Shown here in pieces: positions 1-64,000 of a stretch of DNA of 64,000 nt. Where the stretch lies: contig NC_068349.1 of NCBI RefSeq assembly GCF_014633365.1, positions 17,622,753 to 17,686,752 on the forward strand, in the 5' to 3' direction. The notes beneath the pieces were generated by a model. That model saw only the letters and a program-made list of their open reading frames with translations, did no database searches and was not told the DNA's origin. Each line of letters starts with the position of its first letter. Within the stretch, counting starts at the first letter, position 1. The position numbers and the translations under genes were made by a program. This DNA is from Diospyros lotus (lineage: Eukaryota; Streptophyta; Magnoliopsida; Ericales; Ebenaceae).

Positions 1-644
1 TGGAACACTTAGAATGACAAAATATAGCTACTAGGTAGCAGGGATATTTTGGTCATTTTAGTAGCCGTGAATAATTTGTCTTTTGGTCCCCGGGATAGCT
101 CGATGTAACTCATGTATTTTTTAATACATTTGGCTTGTTGGATGAATTACATTGAGAGAGAATTATTTTATTCAGAATGGTCCATAATTAATTGGGCTAG
201 AATAAAATAATAGTTCATTAGGGTTTTTAATTAATTAATTGGGCTAACCCAATTAGAAAATTAATTAAATGATCTTGGCCCATTAGGGTTTGGCCCACTA
301 GGGTTTTTAACCCTAGGGTTCTCCCTATATATTCTCTCATTATTTGATTTTTCATCCAAGTCGTTTTTCATTCTTCTTCACCGAAGAGAGGCCACGAGTT
401 CGAGTCATATTTCGGAAGATCGAAAGAGAGCCTCGAAGTTCTGATGCGAAGGAGCCGAAGGATAGCAGGACAGCCGTCGTCTCCACCACACGAAGAAGCT
501 ACCGTGCATCCTGCCCCTATCGCCCCATTCCGACCGGTAATCCGCCGTAAAAGTAAGTCTCCTAGATTCTAATAAATACGAGGATCGTTTTTTTATTAAA
601 ACGCTTCCGTTGCATGCTTTTGTATCCTCGTTCATGATCCTTCA
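1..644 (+). mobile_element. LTR right end (R-U5 part), truncated by the window edge
   Basis: The sequence reads like the promoter-to-end part of a plus-strand LTR. There is an AT-rich upstream part with GGGCTA/GGCCCA words, a TATA-like CTATATAT near 325, a leader-like pyrimidine-rich stretch, an AATAAA near 571 and a terminal TTCA at 641-644. Immediately after 644 the sequence becomes gag of another, minus-strand element, so 644/645 is an insertion or breakpoint junction. The other end lies outside the window, so a target-site duplication cannot be tested. The short ORF at 344-550 lies in the leader and is not convincing. Confidence 0.4.
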
Positions 645-2431
645 AGCATTTTGTTGTTCCTTTTTTGTAACACTCAGTCTTTGAGGAAAAGGAGGTTTAG
701 GATGATATTGACTTTCTCTTTCAATGTTCTTACCTTTTCCATCTTCTTTTTGTTTTTGCTTGTTTTTTTCTTCATTGTTTTCATTTTTTTCTAAGATTGG
801 CTCCTGTCCTTCTGCTTTCTCTTCCTCAACAACAGTTTGGCTTATCCTAAGATCATTTGGTTTTTCAATCACCTTTCCACTTCTTAGGATAGTTACAGAT
901 TGGACTTGTTCATGTGCATTACTTTCACCACTAGAAGATTCCACCTGATTTGTTTGCCTAACTGGGTTAGGGTTGGTTTGTGAAGGGAATCTTCCAGGTT
1001 CTCTCACACTTAGTGTTTGGGTCAACTTTGTTATTTGGCTTCTCATATCCTCCATGGCTCTATTTGTTTGCTCTTGATTCTTTGTAAGCTGGGCAACCTG
1101 ATTGTTGATGCCCGTTTGATTTTGAATGAACTGATGCAAGGTGTCTTCAAAAGATTTCCTGTGAGGAGGTTGGTAGGTATTGGATGAAGAACCTTGATTC
1201 TGTTGGAAGGATTGTTGATGTGCAGGGAAGGAGTTTTGAGAATGACTTCCAGCATCATGTCTCCATGAAAAATTGGGGTGATTCCTATTATTGGGATGGT
1301 AGGAGTTGTAGTTTTGATTGTTCCCGTAATAGGTTCCACTTTGATTTTGATTCTGTCTTCCCTCAAAATTGTGTGAATTATTGTTATTAGTCTTCCCATA
1401 CAATACCTCATTGAAAGCAGGTAGAGTAGGGCATTCTTCAGTTGCATGATCCATTGTTTCACACACAGCACATTTCACTTCCACTTGTTTAACAGATTGT
1501 ACTTTTTGGGCTCCATATTTTCAACTTTTTTTGTTAAGGCAGTTAGTCTTGCATTTAGATCATCATTCTCACTCAACTGGTATCTACCTCTCGGTTGTGG
1601 ATTTTCCCTTAGATCAAATGAAGATGTTGGGCCAGCTTCCCAATTTCTTGTATTTTCAGCCAATGTGTCAAAGAAGTGAAACGCTTCTTCTGGAGTTTTC
1701 TCATAGAATTATCCATTACACATTGTAGAAACCAACATTTTTAATTGGGGCGTGAGTGAGTCATAAAAGAAACTGACCACTCGTCATTGCTCAAAGGCAT
1801 GGTGCGGACAAGTGTGGAGAAGATCTTTGAATCTTTCCCACTCTTGGGCAAAATTTTCACTTGATTTACAGGCGAAGTTCATGATTTGTCTTTGAAGAGT
1901 AGCGGTTCTGTTGGCAGGAAAATATTTTTTCAAAAAAGTTGCTTGCATTTCTCTCCAAGTTCCTATAGATCTAGGTAGGAGAGTGCCTAACCACATTTTT
2001 GCCTTATCTTTCAGTGAGAATGGGAAAAGTTTTAACCTTACAACATCCTCATTTGCTGTATGATCCATGCAAGTGCTACATACTTCCTCGAATTCCTTCA
2101 TATGAGTGTATGGATTTTCAGAATCCATACCATGGAATGTGGGCAACAATTGGATTGTGCCAGGTTTGAAATTGAACCTATGGTGATTTATGGGAAGGAT
2201 GATACACGAGGGTGTTGTCTGTCTTGGAGGGTGAAGGTACTCCCTAAGAGGTCTAATCAATTCCTGATCAACAGGTTCAGGGTCACCGTGGTCACTCCCA
2301 TGTTCAGACATGTTGTTTGGTTGAGCCATAAATGAGTGTGGCAATGAAAACTCAAAATCAGATGGAGTACTTTCTGAATGTAACACTTGTTCAACCACTC
2401 TACCGGATCTAAGTCTCATACACCAGACCAA
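645..2431 (-). pseudogene. gag: Athila-like gag, broken into three reading blocks
   Basis: Structural capsid/nucleocapsid polyprotein of a gypsy element. The N-terminal block (2431-1784) begins MVWCMRLRSGRV and holds a retrotransposon gag domain with the pattern LFPFSLKDKAKMWL followed by FLKKYFPA. A middle block (about 1783-1475) contains an in-frame stop after VSTMCNG and continues FYEKTPEEAFHFFDTLAEN. The C-terminal block (1484-642) starts with a C-X2-C-X4-H-X4-C zinc knuckle (CAVCETMDHATEEC), then an Asn/Gln-rich region and a Lys/Glu-rich tail. The frame change near 1784 and the stop show the gene is dead. The reading is lost at about 645, where another element's LTR end abuts. The start at 2431 is the first Met after the duplicated leader; the true upstream start is uncertain. 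Confidence 0.8.
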
Positions 2432-2508
2432 ACAGACAGAGAAGAGAAATTAAAGAACAGAAGTAAAAAGAAAAAGGACTAGGGATGATTATTTGGCTTA
2501 CCTTAATC

Positions 2509-2526
2509 TCCCCGGCAACGGCGCCA
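2509..2526 (-). other. Primer-binding site, tRNA-Asp type, copy 1
   Basis: On the minus strand this reads TGGCGCCGTTGCCGGGGA, complementary to the 3' end of plant tRNA-Asp including CCA. It lies a few bases inside the LTR end. It is a duplicate of the copy at 3545-3562, created by the tandem duplication. Confidence 0.85.
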
Positions 2527-3544
2527 AAATTTGCTGCATCGCTCACCCTGCATTTATCACTTTTTGTATTTTTCTTTCACTAATTCAGCTGATTTAGCAA
2601 CTAATTATGTTCACAGATAGGATGAGGCGTTTAGACTCGCCAGTGCACGAGTGTGATTGTAGCAGAAAATTTATATGTAATTTTTCCGGGCAAGACCGGG
2701 TCGACTCACAGGGAGATTACTCATGGAAGGAGATAACCACGCCAGTTCTTTTGATTAACGGAATTATAAAATGAGATAAAACTAAATGTGATATAACTGT
2801 AATCTGGAAATGGAGAGATCTTGAGTCAAAACAAATCTGGTGCCAAACCCAACTGATTCACCATATAGCTTTCTGTGATGTAACTAGCAGCTCAAATAGC
2901 TTGAGTTTTCAACCATTAAATGTACTACTGAGATGATGATAACTCTTTGCTCAAGCAACCTCCATACATGACATGGAGACTCTAAGGTAAGAAGCTATCA
3001 TAAATCAGTGTATAAATAATGTTTTGACAAAATAAATGCTCGGGGCTTGGGTATGAGAACGTTTCCAGGTCAAGCAGCCCCTATACATTTGCTGTATGAT
3101 CCATGCAAGTGCTACATACTTCCTCGAATTCCTTCATATGAGTGTATGGATTTTCAGAATCCATACCATGGAATGTGGGCAACAATTGGATTGTGCCAGG
3201 TTTGAAATTGAACCTATGGTGATTTATGGGAAGGATGATACACGAGGGTGTTGTCTGTCTTGGAGGGTGAAGGTACTCCCTAAGAGGTCTAATCAATTCC
3301 TGATCAACAGGTTCAGGGTCACCGTGGTCACTCCCATGTTCAGACATGTTGTTTGGTTGAGCCATAAATGAGTGTGGCAATGAAAACTCAAAATCAGATG
3401 GAGTACTTTCTGAATGTAACACTTGTTCAACCACTCTACCGGATCTAAGTCTCATACACCAGACCAAACAGACAGAGAAGAGAAATTAAAGAACAGAAGT
3501 AAAAAGAAAAAGGACTAGGGATGATTATTTGGCTTACCTTAATC

Positions 3545-3562
3545 TCCCCGGCAACGGCGCCA
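3545..3562 (-). other. Primer-binding site, tRNA-Asp type, copy 2 (next to the full LTR)
   Basis: Identical to the copy at 2509-2526. This copy adjoins the full-length LTR (3568-5582), so it is in the position expected for a working primer site. The LTR end lies five bases away, as is common in this group. Confidence 0.85.
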
Positions 3563-3567
3563 AAATT

Positions 3568-5582
3568 TGCTGCATCGCTCACCCTGCATTTATCACTTTT
3601 TGTATTTTTCTTTCACTAATTCAGCTGATTTAGCAACTAATTATGTTCACAGATAGGATGAGGCGTTTAGACTCGCCAGTGCACGAGTGTGATTGTAGCA
3701 GAAAATTTATATGTAATTTTTCCGGGCAAGACCGGGTCGACTCACAGGGAGATTACTCATGGAAGGAGATAACCACGCCAGTTCTTTTGATTAACGGAAT
3801 TATAAAATGAGATAAAACTAAATGTGATATAACTGTAATCTGGAAATGGAGAGATCTTGAGTCAAAACAAATCTGGTGCCAAACCCAACTGATTCACCAT
3901 ATAGCTTTCTGTGATGTAACTAGCAGCTCAAATAGCTTGGGTTTTCAACCATTAAATGTACTACTGAGATGATGATAACTCTTTGCTCAAGCAACCTCCA
4001 TACATGACATGGAGACTCTAAGGTAAGAAGCTATCATAAATCAGTGTATAAATAATGTTTTGACAAAATAAATGCTCGGGGCTTGGGTATGAAAACGTTT
4101 CCAGGTCAAGCAGCCCCCATACATGGCATGGAGACTCTAAGTTAGGCGTACGAACCAATCCAAGCCTGAGGTTTTCGTTAATAACATTTCCCAAACTGCT
4201 TTTGCTTTTGTTACTTTGACATATGGAGTTCTGTTATATTGACTCATCAGTGGCTTTGGGCACCATCTTTGCCTTAACCCAAGAATCGAATTAGCCACAC
4301 ATCTTCATAGGAAGTGCACGACTAAAACTAATCTCTACAGATGAATACACGATTCGTAAAGGAAATAAACTGAGACAACAGATAAGAACTTGGTAAACTA
4401 CTGCTGTATTGATTACTGAAACGAACTACAACTTGAAGTAGAAATTAAAATGGACTTGTAATACAGAGCTCAGAATTAGCAAGAACAACTAGAGTAACTG
4501 AAGTGCTATACGCAAAGAAGGAAATACAGACAAGAACAAAAGTAGGAGCACAGACAAAAGGAAAAGAAAAAAAAAACTCTGCACTTTCCAATGATCTTCT
4601 CTTTTTTTGTGTTATTTTTCTCAGTATCTTCTGCCCTCGCCAACTTCTGATTCCAAAGAATGTTGGTCCCTTTTTAAGCTTATGGCGCATGGAAGTGGGG
4701 ACCATTTGAAAAGTTGTTCAAAAAGTTGGTCGAATTTACCTTAGAGCCACCGCGTGTATTTGCGCATGTCAGAATTTTTGTTCGGCTGCTCATTCGAATG
4801 ACTAGCAGAGATATTCGAATGCTTGCTGAGTTTCTTTTGGCTGATCGGCTCATTCGAATGAATTTTAGTCCTATTCGAATGAATTTCATGCTTTACTGTT
4901 CCTTACACTGCAATTTTCTCGGTCATTCGAATGCAACAGTACTTCTATTCGAATGAATTTCTAATTTTTCTCTTGACTTCTTCATTGCATTCGGATGACT
5001 TGGAGAGCATTCGAATATGGAATTCCTTGGGTTGCTTCTCATTCGAATTACTTAGCCTTCATTCGAATAGATTTCCTTTCTTCTTCAACTTCATTCGAAT
5101 GACTTGGATTTCATTCGAATATGTCTTCACTGCTTCCAAACGATGTGCTCATCCGAATTTCTTCTTATGGTCGGCTCATTCGAATGACTTGGATTTCATT
5201 CGAATATGCACAATCTTATCTGGAGATCTTGATTTTTGTTACTTCTTATTCGAATTAGGCCAAGCTTATCTGAATACATACCCGATATCTTGCATATTCG
5301 AATGTCTGAATGATTTATTCGAATGTTTGAGCAGCTCTCTTCTGTTTTGCTCCATATTTGAATACCTTTGAAGACTCATTCGAATGGCTTTGACTTTCAT
5401 TAGGACACCTTTATTTCTTGACTTTTTATTCCTCTTTCAATCATGCTTTTGGAGAGTATGAGTCATTCTTTCATCTCTTTTCCTTCTTTTGGGCTGCAAC
5501 AAGCAATTCTGGAGATTTTAAGTCGATCAAATGGATTAGGAGGTAATAAAAACATAACAAATATTGCATTTTTTTAACATCA
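3568..5582 (-). repeat. 5' LTR of the Athila-like element (~2.0 kb)
   Basis: Bounded on the left by the primer site (3545-3562) and on the right by TTAACATCA, which is TGATGTTAA on the minus strand. A partial extra copy of its primer-proximal end lies at 2532-3086 because of the tandem duplication. The promoter-distal half holds the ATTCGAAT palindrome array (4792-5385). ORFs in this stretch (4445-5371) have no recognisable product. Confidence 0.7.
4792..5385. repeat. Paired ATTCGAAT palindrome array
   Basis: About 20 copies of ATTCGAAT or one-base variants occur in under 600 bp. Motif starts form pairs 20-22 bp apart: 4792/4813, 4852/4873, 4925/4947, 4989/5009, 5041/5061, 5093/5113, 5178/5198, 5248/5268, 5296/5317, 5356/5378. 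The pairs themselves are 48-85 bp apart. The DNA between motifs is largely not repeated, so this is not an ordinary tandem satellite. Confidence 0.9.
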
Positions 5583-5587
5583 ATCAG

Positions 5588-7059
5588 TGAGGCCCCCACC
5601 CGGATACCCTAGCCAAGCCGAAGAACCCAAGCGAGAGCTCATGAGGTGTAGAGAAAATAGAAAAGGAACTACCTTGACCTACCATGCATGCTCAACTAGG
5701 ATCACTTGAACTCATACTGAAGAAATAACAGTGGAAGCATAAACTCACATCCTAGGCATGCATATGAAAGATAACCGGTCATAGGGTTACATGGTATATA
5801 CATATACACATACAAAAGAGTGCTAGATACTCAAAAGCTAAACATCCATGGCACAAAATCACAAGATATACACCAAACTAGGATCTAGTAGGACTACCCT
5901 ATACACCACTTATCGGGATAGCTCAAAGATTGCTAGCCTCGCCCTCACACTTAGCCTTGCCCTTACTTGGAATGAAGAAAACTAAGAGTGAGTCATAAGA
6001 CTCAGTAAGCATATAAGAAATGAAATGCTGACAAGAGTATGGAAGTTAAAGATAACTCGCACCCAAGTGCAAAACTCATGCAAAGCATGACAACCAACCA
6101 TGCATCACATGTCCATGAATCTCATGATAGATATATAAATACGTCTCATAGTAAAATATGCACATACTGGTCCTTAGGGCCCACATAAGACACATGACAC
6201 CCAATTCCCTATCACAAACATGTCACTGTCTTGAAAGACAGAATAAATAACTCACTGGGGCAAAGCTCTCTTGGGTCGGCGCGATCGGAACCTGGAGCGG
6301 CACGTATAAATTTGGTAAGCAAACTGTGTTCGTAAATCAGGCACGCCAGCTGCAACTACAAACTCATCTATCTGGCACACCAGTTGCGTTCATAAACCCA
6401 TCACAACACCCCCACACGACGCCAGTAACCATGCAATGCACAAATTAATGCAATGATATATGAGCATAAACGTTGATACATAGCCCCCATATGATGCAGT
6501 GCTCGTGTCTAAATATGATGCAGAGGCATAATGAGCATAAACGATGATACATAGCCCCCATAAAATCATGTATCATGCCTTGCTCGCCTCACTAGGAAAA
6601 CACATCTAATGAAATATGCCTGTGGCCAAGCACACTAGTCGCATGAAGCCCCCAAATGCATATCTCATGCCTCTGCATGCACATGAACTGATGATATACT
6701 GGAAATAAAATACAAAGACCACATGCCATAGACTCTTGGCCACTCATCACAATCCCGCATAGTCTAAGCTGAAACCTATCCCATAACAAACCTAGCTTCA
6801 TTCCATGAAAGAAATAGAGAGTGAACAAACTCTCCCGAGCCATTTCGAAGACTCAATACATTATCCAGATTAATCCTCGAAAGACATAAGAGTCATCAAA
6901 GAGAAAATCTCTTGAAGTCACCCGTAGGTCTCCATTGACCCAATCGAATCAACCCCAAACTGACAGTCACTAAATGAAGAAGCCATGGATCGGCACCTCT
7001 CGAGTTTATCTCTCTCTAATTAACTTTCTATTCACACAAACCCTATTCGTTCTATATAA
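5588..7059 (-). mobile_element. Chromovirus-type LTR remnant, minus strand (unassigned)
   Basis: No gene is visible in these 1.5 kb. The left edge (TGAGGCCCCCACCCGGATACCC) resembles the GC-rich terminal segment of chromovirus LTRs read backwards. The interior has the same style as other minus-strand LTRs in the window, with a GAGTCATAAGACTCAGTAAG segment and repeated ACATAGCCCCCAT phrases. A short imperfect duplication occurs within about 6455-6570. The right edge is cut at 7059, where the next LTR starts. Family membership is an inference from style only. Confidence 0.4.
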
Positions 7060-7144
7060 TGACAAATATATCCTAAGAGGAGGGTGAATTGGGATTTGGG
7101 TAAATTTTTGATAGTTTAAAAACTTATAGCATGTAGGACACTAT

Positions 7145-7330
7145 GTTTCGAAACATACCATGTTTCGAAATATACCTTTCTGTTAAGTATGTTTCGAAAT
7201 ATAAGTAAGTATGTTTGAAAACCAAACTTTCTGTCAAGTATGTTTCGAAACCTACAATGATATGTTTTGAAACTTTCCTCTCTATTTAGCTTATTTTGAA
7301 ACTTTTAACTTTTGAAAACGATTCTTTTGA
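7145..7330. repeat. GTTTCGAAAC palindrome cluster, part 1
   Basis: Motif starts at 7145, 7162, 7191, 7213, 7242 and 7264, with weaker copies near 7293-7325. Three pairs are spaced 17, 22 and 22 bp. Variants such as GTTTTGAAAC differ at the central CG. Confidence 0.8.
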
Positions 7331-7915
7331 AAGCATGATCAATTAGAATAAGCAAGTAAAATAGTAAAACAAATTACACACAAGATTTATAGTGGTTCGG
7401 CACTCGCCTACTCCACTACCTTCAAGCTTACCGACTTGAAGGATTTGTAAACACAATCACTTTCACTAGTGATCAACGACACCAAGGGTTTTACCACGGT
7501 TCACCCTAAAACCTTACACAATGAGTTTTTTCGGGCTCAACTCAAACCTTACAACAAGATAAATAACACTTATCTTTTACAACCCAACAATTTGAATATA
7601 ATTAAATACCTTACCAAATAGTTATTACAAACCTATTGGTATGGAGTGAGGAGAGCTTGAAATGATGAGAGCTTCGGTTTTAGTTTGCTTCTCCTTTTCA
7701 CACCACAATGCACACCAAGGATTAATTGAAAGGATCTTCTTTGAGAGCTTGTTGAAAGGGTTCGTTTGCTTGTGTTTGTGGAAAATATCTCTTGTAGATA
7801 TGTAAACTTATGTATGCTTGTAAGAGGTGCTCCATGTCTTTAAAGAATTGATATATATACAAAAAAGATAGAGTTTTGGCTAATTATAACTGTTAGAGAC
7901 AAGATGATAAAGTAG

Positions 7916-8477
7916 GTTTTGAAACACACATTATAGGTTTCGAAACAACACATTTTTACACAGAAGTTTCGAAACATAGATACCATGTTTTAAAACATCC
8001 AGCCTTTACAGCTGGATATGTACCAAGAGACAAAGAGTGGAAGACATCTTTTAAAAATAAAATGATTTTGTTTTATTCTCCACTTACAAAATATTTGAAA
8101 TTAAAACATCAGGGTATGGAGATTATTCCAAAAGAAAGCTTTTAAATAGCTTTCGAACTAAAGTGTAAAAGCATGACAGATTTTCAAATATTATGCTGAC
8201 AAAGTTAGATGTTTTGAAACATACGATATAGGTTTCGAAACATATGCTTAGTTTTCAAACAGGTTTTGAAATATAGCATATAAACTTAGCAAACATTGAA
8301 ACCTTAACAAAAAGACATTTCGAAACATGTATAGAAACATGGCAAAATGATGTTTCGAAACATGGAAAGTTGGTTTCGAAACATGATGCATGAATTTTGA
8401 GATTTTCAAACATTTGAACATTCGCGCCAAAACACTAATCATGCTTGTTTCGAAATATGAAAAACTTATTTCAAAAT
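7916..8477. repeat. GTTTCGAAAC palindrome cluster, part 2
   Basis: Pairs at 7916/7937, 7966/7987, 8211/8232, 8352/8373 and 8447/8468 are all spaced 21 bp. Extra single copies lie near 8251, 8263 and 8317. A motif-free gap (about 8000-8200) separates the groups. Confidence 0.85.
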
Positions 8478-8688
8478 ATGAGATTTTCATAAAAGTTTTT
8501 CATTTTAAGATTGGTTTTTCATCAAATACACTTTATCTTTGTTTTCTACATCTTTTGTTGCTTGTTCAAAAATAAATTCAAATAGATGTTTTTTTCTTCT
8601 TATACTTTAAAATCATAATTTGATAAGTACATTTTTTTCTCATGAAAAAAGTAAAATCTCTTTTTGGAGAAAATGTGGTTTGACTTCA

Positions 8689-8934
8689 GATCTGTCCCCC
8701 TTTGATGTGTTCTCTAATTTTCTTATAAACTTCTTATCTCAAAAAGCTTATATTTAATTATGATATTAGGTTGTCTCCCATATCTTTTTCCAACTTTCTC
8801 TGATTGGTTTTTGTACACAATATATTTATGATGTGTTTATAAACAAAGATACTTATAGATATTGGAATGTATTAGTTGCAGCCTAAAAAAGCCTAAAGAT
8901 TTTTTGAATTTCAAAATTATTTTTCGCCCTTCTT
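8689..8934 (-). mobile_element. Polypurine tract and 3' internal remnant of element I
   Basis: The minus strand reads ATCAAAGGGGGACAGATC directly before the LTR start at 8688, a polypurine tract for plus-strand priming. It matches the AAAAAGGGGGAGAA tract of copia E (about 46660). Beyond it lies AT-rich sequence without an ORF. The right limit near 8934 is approximate. Confidence 0.5.
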
Positions 8935-9312
8935 TGTAACAACTAATTTTCTGGAGATGTATATTTATAGGGTAAGTTTGGAGGCTCAAGCAGCATAGAA
9001 CAAACTAATTGAAGAACATTCAAACAAAAGTGAGAAAGTTCAAAGAGCTAAAAGTGTGTTGGTTAGTGGAATTCTTAGAATTGATGACTTGTTTAATTTG
9101 TCTCTATTTTCAAGTTTGTGGTTTTACTCACTTGTTGTTAAGGGGTTTGTATATGCTAGTAATGTGCTAATGGTTTTTGTTTGGGCAAGGGATTGTATGT
9201 TAGTTCTAACACTAATTAAAAACTAGTGTTACATTTCACTTAGTAAAACCTCAAGCGCAGTCTTAAGAGAGAGGACTAAGCTCTTAGAGCCGAACCTCTA
9301 TAAAAATTCTCA
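8935..9312 (+). mobile_element. Unassigned LTR-like fragment with TATA box
   Basis: No coding sequence. A TATATTTATAGGG near 8960 is followed by a purine-rich leader-like stretch (CAAACTAATTGAAGAACATTC, GAAAGTTCAAAGAGC). This is similar in style to the R-U5 part of copia LTRs such as that of E near 37500. The limits are uncertain and the element was not identified. Confidence 0.3.
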
Positions 9313-10194
9313 TGTTATTTATGGTTACTTTTTGTTATTTTTATTTTGCTATTGGTTTTGGTTTTGATGATGGAAAACATTTTTCTTATGTTTTTGCCTT
9401 AAATCAATTTGTAAAATGATTTTGGTTTCAATTGAAAATCAATTTCAACATTTCATTTTCAATATATCTTGAGGGAGATTGAAAAAATAGAGTTTTATGA
9501 CTCAAAAGATTCTCCTAAATGTGATTCAAAATTGGTTTTAAAGTGTTGGAGAAAATAGAGCAAAATTCTTGAAAAGCAATAGACAAGTTGTTGATCGGTT
9601 CTAAGGAACTGTCGACCACTTTAGTCCTTGTTGTCAACCGGCTCTTATAGCTTGTCAACCGGTCAATTTTTTACTCTCGGTTGTGAACGGTCTACAAGCA
9701 CTACATGCAAATCGATTGACTGTTTTTGAGCATGTCAACCTTTTTTGCTACTAATGTTGATCGATTTTTAAATTTTTGAACTAACCTGTCGACTAATTCT
9801 ATGAATATGTCAATTGTTTTTCTCGCAAACTTCTCCAACGGTTAGTTTTGGAAGCTCACTAATTGCAATGGCCATATTTTTGGATGCACTCATCAAACAC
9901 TATAAATAAAGGGTGGTGGATCATTTAAAGCTCTAAGAGAATTTATTAGAAGCATTCAAATGTTTAAATCTTTCAAGTGCTCAATTGTTCTATTTATTTT
10001 CTCTCAAAAGTTTTGCATTTAATTTATATTATTTGATTTCAAGTTTTGTATTATTTTTGAAAGATCTTGCAACTAAGAAGATTTATCTCTCAGATGATCT
10101 CTTATTGTAAATTTCTTGTATTTGCCTAGTAAGATTTCTAGAGGGCCTACTTGGATAATAGGAGTTTGTATTTCCTAGTCTTGGTGACTAGAAG
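9313..10194 (+). repeat. Left part of the 5' LTR of SIRE-like copia-1
   Basis: The stretch GTTTTGGTTTTGATGATGG near 9355 resembles the LTR beginning of copia E (TTAGTTTTGATGATTAAC). A GTCGAC-type palindrome cluster follows (9592-9815), then a TATA box (CACTATAAATAAAGG near 9899) and a leader. The LTR is interrupted after AGAAG (10190-10194) by solo LTR A and resumes at 25236. The left boundary is a guess because the terminus cannot be fixed by eye. Confidence 0.5.
9592..9815. repeat. Decayed GTCGAC palindrome cluster in the copia-1 LTR
   Basis: Motifs of the type TGTCGAC or TGTCAAC start at 9610, 9632/9653 (21 bp), 9733/9755 (22 bp) and 9787/9808 (21 bp), with others near 9592, 9682 and 9713. 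Most copies carry TG or CA where CG would be. The cluster lies just upstream of the TATA box at 9899. Confidence 0.7.
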
Positions 10195-10951
10195 TGTAAC
10201 ACCCCGCCGCGTCTGGCGTGCCACTATAAGGGATTTACCAGGATTTTCTTTCTCTCCATACATAAAATCAACACCTGCGATATAACAAAAGAACAATCTT
10301 CACGTGCTCACAAAAATCCTAGAACCCCAGCGATGATTATCTAACTTATCAAGATCAATAAATCCAAGCTAAATAAAGCATATCATTACGCAGCAAAAAT
10401 AATAAAACTTAATACCATAGATAACCACAATCGTTCATACAACTGTATTCAAATCAAATAAAGATTACATGACTTCAAAAATGTAAACTACGACTGTCAT
10501 GCTCGTACTCCATCAGCTCTAACTAACCATGTCCTCGTCCCTGCCGCAACCCTCGTTTGGAATGTTTGAATATTTCAGGGGCATAACCCAGATTAGATGC
10601 TGAATCATCTAAGTGATGGCATAAAAATAGTTTATAGAATACATGTATGTTCATGAGCATGGCATATACAGACTACGATAACATACAACACGTTTAACTT
10701 GAGAAATCTCCCTGGAATACTCAATCTCCCATGGAAAATCCATTTCACACACCGTTGGAATTGACCTTGCCTTGACATACTTAATCCCTGGGTGCCCATC
10801 CACGTCACCCAATCACCTGGGATTAACCTTGCCCCATTCTCAAGAAGACCCCATCCCATCCCACTAGACATCATAACAATGACATGATTTTAGATATAAC
10901 AATGTCATGAAAAACCCACACGCTATGCATTTTTACAAAACATAGCCATTT

Positions 10952-13452
10952 TGTAATACCCAGTATTTAATGTTAAGAGAATTTTTGAAAATTATGAGGT
11001 TAAAAATGAAATTCACAATAGTTTCGGGCCTAAGTGCAATACTCTAAGCATAAACAGAAGGCGAGGGACTACATCAAGCAAGCCAATAAAGGTAAAATTG
11101 CCCAAATAAACAATATTCGACAAGATCAAGGGATTTTCAAAGGTTTGAAGTCAAAAACATGCAATTAAAGGGCATTCGGGCAAAAGTGCAGATTTTGCAA
11201 AGTATTTGAGGGAGGTCAAAACGACGAATTTTTCAGAAATTTCTTGAGGAAATGAAAAGTATGGAACTTATGGGTAGTAGTGAAAGTGTTAGATAGTTTA
11301 GGGGTATCCAAAAATGGGAGAAAATGTAATTAAAAGTTGGCTAGGGGCTAAAATGCAATTTTTCAAAATTTCATAGTGTGAACGCGACCGCCGCACATGG
11401 CCATCGGAAGCCGCCTCTGGACGTCGGGAAGCTCGGCTAGAGGTGCTAGATTGGTCTTCAGGTGATGATGAAGCTTCAGGGGGTGGCCATTGGTCGAGCA
11501 CGGCGACGACGTGACCGGTTTTAATGGCGGAAGAAAATTTTGGATTTGGCCGAATCTTGCGAGGGTTGTAGCTCATAATTTGGGGTTTCTTAATTGGTTT
11601 GGAGGCTAGATCTAGGGTTAAGGGGATAAGAGCAATCGATTGGTGGTGGAAATTTGGGTCGAGGTCGAGTATAAAAGGAGTTCTCGGCCGAGAGGGTTAA
11701 AGCAAAAATTGACCAAATTTCTCTCATTTTGGCTTGAATCAAGGATCAAGGATAAAGAGATTTTGTTCTTTGTGTTTTAAGGATCAATTCTGGAGAATTT
11801 GGGATCGTTTGGTGTAGAGATAACAAGGTTTTAGTGAGTTGGCCGGAAAATCAGGTTTGCCGACGTCGCGACCTGCAACTGGCTTATAAAGCCATCTCCG
11901 GTGACTTTTTTCAACAATTGAAGGCACCATTGAGGTTGCCTCATCAAGCTCTACAAGCCCTTGTGGTCATTTGAAGCATTGGAGTTCGCCGGAGCCGGAG
12001 AAGAAGACCGGAGAAGACGACTGCACCGGCTGCGCGTGGGCTTCACTCGCCGAACTCCTAGGTGGCGCGTGAGGGCGCGAGTTTGTCCTTGATTTTAATT
12101 TTTTAATTTTTGTAAAATTATTTTAGGAATTATCATGGAAAAATATTTGGTGAAACTTGATGTTAGGTATTTTTTATGAATTTCCGAAGGTAAGAAAGGT
12201 TTAAAAATAAAGAAAAATAGAGAAAATTGAGGAAAAATAGAAATATTGATTTTTGAGGTCCTAATGATGCATAGGAGACGATTGGTGAGTTGGAAAGAAG
12301 GATTGCACGAATTTCGAGGCGAGGCACGTTTTTCGAGGCAAAATTTGAACTTTTTCGATTTGAGGTGAGTGGTTTGACTCTAGTTTTGTCTTGTCTTAAA
12401 TATGATTTGAAGTGTGTATGGAGGGTTCTGGTGAGTGGTTTTACCCTCCCAAGCTTAGGATCCATGCGATCGGACCAGTTCTAGTGAGCGGTTATACCCA
12501 CTTGAACCCCGATTTGTTTTGTATAGGTGTTTCATTTATGCACATTGTGGCGTCATATGCATATCTATCATATGATACATTGTATCAACTGTTTTTGTTT
12601 TTAAAACGAGACGGTGCGTGGAGTGTATTTTCATAACATCGGGATGTTGATTTTTGTGTCGTTGTTGGGTCCATATGGGACGAGATGGGGTCTTCTTGAG
12701 AATGGGACAAGGTTAATCTTGGTAAACAAGTGACATGGTAGGGCACTCGAGGGATTAAGTATGTCGCGACAAGGTTAACCCCAACGGAATGTGGAGTAGT
12801 TTTATTCCACGGGAGGTTGAGAATGTCAGGGAGATTTCTCAAGTTAGACATATTTTCATGCTGTCATTTTCTGTATATGCCATGCTCATATGTTGTTCAT
12901 GCATTGTGTAAACTGTCTCATGCCATCACTTAGATGTTTTATCATCTAACCTGGGTTATGCCCCTGGAACATTCAACGTTCCAGCCAGGGATTGCAGCAA
13001 GGTCGAGGAGATGGCCGGTGGGGCCAACGGTGCTTAAGTTGATAGTCGTTATTACCATTTTGAAGATGTCAGAAGTTATTTTGATATATGTACGAACGAA
13101 CATATGATACTGTTGATATCATTTAGTAATATTGCAGCTTGTATTACATATTTCAGTACGGGAATACTTTGTATGAAACTCGTGGTAGGCCACGACACTT
13201 TGATGTATTTATTCCGCTGTGTTATATCATGTCTCGTTTAGTCTTAAGTCTTTTGATCTTGTTAGTTAAGTAAGTAAGACTGGGGTTCTCAGGATTTTTA
13301 CCTGCATGTGAAGATTGTTCTTGGAATCACCGCGGGCGTCGACCATTGTATGTGACGGGTTTTTCATCTGCATGTGAAGATTGTATCCACGGCGCCGCGT
13401 GTGACAGACTTTGAAAGAAAAAAAAAAAAAAGATTCCCAAGAATTTCCTTAT
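10952..13452 (+). repeat. 5' LTR of the Tekay-type element, 3' end deleted
   Basis: Matches the 3' LTR (18819-21345) throughout, but stops at CCTTAT (13447-13452). The last ~35 bases present in the 3' LTR are missing and the sequence passes straight into ATCAGAGCC of the primer region. A TATAAAAGG near 11671 is the likely promoter. A GC-rich stretch lies at about 11985-12085. ORFs within it (11298-11576, 12163-12465, 12585-12851 minus; 12412-12636 plus) recur in the 3' LTR and are not supported as genes. Confidence 0.92.
11669..11678 (+). promoter_or_regulatory. Putative TATA box of the Tekay-type 5' LTR
   Basis: GTATAAAAGGAG is conserved at the equivalent place in the 3' LTR (about 19534). 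It sits about 720 bases into the LTR, where a U3/R boundary promoter is expected. No transcript evidence is available. Confidence 0.5.
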
Positions 13453-13466
13453 CAGAGCCCTAGGTT
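13450..13466 (+). other. Remnant of the initiator-Met primer-binding site
   Basis: TATCAGAGCCCTAGGTT is what remains of the usual TGGTATCAGAGC-type primer site complementary to tRNA-iMet. Its first bases and the adjoining LTR end are gone. The shared trinucleotide TAT at the junction suggests a microhomology deletion. Confidence 0.8.
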
Positions 13467-13619
13467 AAAACCCTAGGATGGATAGGCTAGGTTATTGAAC
13501 TTAGCATGGTTAGGATTGTTAACTTAGAATAAGGCTATGAATTCTAAGAGTCATACAGAAATTTTGGGAAATACATGTTGGAGGTTTCTGAGAAAACATT
13601 CGTGTATTATTAGCAAGCC

Positions 13620-14090
13620 ATGGTAGATCAAGTGCTACTGTCACCTTGGGCAAATAGGATTGAAGCTCGTGGACACCCACAAGAGGAAGGTATGAATGAG
13701 TTTCTGAATGCGATGGAGGAAATTATTGACGATGTACCTCCAAGTTACCGACAGTTGATAGATCTGGCAGAGTATCAAATCGGTTATCTTATTGACCAGA
13801 TGGAAGGAGAGTGGAAGAATTTCGCTCAATGGTTATGGGAGATCTGGGATTATGACTCTTTACATGAATTTTGCACAAGGATGAGGGACGAGCATGAGGA
13901 CCTACATGGGGAAGTTATGGATGAGGAAAATCAGGAAGAAGGTGTTGCAAATCCCGAGGTTGAGGTCATCGACATCAGTTCCGATGAGGAATCTCAGGAG
14001 GCTTAGGATGATGATGAAGGACCCCCAGTGGCATCTGACAGTGACGGGGACCACAAGGAAACGTGGATCTGGAGGCCGAAGTACTACTGA
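13620..14090 (+). pseudogene. Extra leader ORF upstream of gag: acidic protein with a SUMO-interaction-like motif
   Basis: An ORF of 128 codons (13620-14006) lies between the primer site and gag on the sense strand. Reading continues past a TAG at 14004-14006 with acidic sequence (DDDEGPPVASDSDGDHKE) to a TGA at 14088-14090, so the ancestral product was probably about 156 residues. The N-terminal half looks globular and has many aromatic residues (WKNFAQWLWEIWDYD). The C-terminal part is strongly acidic and holds PEVEVIDISSDEESQEA. VIDIS followed by SDEE fits the SUMO-interacting-motif pattern: a hydrophobic core flanked by serines and acids. I do not recognise the protein. Extra ORFs are known in some plant LTR elements, but I cannot say whether this one is described. 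Its role is unknown. Confidence 0.55.
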
Positions 14091-14275
14091 TCAAGGTCGA
14101 AGAGATAACTGAAGGAAGAAGGAATATATAAAATATAATAAGATGTTATGTCTATTTCCTTTTCAGTTGTGCTAAGTTGTTATGTTTTGTGGGATACTGT
14201 TGATAAATAAAACTGTCCCTCTTATATAGAAATACTCTTGTCTTGTGCATAATTTGTTTCCGTGATTCACTTTAG

Positions 14276-15380
14276 ATGGTGAATACACGAAGACTCCGAG
14301 ATGCAGCCCACGACGGAAATGGGAGAAGGGAGGAAAGTAATCCCGGTGACCAGGGTGATCGCAGGAATCACTCAGGAGGAAATAAAAGATATGTCGGAGA
14401 ATCGAGTTCCAGTGAGGACTGATTTGAGAGAATGGAGCGATTTTTAGAGAACATGCTGACATACGTGAGTCGAGAGGAGCCTACTCGGCACACGACCACG
14501 GCATTGGAGCGATACCGACACTTGAGACCCCCTGTGTTAAAAGGAAGGATTGGTGACAATCCTAGCTCAACCGAGTACTGGCTTGAGCAGACAGAGAAAC
14601 TACTTCAACACCTACAGTGCAGTGAAGAGGAGAAAGTAAGGTGTGCAACTTATACGTTGGAAGAAGAAGTAGGTCGGTGGTGGCAATCTACCGAGCATTC
14701 GATGATAAGATCTCAACAAGAACGCGAGGAAGAAGATGAAGATGCGCCAGTATATACCTGGGCGGGATTCAAGGAAGAGTTTAACGCCAAGTATTTTCCC
14801 AAAAGCTGGAAGGAAGAAAGAATCTGGGAGTTTATGAGACTCAAGCAGACTGACGAGATGTCTGTGAATCTATACGACAACCGATTCACTCAATTGATTA
14901 AGTACGTGCCTATGTACGAAACCGACGAAAGTCAGAAGGCACAGAAGTTTATTTCAGGATTGCAAGTAAGTCTTCAGCAAGTGTTAAGCGGATGGGACAT
15001 TGACACTTACAAGGAAGCATTACATCGAGCTCTGACTATTGAAAGAAACCTGACGAGGGTGAAAATAATCAAGACTGAAGAAGGGAGCAAGGGTAGTAAG
15101 TCGGGAAATGTAACAGCTCAATCTAAGGATGATGGGAAGTGCCCTCGGTGTAAGAAGAAGCACTTTGGAAAAAAATGCATCGTGAAATGCTATGCTTGCA
15201 GCGAAGAAGGCCACATTGGAAGAAATTGCCCAAAGATCGAAGGAATGCCCCAAGTCGGGTACCAGGGAAAAGTGGTGTGCTATAACTGCGGACAACCAGG
15301 GTATATCTCGCGAGAGTGCCCAAAGAAACAAAAGATGGAGCCGTCAAGTGGAGGAGCACCGAATGTTCGTCCTGGCCGGG
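14276..15380 (+). pseudogene. gag: Tekay-type gag with two zinc knuckles, start region interrupted by a stop
   Basis: The natural start is probably ATG 14276 (MVNTRRLRDAAHDG), in frame with the long ORF. A TGA at 14420-14422 separates it from the Met at 14432 that opens the uninterrupted reading. The capsid-type gag domain spans about 14540-15060 ([30 protein letters not shown]). Nucleocapsid zinc knuckle 1 is intact ([14 protein letters not shown], 15188-15229). Knuckle 2 (15278-15319) reads [14 protein letters not shown], with Tyr where the metal-binding His is expected, so it is probably dead. Gag continues in frame into protease, as usual for chromoviruses. Confidence 0.88.
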
Positions 15381-16898
15381 TGTACAATTTAACTTGTGAG
15401 GATGCTGAGGCCGATCCTACAGTAATTGAAGGTACACTACTCTTTTCAAACATTCCAGTTCATGCTTTAATAGACCCGAGTGCTACGCATTCGTTTGTTT
15501 CGCATGCATCAGTAGAAAGTCTAAAGCTAGAACCTAGGAAGTTAGGTTATCAAATGTTAATAGCTACACTTATGGGTTCAACCTTAGAGACAGCAGTGGG
15601 ATGTCAGGGTTGCAATCTGGATATGGGAGGGGAAAGTTTCAAGATAAACTTAGCCATGTTAGATATTCAAGATTTCGATGTAATCATAGGAATGGATTTC
15701 CTATCGACACATGAAGCTAAAGTGGATTGCAAGAATAAGACAGTGAGCTTACATAAACCTAGTGGGGAATGGATTTCGTTCCAAGGCCAGAATAGTAAAA
15801 GAAAGCATGGCGTGATTCTGCAAGCAATGCAATCAGCCAAACCGGAGACAAGCAAGAAGAATCTCGAATTAGAGTCGGTGAGGGTCGTGAATGAGTACCC
15901 TGAGGTCTTTCCTGAAGACTTACCAGGATTACCACCCCCTAGAGAAATTGAATTTTCAATAGATCTTGTACCCAGTACGCAACCTATATCCATACCTCCA
16001 TACAAGATGGCCCCAGTTGAAATGAGGGAATTAAAGGAGCAATTGCAGGACTCGATCGACAAAGGATTTATCAGACCTAGTGCGTCACCTTGGGGAGCTC
16101 CGATTCTGTTCGTAAAGAAGAAAGATGGTACTTTGCGGATGTGTACCGATTATCGGCAGTTGAATAAGGTAACTATAAAGAACAAGTATCCGTTGCCTAG
16201 GATTGAAGAATTGTTTGATCAACTTCAAGGAGCTAGGATATTTTCTAAGATAGACCTTCGATCAGGATACTATCAGATGAAGATCAAACCAGAAGATGTA
16301 CCCAAGACTGCTTTTAGATCACGGTATGGTCACTACGAATATTTAGTGATGCCGTTTGGATTAACTAATGCACCTGCTGCATTTATGGACTTAATGAACC
16401 GAACTTTTAGACCCTTCTTGGACAAGTTCGTAATAGTTTTCATAGATGATATTTTGATATACTCTGCCAATGAAAAAGAACACGAGGATCATTTGAGGAT
16501 AGTTATGTAGACCTTAAAGCATCACCAGTTGTACGCCAAGTTTTCAAAATGTGAATTTTGGCTTACTCAGGTAGCTTTTCTTGGACACATAATTTCTGCA
16601 GAGGGTATAGCCGTCGATCCACCAAAAATAGAAGCAATTCAAAGATGGCAAGCACCTAAGAATGTCGGGGAAATTTGAAGTTTTCTGGGATTAGCTGGAT
16701 ACTACAGAAGGTTTCTAGAAGGATTCTCGAAGATATCCGCTCCACTTACCCGATTGATACAAAAGGAAGTCAAGTTCGAATGGGACGAAAAGTGTGAGCA
16801 AAGCTTACAAGAACTTAAGGCACGACTAACCACAGCACCGATTTTGGCAATGCCAACAGAATCAGGAAAATATGTGGTGTATAGCGATGCTTCGGAAT
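15381..16898 (+). pseudogene. pol: Tekay-type protease and reverse transcriptase, mutated active site and stops
   Basis: This is the same frame as gag. In the protease, the aspartic triad expected as D-S/T-G before ATHSFVS reads DPS (15473-15481), so catalysis is probably lost. The RT follows with recognisable blocks: [22 protein letters not shown], the palm segment [12 protein letters not shown] and the catalytic FIDDIL (about 16439-16456), which is intact. Stops interrupt the RT C-terminal part at 16508-16510 (TAG) and 16676-16678 (TGA). Both sit where a C-to-T change in CAG and CGA codons would produce them. A one-base loss near 16898 shifts the frame before RNase H. Confidence 0.9.
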
Positions 16899-18780
16899 AG
16901 GTTTGGGATGCGTTCTAATGCAAGACGAGAAAGTGATCGCTTACGGATCTCGACAATTGAAGAGGCATGAGCAGAACTATCCGACTCACGATTTGGAGTT
17001 AGCAGCCATAATTTATGCTTTGAAGTTATGGAGACATTATCTTTACGGAGAGCAATTTGAAAATTTTACAGACCACAAGAGTTTAAAGTACATTTTTTAT
17101 CAGAAGGAGCTGAATATGGGACAACGAAGATGGATGGAATACTTGAAAGATTATGATTGTACCATTTCCTATCATCCAGGGAAGGCAAACGTAGTTGTAG
17201 ATGCTCTTAGCAAAAGAAGCTCTGACATAGTGGCTAGCATGATGGTTAAGGAATGGGAAATGATTGAGGATTTCAGCCACTTGACAGTAAGTGTTAAACC
17301 TAAGCCGATCAAGGGATATTTGGCAAACCTGACAATTCAACCTGATATGGTGAATCAAATCAGGTCAGCTCTTCAGATAGACACAAGAAGAAGTCAATGG
17401 ATAGACAAGAATGATCAAGTTAAGGTACCTAAATTCAGTTATCATGATGGTATACTACGATTCCAAGGAAGAATTTATGTGCCAAAAGATCAAGAATTGA
17501 GGCAAAACATCTTAAAGGAAGCTCATCGAGCTAAGTACACTATACATCCAGGAGCCACAAAGATGTACAAGGACCTTAGAGAAATTTATTGGTGGCCTAG
17601 AATGAAAAAAGATGTAGCACGGTACGTGGCACAATGCGATACCTATCAACGTATAAAAATTGAGCATCAGTTTCCGGGAGGAATGCTGCAACCACTGGAT
17701 ATTCCCGAGTGGAAGTGGGATCACGTCACTATGGATTTTGTGACTAATCTGCCTCGAAGTCCCAAGGGAAACGATGCTATTTGGGTAATAGTGGATCGAT
17801 TGACCAAGTCGGCACATTTCTTACCTATTAAGATAAGCCAACCGACTCATGCTTTAGCTCAGCTATATATTGAGGAAATTATACAATTACACGGAATCCC
17901 TGCAAGCATAGTGTTAGATCGAGACCCACGATTTACGTCAAGATTTTGGGAAAGTTTCCACAAGTGTATGGGAACACAGTTAAAGCTCAGCACAGCTTAT
18001 CACCCTAAAACCGATGGATAATCCGAGCGAACAATTCAGAAGCTCGAAGACATGCTAAGGGCATGCATCTTGGATTTCTCAGGAAGCTGGGAGAAACATC
18101 TACCTCTGGTAGAATTTTCCTACAACAATGGGCACCACAGTAGCATTGGAATGGCCCCTTACGAGGCATTGTACGGACGAAAATGCAGAACACCACTCTG
18201 CTGGGTAGAGACTAGAGAAGTAGGATTAATTGGACCTGAGATTGTTCAAACAACTACTGAGAAGATCAAGAAAATTCAGGAGAAAATGAGGACAAGTCAA
18301 AGTCGTCAGAAATCGTACGCTGACCAACGAAGGAGAAATTTGGAATTTTCGATCAGTGACAAGGTATATTTAAAGGTCTCTCCATTCAAATCAGTGATTC
18401 GAGGAAAAAAGAAAGGGAAATTAAGCCCAAGATATATAGGACCCTATGAAATTTTGGAGAAAATTAGGTTAGTAGCTTACAGAGTAGCATTACCTGTGGC
18501 ATTATCAAATATCCACAACGTATTTCACGTGTCTCAACTACGGAAACATGAGCCGGATCCTACTCAAGTACTTCGAAATGAGATTGTTGAGATACGAAAC
18601 GATCTAACATACCCGAAAGAGCCAGTGCAAATCTTAGATCGAAGAGACCAAGTCTTAAGAAATAAGGTTATCCCATTGGTAAAGGTAGTATGGAGCAATC
18701 ATGACGAGGAAGAAGCTACGTGGGAATGCGAAGAAGAAATGAAAATTTCTTATCTGCATTTATTTAATGTCATAAGTTAG
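16899..18780 (+). pseudogene. pol: Tekay-type RNase H, integrase and chromodomain, interrupted
   Basis: RNase H resumes in another frame at about 16903 (GCVLMQDEKVIAYGSRQL). The integrase zinc-binding part begins near 17520 (HRAKYTIHPG). Its last cysteine is replaced: CDTYQ, with Tyr at 17644-17646 instead of Cys. The catalytic core shows MDFVTNLP, a second acid in VLDRDPRF and the Glu in SERTIQ. A TAA at 18019-18021 interrupts just before that Glu. The C-terminal end (PVQILDRRDQVLRNKVIPLV, then WSNHDEEEATWECEEEM) is a chromodomain of the Tekay group, known to guide chromovirus integration towards heterochromatin. The stop is TAG at 18778-18780. Confidence 0.9.
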
Positions 18781-18806
18781 TAATTTCGAGGACGAAATTT
18801 CTTTTT

Positions 18807-18818
18807 AGAGGGGGAGGA
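18807..18818 (+). other. Polypurine tract of the Tekay-type element
   Basis: AGAGGGGGAGGA lies directly before the 3' LTR start TGTAATACCC at 18819. This is the expected primer for plus-strand synthesis. Confidence 0.85.
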
Positions 18819-21345
18819 TGTAATACCCAGTATTTAATGTTAAGAGAATTTTCGAAAATTATGAGGTCAAAAATGAAATTCACAATAGTTTTGGGCCTAA
18901 GTGCAATACTCCAAGCATAAACAGAAGGCGAGGGACTACATCAAGCAAGCCAATAAAGGTCAAATTTCCCAAATAAACAATATTCAACAAGATCAAGGGA
19001 TTTTCAAAGGTTTGAAGTCAAAAACATGCAATTAAGGGCATTCGGGCAAAAGTGCAGATTTTACAAAGTATCCGAGGGAGGTCAAAACGACAAATTTTTT
19101 AGAAATTTCTTGAGGAAATGAAAAGTATGGAACTTATGGGCAGTAGTGAAAGTGTTAGATAGTCTAGGGGTATCCAAAAATGGGAGAAAATGTAATTAAA
19201 AGTTGGCTAGGGGCTAAAATGCAATTTTTCAAAATTTCATAGTGTGAACGCGACCGCCGCACATGGCCGCCGGCAGCCGCCTCTGGACGTCGGGAAGCTT
19301 GCCTAGAGGTGCTAGATTGGTCTTCAGGTGATGATGAAGCTTCAGGGGGTGGCCATTGGCCGAGCACGGCGGCAACGTGACCGGTTTTAATGGCGGAAGA
19401 AAATTTTGGATTTGGCCGAATCTTGTGAGGGTTGTAGCTCATGATTTGGGGTTTCTTAATTGGTTTGGAGGCTAGATCTAGGGTTAAGGGGATAAGAGCA
19501 ATCGATTGGTGGTGGAAATTTGGGTCGAGGTCGAGTATAAAAGGAGTTCTCGACCGAAAGGGTTAAAGCAAAAATTGACCAAATTTCTCTCATTTTGGCC
19601 TGAATCGAGGCTTAAGGATAAGGGGCTTTTGTTCTTTGTGTTTTAAGGATCAATTCTGGAGAATTTGGGATCGTTTGGTGTAGAGATAGCAAGGTTTCAG
19701 TGAGTTGGCCAAAAAATCGGGTTTGCCGACGCCGCGACCTGCAACTGGCTTTTAAAGCCACCTCCGGTGACTTTTTTCGATGATTGAAGGCACCATTGAG
19801 GTCGCCTCATCAAGCTCTACAAGCCCCTGTGGTCATTTGAAGCATTGGAGTTCGCCGGAGCCGGAGAAGAAGACCGGAGAAGACGACTGCACCGGCCGCG
19901 CGTGGGCTTCACTCGCCGAACTCCTAGGTGGCGCGTGAGGTAGGGTTTGTCCTTGATTTTAATTTTTTAATTTTTGTAAAATTATTTTAGGAATTATCAT
20001 GGAAAAATATTTGGTGAAACTTGATGTTAGGTATTTTTTATGAATTTTCGAAGGTAAGAAAGGTTTAAAAATAAAGAAAAATAGAGAAAATTGAGGAAAA
20101 ATAGAAATATTGATTTTTGAGGTCCTAATGATGCATAGGAGACGATTGGTGAATTGGAAAGAAGGATTGCACGAATTTCGAGACGAGGCACGTTTTTCGA
20201 GGCAAAATTCAAACTTTTCTGATTTGAGGTGAGTGGTTTGACTCTTGTTTTGTCTTGTCTTAAATATGATTTGAAGTGTGTATGGAGGGTTCTGGTGAGT
20301 GGTTTTACCCTCCCAAGCTTAGGATCCATGCGATCGGACCAGTTCTAGTGAGCAGTTATACCCACTTGAACCCCGGTTTGTTTTGCATAGGTGTTTCATT
20401 TGTGCACATTGTGGCGTCATATGCATATCTATCATATGATACATTGTATCAACTATTTTTGTTTTTAAAACAAGAAGGTGCGTGGCGTGTATTTTCATAA
20501 CATCGGGGTGTTGATTTTTGTGTCGTTGTTGGGTCCATATGGGACGGGATGGGGTCTTTTTGAGAATGGGACAAGGTTAATCTTGGTAAACGAGTGACAC
20601 GGTAGGGCACTCGAGGGATTAAGTATGTCGGGGCAAGGTCAACCCCAACGGAATGTGGAGTGGTTTTATTCCACGGGAGGTTTAGTATGTCAGGGAGATT
20701 TCTCAAGTTAGACATATTTTCATGCTGTCATTTTCTGTATATGCCATGCTCATATGTTGTTCATGCATTGTGTAAACTGTCTCATGCCATCACTTAGGTG
20801 TTTTATCATCTAACATGGGTTATGCCCCTAGAATATTCAACGTTCCAGCTAGGGATTGCAGCAAGGTCGAGGAGATGGCCGGTGGGGCCAACGGTGCTTA
20901 AGTCGATAGTCGTTATTACCATTTTGAAGATGTCAGAAGTTATTTTGATATATGTACGAACGATCATATGATACTGCTGATATCATTTAGTAATATTGCA
21001 GCGTGTATTACATATTTCAGTACGGGAATACTTTGTATGAAACTCGTGGTAGGCCACGACACTTTGATGTATTTATTCCGTTGTGTTATATCATGTCTCG
21101 TTTAGTCTTAAGTCTTTTGATCTTGTTAGTTAAGCAAGTAAGACTGGGGTTCTCGGGATTTTTACCTGCATGTGAAGATTGTTTTTGGAATCACCGCGGG
21201 CGTCGGCCATTGTATGTGACGGGTTTTTCATTTGCATGTGAAGATTGTATCCACGACGCCGTGTGTGACAGACTTTGAAAGAAAAAAAAAAAGATTCCCG
21301 GGAATTTCCTTATAGTAACGCGCCCGTGTAAGGCAGGGTGTTACA
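18819..21345 (+). repeat. 3' LTR of the Tekay-type element (2,527 bp)
   Basis: Starts TGTAATACCC after the polypurine tract and ends GGTGTTACA before the CATTT duplication. Unlike the 5' LTR, it keeps its last ~35 bases (AGTAACGCGCCCGTGTAAGG and on). ORFs inside it (19164-19442, 20027-20329 and 20449-20715 minus; 20276-20500 and 21003-21278 plus) mirror those of the 5' LTR and have no recognisable product. Confidence 0.95.
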
Positions 21346-22023
21346 CATTTGACGCAATATAATCATTTATACGAAACTAAATCAACCTTCGGGATAGAAC
21401 CAGTCACCTTACCTTAGCCTTACAGGCTTTCTCGATATGCGTGCCTTGACTTGAAATGCATGTCTAAATAAATTCTTGGCTTTGCCATGCTTCTTTAGCC
21501 TCAAATTAATCCTTAGAATTTTTTGGGATTTTTCGAAAGCTTTTTCCTAATTTTTCTCAATTTTTCTTCCTATTTTCTCATTTTTCCTCCATTTTCCTTT
21601 CTCTTCCTTTTTTTTTTTTTTCTTTTTTTCCTTTTTCATTCGTTCTTTCTTCTTTCTTCCTCCCTTGCTCTTCCCATGCGTGAACCAGCTTCTTGGCCAG
21701 CCCTCTGTGTGAGCCAGCCGCTGGCTGCTACCACCATCGCCGGCCACCATCGACCTTCCCTGACCCTGCCGGTCGCCGCCCGACGTTCCAGCAGCCATCA
21801 TTGCGGCTGCTCCGGCGACCATGGATGCTACCCAAGCACAGTAAGCTCACGACTATGGTCGCGGGTTGTTGTTGCGACCTGCTCCGGTCGCTTTCGGGTT
21901 TCCTTCGGCCACCAACATTGTTTCTAGTTCGCCCTCGACTGCCCGGCCATTTGCTCGCCCAGCTTCAGCCTCTATTTCTGCCATTTCTCCTAGCTTCTTT
22001 CGGCTAACTTCCCTTCCATCTCA

Positions 22024-24482
22024 TGTAACACCCCGCCTCGTCGGGCGTGCCACTATAAGGGAATTCCTAGGGATTTTTTTTTTCTGATTATCATGCGCGG
22101 TGCAGCAAGAACAACTTTCAACATGCCTGACACATACAATGGTCCAATAAACAATCTCACATGCTTACACAGGCCAGCACCCGCGGTGGTTTCAAGAACA
22201 ATCTTCACATGCAGATGAAATCCCGGAAGCCCCAGTCTTGCCCATTTAGCTAACAAGATACATAGTCTTAAACTAAATGAGTCATAACATACACAGGGAA
22301 AAATAATATCATAACATCAAATACCGTGGCCTACCACGGGGTTCATACATAGCAAGATACGTATTACAATGCCACAAAAGGATAATAACGCTATCCATGC
22401 GCCCGTCCATAGATATACCAAAAAATAAATACTAACGACCCAAAAACGGTACCTCAGCTATCACTCCAAACTCCATTGACCCTCAATTGGCCACGTCCTT
22501 GCCCTTGCAGAAGTCCCTAGCTGGAACGTAGAATGTTCCAGGGGCATAACCCATATTAGATGATAAAACATCTAAGTGATGGCACGATACAGTCTACTGA
22601 ATGCATGAATAACACATGTACATGACATATAAAGATAAATATCACATGCAACATGTCTAACCTGAGAAATCTCCCTAGCATACTCAACCTCCCGTGAAAA
22701 ATCCATTCCACACACCATTGGGGTTGACCTTGCCACGACATACTTAATCCCCGAGTGCCCTACCGTGTCACCCGATCATTGGGATTAACCTTGCCCCATT
22801 CTCAAGAAGACCCCACCCGATAAGAATAACACAAAATCAAGACCTCGATGACATGAGAAAAACGTGTGCCATGCATCGACTTTTCATAAATAAAACAATT
22901 GATGCAACATTCCAAATGAATAATATGCATATGATGCTACAAGTGCACAAGTAAAACACCTATACGATGTATCTCAAGTTCTGGAGGGTATAACCGCTCA
23001 CCTGAACTCACTACACACACATCAAGACACTTTCAAAACAACGGTAAGACTAGATTCTAACCTCTCACCTTAATTAAGAAAAAGCTAATTTTTGTCTCAA
23101 AAAGCGTGTCACACCTCGAAAATCATGTAATCCTTCCTTCTAACAGTCAAGTCATCTCCTAATTACCATTATGATTATAAAATTAATATTTCTATTTTCC
23201 CCATAATTTCCTCAATTTTCTTTATTTTTCCAAACCTTTCTTTCCTTCGGAAATCCATAATAAATACCAAACAACTAGTTTCTCCAAATATTTTTACATA
23301 AATATTCATAAAATAATTTTACCAAAATAATAAAATTAATTTCAAATTTTTTCTGTACCTCACGCGCCCTCACAGGCCAAGAGAGTGGCTGAGAGTGAAG
23401 TCTACGCATGAGCACACGCGCCTTATCTTCTCCAGTCGTCTTCTCCGACGACAACCATCGGCGATGACCTCCAACGACCAAACAAGCTATAACGTCTTGA
23501 AGTACTTGAAGAGGCGATCCTAGGGGTACCCTCAATCGTCGGAAAAACACACTGAAAAAACCTCAAATGGGCTATTATAGGTCTCAGCTCCAGCGAGGCC
23601 CAATTTTCTGATTAACTCCCAAAACCCCTTAAAACCTATACCAAATGCTCCCAAATTTTCCAGAAACACTCCCTAACACTCGAGGAACAAAAGCCCCTTA
23701 TTCTCAAGACTCGATTCTTGCTAAAACACGGCCAATCTACTTTGATTTCTTTTTGAAACCCTCGGCCATTCGACCCCTATTTATACCCAATTTTCAACCA
23801 ATAACAAGCTTTCCCACCTCCTAAGACTCAAATATGATCATTACAAGCCTTGAAATCAAACTAAATCACGATGAAATTGCTTCAATATTTTTGGCCAGAT
23901 TCGATTTTTCTTTAAAAATGAATTCCCATTGATTTACCATAGATCTCGGCTAATGGCTAGGTTCATTCGAACCATCATGGTTTGGAGCACATCCTAGTGC
24001 CTCTTGCTAGTTCTGACGACGGTCGCTGCAAAGTTGGCTGGTGATTTGCAGGTTTCACACCCAACTTCTAGTAATTACAGTTTCACCTCTCATTTTTTGG
24101 TATTTCTCGATTCTACCCCTATCTCTCAAACCCTAGACTTTTCACTTATTCCATTAGACCCCACAAGTTTAGAATGTATCAATACACCCTTGAAAGTCTA
24201 GAAAAACCCACGTTTTGGCCACCCTCCATCAATTTCTAGATTCTGTACTTTAGCCCGAATGCCCCTAATCGCGTAATTTTGACCCAAAACCTTTGTAAAT
24301 CCCTTGTTTTTGACATTCTATGACTCTTTAAACATTTTAACCCTCCAAGTTTTGTCTTGGTTTGGTTGCTTGCCTTTTTGTTCAAGTTTTGAATATTACA
24401 CATTGGCTTAAAACTTTGATAAATTTCATTTTGACCTAATAACTTCTAGAAATACCTTTGATATTAAATACTGGGTATTATA
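22024..24482 (-). mobile_element. Solo LTR B (Tekay-like group)
   Basis: Starts TGTAACACCCCGCCTCGTC and ends ATACTGGGTATTATA, the mirror of the Tekay LTR beginning. It is flanked by TCTCA (22019-22023 and 24483-24487). It is 2,459 bp long with no internal sequence. Its outer base pair reads TG...TA rather than TG...CA, probably through mutation. It shares blocks with the Tekay LTRs (for example the segment about leftover ATTCTCAAGAAGACCCCA near 22800) but is clearly diverged from them. Confidence 0.9.
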
Positions 24483-25235
24483 TCTCACTTCCATTTTTTT
24501 GCTTCACTTCTCCACCTTTTTATAGTTTTTGCACTGCCCCACCACCTTTAGCAGGCTTGGCCACCACTTTTCCAACGAGACTTGGCCACTACTCCAAGCA
24601 ATTCGGTCATAAAGCTTCTTGGAAGCTGCCACAGCACACACGCACATATGTATATATTTATGTATAACTATATATTACACTATAATCTAAAGGAAATTGC
24701 ACATTAAACCCAAATTTCCATCTTAATTTCACTTGGGTAATTCCTTTAATGCAATTATGCCTTTAAACATCAGATTAATTTGCATTTCGATATCGAAAAC
24801 TCAAAATTAATAACCCAAGATTACTCGATAAGGACGAATCTGCCCCAATGTCCTCACCGGGCTATTATTTCATTCCCAAACCACCTCAGGATTGTTACTT
24901 ACGAAAAACTGGAGCCCCTTCAAGATTCCATTGACTTCTTGGAAGTCCCATACGACAATTCGATTTTGCAGCCTAAATCATAGCTGTATTTTGGTTGTAC
25001 TGAAAATCGTTTTTGTCCTGATTTCTTTTAATACCATAAATCCTATCTCGAAATGCTTGTCAATATTGTACCATTTTACTTTGATATCTCGGCTCTAGGG
25101 CACTCCCTGCAGTCAATTCGGTCATTCATAATGGTAAGAAATTACCCTATAACCTCAATTTATTTAAAATTTCCATTTTTGCCCCAAGATAATTTACTCT
25201 TGAGTCCTTTAGAAATTCTCGGGTATTACAAGAAG

Positions 25236-25617
25236 GCCTACTTGTAATCAAGTAGGAGGTTTTAGTAGATGTTTTAAAATTCTTAGTGAGGAGTTAAGGT
25301 AGTGGATTAAACTGGGTTTAGTCAAACCATTATAAATCGCTTGTGTCCCGTTTGCAATTTATTTTGGTTGTGCTTCTTTAGTTTCATTTTTCTCTTTCAA
25401 AATCTCCACAAAGTTTTAATATTTTTTAAAACAACTAATTCACCCCTTCTTAGGTTGTGGTGCCATTGCTAGTCAATTCTATTAGTTATTATTGTTCTTA
25501 TTTCTACTACAACCACTAATTATCAAGATCACAATTTAAAAGTTTTCAACAGGAGCTAAAATTATAAATTTTTGAAAAATCCAATTCACCCCCTCTTGGG
25601 TATTTTTTTGGGCAATA
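25236..25617 (+). repeat. Right part of the copia-1 5' LTR
   Basis: Continues the LTR interrupted at 10194: GCCTACTTG occurs on both sides of the insertion. It ends near GGGCAATA at 25617 after the CAATTCACCCCCTCTTGGG segment that marks the end of SIRE-like LTRs. An earlier similar phrase (AATTCACCCCTTCTTAGG, about 25437) suggests a short internal repeat. Confidence 0.7.
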
Positions 25618-25618
25618 A

Positions 25619-25632
25619 TTGGTATCAAAGCA
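25619..25632 (+). other. Primer-binding site of copia-1 (initiator Met type)
   Basis: TTGGTATCAAAGCA follows the LTR end and matches the TGGTATCAGAGC primer class with one change. Confidence 0.75.
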
Positions 25633-25696
25633 GATTTATAATCTGCTATAGTGGTCTATTTCTTTTTGTTATGATCTTTGTCTTCAATACTACATT

Positions 25697-27377
25697 ATGA
25701 CAACCATTATTGGAAATGGTACAATCGAAGGTTAGTCCACAAATTGACCTCCACTGTTTAATGGCACAAACTACACTTATTTGAAAGCTAGGATGAAAAT
25801 ATATGTTCAAGCAAATGACTATGATGCATGGAGAGCCATAACTCAGGGTATAGAAGTGCCTAACATTATAGAAGATAGGGAATTAATTCCAAAACTTGAG
25901 AAATTTTTTGATGAAAAAGATACTAGGAAGGAACAAAGTAATGCTAAAGCAATGAATCTCTTGTATTGTGCACTTTCACTAACTGAATTTAATAGAATCT
26001 CAGGTTGTGACACAGCTAAGGAAATATGGGATATGTTACAAGTTACATATGAAGGGATTGATCAAGTCAAAGAAACTAGGATTGGCATGCTTGTCCATAG
26101 TTATGAACTGTTTAAGATGAAACCTAAAGAGTTTATTTCTAAAATGTTTATTAGATTTACTAACATTATTAATAATTTGAAATCTCTTGGCAAAACTTAT
26201 CCTAACCATGAAATTATTAGAAAGATTTTAAAGTGTTTGACAAAGAAATGGAAGCCTAAAGTCACTGCCATCTAAGAGTCAAAGAATATCAAGACTCTTA
26301 CACTTGATGAGTTGATGGGGTCCCTCATTACCTATGAGATGGAACTCAAAGAAGAAGAAGAAAAGAACAACAACAACAAGAGGAAAAGAACTATTGTGTT
26401 GAAGTCCAAGGAAGAGGAAGATCAAAGGGATGATAGTGATGAAGACGATGAGCTGGCTCTTATAATAGGAAGATACAACATGCTGATGAAAAAAAAAAGC
26501 TTCACAAAACGAAGCCTCATAAGAAGATGGAAGAATCTCAAAAGAAATAGCCAATCATCTGCTATGATTGCAAGAGACCTGGGCACATCAAGCCTAAGTG
26601 TTTGCTGCTCAAGAAATCTAAGAAGAAGGCAATGGTGGCTGCATGGAGTGATAGCAAAGAGAATGAGCAAAACGATAAAACTCAAGAAGAGGCTGCAAGT
26701 GTAGCTTTCATGGCTCTTGAGGATGAGGTAAACCAAATACTCCTTCTTTCGAATTGACATATGAATAGCTACTTGATATTTTTATGATGTATCTGACAAA
26801 GTTGAAAAGGTTTCTACAAAAAATACTACTTTGAAAAATGAAATGACTTCGTTAAGAAAAGAAAATCATACTATGAAACTAAAAATTGAAAACTTTGAAA
26901 TAGAAAGTGTTTCTCTTTTTTCAAAAACTGAAAATCAAGAAAAAGAAAATGAAAGTTTGAAAAACCTAACAAAAGAGAAAAATAATTTTGTCAAAAATCA
27001 GCAAAGTAGAAATTATGTTAATAATAACAAATCAAGGGAAAACACGTTTGGTTAGCCTAATCGAAAGACCTTTAGAAATAAGTTTTGGCAAAAACCCAAA
27101 GAAAAATATCCCTCTTATGGAGAAAGATTGCCTTTCTTTGGCACATGCTTCTCTTGTTATGAAAAAGGGCACAAAGCCTACTCAAGTTCATATAAAATAA
27201 AATTAGTTAAGAAGGCATGGGTCCCTAAGAATACACTCCTGGAATATGCTAATCATGCCAGACCCAAGAAAATTTGGATACCAAAAACAAGTTTTTGAAA
27301 TGTGTGCAGGAAAAATCAAAATCTCAATGGAGCTCCAAGTGGTTCTTGGATAGTGGATGCTCAAGACACATGATTGG
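25697..27377 (+). pseudogene. gag: Copia-1 (SIRE-like) gag and protease start, heavily mutated
   Basis: The start is probably ATG 25697 (MTTIIGNGTIEG), followed by two in-frame stops before PPLFNGTNYTY. The open part (25781-26275) is a copia gag domain (UBN2 type) with AMNLLYCALS and EIWDMLQVTYEG. A stop at 26273-26275 precedes LTLDELMGSLITYEMEL. A zinc knuckle (CYDCKRPGHIKPKC, about 26557-26598) is read in a shifted frame. A Lys/Glu-rich coiled-coil-like stretch follows (26831-27055). A second knuckle (CFSCYEKGHKAYSS) lacks its last Cys. The protease motif WFLDSGCSRHMIG appears near 27340 and is cut at 27377 by the next element. RT and integrase of this copy are not in the window. Confidence 0.8.
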
Positions 27378-28263
27378 TGTTGTGGGGTTCCCTAGAAAAA
27401 TAAAAAATAAAATCTAAAAATCCTCTAAGTATCCTAGAGACAACTAAAGACCTGGATGACCCTGAAGAGTCTTCTGGGTAAGAGTCTTCCAGAGACTCCG
27501 TAGAGTATTTGAGCCATCTTAGCCCTTAGCATCCCAGAGGCCCAAGTCTCATTCAAAGATTCTTGCAGGCTTAGCCATCCGATGACTCCGAAAAGTCTTC
27601 AGGACCTTTCTAGAGGATACTTTTCAAGGCATTCTTGAAGGTACCTCCAAGCCCTTTGGCCTCATCCGAAGCCTTTTCACTCGAAGAGTAGGGACAAACA
27701 TAACACACCAAGTGTCACGTACCAATGCCTATAAATACCTGTCTGCTACATGATAAGGGGACCTTTTTTTTCTCTATCTCTCTCTTTAAGGTCCTAGACC
27801 CAAAGACATGGACCTCACTTCATCCTAAACCCATTGGGACACTCCCATCTGAAGACACCCATTTAGAAGATCACTACACACACATACACACAGACATACA
27901 TTCATATTTCTATTTCATGGCATCATTATCCAACTTAGGTATCAGAGGGCTTGCGTGGGGAAGCTCCCTAGGTCCCTTCTAACTGTTCCTTTGTGGAAGA
28001 CTCATCCGGTGCCACCCTTTTGAAGATCCTTCAGACCCAGCAGAAGACTACCCCTCTGAAGACCATTCAGAGAGAAAGTCCCCCAAAGACTCTCAGAAGC
28101 CATCCGAAGACTCCTTGTATCCTCCTAGTTCTCTTGGATAGCGGATCAAGCCTAGCACCCATCGACCCTTCTATGGTGCCACTAACCTTGAGCTCTTGCT
28201 TGGACTCTGCATAGGTTGTTCTCTAAGACAAATAAATTTAATTGTTGTATTCTGGAAGCAACA
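27378..28263 (+). repeat. 5' LTR of element J (gypsy, Tat/Retand-like priming)
   Basis: Starts TGTTGTGGGGTTCCC inside the copia-1 protease and ends GAAGCAACA at about 28263, right before a primer-like sequence. About 880 bp. It contains many AGAGTCTTC / GAAGACTC words between 27450 and 28120. There is a TATA-like CTATAAATACC near 27730. The ORFs at 27725-27982 and 27993-28214 lie in the R-U5 part and are not supported as genes. Confidence 0.65.
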
Positions 28264-28266
28264 ATT

Positions 28267-28284
28267 TGGTGTCGTCTATGGGAA
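28267..28284 (+). other. Primer-binding site of element J
   Basis: TGGTGTCGTCTATGGGAA resembles the TGGCGCCGTCTGTGGGAA primer class of Tat-type gypsy elements, with two or three changes. It starts a few bases after the LTR end. Confidence 0.6.
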
Positions 28285-30452
28285 ATAGGTAAAGAGTCAT
28301 CCTTTATGCCAAGAGTTATAAGGTCCACTTGCGTAAGGATACATTTCTAGCTTGGGAACTCTTTGCAACACTCTCGCTTACCACACAATGAATCCCCTTG
28401 GGGAGGCACCAAGGAGCTTTCACATGGATTTTCTCTTACTATTATTGTAACGACTTGCCTTTCCAAGGTGTGTCACTATTTTAGGATTATATATATATAT
28501 TCTCTCTTCCCACAATATCGTATTTAAAAATCCCTAACATGCATATATTTAACATTCCAAATGATAAGCTAAGGAATGGTAAACTAACCACTTGCAGACG
28601 AAGAATCAAAAGCTAAGGGAATATTGTAATTACAAAGGAAGTAAATCTATACAAAATTGTCTTCAATAACCACACAATTACAATATCTGGTAGACAAATT
28701 TAACTTAAAATAGCTGCAACATGCTTTCTAACGTGATTCTCACAACTTGTCCTAACACGGGTGTAGGACTTTATTACGCGACTACTGGTATAATTATCTC
28801 CGTAACCTCTTTTCCTTTCCCACTACTCGTCTCGCTTAGAACATTGAATATCCTAGGGACAAAGTCCAAATTAGATGATAAAACTTCTAAATGAGGATTA
28901 AAACAATTTTCATGAATGTATGCATGGGCATAAAATCAACTGACACCTTAGAGTAGCTTTTGTTAGCATTGTAGCCTTGACATGAAACCCTATGCAATCA
29001 TCCCAACAAGCAACACATGGCATGGGACACCCCTGTGGTCATTCCAACAATCATACTTGAGGAAACGCAGGTCAAACTACTAGGGCAACATCCCACCCCA
29101 TCATGTTTAACATGTATGACACAAATAATGATATGCCAATAATATCATATCCAATACAATATCACGTTTACCAAGGCAATATAAAATGAATATGCATATG
29201 TGTAACAAGATGCACAATATCACATAAACTTGACGAATCTCTCGAAATCTCATGCTCATTTAAGGAAATAATACCAAATATAAAATTTTCAAGTGAACCA
29301 CTCATCTTGACCTTAGGCTTTCTCGATATGCGTGCCTTAACCTCAAAACTTGTGCCTTAATAAATTTCTTGGCCAAAATTTTTGAAAAATTAATAAAACT
29401 ACATTTCTCAATTTTTTAATTTTTTTTCCAATTTTTCTCTATTTTTGCCCTTTTTCTTTTTTTTCTTCTTCTTGACATTTTTCTCTTTTTCTTACCTTCA
29501 CACGCGCCCTCACGTGCTCGCAGGCACTTGCCTAGTGTGTGCTCTTACGCGTCCAAAGTCGGTAGTCTTCTTCGGCCTTTTCCACGCTGTCGGTGACTGG
29601 TTTTGGCCATATTTCTTGCACTTCTCTTCCCCTCTTGGCTCAGTTTTTCCTCCTGAACTCAATGGTACCCCTATTGCACAATAACTCCAATTGGAACACC
29701 CTCGATTTGACCGTTAAATCTCGGCTTCGATAACTTCTAAATTTTCTAGCAAAACTTAAAACCACCTTAAATCGACACTACACTCCCTCAAACTTTCCTG
29801 AAATAATCTCTACAACTTGGAGAACAAAAGTCCCTTAAGAAAACTCTCAAACTTTCCCTCGATTACTTGGATTACATGACTTAATTTTTGTAGAACACTT
29901 GGCTCATTTCCCTACTATTTATAGCCTTTTTGATAGATTTTTTGACCAATCACAACCGTGCCTTGCATCGGAAGGCCTAGATCTAGGCCATGATGGCCTA
30001 AGGCACTCTTAAACGACCAGGATTCGACTGTAATGCTAGCGGCTAATGCGGTCATTAACTGCATTTGTAGTGTTCACACTACCTTTGCAGATTAGCCCTC
30101 ATCCTTTCAATTTTTTTCACTCTGGCCTTCTTTCCTCAAGTCCTAAAGTTTCCAAAATTTGCACTTAATCCTTATAAATTTTGTGAAATTACATTTTTAC
30201 CCCAAAATTTTAGAAAATTTCACTTATGCCCTAAAATAATTACACTTGAGACCTTAAGAAATTCTTGAGTATTATAATTATGAGCCTTTCAAGGCTTTTC
30301 TCCCACTATTATGCCATTCCCCTTAGTAATGTGATCGACCCTCAGGGGAAGGATGTGCCATCTCGCCTAGCCTCATGAGTATTTTTCGGGTTGATCGTTT
30401 GAGAACCAAGTGAAGAAAGTGGGAGAAATAAGGGAACGTGCCTCACATTATG
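28285..30452 (+). mobile_element. Internal leader/gag-start region of J, split by solo LTR C and cut by D
   Basis: J's own sequence is 28285-28445 and 30282-30452. It contains an ATG at about 28389 (MNPLGEAPRSFHMDFL), but no recognisable domain before it is cut at 30452 by the D LTR. Nothing else of J is seen in the window. Confidence 0.45.
28446..30276 (-). mobile_element. Solo LTR C (chromovirus type, 1,831 bp)
   Basis: Runs from TGTAACGACTTGCC to TTCTTGAGTATTATA and is flanked by ATTAT (28441-28445, 30277-30281). It is related to A and B by layout: a block ending near 28915 (AAATTAGATGATAAAACTTC), the phrase CTTTCTCGATATGCGTGCC near 29320, and a C-rich coding-strand end. No internal element sequence. 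The ORF at 29445-29684 is a pyrimidine-rich LTR stretch. Confidence 0.85.
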
Positions 30453-32657
30453 TGAAGGGTGGCGATAGAAAGCATGCCAAAAACACCAACTTGGTGTGGA
30501 TCTATGCAAAGGTTTTAAAATTAAAGCATTTTACAACAGAAAAATAACACAATGAAAGCATAAAAAAACATAGTGGATTCCAAAATCAACCTTGCATGAT
30601 TTGATAGTCATCATCCATATGCAATAAATGAAAAAAAAAAAACCCATGCCATAGGGGTTTTAGATATACCTTTCAGAGAAAGATCTTATGTCAATTGTCA
30701 ATTGTCCTCATTGACCAGCAAACTTCTAACAATCTCATTGTCCCTATAAGTATCAGGGTGACCAGCCCACCTCCACAAGTGCAAAGGACCTAGTCAGTTC
30801 ACGCCCCAGCTACCACGGAACCCTCCAACGGGGTTGTGCTTGGACCCTCTTGATAGAGGTGACCCAAAGTTGTGCAAGATCCTTTCCTCGATTGCTCTTT
30901 GGCTATCCAACGATCTCTCTATGAGGGAATGAGTGATGAGGAAACTGTCCTAGTCAAGCTTGGAGCAAGAACGAGCAAGACCACAACTCAAGCAAGAAAG
31001 GAGAAGAAGCGAACAACAAGTAGAAGAAGAAGAATGGAAATGGCAGAAGAACAAGGAAGAAGAAGACGCAGAAAGGAACAACTCACGGGAGCCTCATCTA
31101 ACCCTCTCGATCAATCTATTTTCTTCTCTCCTTTCCAACAACTCCTTTTTGTCATGCCCATCCCTTCTCCCCTCTTGTAGTCCATGCCTCCACCTACTCC
31201 CCATACCTCACCCATCACTTGCATAAAATCATTTAATGCTCTGAAGCGACCAAGCTGAGATGCAGAAAATGCCAAAAATGGTCGATCGCATAAGGAAACC
31301 GGTTGACTATTTTCATGTGGTTGACTCTCCTCATGTACAGTAGATAGAACACAAACGATCTACAGTTTTGGGAGCATCGATCGACAACATCAAGCTGTTT
31401 ATCGCTCCATGTAGCTGTCGATCATTTTGTCCTGCTAAGCTTCAACTTTGTCCAAATGCTATTAAGGCCCTGGTATCCAATAGCAACCTCTCATAACCAT
31501 AGATCCACGAGTCCCACACACACAAGCAACCAACATCACTGACTAACAGTGACAAGGAAACCACTAACAATAATGGATCACAAATCCGCTACAATACTCG
31601 GTATGAGTGTGACTTTCTAAGTTCACAGTCATGTAGCAATCAAGAGATGTCAACTCCTTGATGTTAGTTGATCCCTATCGACCTACTAAGAGGATCTCTC
31701 CAAATCCCCAGAGCACCCTAAAAGATCTTGAGTATCCTCTAGCCAAGACTTATGATGATCCTAATGGCAATGAAGTCAAACTTCATTTGAACCCATTACG
31801 GCTCCTTGATTACCTTGCACTATAGTCCTTCCACTGAATAACATTTCGACCGAGTGAGAGTCATGGACTGATTAAACTCACAAGACTCGATAACTATGAT
31901 AGATCCAGTATGGTGTGTGATATAGGTAGTATGTCAGATCCAATATGACATTGGAACTCTTTCCAATCTCATGCTAATCTTGGCCAAGGGATTTCCAATC
32001 ACAATCACCTACATGGATTACATATGATGTTCGCCCCAACAAATGGAGGTCAATGGATCCCATCGACAAACATCTACCTCCGTACACCATTGCACAAAGA
32101 CCTCATAGAGAGCATTCCCACCTCTTACACTGAATGGTTCTGCTCAACGACAAATCATTGACATTAGTGAACAAGACACTATGTCGTCTCTAGTCAAAGG
32201 ATTAGATACACAATCGAGAGCCAGGGATAGATCATTAATCCTCAAGCCATGTGATCTATCACAGGCATCACATTCAATGGATGTTCTTCCAACACGCACC
32301 CACATGTCTACTATATGCATCCCATGCAATGTGCCATGTGATTAACCAAACCATCTCATTATCATCTCCATGCGAAACAATGGGAGTAGCCCATGTGCCA
32401 GTCCACTAATCAACTAATCATAGTCCCTTTCTAATAAGTCTAAGGATTGGGGGTACTTTTAAGAAATCATGGACTAGAGATCAAAATCACACAGTCTCAA
32501 CAACTTGAGAGTAGGAAGTCTAAGGACTCATTCATAAGATGAGAGTGAGAGATATGAATGAAGATATGACCTTTATTGATATTAAGAATAATCAACAATG
32601 TCATTCACATACATCCCATGTAATGTAAATCTAGCATTTAGGGCACTTTAACTAACA
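30453..32657 (-). repeat. 3' LTR of copia D (D1, 2,205 bp)
   Basis: On the minus strand it begins TGTTAGTTAAAGTGCCC next to a polypurine tract and ends CTATCGCCACCCTTCA at 30453. The TGTTAG...TGCCC beginning is shared with LTRs L, F and D2, so these form one copia LTR group. A GTCGATCG-type palindrome cluster lies at about 31280-31425. The ORFs at 30872-31226 are a low-complexity Glu/Arg-rich stretch. Confidence 0.85.
31280..31425. repeat. GTCGAC/GTCGATCG palindrome cluster in D1
   Basis: Motifs near 31280, 31301 (21 bp), 31318, 31357, 31377, 31398 (21 bp) and 31418. The matching cluster in the right-hand D LTR begins at 52718 and 52739 (21 bp). Confidence 0.7.
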
Positions 32658-32671
32658 AACTCCCACTTGCA
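32658..32671 (-). other. Polypurine tract of copia D
   Basis: The minus strand reads GCAAGTGGGAGTTT immediately before the LTR start TGTTAG. The equivalent place in the second copy (59541-59553) is more decayed. Confidence 0.7.
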
Positions 32672-35600
32672 CTAATGCCAATTTACAAGTATCAGCTATA
32701 GAATCATCGCATGGTATACAATACCCATCTAATGAATATGGAAATCTAGTTGAGCTCATTCCCCAAAAGCTTTAGTCAGTGGGTCGACAACATCATCACG
32801 CTCGTCTCCATGTGCTACAATCTCCTTAAGCAAAAGAAATTATTGCTGGAATTGTTCGAATCTCTTATGAGACCCAAGTTCCATAGCCTATGCAACAACC
32901 CCAAGAAAGTTGTAATACAAAAGTATAGACAACTCCTTAGAAGGAACCACTTCAATTCATAAATGAATCCCACCAAACAACTTCTATAGCAGCATCCAAT
33001 GCCATAACATAAATGGCTTTCATGATGAATCCTGTAGTTACCAACATGGAACACTTTCCAGCTGACTACTCTACTATGAATGACAAAGATAAACCAAAAT
33101 GTGGATATCTTATTATCCACATCGAATTGAAAGTCTAAATCTGTGAACCCATCTACACGGCGATCACCTTCTCCATAGGCCTAAACAATATCCAAAGTCC
33201 TTCACAGGTACTTCTTGATATGTTTCATGGGCACCCAATGCTCTTCATCTGGGTCAGACTGATACTTGCAGGTGACACTCACCATATAAGCTATATCAAG
33301 CCTTGTGCATAGCATGAGGTTCCCCCACTACCGAAGCATAAGGGACACACTCCATGTGCTACCTCTCTTTCGGAGTCTGTGGAGACATTCTCCTAGAGAG
33401 TGGAACTCCATGTTGAATGGGTCTCAATCATTTCTTGGAGTTCTCCATGCTAAACAAATTTAGCATCTTATTTATGTATTGAGTTGGGGAGAGAGCTATC
33501 CATCTCCTCGCTTTATCGGCATAGACATGGATTTCCTAGATGAAGGTCACATCTTCCAAATCTCTCATGGAGAAATTACTAAACAATTAGAGCTTCGTTG
33601 ACATCAACATGCCAACATTGTTCCCCATAAGGAGAATGTCATCCACATACAACATAAAGTGGGCTCTCGTGCTCCCACTTACCTTCTTATATATACAAGG
33701 CTCATCCAGATTCTTTATGAAACCAAATCTTTTGATTTTAGAATCAAAATGGATATTCCAAGAGCGTAATCCCTACTCAAGATCATAAACGGACCTCTTC
33801 AATTGGAAAACTTGATTAGGATTTGCTGATTGGAATCCCATCGACAATTCTATGAATGTATCTTCCTTAAGATAACAATTTAGGAATGTTGACTACATCC
33901 ATCTGCCAGATTGCATAATCACAATGCGCGACAATGTTTATCATCATCTTGATGGAAACTTCCATCTCTAATTGCATAGCATCCAACCATTTCTTAGAAT
34001 CGATAACACATGTCAGCTCTTCATAGGTGGTAGGATCTACCACTAGATCACTCTCCCTATGTAGGAATAAATCCTATATCACCTCCATACTTTATCGAAA
34101 TTGTTCTGGATCGTGAGATACTCTACCAAACCTATGAAGAGCCTTAGGTATGACATCTGATGGATTAACTGGCTTAACCTTTTGACTAGGTTCGATCGGT
34201 GCCCTGGAAGAATCCTCTTCCAGATCTACTTTCTTTCCAATGCCCTCTTTCTTGAGAAATTCCTTCTCCAAGAATATGACATTTCTATTGACTAGAATTC
34301 TATGATCACTCAGAAAATAGAATCGGTATCCCTCCTGATGGAGCGGATACCCCACAAATCTACCTTCGTTAGAACATACTTCCTACTTATCTATTTTACA
34401 AGTTCCTAACAAAAGATGGACAACCCCAAACCTTAACATACTTAAGACTGGGAGGCTTCTCATACCATATCTCATATGATGTCGTCTCAACAGACTTAGT
34501 TGGAGCCCTATATACGAAATTGTTAGGAACCTCGACCGTGTTGGCTTTGATTCCATTTCGTTCTGATCTATAAAGACGCAAGTGTGATCTCCTCCATGTC
34601 AGTCCACACGATTAATCCTTCCATAATGTCCTTGGTCGTGCTAGCAACCCTAGACGTTTTGAGAGAAACTGAATTTTCTTCACATGTTTTCAGCTTCTTA
34701 AGCAGCATATATACAGAGCTCAAAACCCCTAGTCACGCCATAGAAAACCCTAAACACTTTAGGCTCGACCCTTAATCACATTGAGTCGACTCTCTCTTCT
34801 TTTATTTTAATTGTGGAATGGGCTCGATCTAAGTGTGTGACCCCTTAGGTCCACCATTAGACTAGATGTAGGAGCCAATTCTATTGGGCTACATTAGGGC
34901 CTAACTCATTGGTTTCTTAATTAAACTCTTTAATTAATAGTTTTAAAATTAATCAAATTATTTCTAAAATCCCTACATATCATGGTTAACGTCTAGCCAA
35001 TGATGAAAAATGCGGACCTTTTCAATTGCAATTACCATGCAATAAAATCCTTTCATCAATCAATGTCCCATTTGAATTTAGGGTATGATTATATGATGAA
35101 ACCTTAATCATTCAATAACTATGTATCCATTCTAGATTTATGACTTGATAGGTGAAATCAAAACACCTTTTGATTTTCACCTCATCTTGGCCAAGGATTT
35201 CCTCAGTCCTGAAACCATCGGAATACATTGGACATCCTCTCATCATGACCATAAGTGATGAATCTTGTATCGACATTCATAAGCCTTCATATGTAACAAG
35301 GCCACACCCAGTGATAGTTTGTTAATGACTGCATTAGAATGCAAAAAGCACCAAGGCATAACCAGTCAAATATAAGACTACCATTATGTCTCAAGTCTAA
35401 GGATTAATCTACACAATTGCAACACAAGAATTCCAATTCGACATTTAAGTAATAACCATTAAGAATTCTGTAGTAGGTCAATTCAGTGTACTTATTCTTA
35501 TAATAAACACCCACATATATGTGCTAGTGTCCTCACACCAATGTCCATGAAAGAAGACATTCTCCTGATTGAGCATGCATCATATGTGTTAGTCTATCCG

Positions 35601-36986
35601 AGTTATTAGTGTCCATTCCTAATAACTCTATGACTAGGAACATTTAAGATCAAGGCTTATAAGGAATATGTTTCATGATCGTCATCTCTGTGCATGACCA
35701 TATTCCATGAGCCTATTTGATCTATGGACTTTGTCAAGTATAGATCGCAATAAATAATGACGACAACCATCAACGATAAATAAAACATAATGCCTTGCAA
35801 TAATAATTGATTGAAGATAAAGAATCCCAATGTAAAGTATAATCAATTACATAAAATATAATTGGCTTGTGGGGCATAAGTCTAACAAAAATAAATCGCA
35901 GTTATGAGCACATACCGCCATAAGATAATGGGTAAATCTGTACAAGCATTCATTGAATGCACTGAGGGCAAACAAGGTGTGATTCATACTCTCAGAAATC
36001 CCATTCAACTATGGTGTGGAAGGATGTGTCATCTGAGAGATTATATCACAAGCCTTGAGGTAGTCACCAAACTCCGTACTAAAGTATGCCTCACGTCGAA
36101 CGAATCAAAGTGTTTTAATTAATATTCTTTCTAGTCTGGTTCTCCATTTCAGCCTTATACTCTTTTAACTTCTCAAAAGTTATGGACTTGTACCTTATCA
36201 AGTACTTATGTCTGGATTGTTAAAAGTCGTCAGTAAAAGTGATGAAGTAAGAGTTGCCACCTTTGGCCAAAATAGAGAACGCCCCACACACATTAGTGTG
36301 AATCAACCCTAACAATTCGTTAGCCCTCCCACTTTGACGAACAAAGGGTGGCTTAGCCAATATACCAAGTAGGAAAGATTCATAAGTCGACCCACTCCCA
36401 TTGGATTAATAAATCCATAATCAGTCAATTCATTTATGCTCCTTTCATTGATATGGCCTAGCCTAAGGTGCCACTAATGCTTAAGATCTACATTGTGATA
36501 GAAGGGACGCTTCTCGCTGCTCATGGTTGCAATACATGCATTACCATATCTCATATATTCATGTATTTCCAAAACATAAAGACCGTAGACCAATGTACCC
36601 ATTGCAACACATTTATTACCAAAATGAATATTACACATATTGTTGGAAATTGAATATACAAAATATTCTTCTACAAGCTTAGGAACAAAACAACATTCCA
36701 GATAGCTTTCGGTACATACAAACAGTCTTTAGTTTCAATACATGCCTAGTAGACTAAGTAATAGAAGAAATCCCTATAGCTAATGGATCAACAAATGCTC
36801 CATTCCCAACTCTAAGGACAACATCCCGCTGCTAAAGCGACCTACTCGTCTGTAGATCCTGCATGTAAACACATATGTGAGATGATGCACCAGAATCTAA
36901 AATCCAAGTAATAGGAGACCGACTAATAGAATTGATCATCTCAACTAAAAGCTAAGAAGAAGTACTTGTCCCTTGAGTTTTTTCTA
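32672..36986 (-). pseudogene. pol: Copia D pol (protease, integrase, RT, RNase H), decayed, with solo LTR L inside
   Basis: Reads right to left. Protease motif WILDSGASSHI lies at about 36910-36875 (DSG at 36897-36889). The integrase core shows LGLIHTNVCG near 36310-36285; the residue at 36294-36292 is Asn where the first catalytic Asp is expected. It is followed by ITFTDDF. Reading breaks at 35888 for solo LTR L and resumes at 34520 with VYRAPTKSVETTSYEIWYEK. The integrase C-terminal part is open at 34355-34092 (RFYFLSDHRILVNRNVIFLEKEFL). The RT catalytic YVDDILLMG is intact near 33645-33625. The RNase H tail DPLTKAF lies near 32790. Many frameshifts and stops occur. The copia lineage within Ty1/copia was not resolved. 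Confidence 0.8.
34521..35887 (-). mobile_element. Solo LTR L (copia, TGTTAG group, 1,367 bp)
   Basis: On the minus strand it begins TGTTAGACTTATGCCCC at 35887 and ends GAGGTTCCTAACA at 34521. The flanks are GAAAT (34516-34520) and AAAAT (35888-35892), a duplication with one change. Removing it rejoins the integrase reading of D around VYRAPTKSV. Its U5 end has the GAGGAGATCACACTTGCG phrase. No internal sequence remains. Confidence 0.8.
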
Positions 36987-36991
36987 TGCTT

Positions 36992-38190
36992 TGTTGAGCC
37001 AACTTGCTCCGTTCAACCTAATATTAGTTTTGATGATTAACAAAAACACATTTCTGTATTAAAAATGTTATTTGATGCCCCTAAATGTTATCTATTTTAA
37101 ATTATAAGATATTATCTAAAGTCCTATATATATGTTAAAATTAGTTTCTCAAATTATAGTAGTGTTATAAAGGTTGTATAGTATTTTTATTTAAGTGTTT
37201 CAAATTTTCTAGTCCAAAAGTTGACTCCCGTATAGGAGAAGTCAACTTCTCTAGTGCTAGTCGATTGGGACTTGGCCACAATCAATATAGCCGAAGCTCG
37301 GGTTGTACAGAGTTGACATAGCCGAGAGCTATGCTCTGACAGTCGACTCCCTTCGGAGGGAAGTTAACTTTGGGTCTCCCTGGAGTCGACTCCTTTCAAG
37401 TTATAATCGACTGTTGGATATGACAGTCAACTGTCCTGATCCAACATTCGGATTTTTAACTCAATTTTTGCTCGTTTCTCTCACCATATATATATATGCT
37501 CTTTAAGAGAAAAGAAAAGTGTGTATGTGTGTGCTCTCTCAAGAACTATCTCTCTAAAAGCAAGAAAGTGCTCAAAGCTCTAAATCCCAATCAAAAAGCA
37601 CTCAAGCTCGTGGATCTACATTGTGCAACCATCTTCGGAGCTCTTGCAATCAAAGAAATGAAAAGCTACCTTGCAAATCCGCTTGAAGGTTAACTATATA
37701 TTTGATTTAATTTGTGTACCTTGTATTTATAGTTACTTCCTTGTAATCTCTTGTGCTTTAATGTTTTTTTGTCTAATGGTAGACATTGTTATAAAATCTA
37801 TAAACATTATCGGTGTATTTGTTGGTTGGTTTCCTAGAACCATTAAAAAATCTAGGTGTAATAGTTTCCGAGGTAAGCCACGGGAAAACCTTGGGGTGTG
37901 TTAAGAATAGTGGAACCCTAAGTGTAGTTGATACCTTAGGAGAGTGGATTAGGCGTGGGATCGCCAAACCACTATATGTCTTGTGTGACTCGTTGTTTTT
38001 ATTTCTTGTGGATCTTGTGCAACTAAATCTCAATCTCAAAGCATTCAAAATATACGAATATATATCAAAGTATTTTTAAGTACAAAAATTAATAAAGAGG
38101 TTTCAAAGAAATTAAAATTAGGTTAAAAGTTTTAGCAACTCAATTCACCCCCCTCTTGAGTTGCCGTTGTATTGCGTCAAGGGACCAACA
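36992..38190 (+). repeat. 5' LTR of copia E (1,199 bp)
   Basis: Bounded by the TGCTT duplication on the left and the primer site on the right (ends GGGACCAACA). The U3 part carries an AGTCGACT palindrome array (37220-37432) just upstream of CACCATATATATATATGC near 37485, the likely TATA region. The end contains CAATTCACCCCCCTCTTGAG. Confidence 0.93.
37220..37432. repeat. AGTCGACT palindrome array in the E 5' LTR
   Basis: Motif starts pair at 21 bp: 37220/37241, 37291/37311, 37341/37362, 37384/37405/37425; 37259/37279 are 20 bp apart. Roughly half the copies read GTTGAC or GTCAAC. The 3' LTR has the same array starting at 46901/46922. Confidence 0.9.
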
Positions 38191-38191
38191 A

Positions 38192-38205
38192 TTGGTATTA
38201 GAGCA
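38192..38205 (+). other. Primer-binding site of copia E
   Basis: TTGGTATTAGAGCA follows the 5' LTR end. It belongs to the initiator-Met TGGTATCAGAGC class with one C-to-T type change. Confidence 0.8.
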
Positions 38206-38262
38206 AGACTCTTAAAATAGTTGAATCTTTCAATCTATAACAGAAGAAAAGATTAATTTAGA

Positions 38263-39900
38263 ATGGCATCCTTTACAACCCAACCCTTAACTAAAGGACC
38301 ATCTGCCTCTAGGCCACCTTTCTTCGATGGATCGAATTATACTTATTGGAAGATGAGGATGGAGTCATATCTATTTTCAATAGACTATCAATTATGGAAG
38401 ATTGTCAGGGATGGAATTATAGTGTCTAGTGAGAAAGAAGAAGAATGGACCGAAGATGACATTAGGAAGAAACAAATGGATCATAGGGCTAAGTACATAA
38501 TATTTTGTTCAATTCTCCCATGTGAATACGAAAAACTCTTTGCATGCTCAACCTCTCATGAAATTTGGAGAAAATTAAAAGTTGTATATGAGGGTATGGA
38601 CCAAGTTAAGGACACCAAAATCAATCTTTTGATGACCTAATATGAGGAGTTTAAATTGCTTAATAATGAAAGCAGTGGTGATATGAATAGTTGTTTCCAA
38701 AAGATCATAAATGGTCTTAAGATACTAGGCAAGACAATTACTGAGGTAGATCAAGTTAAAGAGATTCTTAGGTCATTATCAATGGAGTGGAAACCACTAG
38801 TCACTGCCATAACACAAGCAAGAAATCTTAAAGAACTAAAAATGGAAGAGTTAATTGGAAATCTCCTAACACATGAATTGGTTCTAAATAAAATAAATGA
38901 AGATATTAAAGGGAAGAAGTATTTAACATTAAAAGTAAATGAAGAGAGTAGTTCTAGCGAGGAGGCTGAAGATGATGAGACCACTATGTTGTCTAGGACA
39001 TTTGCAAAATTAACAAAGAGGAAGAGTAGATTTAGTAAAAGCGGACCACCTATATGTTTTAAATGTAAAAAGGTGGGTCATATGCAGTTTGATTGTCTTG
39101 AAGAGAAGAAGGACAAGAAAGAAAAGAAAGATAGGCAGGAAGGTAAGAAGAAATTTAAGAAGCCAAAGAAGCAAGCCTTCCTAGCTTGGGATGCAGATGA
39201 CTCTAGTGAGTCTTCGCAATCCGAGGATGAGGTAGCCCATGTGTGTTTCATGGCTCATGAAGAAGAAGAAGAAGAAGAAGAAGAGAGTATGGAGATTGAG
39301 AAGCTTCAAGAAGCTTTTAAAGAGTTGTATAAGGAATGCCAAGCAATTAAGAAAGAATTCAAAAATAACAAGAAACTTGAAAAAGAAGAAAGTGAATCTA
39401 ACAAAAATGAAATATCCAAACTAAAAGAAGAAAATAAAAAATTAAAGGAAGAATCTCAAAAAGCCAAACAAGAGAATGAGAATAACGATAATACAATTAA
39501 GCTTTAAGAAGAAAATAAATCTTTAAAGCTTCAAAATAATAAATTACTAATAGAGAAGAATGCAATAGAGAAAAGCTTAACAACTCTTTTGAGTAAGAAA
39601 AATTCAAGACCAAAGCCTAGACATAAACATCATCAAAGGGAATGGAGAAATCCAAGATGGAAACCACAACCAAAGAGGCCAAATGAAATAAAAATGTGGG
39701 TTCCCAAAGGTGTAGCTCACACTATGAGGAGCCTAGAATCAAATAGGCCAAAACATTCCAATGATTATAATTCAAATGTGCTTTATGGTAATGATCATAG
39801 ACCTAATGCATTGAAATTTATTGATGTTGGAATTAATGAAGCAAAAAAAAAAAAAAAAAGACCCATCTATAAGTGGGTACCTAAAACTGAAACTTAATTT
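38263..39900 (+). pseudogene. gag: SIRE-like gag of copia E with in-frame stops
   Basis: Starts MASFTTQPLTKGPS. The copia gag domain occupies roughly the first 200 codons (PPFFDGSNYTYWKMRMES, EIWRKLKVVYEG). A TAA at 38638-38640 and another at 39505-39507 interrupt one continuous frame. Both look like CAA codons changed by C-to-T. A zinc knuckle reads CFKCKKVGHMQFDC (about 39056-39097). It is followed by a Lys-rich stretch, a run of Glu residues (about 39257-39285) and a long Lys/Glu coiled coil, then KMWVPKGVAH. A 17-base A run at 39843-39859 encodes a Lys run near the end. Layout and length agree with SIRE-lineage gag. Confidence 0.88.
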
Positions 39901-39929
39901 TCTATGTGCAGATGTGTGTGAGGACCATA

Positions 39930-41229
39930 ATAGACAATAAGTGGTACATGGATAGTGGCTGCTCATGACACATAACGGGAGAGAAGGATATTTTTATAGA
40001 CCTTACTCCTAAAGATGGCGGATATGCCACGTTTGGGGACAATGCCAAAGGTAAGGTTGTTGGAATTGGAATTATTGGCCAGCCACAACTTACTACTAAT
40101 AAAAATGTATTACTTGTTGATGGTCTTAAGCATAAACTTCTTAGCATTAGTCAATTTTGTGATGACGGCTTTGAAGTGACCTTTAAGCAAGAACATTGTT
40201 TAGTTCTTGACTCTAATCTTAATATAATTATTTGTGCTAATAGGAGAGGCAATGTCTATGTTTCCAATATAGAAGAAATTAATGCCAAATGCCTTATGGT
40301 AAAAAAATGATAATTCTTTTTTTTGGCATAGAAGGTTAGTCCATGTAAATCCTGAGCTAATCAAGAGGATAGCTAGGAAGATCTAGTGATAGGCCTTCCT
40401 AAGATTAATTTTAGTGAGGACATGTTTTGTGTTGCTTGTTGTCAAGGTAAGCAAACTAAAGCCTCATTTAGGTCTAAGGATGAGATTTTGTTATCTAAGC
40501 CATTGCAACTACCACACATGGATCTTTTTGGTCCCACACAAACTAGAAGTTTGGGTGGTAAGCATTATATGTATGTTGTAATAAATGATTTCTCAAGATT
40601 CTCATGGGTTATGTTTTTAGCATCTAAAGATGAAGCCTTTTAAGTGTTTTATTAAACTAGCTAAGAGAATTTAAAGAGAAAAGGATGATAAAATAATTTC
40701 TATTAGAAGTGATCATGGAGGGGAATTTGAGAATAAATCTTTTATGGAATTTTGTGAAGAGAATAGAATCCTTCATCAGTTTTTCACTCCAAGAACCCCT
40801 CAAAAAAATGGCATAGTTGAGCGCAAAAATAGAACTCTTCAAGAGATGGCTAGGACCATGCTTTTGGAGAATAATTTGCCTTCATTTTTGTGGGCGAAAG
40901 CAGTTAATACCTCTTGTTATATCCAAAATAGGTTCAATATTAAAAAAGGCATCAAGAAAATGCCATTCGAAATCTTTTATGGAAAAAGACCAAATGTGTC
41001 TTATTTTCATACTTTTGGATGCAAGTGTTATATCCTAAACACCAAAGATAATCTAGGAAACTTTGATGCTAAAAGTGATCAAGCCATATTCCTAGGATGT
41101 TCAAGCACGAGTAAGGCTTATCAAGTCTACAATCTTAGAATGAATTCCATGGAAGAATCTATCCATGTGAAGTTTGATGAATATCCCAAATCTAAAGAAA
41201 TTAGAGAAGATGAAGAGCAAAATATTTGA
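39930..41229 (+). pseudogene. pol: Protease and integrase of copia E, frameshifted
   Basis: The protease motif WYMDSGCS is followed by TGA (39966-39968) where CSRHMTG-type sequence is expected. The pre-integrase part has WHRRLVHVNPE (about 40328) and CVACCQGKQ (about 40430), giving the His/Cys zinc ligands. The core shows MDLFGPTQT, then SDHGGEFEN (about 40710) and NGIVERKNRTLQ (about 40810), so all three catalytic acids are still readable but in different frames. A stop lies at 41227-41229 (TGA) before the RT linker. Confidence 0.85.
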
Positions 41230-42988
41230 GAATCAACAAAGAGGCTAGAAAAGCTAAAAATTCAAGAAGATGTAGGAGAAGGGTCCTTAATGCCTCAATC
41301 TCAAAATCATGAAAAACCACTTGATGGAGGTGATTTAGAGAAGCTCCCAAAGAGTTATAAGTTTATCCAAAACCATCCGAGTGAGCAAATCATAGGAAAA
41401 CCAAGCCAAGGTATAAGGATAAGGGCATCCTTGCGTCAATATATGAACAATGTAGCATTTATATCCAAAGTTGAGCCAACTTGTGTAGAAGCAGCTTTAG
41501 AAGATAGTTGTTGGGTCAATGCTATGCAAGACAAGTTAGACCAATTCAAAAGGAATGAAGTTTGGGAGTTAGTCCCAAGGCCAAGTGATAAATCTATAAT
41601 TGGAACAAAATGGGTGTTCAAAAATAAGCTAGATGAAAATGGAAATATAATAAGGAATAAAGTAAGATTAGTAACCAAAGGCTATTGTCAAGAGGAGGGT
41701 ATTGATTTTGAGGAGTCATATGCTCCTGTGGCTAGATTAGAAGCCATAAGAATGCTTCTAGCTTTTGCATCTCACATGAAATTCATGTTGTATCAAATGG
41801 ATGTGAAGAGTGCTTTTCTAAATGGCTACATAAATGAAGAGGTATATGTTGAACAACCTCCCAGCTTTGAGGATCCTCATTTTGAGGACCATGTTTTCAA
41901 GCTAAGAAAGCCTTGTATGGTCTAAAACAAGTTCCTAGAGCTTGATATGAAAGATTAAGCAAATTTCTCTTAGACCAAGGTTTTTCAAGAGGGAAAGTTG
42001 ATACTACACTTTTCATAAAGAATTAAGAATCAAATATCTTCATAATTCAAGTTTATGTAGATGATATAGTTTTTGGAGGATCAAGTGAAAAGTTATATAA
42101 AGAGTTTGCTAATGTAATGCAAAGTGAGTTTGAAATGAGCCTAATGGGAGAATTAAATTATTTCTTAGGATTGCAAGTTAAACAGTCAAAAGAAGGCATC
42201 TTTATAAATTCTAAAGGAGATGCTCAAAAAATTTAGGGTGGAAAATTCTAAAATTGTTGGCACACCTATTAGTTCTTCCACTAAGCTTGAGAAAGATGAT
42301 CAAGGCATTAGTGTGGATAAAAAACTATATAGGAGAATGATAGGTTCTCTATTTTATCTAACGACAAGTAGACCTGACATCATGTTTAGCGTTTGTTTAT
42401 GTGCTCGTTTGCAATCAAATCCCAAGGAATCTTACTTGTTAGCCATAAAAAGAATTTTCAAATATCTGAGAGGATCTAAAAATGTAGGTCTTTGGTATCC
42501 AAGTGGGGATAATATTGATCTTAGAGGGTATTCCAATGCTGACTTTGCTAGATGCAAAGTGGATCAGAAGAGTACTTCTGGCACTTGCCAACTCTTGGGA
42601 ACCAAGCTAATCTCATGGTTTTCCAAGAAACAAAACTCTATTGCATTATCAACCGCCGAGGCTGAATATATCGCTGTCGGAAGTTGTTGTGCACAAGTTT
42701 TGTGGATCCGTCAAGAGTTAAGCAATTTCAGGATTACGTTTGATACAACCCCATATTGGATGTAACAATATGAGTGCGATTAATCTATTGAAAAATCCAA
42801 TCTTGCACTCTAGAACGAAGGATATAAAAGTTCAGCACCATTTTCTTCGGGACCATGTGCAAAATCATGAGATTTCTCTTGAGTTTGTCCCAATGGAATT
42901 TCAATTGGTTGATATCTTCACAAAACCGCTCCCCGAAAAGAGTTTTAATTTTATTCGTAGGGAATTAGGAATCTTTGCTCATCCATAA
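41230..42988 (+). pseudogene. pol: RT and RNase H of copia E, frameshifted
   Basis: The RT begins near 41480 ([22 protein letters not shown]) with [14 protein letters not shown] and [24 protein letters not shown] frameshift near 41905 breaks the [13 protein letters not shown] block. The catalytic YVDDIVFGG is intact at about 42054-42080. RNase H reads open at 42220-42765 (RMIGSLFYLTTSRPDIMFSV, then STAEAEYIAVGSCCAQ), then shifts frame at about 42745. It finishes with LVDIFTKPLPEKSFNFIRREL, ending at 42988. Confidence 0.9.
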
Positions 42989-43104
42989 TATTCTCAAATA
43001 AATCTTCTCCATAATCTTCAATCATTTCATGACAACATATCATCAAAATAAAAATATTTTTTTTTTGTCAAAAGCATTCTGCTATTTCCAAATTTGCAAT
43101 CTCT

Positions 43105-43633
43105 AGTCGACTCTCGATCAAGAGTAGTTGACTCCCTAATTACAGTTGACTGACGGTTTCACAGTTGACTCCTTATTCCAATTTGACTGATTGTTCAGCA
43201 TAGTTGACACCCACATATCAGTCGACTAACGGTTCATAACAGTTGACTTCCTTTCAATCAACAATCGACTCCCCAACGTCAGTCAAGTTTAAGCTGATGA
43301 TTTCTCTCATTTTCTCTCTTTTCTCCCTCATCCTCTCAAACCCTAGTGCTCGTCCTTTGCTCCATTTATGCTTTCAACACTCCATCAATCCTTCTAAGTA
43401 ATCATTCATTATTGTTTTATTTTTTTGTTTGTTTTGTTTTATTCGGTTTCTTTAAATGGATTATATTTCATATTGCTAATGGTTTATGTTTCTATTTGTG
43501 TTTATTATATTTGTTGATGTGGTGATTTTGGCAATGTATTTGGTATATTCAAATATCTTTGTTTTTCAAAAACGTTTCCCAGCAGTCGACTTTGTTCATC
43601 CCACAATCAACTTTGTTCTTCCGGAAGTCGACT
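43105..43633. repeat. AGTCGACT palindrome array in the E 3' region
   Basis: Motif starts at 43105, 43126, 43144, 43163, 43181, 43202, 43220, 43241 and 43263 (18-22 bp steps), then 43584, 43605 and 43626 (21 bp steps). With solo LTR G1 and its duplicated CTTGC removed, the next motif (45963) is again 21 bp on. Confidence 0.88.
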
Positions 43634-44658
43634 TGCTGTAACACCCCCTCTCCTAGAACTGCCCGAGAAGAGGTGCTACTGGGGATAATAAAATAAACTA
43701 GCTAATAAATTGAAATTTGATACCATGACTGAACATCTCAATTAACTAGAATAAAAACTCTAAGTCAATACAGACTGAAAACCATAAACTCTGTCTAAGG
43801 GACAATCCCTCAACTGAAATATAAAATAGATCTAAACTGAGAAAACACTATAAAACTTAACAGACTCCCAGACATCTTTTATCTTGAGCGGCTCCACGTA
43901 CACACACTACTGAATACTGATGTTAGGCCCCACATCTGATACTCCCCTGCTAGAACCTGGAGGGGTGAAGAGTACAAGGTGAGCTACAAAAGCTCAGCAA
44001 GTAATAAGCTGGAAAGAATACTGAAGCTGAATCGAAGAATATCGATATTGATAAATAACTCACTGAACTTGTACTGTATAATCACTGTCTGTTTGCATTA
44101 ATAAAAATGTAATGCACATAAACTGTAAATTAAATGCAGGTATGCAACTTTGGCTCATAAGCCCACATAATCTGATAATACATACCTGTATGATCTGAAA
44201 CCTGCATACATAAAAACTGTAAGCATATACTGTGGGCAAAGCCCCTAGCCCCCTGGTTGCCACCAGGCGAGCAACTCATAAACTGAGCTGAAACTGAAAC
44301 TGATGGGATCCCTACTGACTAAGCCGCCTAGCGCACATAATGCAATGCAATGCTCACATAAATGTTGGCACACGATATGTAGTGCTCCATATAAAGTCAT
44401 GCTCAATGCTCATACCAAAATGTATGCACATAATCTCACAAAATAATGCTGATCATGTTATAATAATGCTGAACATGATATGATCTTCATCTATATGTTA
44501 GAATAAAAAGATTCAATGAACTATGATTTAGGGTATGGGTATGATTAACTTGTCATGTTCTGGCTTATGAATTCAATGTTGGAAGGTATTGAATACATTA
44601 ATTGAATTAAACTTGAATTAGGACTCACTGGAAGCTAAATTGGACTTCTGGAAAAGTC

Positions 44659-45010
44659 ATCCGAATATCAGGAAGGATATCCGGATATGATGAAAGATAT
44701 TCAGATATGAAGAAGGCTCATCCGGATACACTGACATTCAAAGCAGAAGCTATTCGGATATGCTGGGATGTATTCAGATATGAACTAGGACATCCAGATA
44801 TGATTCTGGTCACCCGGATATCTCACTGATGCATTCGAATATAACTGGGGATTATTCGAATGCAAAATTCAACTTTTGAGGGAGGCATCCAGATATCAGG
44901 CGAGACATCCGGATATTATCTTGACCTTTCCGGATGTATAAACAAACCATCCGGATATCATACTCGAAGAACTTTTAGATACATTCGGATACGATACAAG
45001 GTATCCGGAT
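44659..45010. repeat. ATCCGGAT/ATTCGGAT palindrome array in G1
   Basis: Motif starts: 44659, 44679, 44699, 44720, 44752, 44772, 44792, 44812, 44833, 44854, 44887, 44907, 44928, 44949, 44983, 45003. Steps are 20-21 bp except three of 32-34 bp. Confidence 0.92.
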
Positions 45011-45023
45011 ATTAGAACTTAGA

Positions 45024-45200
45024 GTAATAGAACTTGCAATCCAAAATGGATGAGGATTAATAGAACTTGCAATCCAAAATGGATGAGGATTAATGGAACT
45101 TGCAATCCAAAATGGATGAGGATTAATAGAACTTGCAATCCAAAATGGATAAGGATTAATGGAACTTGCAATCCAAAATGGATAAGAAGTAATAGAACTT
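45024..45200. repeat. 33-bp tandem repeat in G1, just over five copies
   Basis: GAACTTGCAATCC recurs at 45030, 45063, 45096, 45129 and 45162, exactly 33 bp apart, with a partial copy at 45195. Copies differ at one or two bases (for example GATGAGG/GATAAGG). The related LTR G2 lacks this expansion. Confidence 0.93.
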
Positions 45201-46017
45201 ACTCATAACTTCACTGTTATACACACACATATATATATATATATATACGCCTCTACTTACTGATATAAATCTGAAAACTACAACGAAGAACTGGAATAAT
45301 CTGAAATCAAAACTGATATGAACCTGTAATGGAAGGGATTACAGGAAGAATACTTGCCTGATAGAACTCTCTGATCGAACCCTGGAGCGATCCTGAAGAC
45401 TCTAGCAAGCCTCTGCTATCTCTTGGCCTTTATGTTCTTCACACGACGTGAAGAAAAGCTAAGCTAATGGGCTCTATATATAGACATAAAGTTCTAGATC
45501 TCTTTCCTTTTATAACTTGGTGACTCTCAAAATCTTCTCCTATTGGGACTAGGAGACTCTTAATCCAAATCCATCTCATACATGGATTCTCATTCTCCTT
45601 TAAATACATAATCTCACTTGATTAATAATAATACAAAAATTATTATTAATACTCTCAATTAATAATAAAACTCCAAAATTACCTTCATGCCCTTGCATTT
45701 AATTTCCACAAAATAAATTCCATTTAAATGCTATTTAAATACTATTCTCTCAATTAAAAATCTAAATTGCCACCTTGGCAAATTCCTTTAACTCCAACAT
45801 TAAAAAGAAATAAATGTTGTTCTTTTCCTTCAAAATCTCTAAATTGCCATATTAAATAATTAATTGGCAAAATCACTTAATCAAATACTTCAACAATTAA
45901 TTAAATCATTCTTGAATAAATACCGGGCCCTCTAACGAGTCGTTACACTTGCACTCATTCGAAATCGACTCTTCATCTTTTTCAGCTTAGTCTCAAACAC
46001 CTCAACCATATTTAAGC

Positions 46018-46370
46018 ATGTCATCTCATAAATGCCACCGCTCATCATCATCTTCCTCTCGTCAACCTCCTTCAGAACCACCAGTTCAACGTAGCTACTT
46101 TCCATCACAAAAAATCGAATAATATTTCAATAATCTATTAAAAAATGCTCAGTTCTCCATGGGAAAAAAATTTATCGCCACTGGTTCGAAAATCGTGGGT
46201 TTAACTTACTCTACTATTTAGGCTGTTCATCTTTATCGCTATGCTGTTTCTTATACTCCATGCTTCGTTGTGATGTCTCTTGTACTTCATGCTTATTTTC
46301 TTATCTCCACTTACTGTTTCTTTTTTATCATGACAAAAAAGGGGAGAAAAAGAGCAAGCATCATCCAGGG
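46018..46370 (+). pseudogene. Relic of an extra ORF in the 3' region of copia E
   Basis: An ATG at 46018 opens MSSHKCHRSSSSSSRQPPSE, a Ser/Pro-rich start followed by VQRSYFPSQKIE and a TAA at 46120-46122. Reading continues in the same frame with IVGLTYSTI, a TAG, then hydrophobic sequence to MTKKG. A Ser-rich start followed by such a segment is reminiscent of the additional ORFs found between pol and 3' LTR in SIRE-like elements. The stretch is too short and damaged for a firm assignment, and no envelope-like domain can be shown. Confidence 0.35.
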
Positions 46371-46674
46371 AGTTATAGTATTGAACATTTATGTTTTTAC
46401 ATAACCTTTATTGTAATATCTCTTGGCATGTATGTTTGTATATTTTTTTTGGCAGTTGGCATATTGAGCTCTTAAGGTGGTCCAAATTTTTTGAAAAAAT
46501 TACATTTCTAATGTATGCTATAAGTCTTTTAAATAGGGGGAGATTTTTTCGAAAGATTTTATCTAATTCTTCTTATAAAAAATTTCAAAGAATGTATTAG
46601 TTCAAAATTAAAGGGGGGAATTTTTTTTAAATAATATTTTAAAGTTTTATGCCATTATCAAAAAGGGGGAGAAT

Positions 46675-49531
46675 GTTGAGCCAACTTCTCCGTTCAACCT
46701 AATATTAGTTTTGATGATTAACAAAAACACACTTCTGTATTAAAAATGTTATTTGATGCCCCTAATTGTTATCTATTTTAAATTATAAGATATTATCTAA
46801 AGTCCTATATATATGTTAAAATTAGTTTCTCAAATTATAGTAGTGTTATAAAGGTTGTATAGAATTTTTCTTTAAGTGTTTCAAATTTTCTAGTCCAAAA
46901 GTTGACTCCCATATAGGAGAAGTCAACTTCTCTAGTGCCAGTCCACCAGGACTTAGCCACAGTCGATATAGCCGAAGCTTAGGTTATACAGAGTCTACAT
47001 AGTCAAGAGTTATGTTTCGATAGTCGGCTCCCTTCGGAAGGAAAATGACCATGGGTCTCCCTAGAGTCGACTCCTTTCAAGTTATAGTCGACTGTTGGAT
47101 AGGATAGTCGACTGTCTTGATCCAACGTTCGAATTTTTAACCCAATTTCTACTCGTTTCTCTCACCATATATATGTGCTCATTAAGAGAAAAGAAAAGTG
47201 TGTATGTGCGTGCTCTCTCAAGAACTATCTCTCTAAAAGCAAGAAAGCGCTCAAAGCTCTAAATCCCAATCAAGAAGCACTCAAGCTCGCAGATCTACAT
47301 TGTGAAACCATCTTTAGAGCTCTTGCATGATGAGGAACCCCATGATTAGGTGTACCAATGCAAGGGTTTAAGCCATTTTTAAAAACATTTTTTAAAAACA
47401 TCAAAGATAGTAGCGAAAACAATATCAAAAACACCTTGCAGGACCTGTTTCTCATGTCCATATGCTATACGAAACCAAACCATACCATAGGGGGTTTAGT
47501 TATTTTACCTATCAACACTTGAAGGTTGATGTAGGGTTGAAATCCACTCGAGGCAACTACAGTAGCTCCAAAACAACTCCCGAATAATCCTTTTGGTTAG
47601 ATCGAAACCGTCCCCTGAAACTACGAGGGGCCTATTGAGTCCACGCTCTTGCTAGATGGTGAATCCCATTGCTTTCTCTTTGTGCTAGACAGAGAGAACA
47701 AGGGAGATTATGGATGGGATTCAAATGGGTTCAAAAGAGAGGAAACCCAAGCACGAAAACAGTCTCATTATTTTGCTTGGGTTACTAACTATAGCAATGG
47801 AAGGGTAAGAAGCTGAGGAAGAGAAGAGCAAGGGTGAGTGTTTTCTCTGTAATCCAAAAGAGAAAATGAGCCAAAGATGAGAGGGTTTAATGCAACAGTT
47901 GCAATCCCCTCAATCTCTCTCCTTTTGGCTTATATATTAAACACGCAAAACCCTAGCCGCCTAAATCAATAACTCTTAATGACGATTTCAGCCTTAATCA
48001 CTTAGTCAACCATCACACCCGGATATGTGTTTAGCCTTCTAGGTTCAATATTAAGTAGAAATCAATAAACATCAACTGCCTTGATGTTAACCAAACACCT
48101 ATGGTTTACAACGAGGATCTCTCCATCTCCTTGAAATACCTCGAAAGACCATGAGTGACAACTAGCATTATGTTAGGGCGATCCTACCAATAATGAAGTC
48201 TTACTTTAGTATGGAACCTATTTGGTCCTTCAATTCCTGCGTACTATAATCCCTTCATCAATTATCATCCCGATTTAGTGAGAGTTGTGGACTGATCAAA
48301 CTCACTAACTTGATGACTATGCCAAAATCAATGTGGTGAGATTGAGATAACACATCGGAACTCTTTCTGACATTGGAACACTTTCCAATCAAGTGTACCC
48401 TGGCCAGGGGTTTCTACAATCAAGACCACCACTGATCGCATAGGATGTTCACCTCACGCCGGAGGTCGATGGATCCCATTAGCAATCACCTGCCTCCATG
48501 TGCCACTGCACATGGACCACTCAGTACATCTCCCACCCAATAACCGGATGGTTCTTAGCAACAACAAATCCCTAGCATCGACACACAAGATAACTGTGTT
48601 GCCTCCGGTTAAAGGACCAATAACACAATCGAAGCTTGTGATAAACCATAGATCCTCTGAGCCATGCTATCTATCATGTGTGTCACATTCAGTAAGTGTT
48701 CCATTAACACCTACCCACATGTATACTATATCCATCTCATGGATTATGGCATGCAACTCACCATCCTTTATCATTAGTATCTCATACTAATTAAAGGTAG
48801 TATCCCATGTGCCAGTCTATACTCGACTAATCATAGTCCCCATCTGAGAAGTCTAAGGACTGGGAACAACCATTAAGATATCCTTATTACAAAGGTCAAT
48901 TATCATATATTCTTAACACTTAAGAATAAGACCTTCAACAGAAAATCTAAGGACTCATTCATATTAATGATTGGAGAGCTATGAATGAAGATATGACCTT
49001 AAATATGAAAACACATTTTATTACATATTGTAAGAATTATATTATTGGTCCCATAAATATAAATTCCGGATGCTATCTAAATCTAGCATTAGGGCACCAA
49101 CACTAACATTGCAATCAAAGAAATGAAAAGCTACCTTGCAAATCCGCTTGTAGGTCAACTGTATATTTGATTTAATTTGTGTACCTTGTATTTACAGTTG
49201 CTTCCTTGTAATCTCTTGTGCTTTAATGTTTTTTTGTCCAACGATGGACATTGTTGTAAAATCTATAAACATTATCGGTGTATCAGTGTATTAGGCGTGG
49301 GATCGTCGAACCACTATATATCTTGTGTGCCTCGTTGTTTTTATTTCTTGTGGATCTTATGCAACTAAATCTCTATTTCTAAGTGATCAAAATATACAAA
49401 TATATATCAAAGTATTTTTAAGTACAAAAATTAATAAAGAGGTTTCAAAGAAATTAAAATTAGGTTAAAATTTTTAGTAACTCAATTAACCCTCTCTTTA
49501 GTTGCCGTTGTATTGCGTCAAGGGACCAATA
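46675..49531 (+). repeat. 3' LTR of copia E, split by solo LTR F
   Basis: Own parts are 46675-47327 and 49114-49531. It matches the 5' LTR, including the palindrome array (46901-47120). It lacks about 128 bp relative to the 5' LTR: after ATCGGTGTAT (near 49280) it jumps to the segment matching 37950 (TTAGGCGTGGGATCG). It ends GGGACCAATA before TGCTT. Confidence 0.9.
47328..49108 (-). mobile_element. Solo LTR F (copia, TGTTAG group, 1,781 bp)
   Basis: On the minus strand it begins TGTTAGTGTTGGTGCCC at 49108 and ends GGGGTTCCTCATCA at 47328, flanked by TTGCA (47323-47327, 49109-49113). It is related to the D LTRs (TCTAGCATTAGGGC segment and many shared phrases in the 48200-48960 part) but belongs to a separate subfamily. 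The small ORFs inside (47270-47461 minus, 48500-48790 plus) have no recognisable product. Confidence 0.9.
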
Positions 49532-49536
49532 TGCTT

Positions 49537-50270
49537 ACCTCCAAAGCCTTGCAGAATCTTTGGGTAGTCCTCTTCCAATGCGCCTCCTTCCCACAGTGGA
49601 AACAATCTCCCATGGGTACCTTGGCTTTGAACTTACTCTCAGAGACCTTGTTCCTAGGCCTCATCAATTTATTTTTCTTCTTAGAGACGAGCCTTCTCTT
49701 GAAAGATATAGAAATAGAGGCAGCGACAAGAACATCTTCTTTGCCTTTCCCCTTAATTTGGGCTTGAGCTTTCCTTAGCATGATGGGTAGCTCCGGGAGT
49801 GTGCATAAGGTCATGTATATATGAAAATTCATAATGAACTTGGAGAATGACTCAGGAGCAACTGCAAGATGAAATCAACTTGAAGATCCTAGTTTATGTG
49901 GAAATCTAGCCCATCTAATTGATTAATCAAATTAATCATGGATAGAACATGATCTTCCACATTAGCGCCCTCTGACATGCGGGCACGAAACAATTGCTTT
50001 GATATATCAAATCGAGCGGTCCCACTCATCTCTCCATATAGTTCCTTCAGATTTAAGATCATATCAGCAACAATTTGTTTATGCTCATGTTGCTTCTAAA
50101 GCTCATTGTTCATGGAGGCGAGTATAATGCTCCTAGCCCTGGAGTCATGGTCATGCATCTTTTCCCACATGACACGCTCCTCCAGACTAGGCCCCTTGGA
50201 AGTCCATAAGAAACTGGTCGATCTTAGACATATGCGATTCCCTCCAAATTTAAAACCAATTTTAAATTAT
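49537..50270 (-). pseudogene. gag: Copia D gag C-terminal half with zinc knuckle
   Basis: On the minus strand the open block 49832-49518 reads MNFHIYMTLCTLPELPIMLR, then a Lys-rich linker and a knuckle CFHCGKEAHWKRTT that lacks its last Cys. Upstream (about 50270-49840) fragments match the copia gag domain, including repeats of the kind that precede MTLCTLPELPIMLR. It continues across copia E into the protease at 36910. Stops and shifts prevent a full reading. Confidence 0.7.
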
Positions 50271-51860
50271 TGAGCCAGTTTATAAAATTAGGTCCTGTCA
50301 AAATGATTTTGTCCAAACTATAAGAAAATGGGTTTGACTTATTTTCCATTTTAAAAGAGATTTAGCTACAATAGAATTTAAGGTTTGTTAATGTGATTAT
50401 CTTGAAAATATAATTAATTCCGGTCTTGAATTAAAGGTGCCTCCCACTAACTTTTTTGAACCCACACTTCCCAAGGAGGTGAACGCGAATTCCAATGGAA
50501 GATTCATAGTGAGTGATCGAAGAGACAACTCCTTGTCTCCTTTTCCACATCCAATGTGGAGCTCGATCTTCTACCCCTGTGCTACTAACTGCACAACACT
50601 ATGGTGGTTTCTAAGATAGTGACATAGTTAGATTCCACCCACCACACCAGCTAACAGTCCACTTGCAACGTTTATAGCCTCAACACTATGGTGGTATGTT
50701 GGCCATATCCGTGTGGGGTAGTTAACAACATCAAATGCTTAATAGGAATGTCAACCAACTCTCATTAAATGCACCCTTCCACCTATGGGCATCTAGGGTA
50801 CACCCAATCAATCGATGACATATCCTATGATGGTGGAGGGCCCCGATGAATCCAATTCACTGCTTAAATCGAATATTATTTTGCACAATTGGGAAGATTT
50901 TTGGTCTTTATTTTAAGGTCTCACTTTGCACATGCATTAAGTTTTAATTGATGTATCCAATACATAATAAAACAAAATGCATACATGCATTCATATAACT
51001 GGATGATCATGGCTTTTAAGCATTTAATTAAATCCGAGCTTCAAGATTTAATTAAAGAGGCTTGCAAGAGACATTCAACCACAAAAATTTTTCGCTGTCA
51101 AAATTTTGGTTGACTTGCTCCTTCGAGGCACCATCATCGGATGACTTGGCGTCTCCATCAACATTAATGCCTTGATGCTCCTTCTTCAATTTTACAAGAA
51201 TAATTTTCTAATACAAATAATTCTAAAATCAAATAAAGGACATGGAGACTTATGTCTCTTTACAAACTGAATGAATAAATAATTATTACATTTTTGAGAT
51301 CGAATACCAGTAATCATTCATTCAATCACATTTAATAAGCCCTTGTCACCCTAATCAATCCAATTGATCTTGTATGAATTAACTTTGAAATCCAATTTCA
51401 AAATAAATCAGTGTTTATGTAATATGTGTTATTTTCGCACTTATGGCATCTTACATCACATTCTCTTCCCATATAAACCTATCCTATGTAATCCAATTAC
51501 ATTTAAGCAATCACCTCAGAGAATGGACAACCGACACACTGGCAGTATGAAACGGTCGACTGTTTCTCCCTTTGTGGTACCCAAGCAGTCAACAGCTTTT
51601 CATATCTGTTGATTGTTTTGGCTAGTTGATCAAAATGGTTGACAGCATCCAAAATTGGTCGACCAGTTTTCTAGGTCTCTCGGATTGGTCGACAGATCCC
51701 TAAGAGACTGTCGACTGACTTCCTTTATCAAACACAGATCGATCGATCGTTCGAATGCAACGATCGATAGTTTTTGCAACCGGCAACAAAATAGAAAAAA
51801 AAAACATGTATGAAAATACACACACAAAACACAAGCATGGGATGATAAAACTGAGTTGAG
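50271..51860 (-). mobile_element. Long leader of copia D between primer site and gag
   Basis: About 1.6 kb with no convincing ORF. It contains a GTCGAC/GTTGAC palindrome array (51555-51715) and a GATCGATCGATCG run near 51737. ACACTATGGTGG occurs twice (near 50597 and 50684). Small ORFs here are not supported. Confidence 0.5.
51555..51715. repeat. GTCGAC palindrome array in the D leader
   Basis: Motif starts at 51555, 51588 (33 bp), 51608 (20 bp), 51625, 51638, 51658 (20 bp), 51688 (30 bp) and 51710 (22 bp). Unlike most arrays in the window, this one is outside the LTR and should be in the transcript. Confidence 0.75.
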
Positions 51861-51872
51861 GTTCTGATACCA
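51861..51872 (-). other. Primer-binding site of copia D (initiator Met type)
   Basis: The minus strand reads TGGTATCAGAAC, one base inside the LTR end at 51874. It shows that the D2 LTR is the 5' LTR of the copy to its left. Confidence 0.8.
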
Positions 51873-54439
51873 CTGAAGGGTGGCAGTAGAAAGCGTGCCA
51901 AAAACACCAATTTGGTGTGGATCTATGCAAGGGTTTTATAATCAAAACATTTTACAACAGAAAAATAGCACAGCGTAAGCATATAACAAACACAATGGAT
52001 TCCAAAATTAACCTTACACGACTTGATATTCATCATCCATATGCAATAAATGAAAAAAAAAAAACTCATGCCATAAGGGGTTTTAGATATACCTTTCGGA
52101 GAAAGATCCGGTGCTGGTTGTCCACACGGTGACTGCCTCCTGCTAACTAGTAAGCTTCCAACAATCTTCTCGTTTGCTCCTCGCCCTACAAGCGCTCGGG
52201 TGACTAGCTCACCTCCACAAGTGTAGAGATCCTAGCCGGTCCATGCCTAATTTGCCATGGAACCCTTTAACAGAACTATGCTACCCTCTCAATGGAGATG
52301 ACCCAAAGCTATGCTCGATCCCTTCCTTGGTTGCTCAATGGCTGTCCAACGATCTCTCTATGAGGGAGAGAGTGATAAGGAAGTTATCCTGATCAAGCTC
52401 AGAGCAAGACTACAACTCAAGCAAGGAAGAAGAAGAAGAAGCAAACATCAAGTAGGAGAAGAAGAAAGATAATGGAAGAAGAAGAAGAAGAAGGAAGAAA
52501 AAGACGCAGAAGGGAGCAGCTCACGAGAGCATCATCTAACCCTCTCAATCAATCTATTTTCTTCTCTCTTTTCCAACAACCCCTTTTTGTCAAGCCCATC
52601 CCCTTTCCCTTCTTGTAGTCCACGCCTCCACCCGCTTCTCATGCCTCACCCATCACTTGCATCAGAGCATTTAATGCTTTGATGTGACAAGTTGAGACAC
52701 AGAAAATGCCAGAAATGGTCGATTGCACGAGGAAATCGGTCGACCATTTTCAGGCGATCGGTTGTCCTCATGTACTAGTTGAAAAAACACAAACTATTGA
52801 CAATTTTGGGAGCACCAATCAACAACATCAAGCTGTCGACAGCTCCATGCAGCTATTGACTGTTTTGGTCTACTATGCTCCAACTTTGTCCAAATGCCAC
52901 TAAGGCCCTACTATCCAATAGCAGCCTCCCATAACCATAAATCCATGAGCCCCACACACATAAGCAACCAACATCACTGACTAACAATGGCAAGGAAACC
53001 ACTAACAGCAATGGATCACTAATCTACTATATTACTCGGTATGCATGTGACTTTCTAGGTTCACAGCCATGTAGTAATTAAGACACGTCAATGCCTTGAT
53101 GTTGGCTTATCCATATTAACCTACTAAGATAATCTCTCCAAATCCCTAGAGCACCCTGAAAGATCCTAAGTATTCTTTAGCTAGGACTCAAGACATTCCT
53201 AATGGCAATGAAGTCAAACTTCATATGAACCTATTAAGCCTCCTCGATTATCGTGCACTATAGTTCTTCCATTGACTAACATCCCGACCGAGTGAGAGTC
53301 ATGGACTTATTAAACTCACAAGACTTGATAACTATGAAAAATCCAGTACAGTATGTGATATAGGTAGCATGTTAAATCCAATTTGACATTAGAACTCTTT
53401 CCAATTTTGAGCTCAACCTAGCCAAGGGATTTACAATCACAATCACCTACAAGGATTACATAGGATGTTCACCCCCAACAAATAGAGGTTAATGGATCCC
53501 ATCGATAAACATCTACCTTCATATACCACTGCACATAGACTGCACAAAGAGCATTCCCACCTCTTACACTAGATGGTTCTGCTCATCGATAAAACAATGA
53601 CATTAGTGCACAAGACGCCATGTGGTCTCTAATCAAAGGACTAGATACCCAATTGAAAGCCAGCGATATATTATTAATCCTCAAGCCATGTGATATGTCG
53701 TAGGTGTCACATTTAGTGGATGTTCTTCTGACACCCACCCACATGTCTACTATATGCATCTCATGCAATGTGGCATATGACTCACCACCCCATCTTATTA
53801 GCATCTCCATGCTAAACAATGGTAGTAGCCCATGTTGCAGTCCATTAATAAACTAATCATAGTCCCCTTTTGATAAGTCTAAGGATTAGGAATACCTTTA
53901 AGAAATCATGGACTAGAGATGCAAATCATACAGTCTCAACAACTTAAGAGTAGGAAGTTGTGACGCCCTGTTCCCACTTATGGGTGCCACTCGTGAACAA
54001 TCAACCGAATTGCTCACATACCCAGCCATTCATGAAGGGCAGACTATATTTCAACACGAAACGCCCTAGGTGGGAACTAGGCTTCATCCTTCCCTTCTGT
54101 CACCCCCAGAATCCACTAGCAGATTTGGGCTTTAACCATACCACACTTGGCTAATTAATTTCCATTAAGTTTTCCCAATCACCATTTTTTTTTAGTTCTT
54201 CTTCTTTCCAAGAATTCCACCGAGCTCCATCAAATTTATCATTTCAATCAACCCATTGATTTTTACCAAATTTGGAGGAAAAAATCATATAATTTAAATT
54301 TCCAAAAATTTTGGCATTTTCTCCAAAAATACCCAAAATCTCTTTATTTTTGAAAATTCATTCGGGGCCCATAATCAACTAAGAATTGCCCCAAAATCTC
54401 TCAATTTTTTGAAATTTTAAAAAAAAATTGACCGGAAGG

Positions 54440-54690
54440 GCCTGATGGCATGCCTAGGGCCTCGCGGTGCGCTGGTCGCATTGGTCGCCTGCGACCGCAC
54501 TCCCTCGCCTGCTCGCACGAGGCCACCCGCCCACACTCCCACACCTGCTCGCGTAGGGCCACCCACGCTGCAGGCCTCGCGCGTGCACCCGCGTGCCCGT
54601 GCCCCAACTTGTGCTTGCACGCCTGCGGGCCCTGCCTATTGCACGCTTGCTGCCCGCATGCTACACGCCTGCCTTCTACGACTCGCCTAC
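54440..54690. other. GC-rich segment inside LTR H
   Basis: About 250 bp with dense CG dinucleotides and recurring CGCCTGC / CTGCTCGC words, in otherwise AT-rich DNA. Tekay LTRs carry a smaller GC-rich stretch in a comparable place (about 11985-12085). On the minus strand the segment lies upstream of the LTR end, probably in R-U5. Confidence 0.6.
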
Positions 54691-56146
54691 TGGACTCAAA
54701 ACTTTTTCTTGTCTTTTTTAACCCTAAATTTCTAGATTTCACACACATCACCGATACGCCAAAAATAAACACTTTTTACATGAAAAACTTACACAACAAA
54801 ATAATACTCCTTACACCCCTCTTGGGCTCATTACAACATAAATCAAATAAACATTATAGGCTTCCGAAAGCTAAACCAAATATGAGATTTACACCAATGC
54901 TTTGGCTTCCACATACCCTAAGCCAATATCTTATTTTCAAAATAAAATCATACATGACTATTACAATACATACTTAGGCTTCACCAAGCCACAACTAACA
55001 ACACAAAATAAAACATCGCAAGGTTTCCAACCTCAAGCTTGCAACCATCACAATCTTTTGCCATAAGAACAACCTACAAGGGAAGGATAAAACCTCATGA
55101 GCCATTAAGCTCAATAAGGGTGCAATGACAATAAGTATGAACATGAGTATAAAATGTGATGCCAATGCATGCAATGTAATAAAGTTAGGGCTTTCACATC
55201 CTCACAACCACCTTGGTTTGAGGCTTAAACCTACCCTACGCCACACAACCTCATGGCTATAGGTCCTTGAACACAAACAACATGCTAATGCACACATATT
55301 TGCTCATGAACCATACTTACAACCTTGTAAAACCACCATCCCATGGGGTTATCCCTTACCTTTTCCATTCTTTGAAGCTTTTAAACCCTTCTTAGCTTCA
55401 TTCAATCCTTTCTACGCAAGAGATCCTTGCACACAAAAATAAATCCATATTTCAAGAGAAGAAAGAGAGAGAGAAATCTAGCCTTAATGGCTAAGCAACA
55501 AAACAAATCTTACCTTTCATTCTTTATTTCCTTCTTCTTTTCTTCTCCATTCTTTCCTTTCTTCTTCCTTTCTTTCTTCAAATGACCAAAGGAAGACAAG
55601 TCTTCCTTACTTGCCATTATATACTAGTTTTCCATCTTTCAAGAATAAATCCTAGCCATTGGATTTATTTGGCGAGAATAAATCCTCACCTTCCAAACTA
55701 ACACAATCCATGGATTTTATCTCACTTTACAAGACAAGATCTTAGCCATCCAAAGGAAGCACAATCCAAGTGCTTTTAAAAGCTTTAATCTTAACCATCC
55801 AAAGAAAGCACAATCCATGTGCTTTTAAAAGATTTAATCTCAACCATTCATTTCTTTAATATTTGGAAATCCATGCCATTTCTTATCTTTAAATCCCCAC
55901 CCTTGGATTCATTCTCTTTTCAAGAATAAATCTCACCCATTGGATCCTTGAATTTCCCATTTCTTTCCTATTTAAATTAATGAGATTGTTTTCCACCATT
56001 AATGCATGACTAATTTAATTTCTTTTTTGATTTTCTTTTAATCCAACACCATAATGCCTCTCATTAAATGTTTGAAAGACTAATTAGCATTTCTTTTGCA
56101 TTAATTTAAATCTCTCCATTTATCTTGGACCACCTAAAGCCATGTG

Positions 56147-58863
56147 TGTAACACCCCCTCTCCTAGAACTGCCTGAGAAGAGGTGTTACGGGAAATAAAA
56201 ATAAAACTAACTGATAATCTAAAATCTGATACCATAAAGGAATATCTCAATCATCTGAAATAAGAACTCCGAGTCAACATAAACTGAAAACCATAAACTC
56301 TATCTAAGGGACAATCCCTCAACTGAAATATAAAATAAACCTAAATTGATAAGACATCAACTAATCCCAGACATCTTTTATCTTGAGCAGCTCCACGTAC
56401 ACACACTATAGACCACTACTGCTAGGCCCTACTTCTGGTACTCCCCCGCTAGGACGTGGAAGGGTGAAGAGTACAAGGTGAGCTACAAAGCTCAGCAAGT
56501 AATAAGCCGGAAAGAATAGCTGAAGCTGAATCGAAGAATATCGATACTGATAAATACTTACTGAACTTGCACAGAGTATGATCACTGTCTGTTTGCATTC
56601 ATAAAAATGTAATGCACATAAACTGTAAACTAAATGCAGGTATGCAACTTTGGCTCATAGGCCCACATAATATGATAAAACATACCTGACTGATCTGAAT
56701 CCTGTAGACAGAAAAAACTATAAGCACATACTGTGGGCAAAGCCCCTAGCCCCTTGGTCATCACCAGGCAAGCAACTCATAACTAAGCTGAAACTGATAC
56801 TATGGGATCCCCGCAGACTAAGCCGTCTGGTGGGCATAATGCAATGCAATGCTCACATAAATGCTGGCACACGATATGTAGTGCTCCATATAAAGTCATG
56901 CTCAATGCTCATACCAAAATGTATGCATTTAATCTCACAAAATAATGCTGAACATGTCATAATAAAAAAAATGCTGAACATGATATGATCTTCATCTATA
57001 TATTGGAATACAAAGATTCTATGAATTATGATTTATGGTATGAGCATGATTAACTTATCATATTCTAGCATATAAATTCAATATTTGGAGGTATTGAATA
57101 TTTTTATTTGAATAAAACTTGAATTAAAACATCACTGGAAATTAAATTGGATTTCTGGAAAAGTCATCCGGATATTAGGAAGGATGTCTGGATAGGAGGA
57201 ATGACATCCGGACATGAAAAAGGCTCATCCGGATACACTGGCATTCAAAGGAGAAGCTATTCAGATATGCTGGGATGTATTCAAATATGAACTAGGACAT
57301 TCGGATATGATTCAGGTCATCCGGATATCTTACTGAGGCATTTGGATGCTACTGGAGACTATTCGAATATGAAATTTAACTTTTGGGAGAGGCATCCAGA
57401 TATTTAAGGAACTATAGGATCATCCGGATATGGACTAAGACATTCGGATATTACTTACAGAGAATAATAGACACATTCGGATACGACTCAAGGCATCCTA
57501 ATATTACTCACAAAAAGCCTTATACTCATTCAGATACAATCACAAAGTATTCGGATATCACTCACAAACAACTAAACACATCCAGATAAGACTCAAGGCA
57601 TCCAGATACTACTCACAATCACTGCTGGACACATCCGGATATGAACGAGATCTATTCGAATACCATTCACAACAGGCACTAGACTCATCTGAATGTGATA
57701 TAAACCATTCGGATATATTGCTAAAGCCATCTGGATATGCCTAAAGGCTATCCAGATGTCACTCATAAAACTATTAAGCCATCCGGATATGCACATAGGC
57801 CATCCAGATGTCACCCACACAAAACTTTCTGACTCATCCGGATAGACTCTATTCCATCCGGATGCTACTCACAAGCTTTGAAAAATCCATCCGGATATGG
57901 AGGAACTCATCTAGATGTCTGTAACTTTTAAACCCAAAAATGAACGAACACAGAGACTGAAACTTGAGCAAATCTTAATGAAACTATTCCATTATGAAAG
58001 AAATCATGGCAAAACGAATCCCAATTGATATGAAAAAACTTTAAGGATGATTCAAAGATAGTATTGGATTGAATTGCTATAAAAATCATGCACATCTAGA
58101 TTATGCATTCACTGTTTACGTATATATATACGCACTGCAACTGATATAAAATCTGAGAACTCAATGAAGAACTGGAATAATCTGGAAAACTGATATGAAC
58201 CTGTAATGGAAGGGATTACAGGAAGAATACTTGCCTCGATAAATCTTGATCGAATCACACGATCTCAACCAGAAATCTCCTATGCAAAGCAACTTCTGCA
58301 ACTCACAGACTTCTTAGGTCTCTACTCCTCATGCGGCGTGAAGAAAACTATGGCTTATGTGCCTTTATATAGAGAAAGAAATAGCCTTAGAAACCCATCT
58401 CCTTCTCCTTTTATAATTTGGAGTCCTTATTCTTAATTAACTTGGAATCCACTTCCTACTACAGCTAGGAGACTCTCAATCCGAATCCATCTCACGCATG
58501 GATTCTCACTCTCCCTTAAATACATAATCTCACTTAATTAATAATAATACAAAAATTATTATTAAAACTCTCGATTAATAATAAAACTCTAGAATTACCT
58601 TCATGCCCTTGCATTTAATTTCCACAAAATAAATGCCATCAAATACTATTTAAATACTATTCTCTCAATTAAAAATTACTAGATTGCCACCTTGGCAAAT
58701 TGTTTTAACTCCAAAATTAAATAGAATTAAATGCTATTCTTTCCTTTTAAAACTCTAAATTGCCACATTAAATAATTAATTGAAAAAATCTCTAAATCAA
58801 ATACTTCAATAATAAATTAAATAATTCTTGAACAAATGTTGGGCCCTCTAAGGGGTCGTTACA
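56147..58863 (-). mobile_element. Solo LTR G2 (TCCGGA-array family, 2,717 bp)
   Basis: Starts TGTAACACCCCCTCTCC and ends GGGGTCGTTACA, flanked by ATGTG (56142-56146, 58864-58868). Closely related to G1. Its palindrome array (57176-57916) is longer than that of G1, and it lacks the 33-bp tandem repeat. Confidence 0.92.
57176..57916. repeat. ATCCGGAT palindrome array in G2, alternating 20-21 and ~33 bp
   Basis: First half in 20-22 bp steps: 57176, 57196, 57216, 57237, 57259, 57279, 57299, 57319, 57340, 57361. Second half mostly in pairs: 57422/57442, 57475/57495, 57528/57549, 57580/57600, 57633/57654, 57687/57707/57729/57750, 57781/57802, 57836/57856, 57889/57909. Pair-to-pair gaps in this half are about 31-34 bp. 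Confidence 0.93.
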
Positions 58864-59540
58864 ATGTGTCACTCTAAGACACCATACTTGGCTTCCAAGC
58901 TTCCATCTCAACCATCCATGTGACATTACCACATTAATTCATCAATTTAGGAAAAATTAATTATTTTCTCAAATAATTGAATATCCACTATTTTTCATTC
59001 TCCACAATTTAATTCCTTCATGGAATTTACTCCAAAATTACCAAAAATACCCTTTGTGAATTACTACTCCCATTTATCTCCTCATTTTTACAAAAATGGA
59101 AAGTTAATTCACTTCCATACTTAATTCGACCTAGGAATTATTTCTAATTTACCAAAATACGCTTTATTGGACTTCACTATCCAAATTACCAAAATGCCTC
59201 TCTCATAAGAGACCCTTATTCTCAAGGATCCATCACCTTCTTAAGGGCATTTTTGGAAGTTTCTCACTTCCTTTCTCATTCTCCTAACACCAGAACACTG
59301 GGTGTTACAGAAATCTACCAGGAAGTCTAGGGACTCTTTCATAAGATGAGAGGGGGAGATATGAATTAAGATATGACCTTTATTGATTTCAAGAATGGAA
59401 GTCTAAGGACTCATTCATATGATGAGAGGGAGAGATGTGAATTAAGATATGACTTTTATTGATATCAAGAATAATTAACAATACCTTTTACATACGTCCC
59501 ATGTAATGTAAATCTAGCATCTAGGGCACTTTCACTAACA

Positions 59541-61316
59541 AACGCCTAGTTACACTAATGCTAATTTACCAGCATCAACTATCAAATTGTCGCTTGGTAT
59601 ACAATACCCATCTAATGAAAATGGCGATCCAGTTGAGCCTGTTCCCAAAAGCTTTAGTTAGCGGGTTGACAACATTATCCAATGATGCACGTCTCCATGT
59701 GCTACCATCTCTTTAAGCAAAAGGAATTACCACTGGAATTGTTTGGATTTTTTATGAGACCCAGGTTCCATAGCCTGTGCAACAATGCTAAGAAAGTTGT
59801 AATACAAAAGTATAAACAGCTCCTTGTAATGAACCACTTTGGTTCATAAAGGAATCCCGTCAAACAACTTCCACAGCAGCATCCCATGCCATAACATAAA
59901 TGGCTTCCATAGTGAATCTTGTAGTTATCAGCATGGAACACTTTCTAGTTGATTGCTCCACCATGAATAACAAAGACAAACTCAAACGTGGATATCATAT
60001 CATCCACATCAAACTAAAAGTCTGAATCTGTGAAACCGTCTACACGACGATCACCCACTCCATAAGCCTGAACAATATCCCAGGTCCTTCGCAGGTACTT
60101 CTTGATATGTTTCATGGCCACCTAGTGCTTTTCATCTGGGTTAGACTAATACCTGCAGGTGACACTCATCATATAGGCGATATCAGGCCTTATACATAAC
60201 ATAGCGAACATGAGATTCCCTTCCCCCCCTCCCTCCCCGCGCTAAAGCATAATGGACACACTCAATGTGCTGCCTTTCTTTCAAAGTCTTTGGAGACATT
60301 CTTCTAGAGAGTGGAACTCCATTCTGAATGGGTATCAACCATTTCTTGGGGTTCTCCAGGCTAAACAATTTTAGCATCTTATCTATATACTGGGTTTAGG
60401 AGGGACCAATCCATCTCCTCGCTTTATTGGCATAGACATGGATTCCCTAGATGAAGGTCACATCTTCCATATCTTTCATGGAGAAATTACATGACAATTA
60501 GAGCTCTATTGACATCAACATGCTTACATCACTCCCCATAAGGAGAATGTCATCCACATACAAGATAAAGTAGGCTCTTATGCTCTCACTTACCTTCTTG
60601 TATATACAAGGCTCATCTGGATTCTTTATGAAACCAAATCCTTTGATTTCATAATCAAAATGAATATTCCAAGAGCGCGATATCTGCGCAAGATCATAAA
60701 TGAACCTCTTTAGTTGGAAAACCTATTTAGGATCTACTGATGGGAATCCCAACAACAGTTCTATGATTGGATCTTCCTTAAGATAACAATTCAGGAACGC
60801 CAATCACATCCATTTACGAGATCGCATAATCACAATGTGCGACAATGGCTATCATTATCCTAATGAAAACTTCCATCTCTGACTGCATAGCCTCCAACCA
60901 TTTCTTAGAATCGATAACACATATCACCTCTTCATAGGTAGTAGGATCTACCACTAGATCACCCTCCCCATGAAGGAACAAATCCTACATCACCTCCATA
61001 CTTAATTGAAATTATTCTTGAGGGTAAGATACTCTACCAAACCTACGAAAAGCCTCGGGGATGACATCTGACGAACTGACTAGCTTAAAATTCTGACTAG
61101 GTTCTATATATGCCCTGGAGGAATCCTCTTCTAGATCTATTTTCCTTTCGATGCCCTATTTCTTGAGAAATTCCTTGTCCAAGAATATAACATTTCTACT
61201 TACCAGAATTCTCTGATCACTTGGAAAATAAAGCCGATATCCCTCTTGATGGAGCAGATACCCCCACAAATCTACCTTCGTCAAAGAAGACTTCCAAATT
61301 ATCTATTTTACAGCTT
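59541..61316 (-). pseudogene. pol: Second copia D copy: RT-RNase H end, truncated
   Basis: Parallel to 32658-34385 over its length, including the RNase H tail, RT YVDDILLMG near 60590-60565 and the integrase C-terminal block near 61250. It starts directly at the D2 LTR end, where a polypurine tract would be, so D2 is also the 3' LTR of this copy. Similarity to the first copy fades at about 61316 (after ATCTATTTTACAG). A C-run (CCCCCCTCCCTCCCC near 60222) is private to this copy. No open frame is long enough to be functional. Confidence 0.8.
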
Positions 61317-61410
61317 CCAACTTATTTGTTTTATAGCCTTATTACAGGCGAATGATGAATGATGAACAATGATTTATATGGAACTTCCCTGTCGACTACA
61401 CTATATATAT
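61317..61410. other. Short unassigned spacer
   Basis: About 95 bp between the truncated D pol and LTR K. I see no gene or repeat that I can name. It ends in CTATATATAT. Confidence 0.4.
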
Positions 61411-64000
61411 TGTAACGACTCTAGAGTCGGTCTAGATGTTTTAATACTTAATGTCGGTTTAATGGCATTTTAAATACGGGCCTAAGTATAAAAAAAATTA
61501 AATTAAATGATAAATAGCTTTGATGGCATAGAAATAATTCTAGATTGAATAATCTTATTTTACGATTCACATGATCGTGAAAATTAGTGTATTGGTCTAA
61601 TTTTTAAGAAAATTGGGAAATAATGTAATGGGCCACAATTAATTAGTTAATGAGTTCATCAAGTGGGCCAGTAAATTGCTGGGTTAGGCTTGGGCCCAAT
61701 GGTGAGGGAATTTAAATTTTTATGTGGATCTGAAAAGGAAAATGGAAATTTAAAATATGTGTCAAATATCAAATGAGATAAAGGATGGGCAAATCAATCT
61801 TTTTGGGGAAGGGGGCAGCACAACCAGCAACTGTTCCTTCTGCTTCTTCTTTTTCTGCTTTTAGCCAGAATGCATCTCCTATTTCAGGCAGTGCATATCC
61901 TCTCTTTTCCTTCACTTTCACTGTTCCATTGCTCTCATTCCTCTCTTTTTTAATTTCTGTTGTTTGTGTTCCTGCCGTGTGCCTTCTCTACCATTGGAGT
62001 GAAGAGAGAGCTCTTCAGATAGTAAAACAATCTTCCAGGCAAGTTCTCCTTCTCGCACCACTCTTTTATGTTCATTTTGTTTTTCCATTCGAGAATTCTT
62101 TTGTTCGTAAGAGTATGCAATTAGATGATCAATTGAAGCTATTCTTCTTCTTCTCTGTAAATATATTGTTCCTATATATATATATACATATATACACCCA
62201 GTTATATATTCCCTTCTAATTTAGCATTGGATCATCCCAGATTTTCAATATTTTCAATTGGGATTGTTTTCCCCAATCTTCTTTTAGAATGGTGTAGCCA
62301 TAAGTATTGCTTGTGTTATATATATATATGTATAAATCATTGCCTTCATAAGTGAGTTGTAGAATCATTTTGCAGTCATCCGAATAGGCAATGGCTTATC
62401 CAAATGAGTCTTGGGAAGTCATGTGAGTAACATCTGGATGAGTGTGTGTCTCATCTGGATATATATATATATATATATATCAACTCATCCGAATGCTACG
62501 CTCCAAAAATAGCCATATTCGGATAGATCACCGTGGCAGCAAACTTCAAGCCCAATTTTGACCTCTATTCAGCCCGAATTTCTGAAAACTAAAAATATGA
62601 AAGTTGTAGATCTTTTTCTTGAATTTTCATATCATCTTGAATCATCTCAATCAGATTTCGAATGAGAGAGGTATGCCTAGAATACCAAACGCTGTTGAAC
62701 TGTATAGTCACATTAGAATGTATTGCAATAGCAACAAAATTCAAGCCCAATTTTGACCTCCATTAAACCCGAATATCTGAAAACTCAAAACACAAAAGTT
62801 GTAGATATTTTTCTTTTCTTTCCATAGAATCTTGAATCATCTCAATCGGAGTTCGAATGAGAGTGTTATGCCTAAAATACAAAACCTTATCGAAGCTGAA
62901 TTTCTGAAACATGGTGCATCCGAATGACTTAGCCCATATCCGGATAGCCATCCGGATGCGCTACTGTTGCATCCGGATATCACCCACATACTTGACTTCG
63001 AACATCTGGATGTCTCACCTCATATCCAGATATCACTCTCAAAAACTCCCAAAGACATCCGAATATGCCTCCAACCATCTGGATATCACTCAATTCTCCT
63101 CCAACATATCCGAATAGGCCATAAACCATCCGAATGCACTTTCCCATATTCGAACATATATGATAAAATCTGAATACCCTATTTGATTTTTCCAAAATAC
63201 ATATCAATATCAATTTAACATAATTATTAAATGAATCATCGAAGATTATATGATGGGAAAAATAACATATTAAATCAATATTACTCTTCAATGGTGAATC
63301 AAGATTTAACCTTAAATATCATCTCTCAAAAATTATTTTTGTGTTATAATTTACATCTTGATCGTGGTAAATGTTATGATGTAAGATATGTTGAATTATC
63401 TAATGATGGTAAAATACCCGGTATGGGTAAATGGTGTTGAAATTATGAATATTGAGGAAACGAGAATTTAAATGCATGTGGTTGGCAAATGCATACATGA
63501 TGTATACACGTGCATGTTATATATATATAAATTTTGTGCACTTACTATTTTGCACAGAGGGAAAGGGTACCTTAGAGCATTTGGCACGAGACGAGATGGC
63601 TATAGCTCGATAGGTTGGCTCTATATTTATTTGTGAGATTTTGTTTATATGATACACTTGGCATGTGTTGATTGATGGCTTGCAAGCCTACGAGATTTGA
63701 TATTGATATTAAATTTATATGCACATTTTCATAGTGATATATGGTGGCATGATGCATTTAACTTGGAATTGATCAAGTCCTAAATTATGAATCTCGTATT
63801 TAACTGTTGAGTTCTTGATTACTCTTTGGTATTACTATATTCTTGGATTTTGTTCATTGTTTGTTGTTCCTCGAATTTGTTGAGCCTTGTTCCTCACTTG
63901 ATCTTCTTTGCCATTCTAGGTAAAGAAAAAACTATTATTGGGGGCGAGTCTAATGGGACTAAGGCCCAGGGATAGTGGTGTATAAAGACGCGTCCTAATT
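61411..64000 (+). repeat. LTR K, plus strand, related to G1/G2, runs past the window end
   Basis: Begins TGTAACGACTCTAGAGTCGG, like the minus-strand beginning of G (TGTAACGACTCGTTAGAGGG). It carries ATCCGGAT/ATCCGAAT palindromes at 62378-62525 and 62918-63155 with the same spacing as in G. Upstream parts are AT-rich with GGGCC words. A TATA-rich segment lies near 62170-62200 and an (AT)10 run at about 62459-62480. The ORF at 61785-62219 is hydrophobic and pyrimidine-rich, with no recognisable domain. Whether this is a solo LTR or the 5' LTR of an element to the right cannot be told. Confidence 0.65.
62378..63155. repeat. ATCCGAAT/ATCCGGAT palindrome array in LTR K (two clusters)
   Basis: Cluster 1 starts: 62378, 62398, 62432, 62453, 62487, 62517 (steps 20, 34, 21, 34, 30). 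Cluster 2: 62918, 62938, 62950, 62971, 63004, 63024, 63057, 63077, 63108, 63128, 63148 (steps mostly 20-21 and 31-33). Two copies of a CAAGCCCAATTTTGACCTC segment (62548 and 62742) lie between them. Confidence 0.9.

Follow-up and report, generated by a model that had tools for sequence, protein, structure and literature searches.

Arrays of CG-centred palindromes in LTR retrotransposons of Diospyros lotus as putative docking sites for DNA-binding proteins

Athila-like, Sirevirus-like and family T LTRs within a 64,000-nucleotide stretch of Diospyros lotus contig NC_068349.1 (hereafter the window) carry arrays of short palindromes with a central CG, and these arrays are real and beyond chance. 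Neighbours sharing the same CG-centred word at a distance of 9-70 bp number 36 in the window against 0 in 200 block-wise dinucleotide shuffles, and those at 20-22 bp number 13 against 0; in the same test, palindromes centred on AT, TA and GC have 4, 7 and 0 neighbours (null means 0.5, 0.4 and 0.1), none of them at 20-22 bp in the window. The words themselves were counted where that annotation had placed them, with 21 exact copies of ATTCGAAT in the window (17 within 4792-5385), 17 of ATCCGGAT, 14 of TTTCGAAA and 10 of AGTCGACT. An unbiased scan of the window for 8-mers with at least three different letters and at least five distinct-context copies within 700 bp found nothing else comparable: 20 words pass, 19 of which lie inside palindrome arrays, and the remaining one, TTTCAAAA, spans both TTTCGAAA arrays. 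At genome scale (630 Mb), 4271 pairs of ATTCGAAT are found 21 bp apart, compared to 5 for a reversed-letter control; a 200-kb genome sample, made up of 20 stretches from the 3 Mb position on 15 contigs and the 13 Mb position on five, contains no same-word CG-palindrome pairs within 70 bp.

We consider it moderately probable that a dimeric DNA-binding protein, probably encoded by the host and predicted to drive transcription of the elements, uses the arrays as platforms for cooperative binding. One dimer would sit on each palindrome, sites whole turns apart would face the same side so that adjacent dimers touch, tandem duplication would lengthen the array and thereby raise its occupancy, and a change of word would correspond to a change of protein partner. 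In support of this reading, the Athila-like and Sirevirus-like LTRs have an array that precedes a TATA-like box by ~55-115 bp, and the word is preserved while the spacers erode. Of the interpretation originally offered for these sequences, the departure from chance and the same-face placement stand, whereas private words and the lack of a prior description do not.

Carriers of the arrays

Element G has a gypsy-type gag (PF03732, at 1784-2449) and a primer-site pattern at 3545-3562 that we take to be of the Asp type; its array ends ~115 bp upstream of the TATA-like TTAAAAAGGG. Seventeen of its 22 sites are exact, and CpG is retained in 19 of 20 words, with a CpG observed/expected ratio of 0.31 in the spacers. 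In copG, whose CAATTCACCC signal is found at 7091 on the minus strand, the main array ends ~57 bp upstream of TATATATA.

Element D combines a Met-type primer site at 38193, CAATTCACCC at 38141, copia gag and RVT_2 domains, and GGGGGAGA at 46536 and 46665, ahead of the LTR at 46674; no intact env-like ORF was seen in the window. Its placement among Sireviruses is by signals (copia gag, RVT_2, CAATTCACCC and repeated GGGGGAGA), in part after PMC2829016. In both D LTRs the palindrome array ends ~55 bp before the TATA, which in the 5′ LTR is TATATATATATG at 37487. LTR F starts at ~61412, and E, which had been assigned to copia, is a solo LTR of the same family T as K.

Table 1. Array-bearing LTRs and palindrome arrays in the window
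Feature	Positions	Strand	Remarks
Athila-like 5′ LTR of element G	3568..5579	-	ends approximate, read by eye
ATTCGAAT array of G	4792..5385	-	17 exact copies
Second TTTCGAAA array of copG, downstream of TATA	7146..7317	-	4 exact, 7 within 1 mismatch
TTTCGAAA (GTTTCGAAAC) array of Sirevirus-like LTR copG	7917..8476	-	7 exact, 12 within 1 mismatch
5′ LTR of Sirevirus-like copia D	36992..38190	+	primer site, CAATTCACCC, gag and pol domains downstream
AGTCGACT array in D 5′ LTR	37219..37432	+	2 exact, 7 within 1 mismatch
AGTCGACT array in D linker after pol	43105..43288	+	2 exact, 7 within 1 mismatch
Extra AGTCGACT cluster in D linker	43584-43633		2 exact copies
K, solo LTR of family T inside D linker	43637..45947	-	5-bp duplication CTTGC
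ATCCGGAT array of K	44659..45010	-	5 exact, 17 sites within 2 mismatches
AGTCGACT array in second D-type LTR (start 46674)	46900..47113	+	3 exact; TATA ~47168
E, solo LTR of family T	56147..58863	-	5-bp duplication ATGTG
ATCCGGAT array of E	57166..57916	-	9 exact, 30 sites within 2 mismatches
Degenerate ATCCGGAT/ATCCGAAT array of LTR F	62378..63135	+	two clusters: 62378-62524, 62918-63135

Spacing, helical phase and spacers

With at most one mismatch allowed, 43 of 100 neighbours lie 20-22 bp apart (random placement: mean 6.8, maximum 18 in 5000 draws) and 19 lie 29-34 bp apart (random mean 9.2, maximum 21); of the two spacing classes named in the initial annotation, the one at 20-22 bp is thus strong, but the second is much weaker when all words are pooled. 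The 20-22 bp excess is found in all five sets tested individually with one mismatch allowed, being matched by 0 to 5 of 2000 draws. Among exact copies alone it is significant in G (0 of 2000 draws) and D (18 of 2000), and not so in copG (831 of 2000), E (483) and F (146), where few exact copies are left.

The eight ATTCGAAT arrays, represented by 147 of 149 exact sites after dropping two isolated ones, show a period of 10.5 bp, with an R of 0.68 where 2000 null draws reach at most 0.23, and the spacings between neighbours deviate from whole turns by 0.89 bp on average, compared to 2.63 bp expected. This quantisation spans 2 to 10 turns and survives removal of the 2- and 3-turn classes: without neighbours closer than 24 bp, R is 0.67 (jitter maximum 0.44), and without those closer than 36 bp it is 0.66 (jitter maximum 0.49). 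It also persists when only distinct distances are used. Allowing one mismatch, the array of E, whose spacings are mostly 20-21 and 31-34 bp, has a period of 10.7 bp (reached by 1 of 2000 draws) and that of F a period of 10.6 bp (10 of 2000). TTTCGAAA tends to alternate between ~21 and ~29 bp, the latter not a whole-turn pattern, and AGTCGACT spacing is mostly 18-22 bp; neither the copG nor the D arrays, each taken alone, show a coherent helical phase. Same-face placement, originally proposed for all the words, therefore holds for ATTCGAAT and ATCCGGAT but not for TTTCGAAA and AGTCGACT on their own, and in the ATTCGAAT arrays it fits what cooperative dimeric DNA-binding proteins would use.

A role of the palindromes at the RNA level, either through hairpin folding of element RNA as a source of small RNAs or by promoting RNA dimerisation, is improbable. 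Small-RNA feeding by hairpins has reportedly been proposed for maize Sireviruses. Four arrays do fold far better than shuffles, with z-scores of -6.6 in G (20 shuffles), -3.9 in E (20), -4.6 in D (200) and -5.7 in copG (100), and maize Sirevirus palindromes are small-RNA hotspots according to the accessible parts of two reports (PMC5311732, PMC10760457); however, repeated palindromes always fold well, so that these scores are not independent evidence, and a 10.5-bp quantisation over that many turns is a property of duplex DNA that is not expected from hairpins.

The spacers, initially described as mostly unique, are close to random in G, but in G, K and E they retain 40-43% identity against 26-28% in shuffled sequence (0.40 against 0.26 in G), and weak similarity is also partly found in copG and the D linker. 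This residual similarity shows tandem duplication, and the spacings are therefore not all independent events. Could the arrays then be a functionless minisatellite, whose regular spacing was left by duplication of a short unit of which the word is a remnant? The spacer similarity and the unequal lengths of the K and E arrays agree with this, yet it appears very improbable because the word of G is nearly invariant among near-random spacers, the quantisation outlasts both the removal of the short classes and the restriction to distinct distances, and every lineage has a CG-centred palindrome as its word.

Masking of the words leaves no mutual similarity of at least 60 bp among the LTRs of G, T, D and copG, those of T resemble neither D nor copG LTRs, and most masked-spacer comparisons (28 pairs among 8 arrays) fall within the null. 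Descent of all arrays from one satellite was accordingly rejected, and the single shared insertion that the initial annotation had named as counting against its reading was not found. Masked spacers are clearly above the null for L039 and L040 (88 against a maximum of 57) and for G and L039 (38 against 28). G and E (27 against 25) as well as T and copG (30 against 26) score just above all 100 nulls, and the G-L040 score is reached by 1 of 100, all three being uncertain with 28 tests; nothing is claimed for E and F (0 of 300 nulls under one scoring, 74 of 100 under another) or for G and L013 (0 of 200 in one test, 85 of 100 in another). Moreover, an 18-mer containing the array word recurs in Athila-like and T arrays, and a 20-bp extended palindrome, AAATTCATTCGAATGAATTT, is present once in L013, twice in L039, twice in L040 and once in L042. 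Because of the shared segments and the recurring 18-mer, pieces of array have probably also been shared between elements, and the convergence preferred to common descent at the outset accounts for the arrays only in part.

Relation to published motifs and candidate readers

The Sirevirus part of this architecture, contrary to the initial statement that none like it had been described, matches the palindromic repeated motifs (RM boxes) of Bousios et al. 2010 (PMC2829016), except for their CGG-CCG core. In the accessible text, RM boxes are high-copy palindromes located in the LTR shortly upstream of the TATA, with more between pol and env. Every element uses a word of its own, the CGG-CCG core is found in 12 of the 13 published words, and the motifs are reported as Sirevirus-specific among Ty1/copia. 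Element D shares the Sirevirus carrier and the clustering upstream of the TATA, and its word AGTCGACT has the core GTCGAC in common with the Vitis word CGGTCGACCG. Its linker has an array after pol, with no intact env-like ORF in the window; none of the words described here includes the CGG-CCG core, although ATCCGGAT contains CCGG. The RM definition asks for at least eight copies per element, and D has 2 exact copies of AGTCGACT in the 5′ LTR plus 4 in the linker region (7 and 9, respectively, within one mismatch). Unlike RM boxes, the arrays of G and family T are not carried by Sireviruses, given the gypsy-type gag of the former and the dissimilarity of T to the D and copG LTRs. Helical spacing, Athila-like or T-like carriers and word switching are absent from the available description of RM boxes (PMC2829016), and our literature search found no mention of carriers in further LTR families, of phasing on the helix, of words held in common or of switched words, and no occurrence of ATTCGAAT, GTTTCGAAAC, ATCCGGAT or AGTCGACT as whole words. 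In IMG/VR, triple-word patterns hit 3, 3 and 6 contigs. Judged by word counts, GC and short excerpts, none of these could be identified as a plant LTR, and retroelement relatives were not found there either.

Two other systems are related in part. A 2016 study (PMC4728375, as represented in PMC5311732 and PMC10760457) describes fast-evolving palindrome clusters in the regulatory part of the LTR, but with longer words (CACCGGACNNNGTCCGGTG) that are treated as small-RNA hotspots. SIRC (PMC10342631) are likewise short repeats split by diverse DNA in or near transposable elements, including Athila; in the accessible description, however, they are repeats of 10-29 bp in 2-8 copies, ~57% without palindromes and with no account of helical spacing, whereas the words here are 8-10 bp long and reach 26 exact copies.

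As to the protein, we hypothesise that the CXC (LIN54) family may provide a reader for the TTCGAA found in ATTCGAAT and GTTTCGAAAC. The pseudo-symmetric TTYRAA recognition of CHR by LIN54, as available from PMC4974476, accommodates TTCGAA in ATTCGAAT and TTTCGAAA as well as the decay products TTTGAA, TTCAAA and TTTAAA, but those data concern an animal protein, whereas the arrays are from a plant; by inspection, neither ATCCGGAT nor AGTCGACT fits TTYRAA. LBD proteins as possible readers of TCCGGA were set aside, the motif being a primer in the one listed paper that contained it.

Word switching in family T

In homologous T LTRs the array keeps its position but not its word: three copies have ATTCGAAT, two have ATCCGGAT, and the two groups are parted by one branch with 100% support. 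As ATTCGAAT is also the word of Athila-like elements, the notion that each family has its own word fails in the genome, and this sharing favours a common, hence host, reader. Neutral decay, in which C-to-T on both strands would convert ATCCGGAT into ATTCGAAT, was rejected as the source of the second word: the L013 array consists of 17 ATTCGAAT, 2 ATCCGAAT and 1 ATTCAAAT without any ATCCGGAT, unlike the mixed decay seen in E and K.

Instead, an element might encode, for example in an extra ORF after pol, a protein that binds its own family's arrays and removes DNA methylation, with words diverging as protein and target co-evolve; we regard such a VANC-like anti-silencing system as unlikely. VANC targets offer a fair analogy, being, in the accessible text of PMC5735166, dense short-motif arrays in non-coding parts of transposons that expand in tandem and change among relatives. 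Here too, arrays occupy several non-coding positions, one of which, in D and L039, separates pol from a second ORF; tandem growth is evident from the residual spacer similarity and the differing array lengths of K and E; words differ between sister LTRs, as VANC targets do among VANDAL groups (PMC5735166); and decay through C/G transitions (48 of 55 one-mismatch copies) fits methylated DNA. On the other hand, VANC targets as described there belong to DNA transposons, are oriented, non-palindromic nine-base motifs (YAGTATTAY) and have a known element-encoded binder. The extra ORF of L039 matches PF20167 only, with no relative of solved structure by sequence and no homolog at E 0.001 among 7989 candidates scored, and a private system would not be expected to have a word common to Athila-like and T elements, except where one is a parasite of the other.

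A broader version of the docking model is more tentative, and we hold it as a possibility rather than an expectation: helix-locked palindromic words at whole-turn spacing, shared by families and replaced throughout an array as the reader changes, may form a docking device spanning lineages. It would serve activation or anti-silencing as a system of addresses, and a switched word would reflect capture of a new, possibly element-encoded partner. If so, the regulatory arrays of plant LTRs would obey a grammar that can be read, made up of a palindrome, its whole-turn spacing and a word open to switching. Matching words to binding data could then lead to the cognate proteins, one could see where different retrotransposons rely on the same factor, and changes of partner between parasite and host could be tested, with family T as a natural experiment of homologous LTRs bearing two words at the same array position.

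Some observations on family T count against the binding-platform reading. Its predicted TATA lies ~500 bp upstream of the array, which would therefore sit downstream of the transcription start; a search of L013, L037 and L041 gave no match to that TATA string. K and E differ in 14 of 96 columns within words, 21 of 151 within spacers and 115 of 998 elsewhere. Words thus change as fast as spacers after insertion, so that selection on them is only possible in the active lineage.

Reality and carriers of the palindrome arrays

The clusters of 8–10-bp CG-centred palindromes that the initial annotation placed in several LTRs of the window, at spacings of 20–22 or 31–34 bp, are real, with counts and places correct. 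Same-word CG-palindrome neighbours number 36 at 9–70 bp and 13 at 20–22 bp, against 0 and 0 in 200 block-wise dinucleotide shuffles, so that the 20–22-bp peak, which if shared by matched shuffles was to count against the claim, is confined to the real sequence; palindromes with other centres give 4, 7 and 0 same-word neighbours, none 20–22 bp apart. Word choice was also tested independently of the first list: of the 20 8-mers with at least five distinct-context copies inside 700 bp, 19 lie within palindrome arrays and the other spans both TTTCGAAA arrays. Across twenty 10-kb genome stretches at fixed positions (a 200-kb sample), no two CG palindromes of one word lie within 70 bp of each other. 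In the assembly of 630,139,270 bases, ATTCGAAT-N13-ATTCGAAT occurs 4271 times and its reversed-letter control 5 times, and 40 kb close to the window, picked regardless of content, contains one TTTCGAAA array and one further ATTCGAAT array whose first spacings are those of the Athila-like LTR G.

Carrier elements and related loci (window positions unless a locus, L, is named)
Feature	Location	Strand	Description
G		minus	Athila-like 5' LTR; gag PF03732, Asp-type primer site
Tandem duplication	2050–3088, 3086–4124		1.04 kb, 99.7% identity; spans Athila-like LTR end, primer site (thus present twice) and gag start
copG	about 7050–8500	minus	Sirevirus-like signal CAATTCACCC
D	LTR 36992–38190; second LTR from 46674		Sirevirus-like copia; linker array between the LTRs
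K, E			solo LTRs of one family (T), 5-bp duplication at each
33-bp tandem repeat	45022–45200		5.3 copies adjoining K array, absent from E; comparable stretch beside K-like piece in L038
F			LTR with degenerate array; 44-bp flank piece resembling L013
L013, L037, L041			family-T LTRs, 81–88% mutually and versus K, E (longest flank matches)
L038			G-family copy, 86% identity
L039 array			26 ATTCGAAT copies between pol-end-like ORF and PF20167 ORF
L039 ORF	1918–3552		545 aa, Pfam PF20167, immediately after array
L040, L042			ATTCGAAT arrays downstream of gag
L043 TTTCGAAA array	5451–5579		Locus near the window
L003 ATTCGAAT pairs	2794, 5701, 9802, 9922		IMG/VR contig, GC 0.61; pairs exactly 21 bp apart

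The LTR of family T starts with TGTAACGA and ends with GTGTTACA, and on the LTRs the family looks Tekay-like. Between L040 and the Athila-like element of the window, gag identity is 37%.

The architecture had been considered undescribed, which is too broad for D and copG: these belong beside the palindromic repeated motifs of Sireviruses, given as 13 words and lying ahead of env as well as of the TATA box (Bousios et al. 2010, PMC2829016). The D and copG words lack the CGG-CCG core that 12 of those 13 words have. That study compared Ty1/copia elements and terms the motif Sirevirus-specific. Ranked matches in the open-licence literature describe neither arrays of this kind in Athila-like or T-like LTRs nor whole-turn quantisation nor word switching, some of which a 2016 follow-up could contain.

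Helical phase of the spacings

Window copies within one mismatch, when pooled, peak at a period of 10.7 bp with a phase coherence R of 0.49 (null maximum 0.28, 500 draws). Taken alone, G (reached by 59/2000 draws; exact copies, 2/2000), E (1/2000) and F (10/2000) are significant, and copG (1557/2000) and D (663/2000) are not. Across eight ATTCGAAT arrays, consisting of six loci drawn from the top of the hit list for the ATTCGAAT pattern together with L013 and G (147 of 149 exact sites used), the best period is 10.5 bp and R is 0.68 (null maximum 0.23, 2000 draws), with a mean offset from a whole turn of 0.89 bp where 2.63 is expected. On phase alone, six of these arrays are individually reached by at most 4/2000 draws and G by 8/2000, L038 being not significant (139/2000). 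The search pattern requires one 21-bp pair, which biases 20–22-bp counts upward and leaves the phase of other spacings unbiased; once neighbours below 24 bp are removed (71 of 133 left), R comes to 0.67 where jitter reaches 0.44 at most, and once those below 36 bp are removed (60 left), to 0.66 where it reaches 0.49 at most. Homologous, non-independent arrays are included (three of T, two of L040/L042, two of G), and a single array per homology group (L013, L039, L040, G) yields an R of 0.68 against a maximum of 0.27.

The spacings at L043 strictly alternate (21, 29, 21, 29, 21); this too is regular, but in another way, since it does not follow whole turns. The L003 pairs look like operator pairs, and like an independent use of two-turn spacing.

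Growth, decay and switching of words

Weak spacer similarity is retained in G, K, E, the short spacers of copG and the D linker, so that tandem duplication accounts for at least part of array growth, the spacers drifting while the word was kept; similarity is not significant in the 5' array of D, F or the long spacers of copG. Spacers are CpG-poor (observed/expected 0.17 to 0.70), and words within one mismatch keep the CG at between 3/7 (D linker) and 19/20 sites (G). G has 22 sites within two mismatches, 17 of them exact. Among 55 one-mismatch copies from all arrays, partly non-independent through the homology of K with E and of both D LTRs, 48 carry C/G transitions, against 34/120 one-mismatch words outside arrays, and 30 of the 48 fall on the central CG; this is the pattern of methylated-cytosine decay. 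Once inserted, words are not conserved: K and E differ at 14/96 word, 21/151 spacer and 115/998 other columns. A functionless minisatellite is the third-ranked alternative.

The proposal of a private word for each family fails, ATTCGAAT being common to Athila-like elements and T, and T having two words. Between the same flanks, L013, L037 and L041 carry 17, 14 and 12 exact ATTCGAAT and no ATCCGGAT in their arrays, and K and E carry 5 and 9 ATCCGGAT with 2 ATTCGAAT each. A tree built from some 730 bp of flank (five sequences, unrooted) places K and E together on one side of a 100%-supported branch, so that T has undergone at least one array-wide word change, in one direction or the other. An 18-mer, TACTGTTGC then ATTCGAATG, occurs in the window, L013, L037, L038, L039 and L041 and is absent from L040, L042 and the 200-kb sample; in F the identical nine letters precede ATCCGGAT. 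Either array pieces have moved between families or the phrase belongs to a composite site.

Position and possible readers

A TATA-like site follows the end of the array at a distance of about 115 bp in G, 57 bp in copG and 55 bp in both D LTRs. For K and E the TATA prediction, TATAAAAGGA, falls about 500 bp upstream of the array, which would there lie downstream of the start; the string recurs in the window's other gypsy LTR and is absent from L013, L037 and L041. The linker arrays of D and L039 precede a possible second gene. A single function must work at several positions, an ability that enhancers share with VANC-type targets.

A palindrome in DNA is a typical site for a dimer, and sites separated by whole turns share one DNA face, so that neighbours can touch; the arrays fit a predicted cooperative binding platform. 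For RNA hairpins, the second-ranked alternative, array folding gives z of −3.9 to −6.6, values expected of any repeated palindrome. For a binding platform, the use of one word by both T and the Athila-like elements points to a reader that they share and that is therefore probably a host protein, and the switch in T would mark a change of protein partner.

The main alternative is an element-encoded reader resembling VANC, the Arabidopsis VANDAL proteins that recognise short-motif repeats. Among the candidates scored, none is a homolog of the L039 PF20167 ORF at E 0.001, and by sequence the ORF matches no solved structure; the ORF preceding the array reads like the end of pol, without a Pfam match. 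This layout resembles the D linker, and the PF20167 product would be the candidate reader if the protein were element-encoded.
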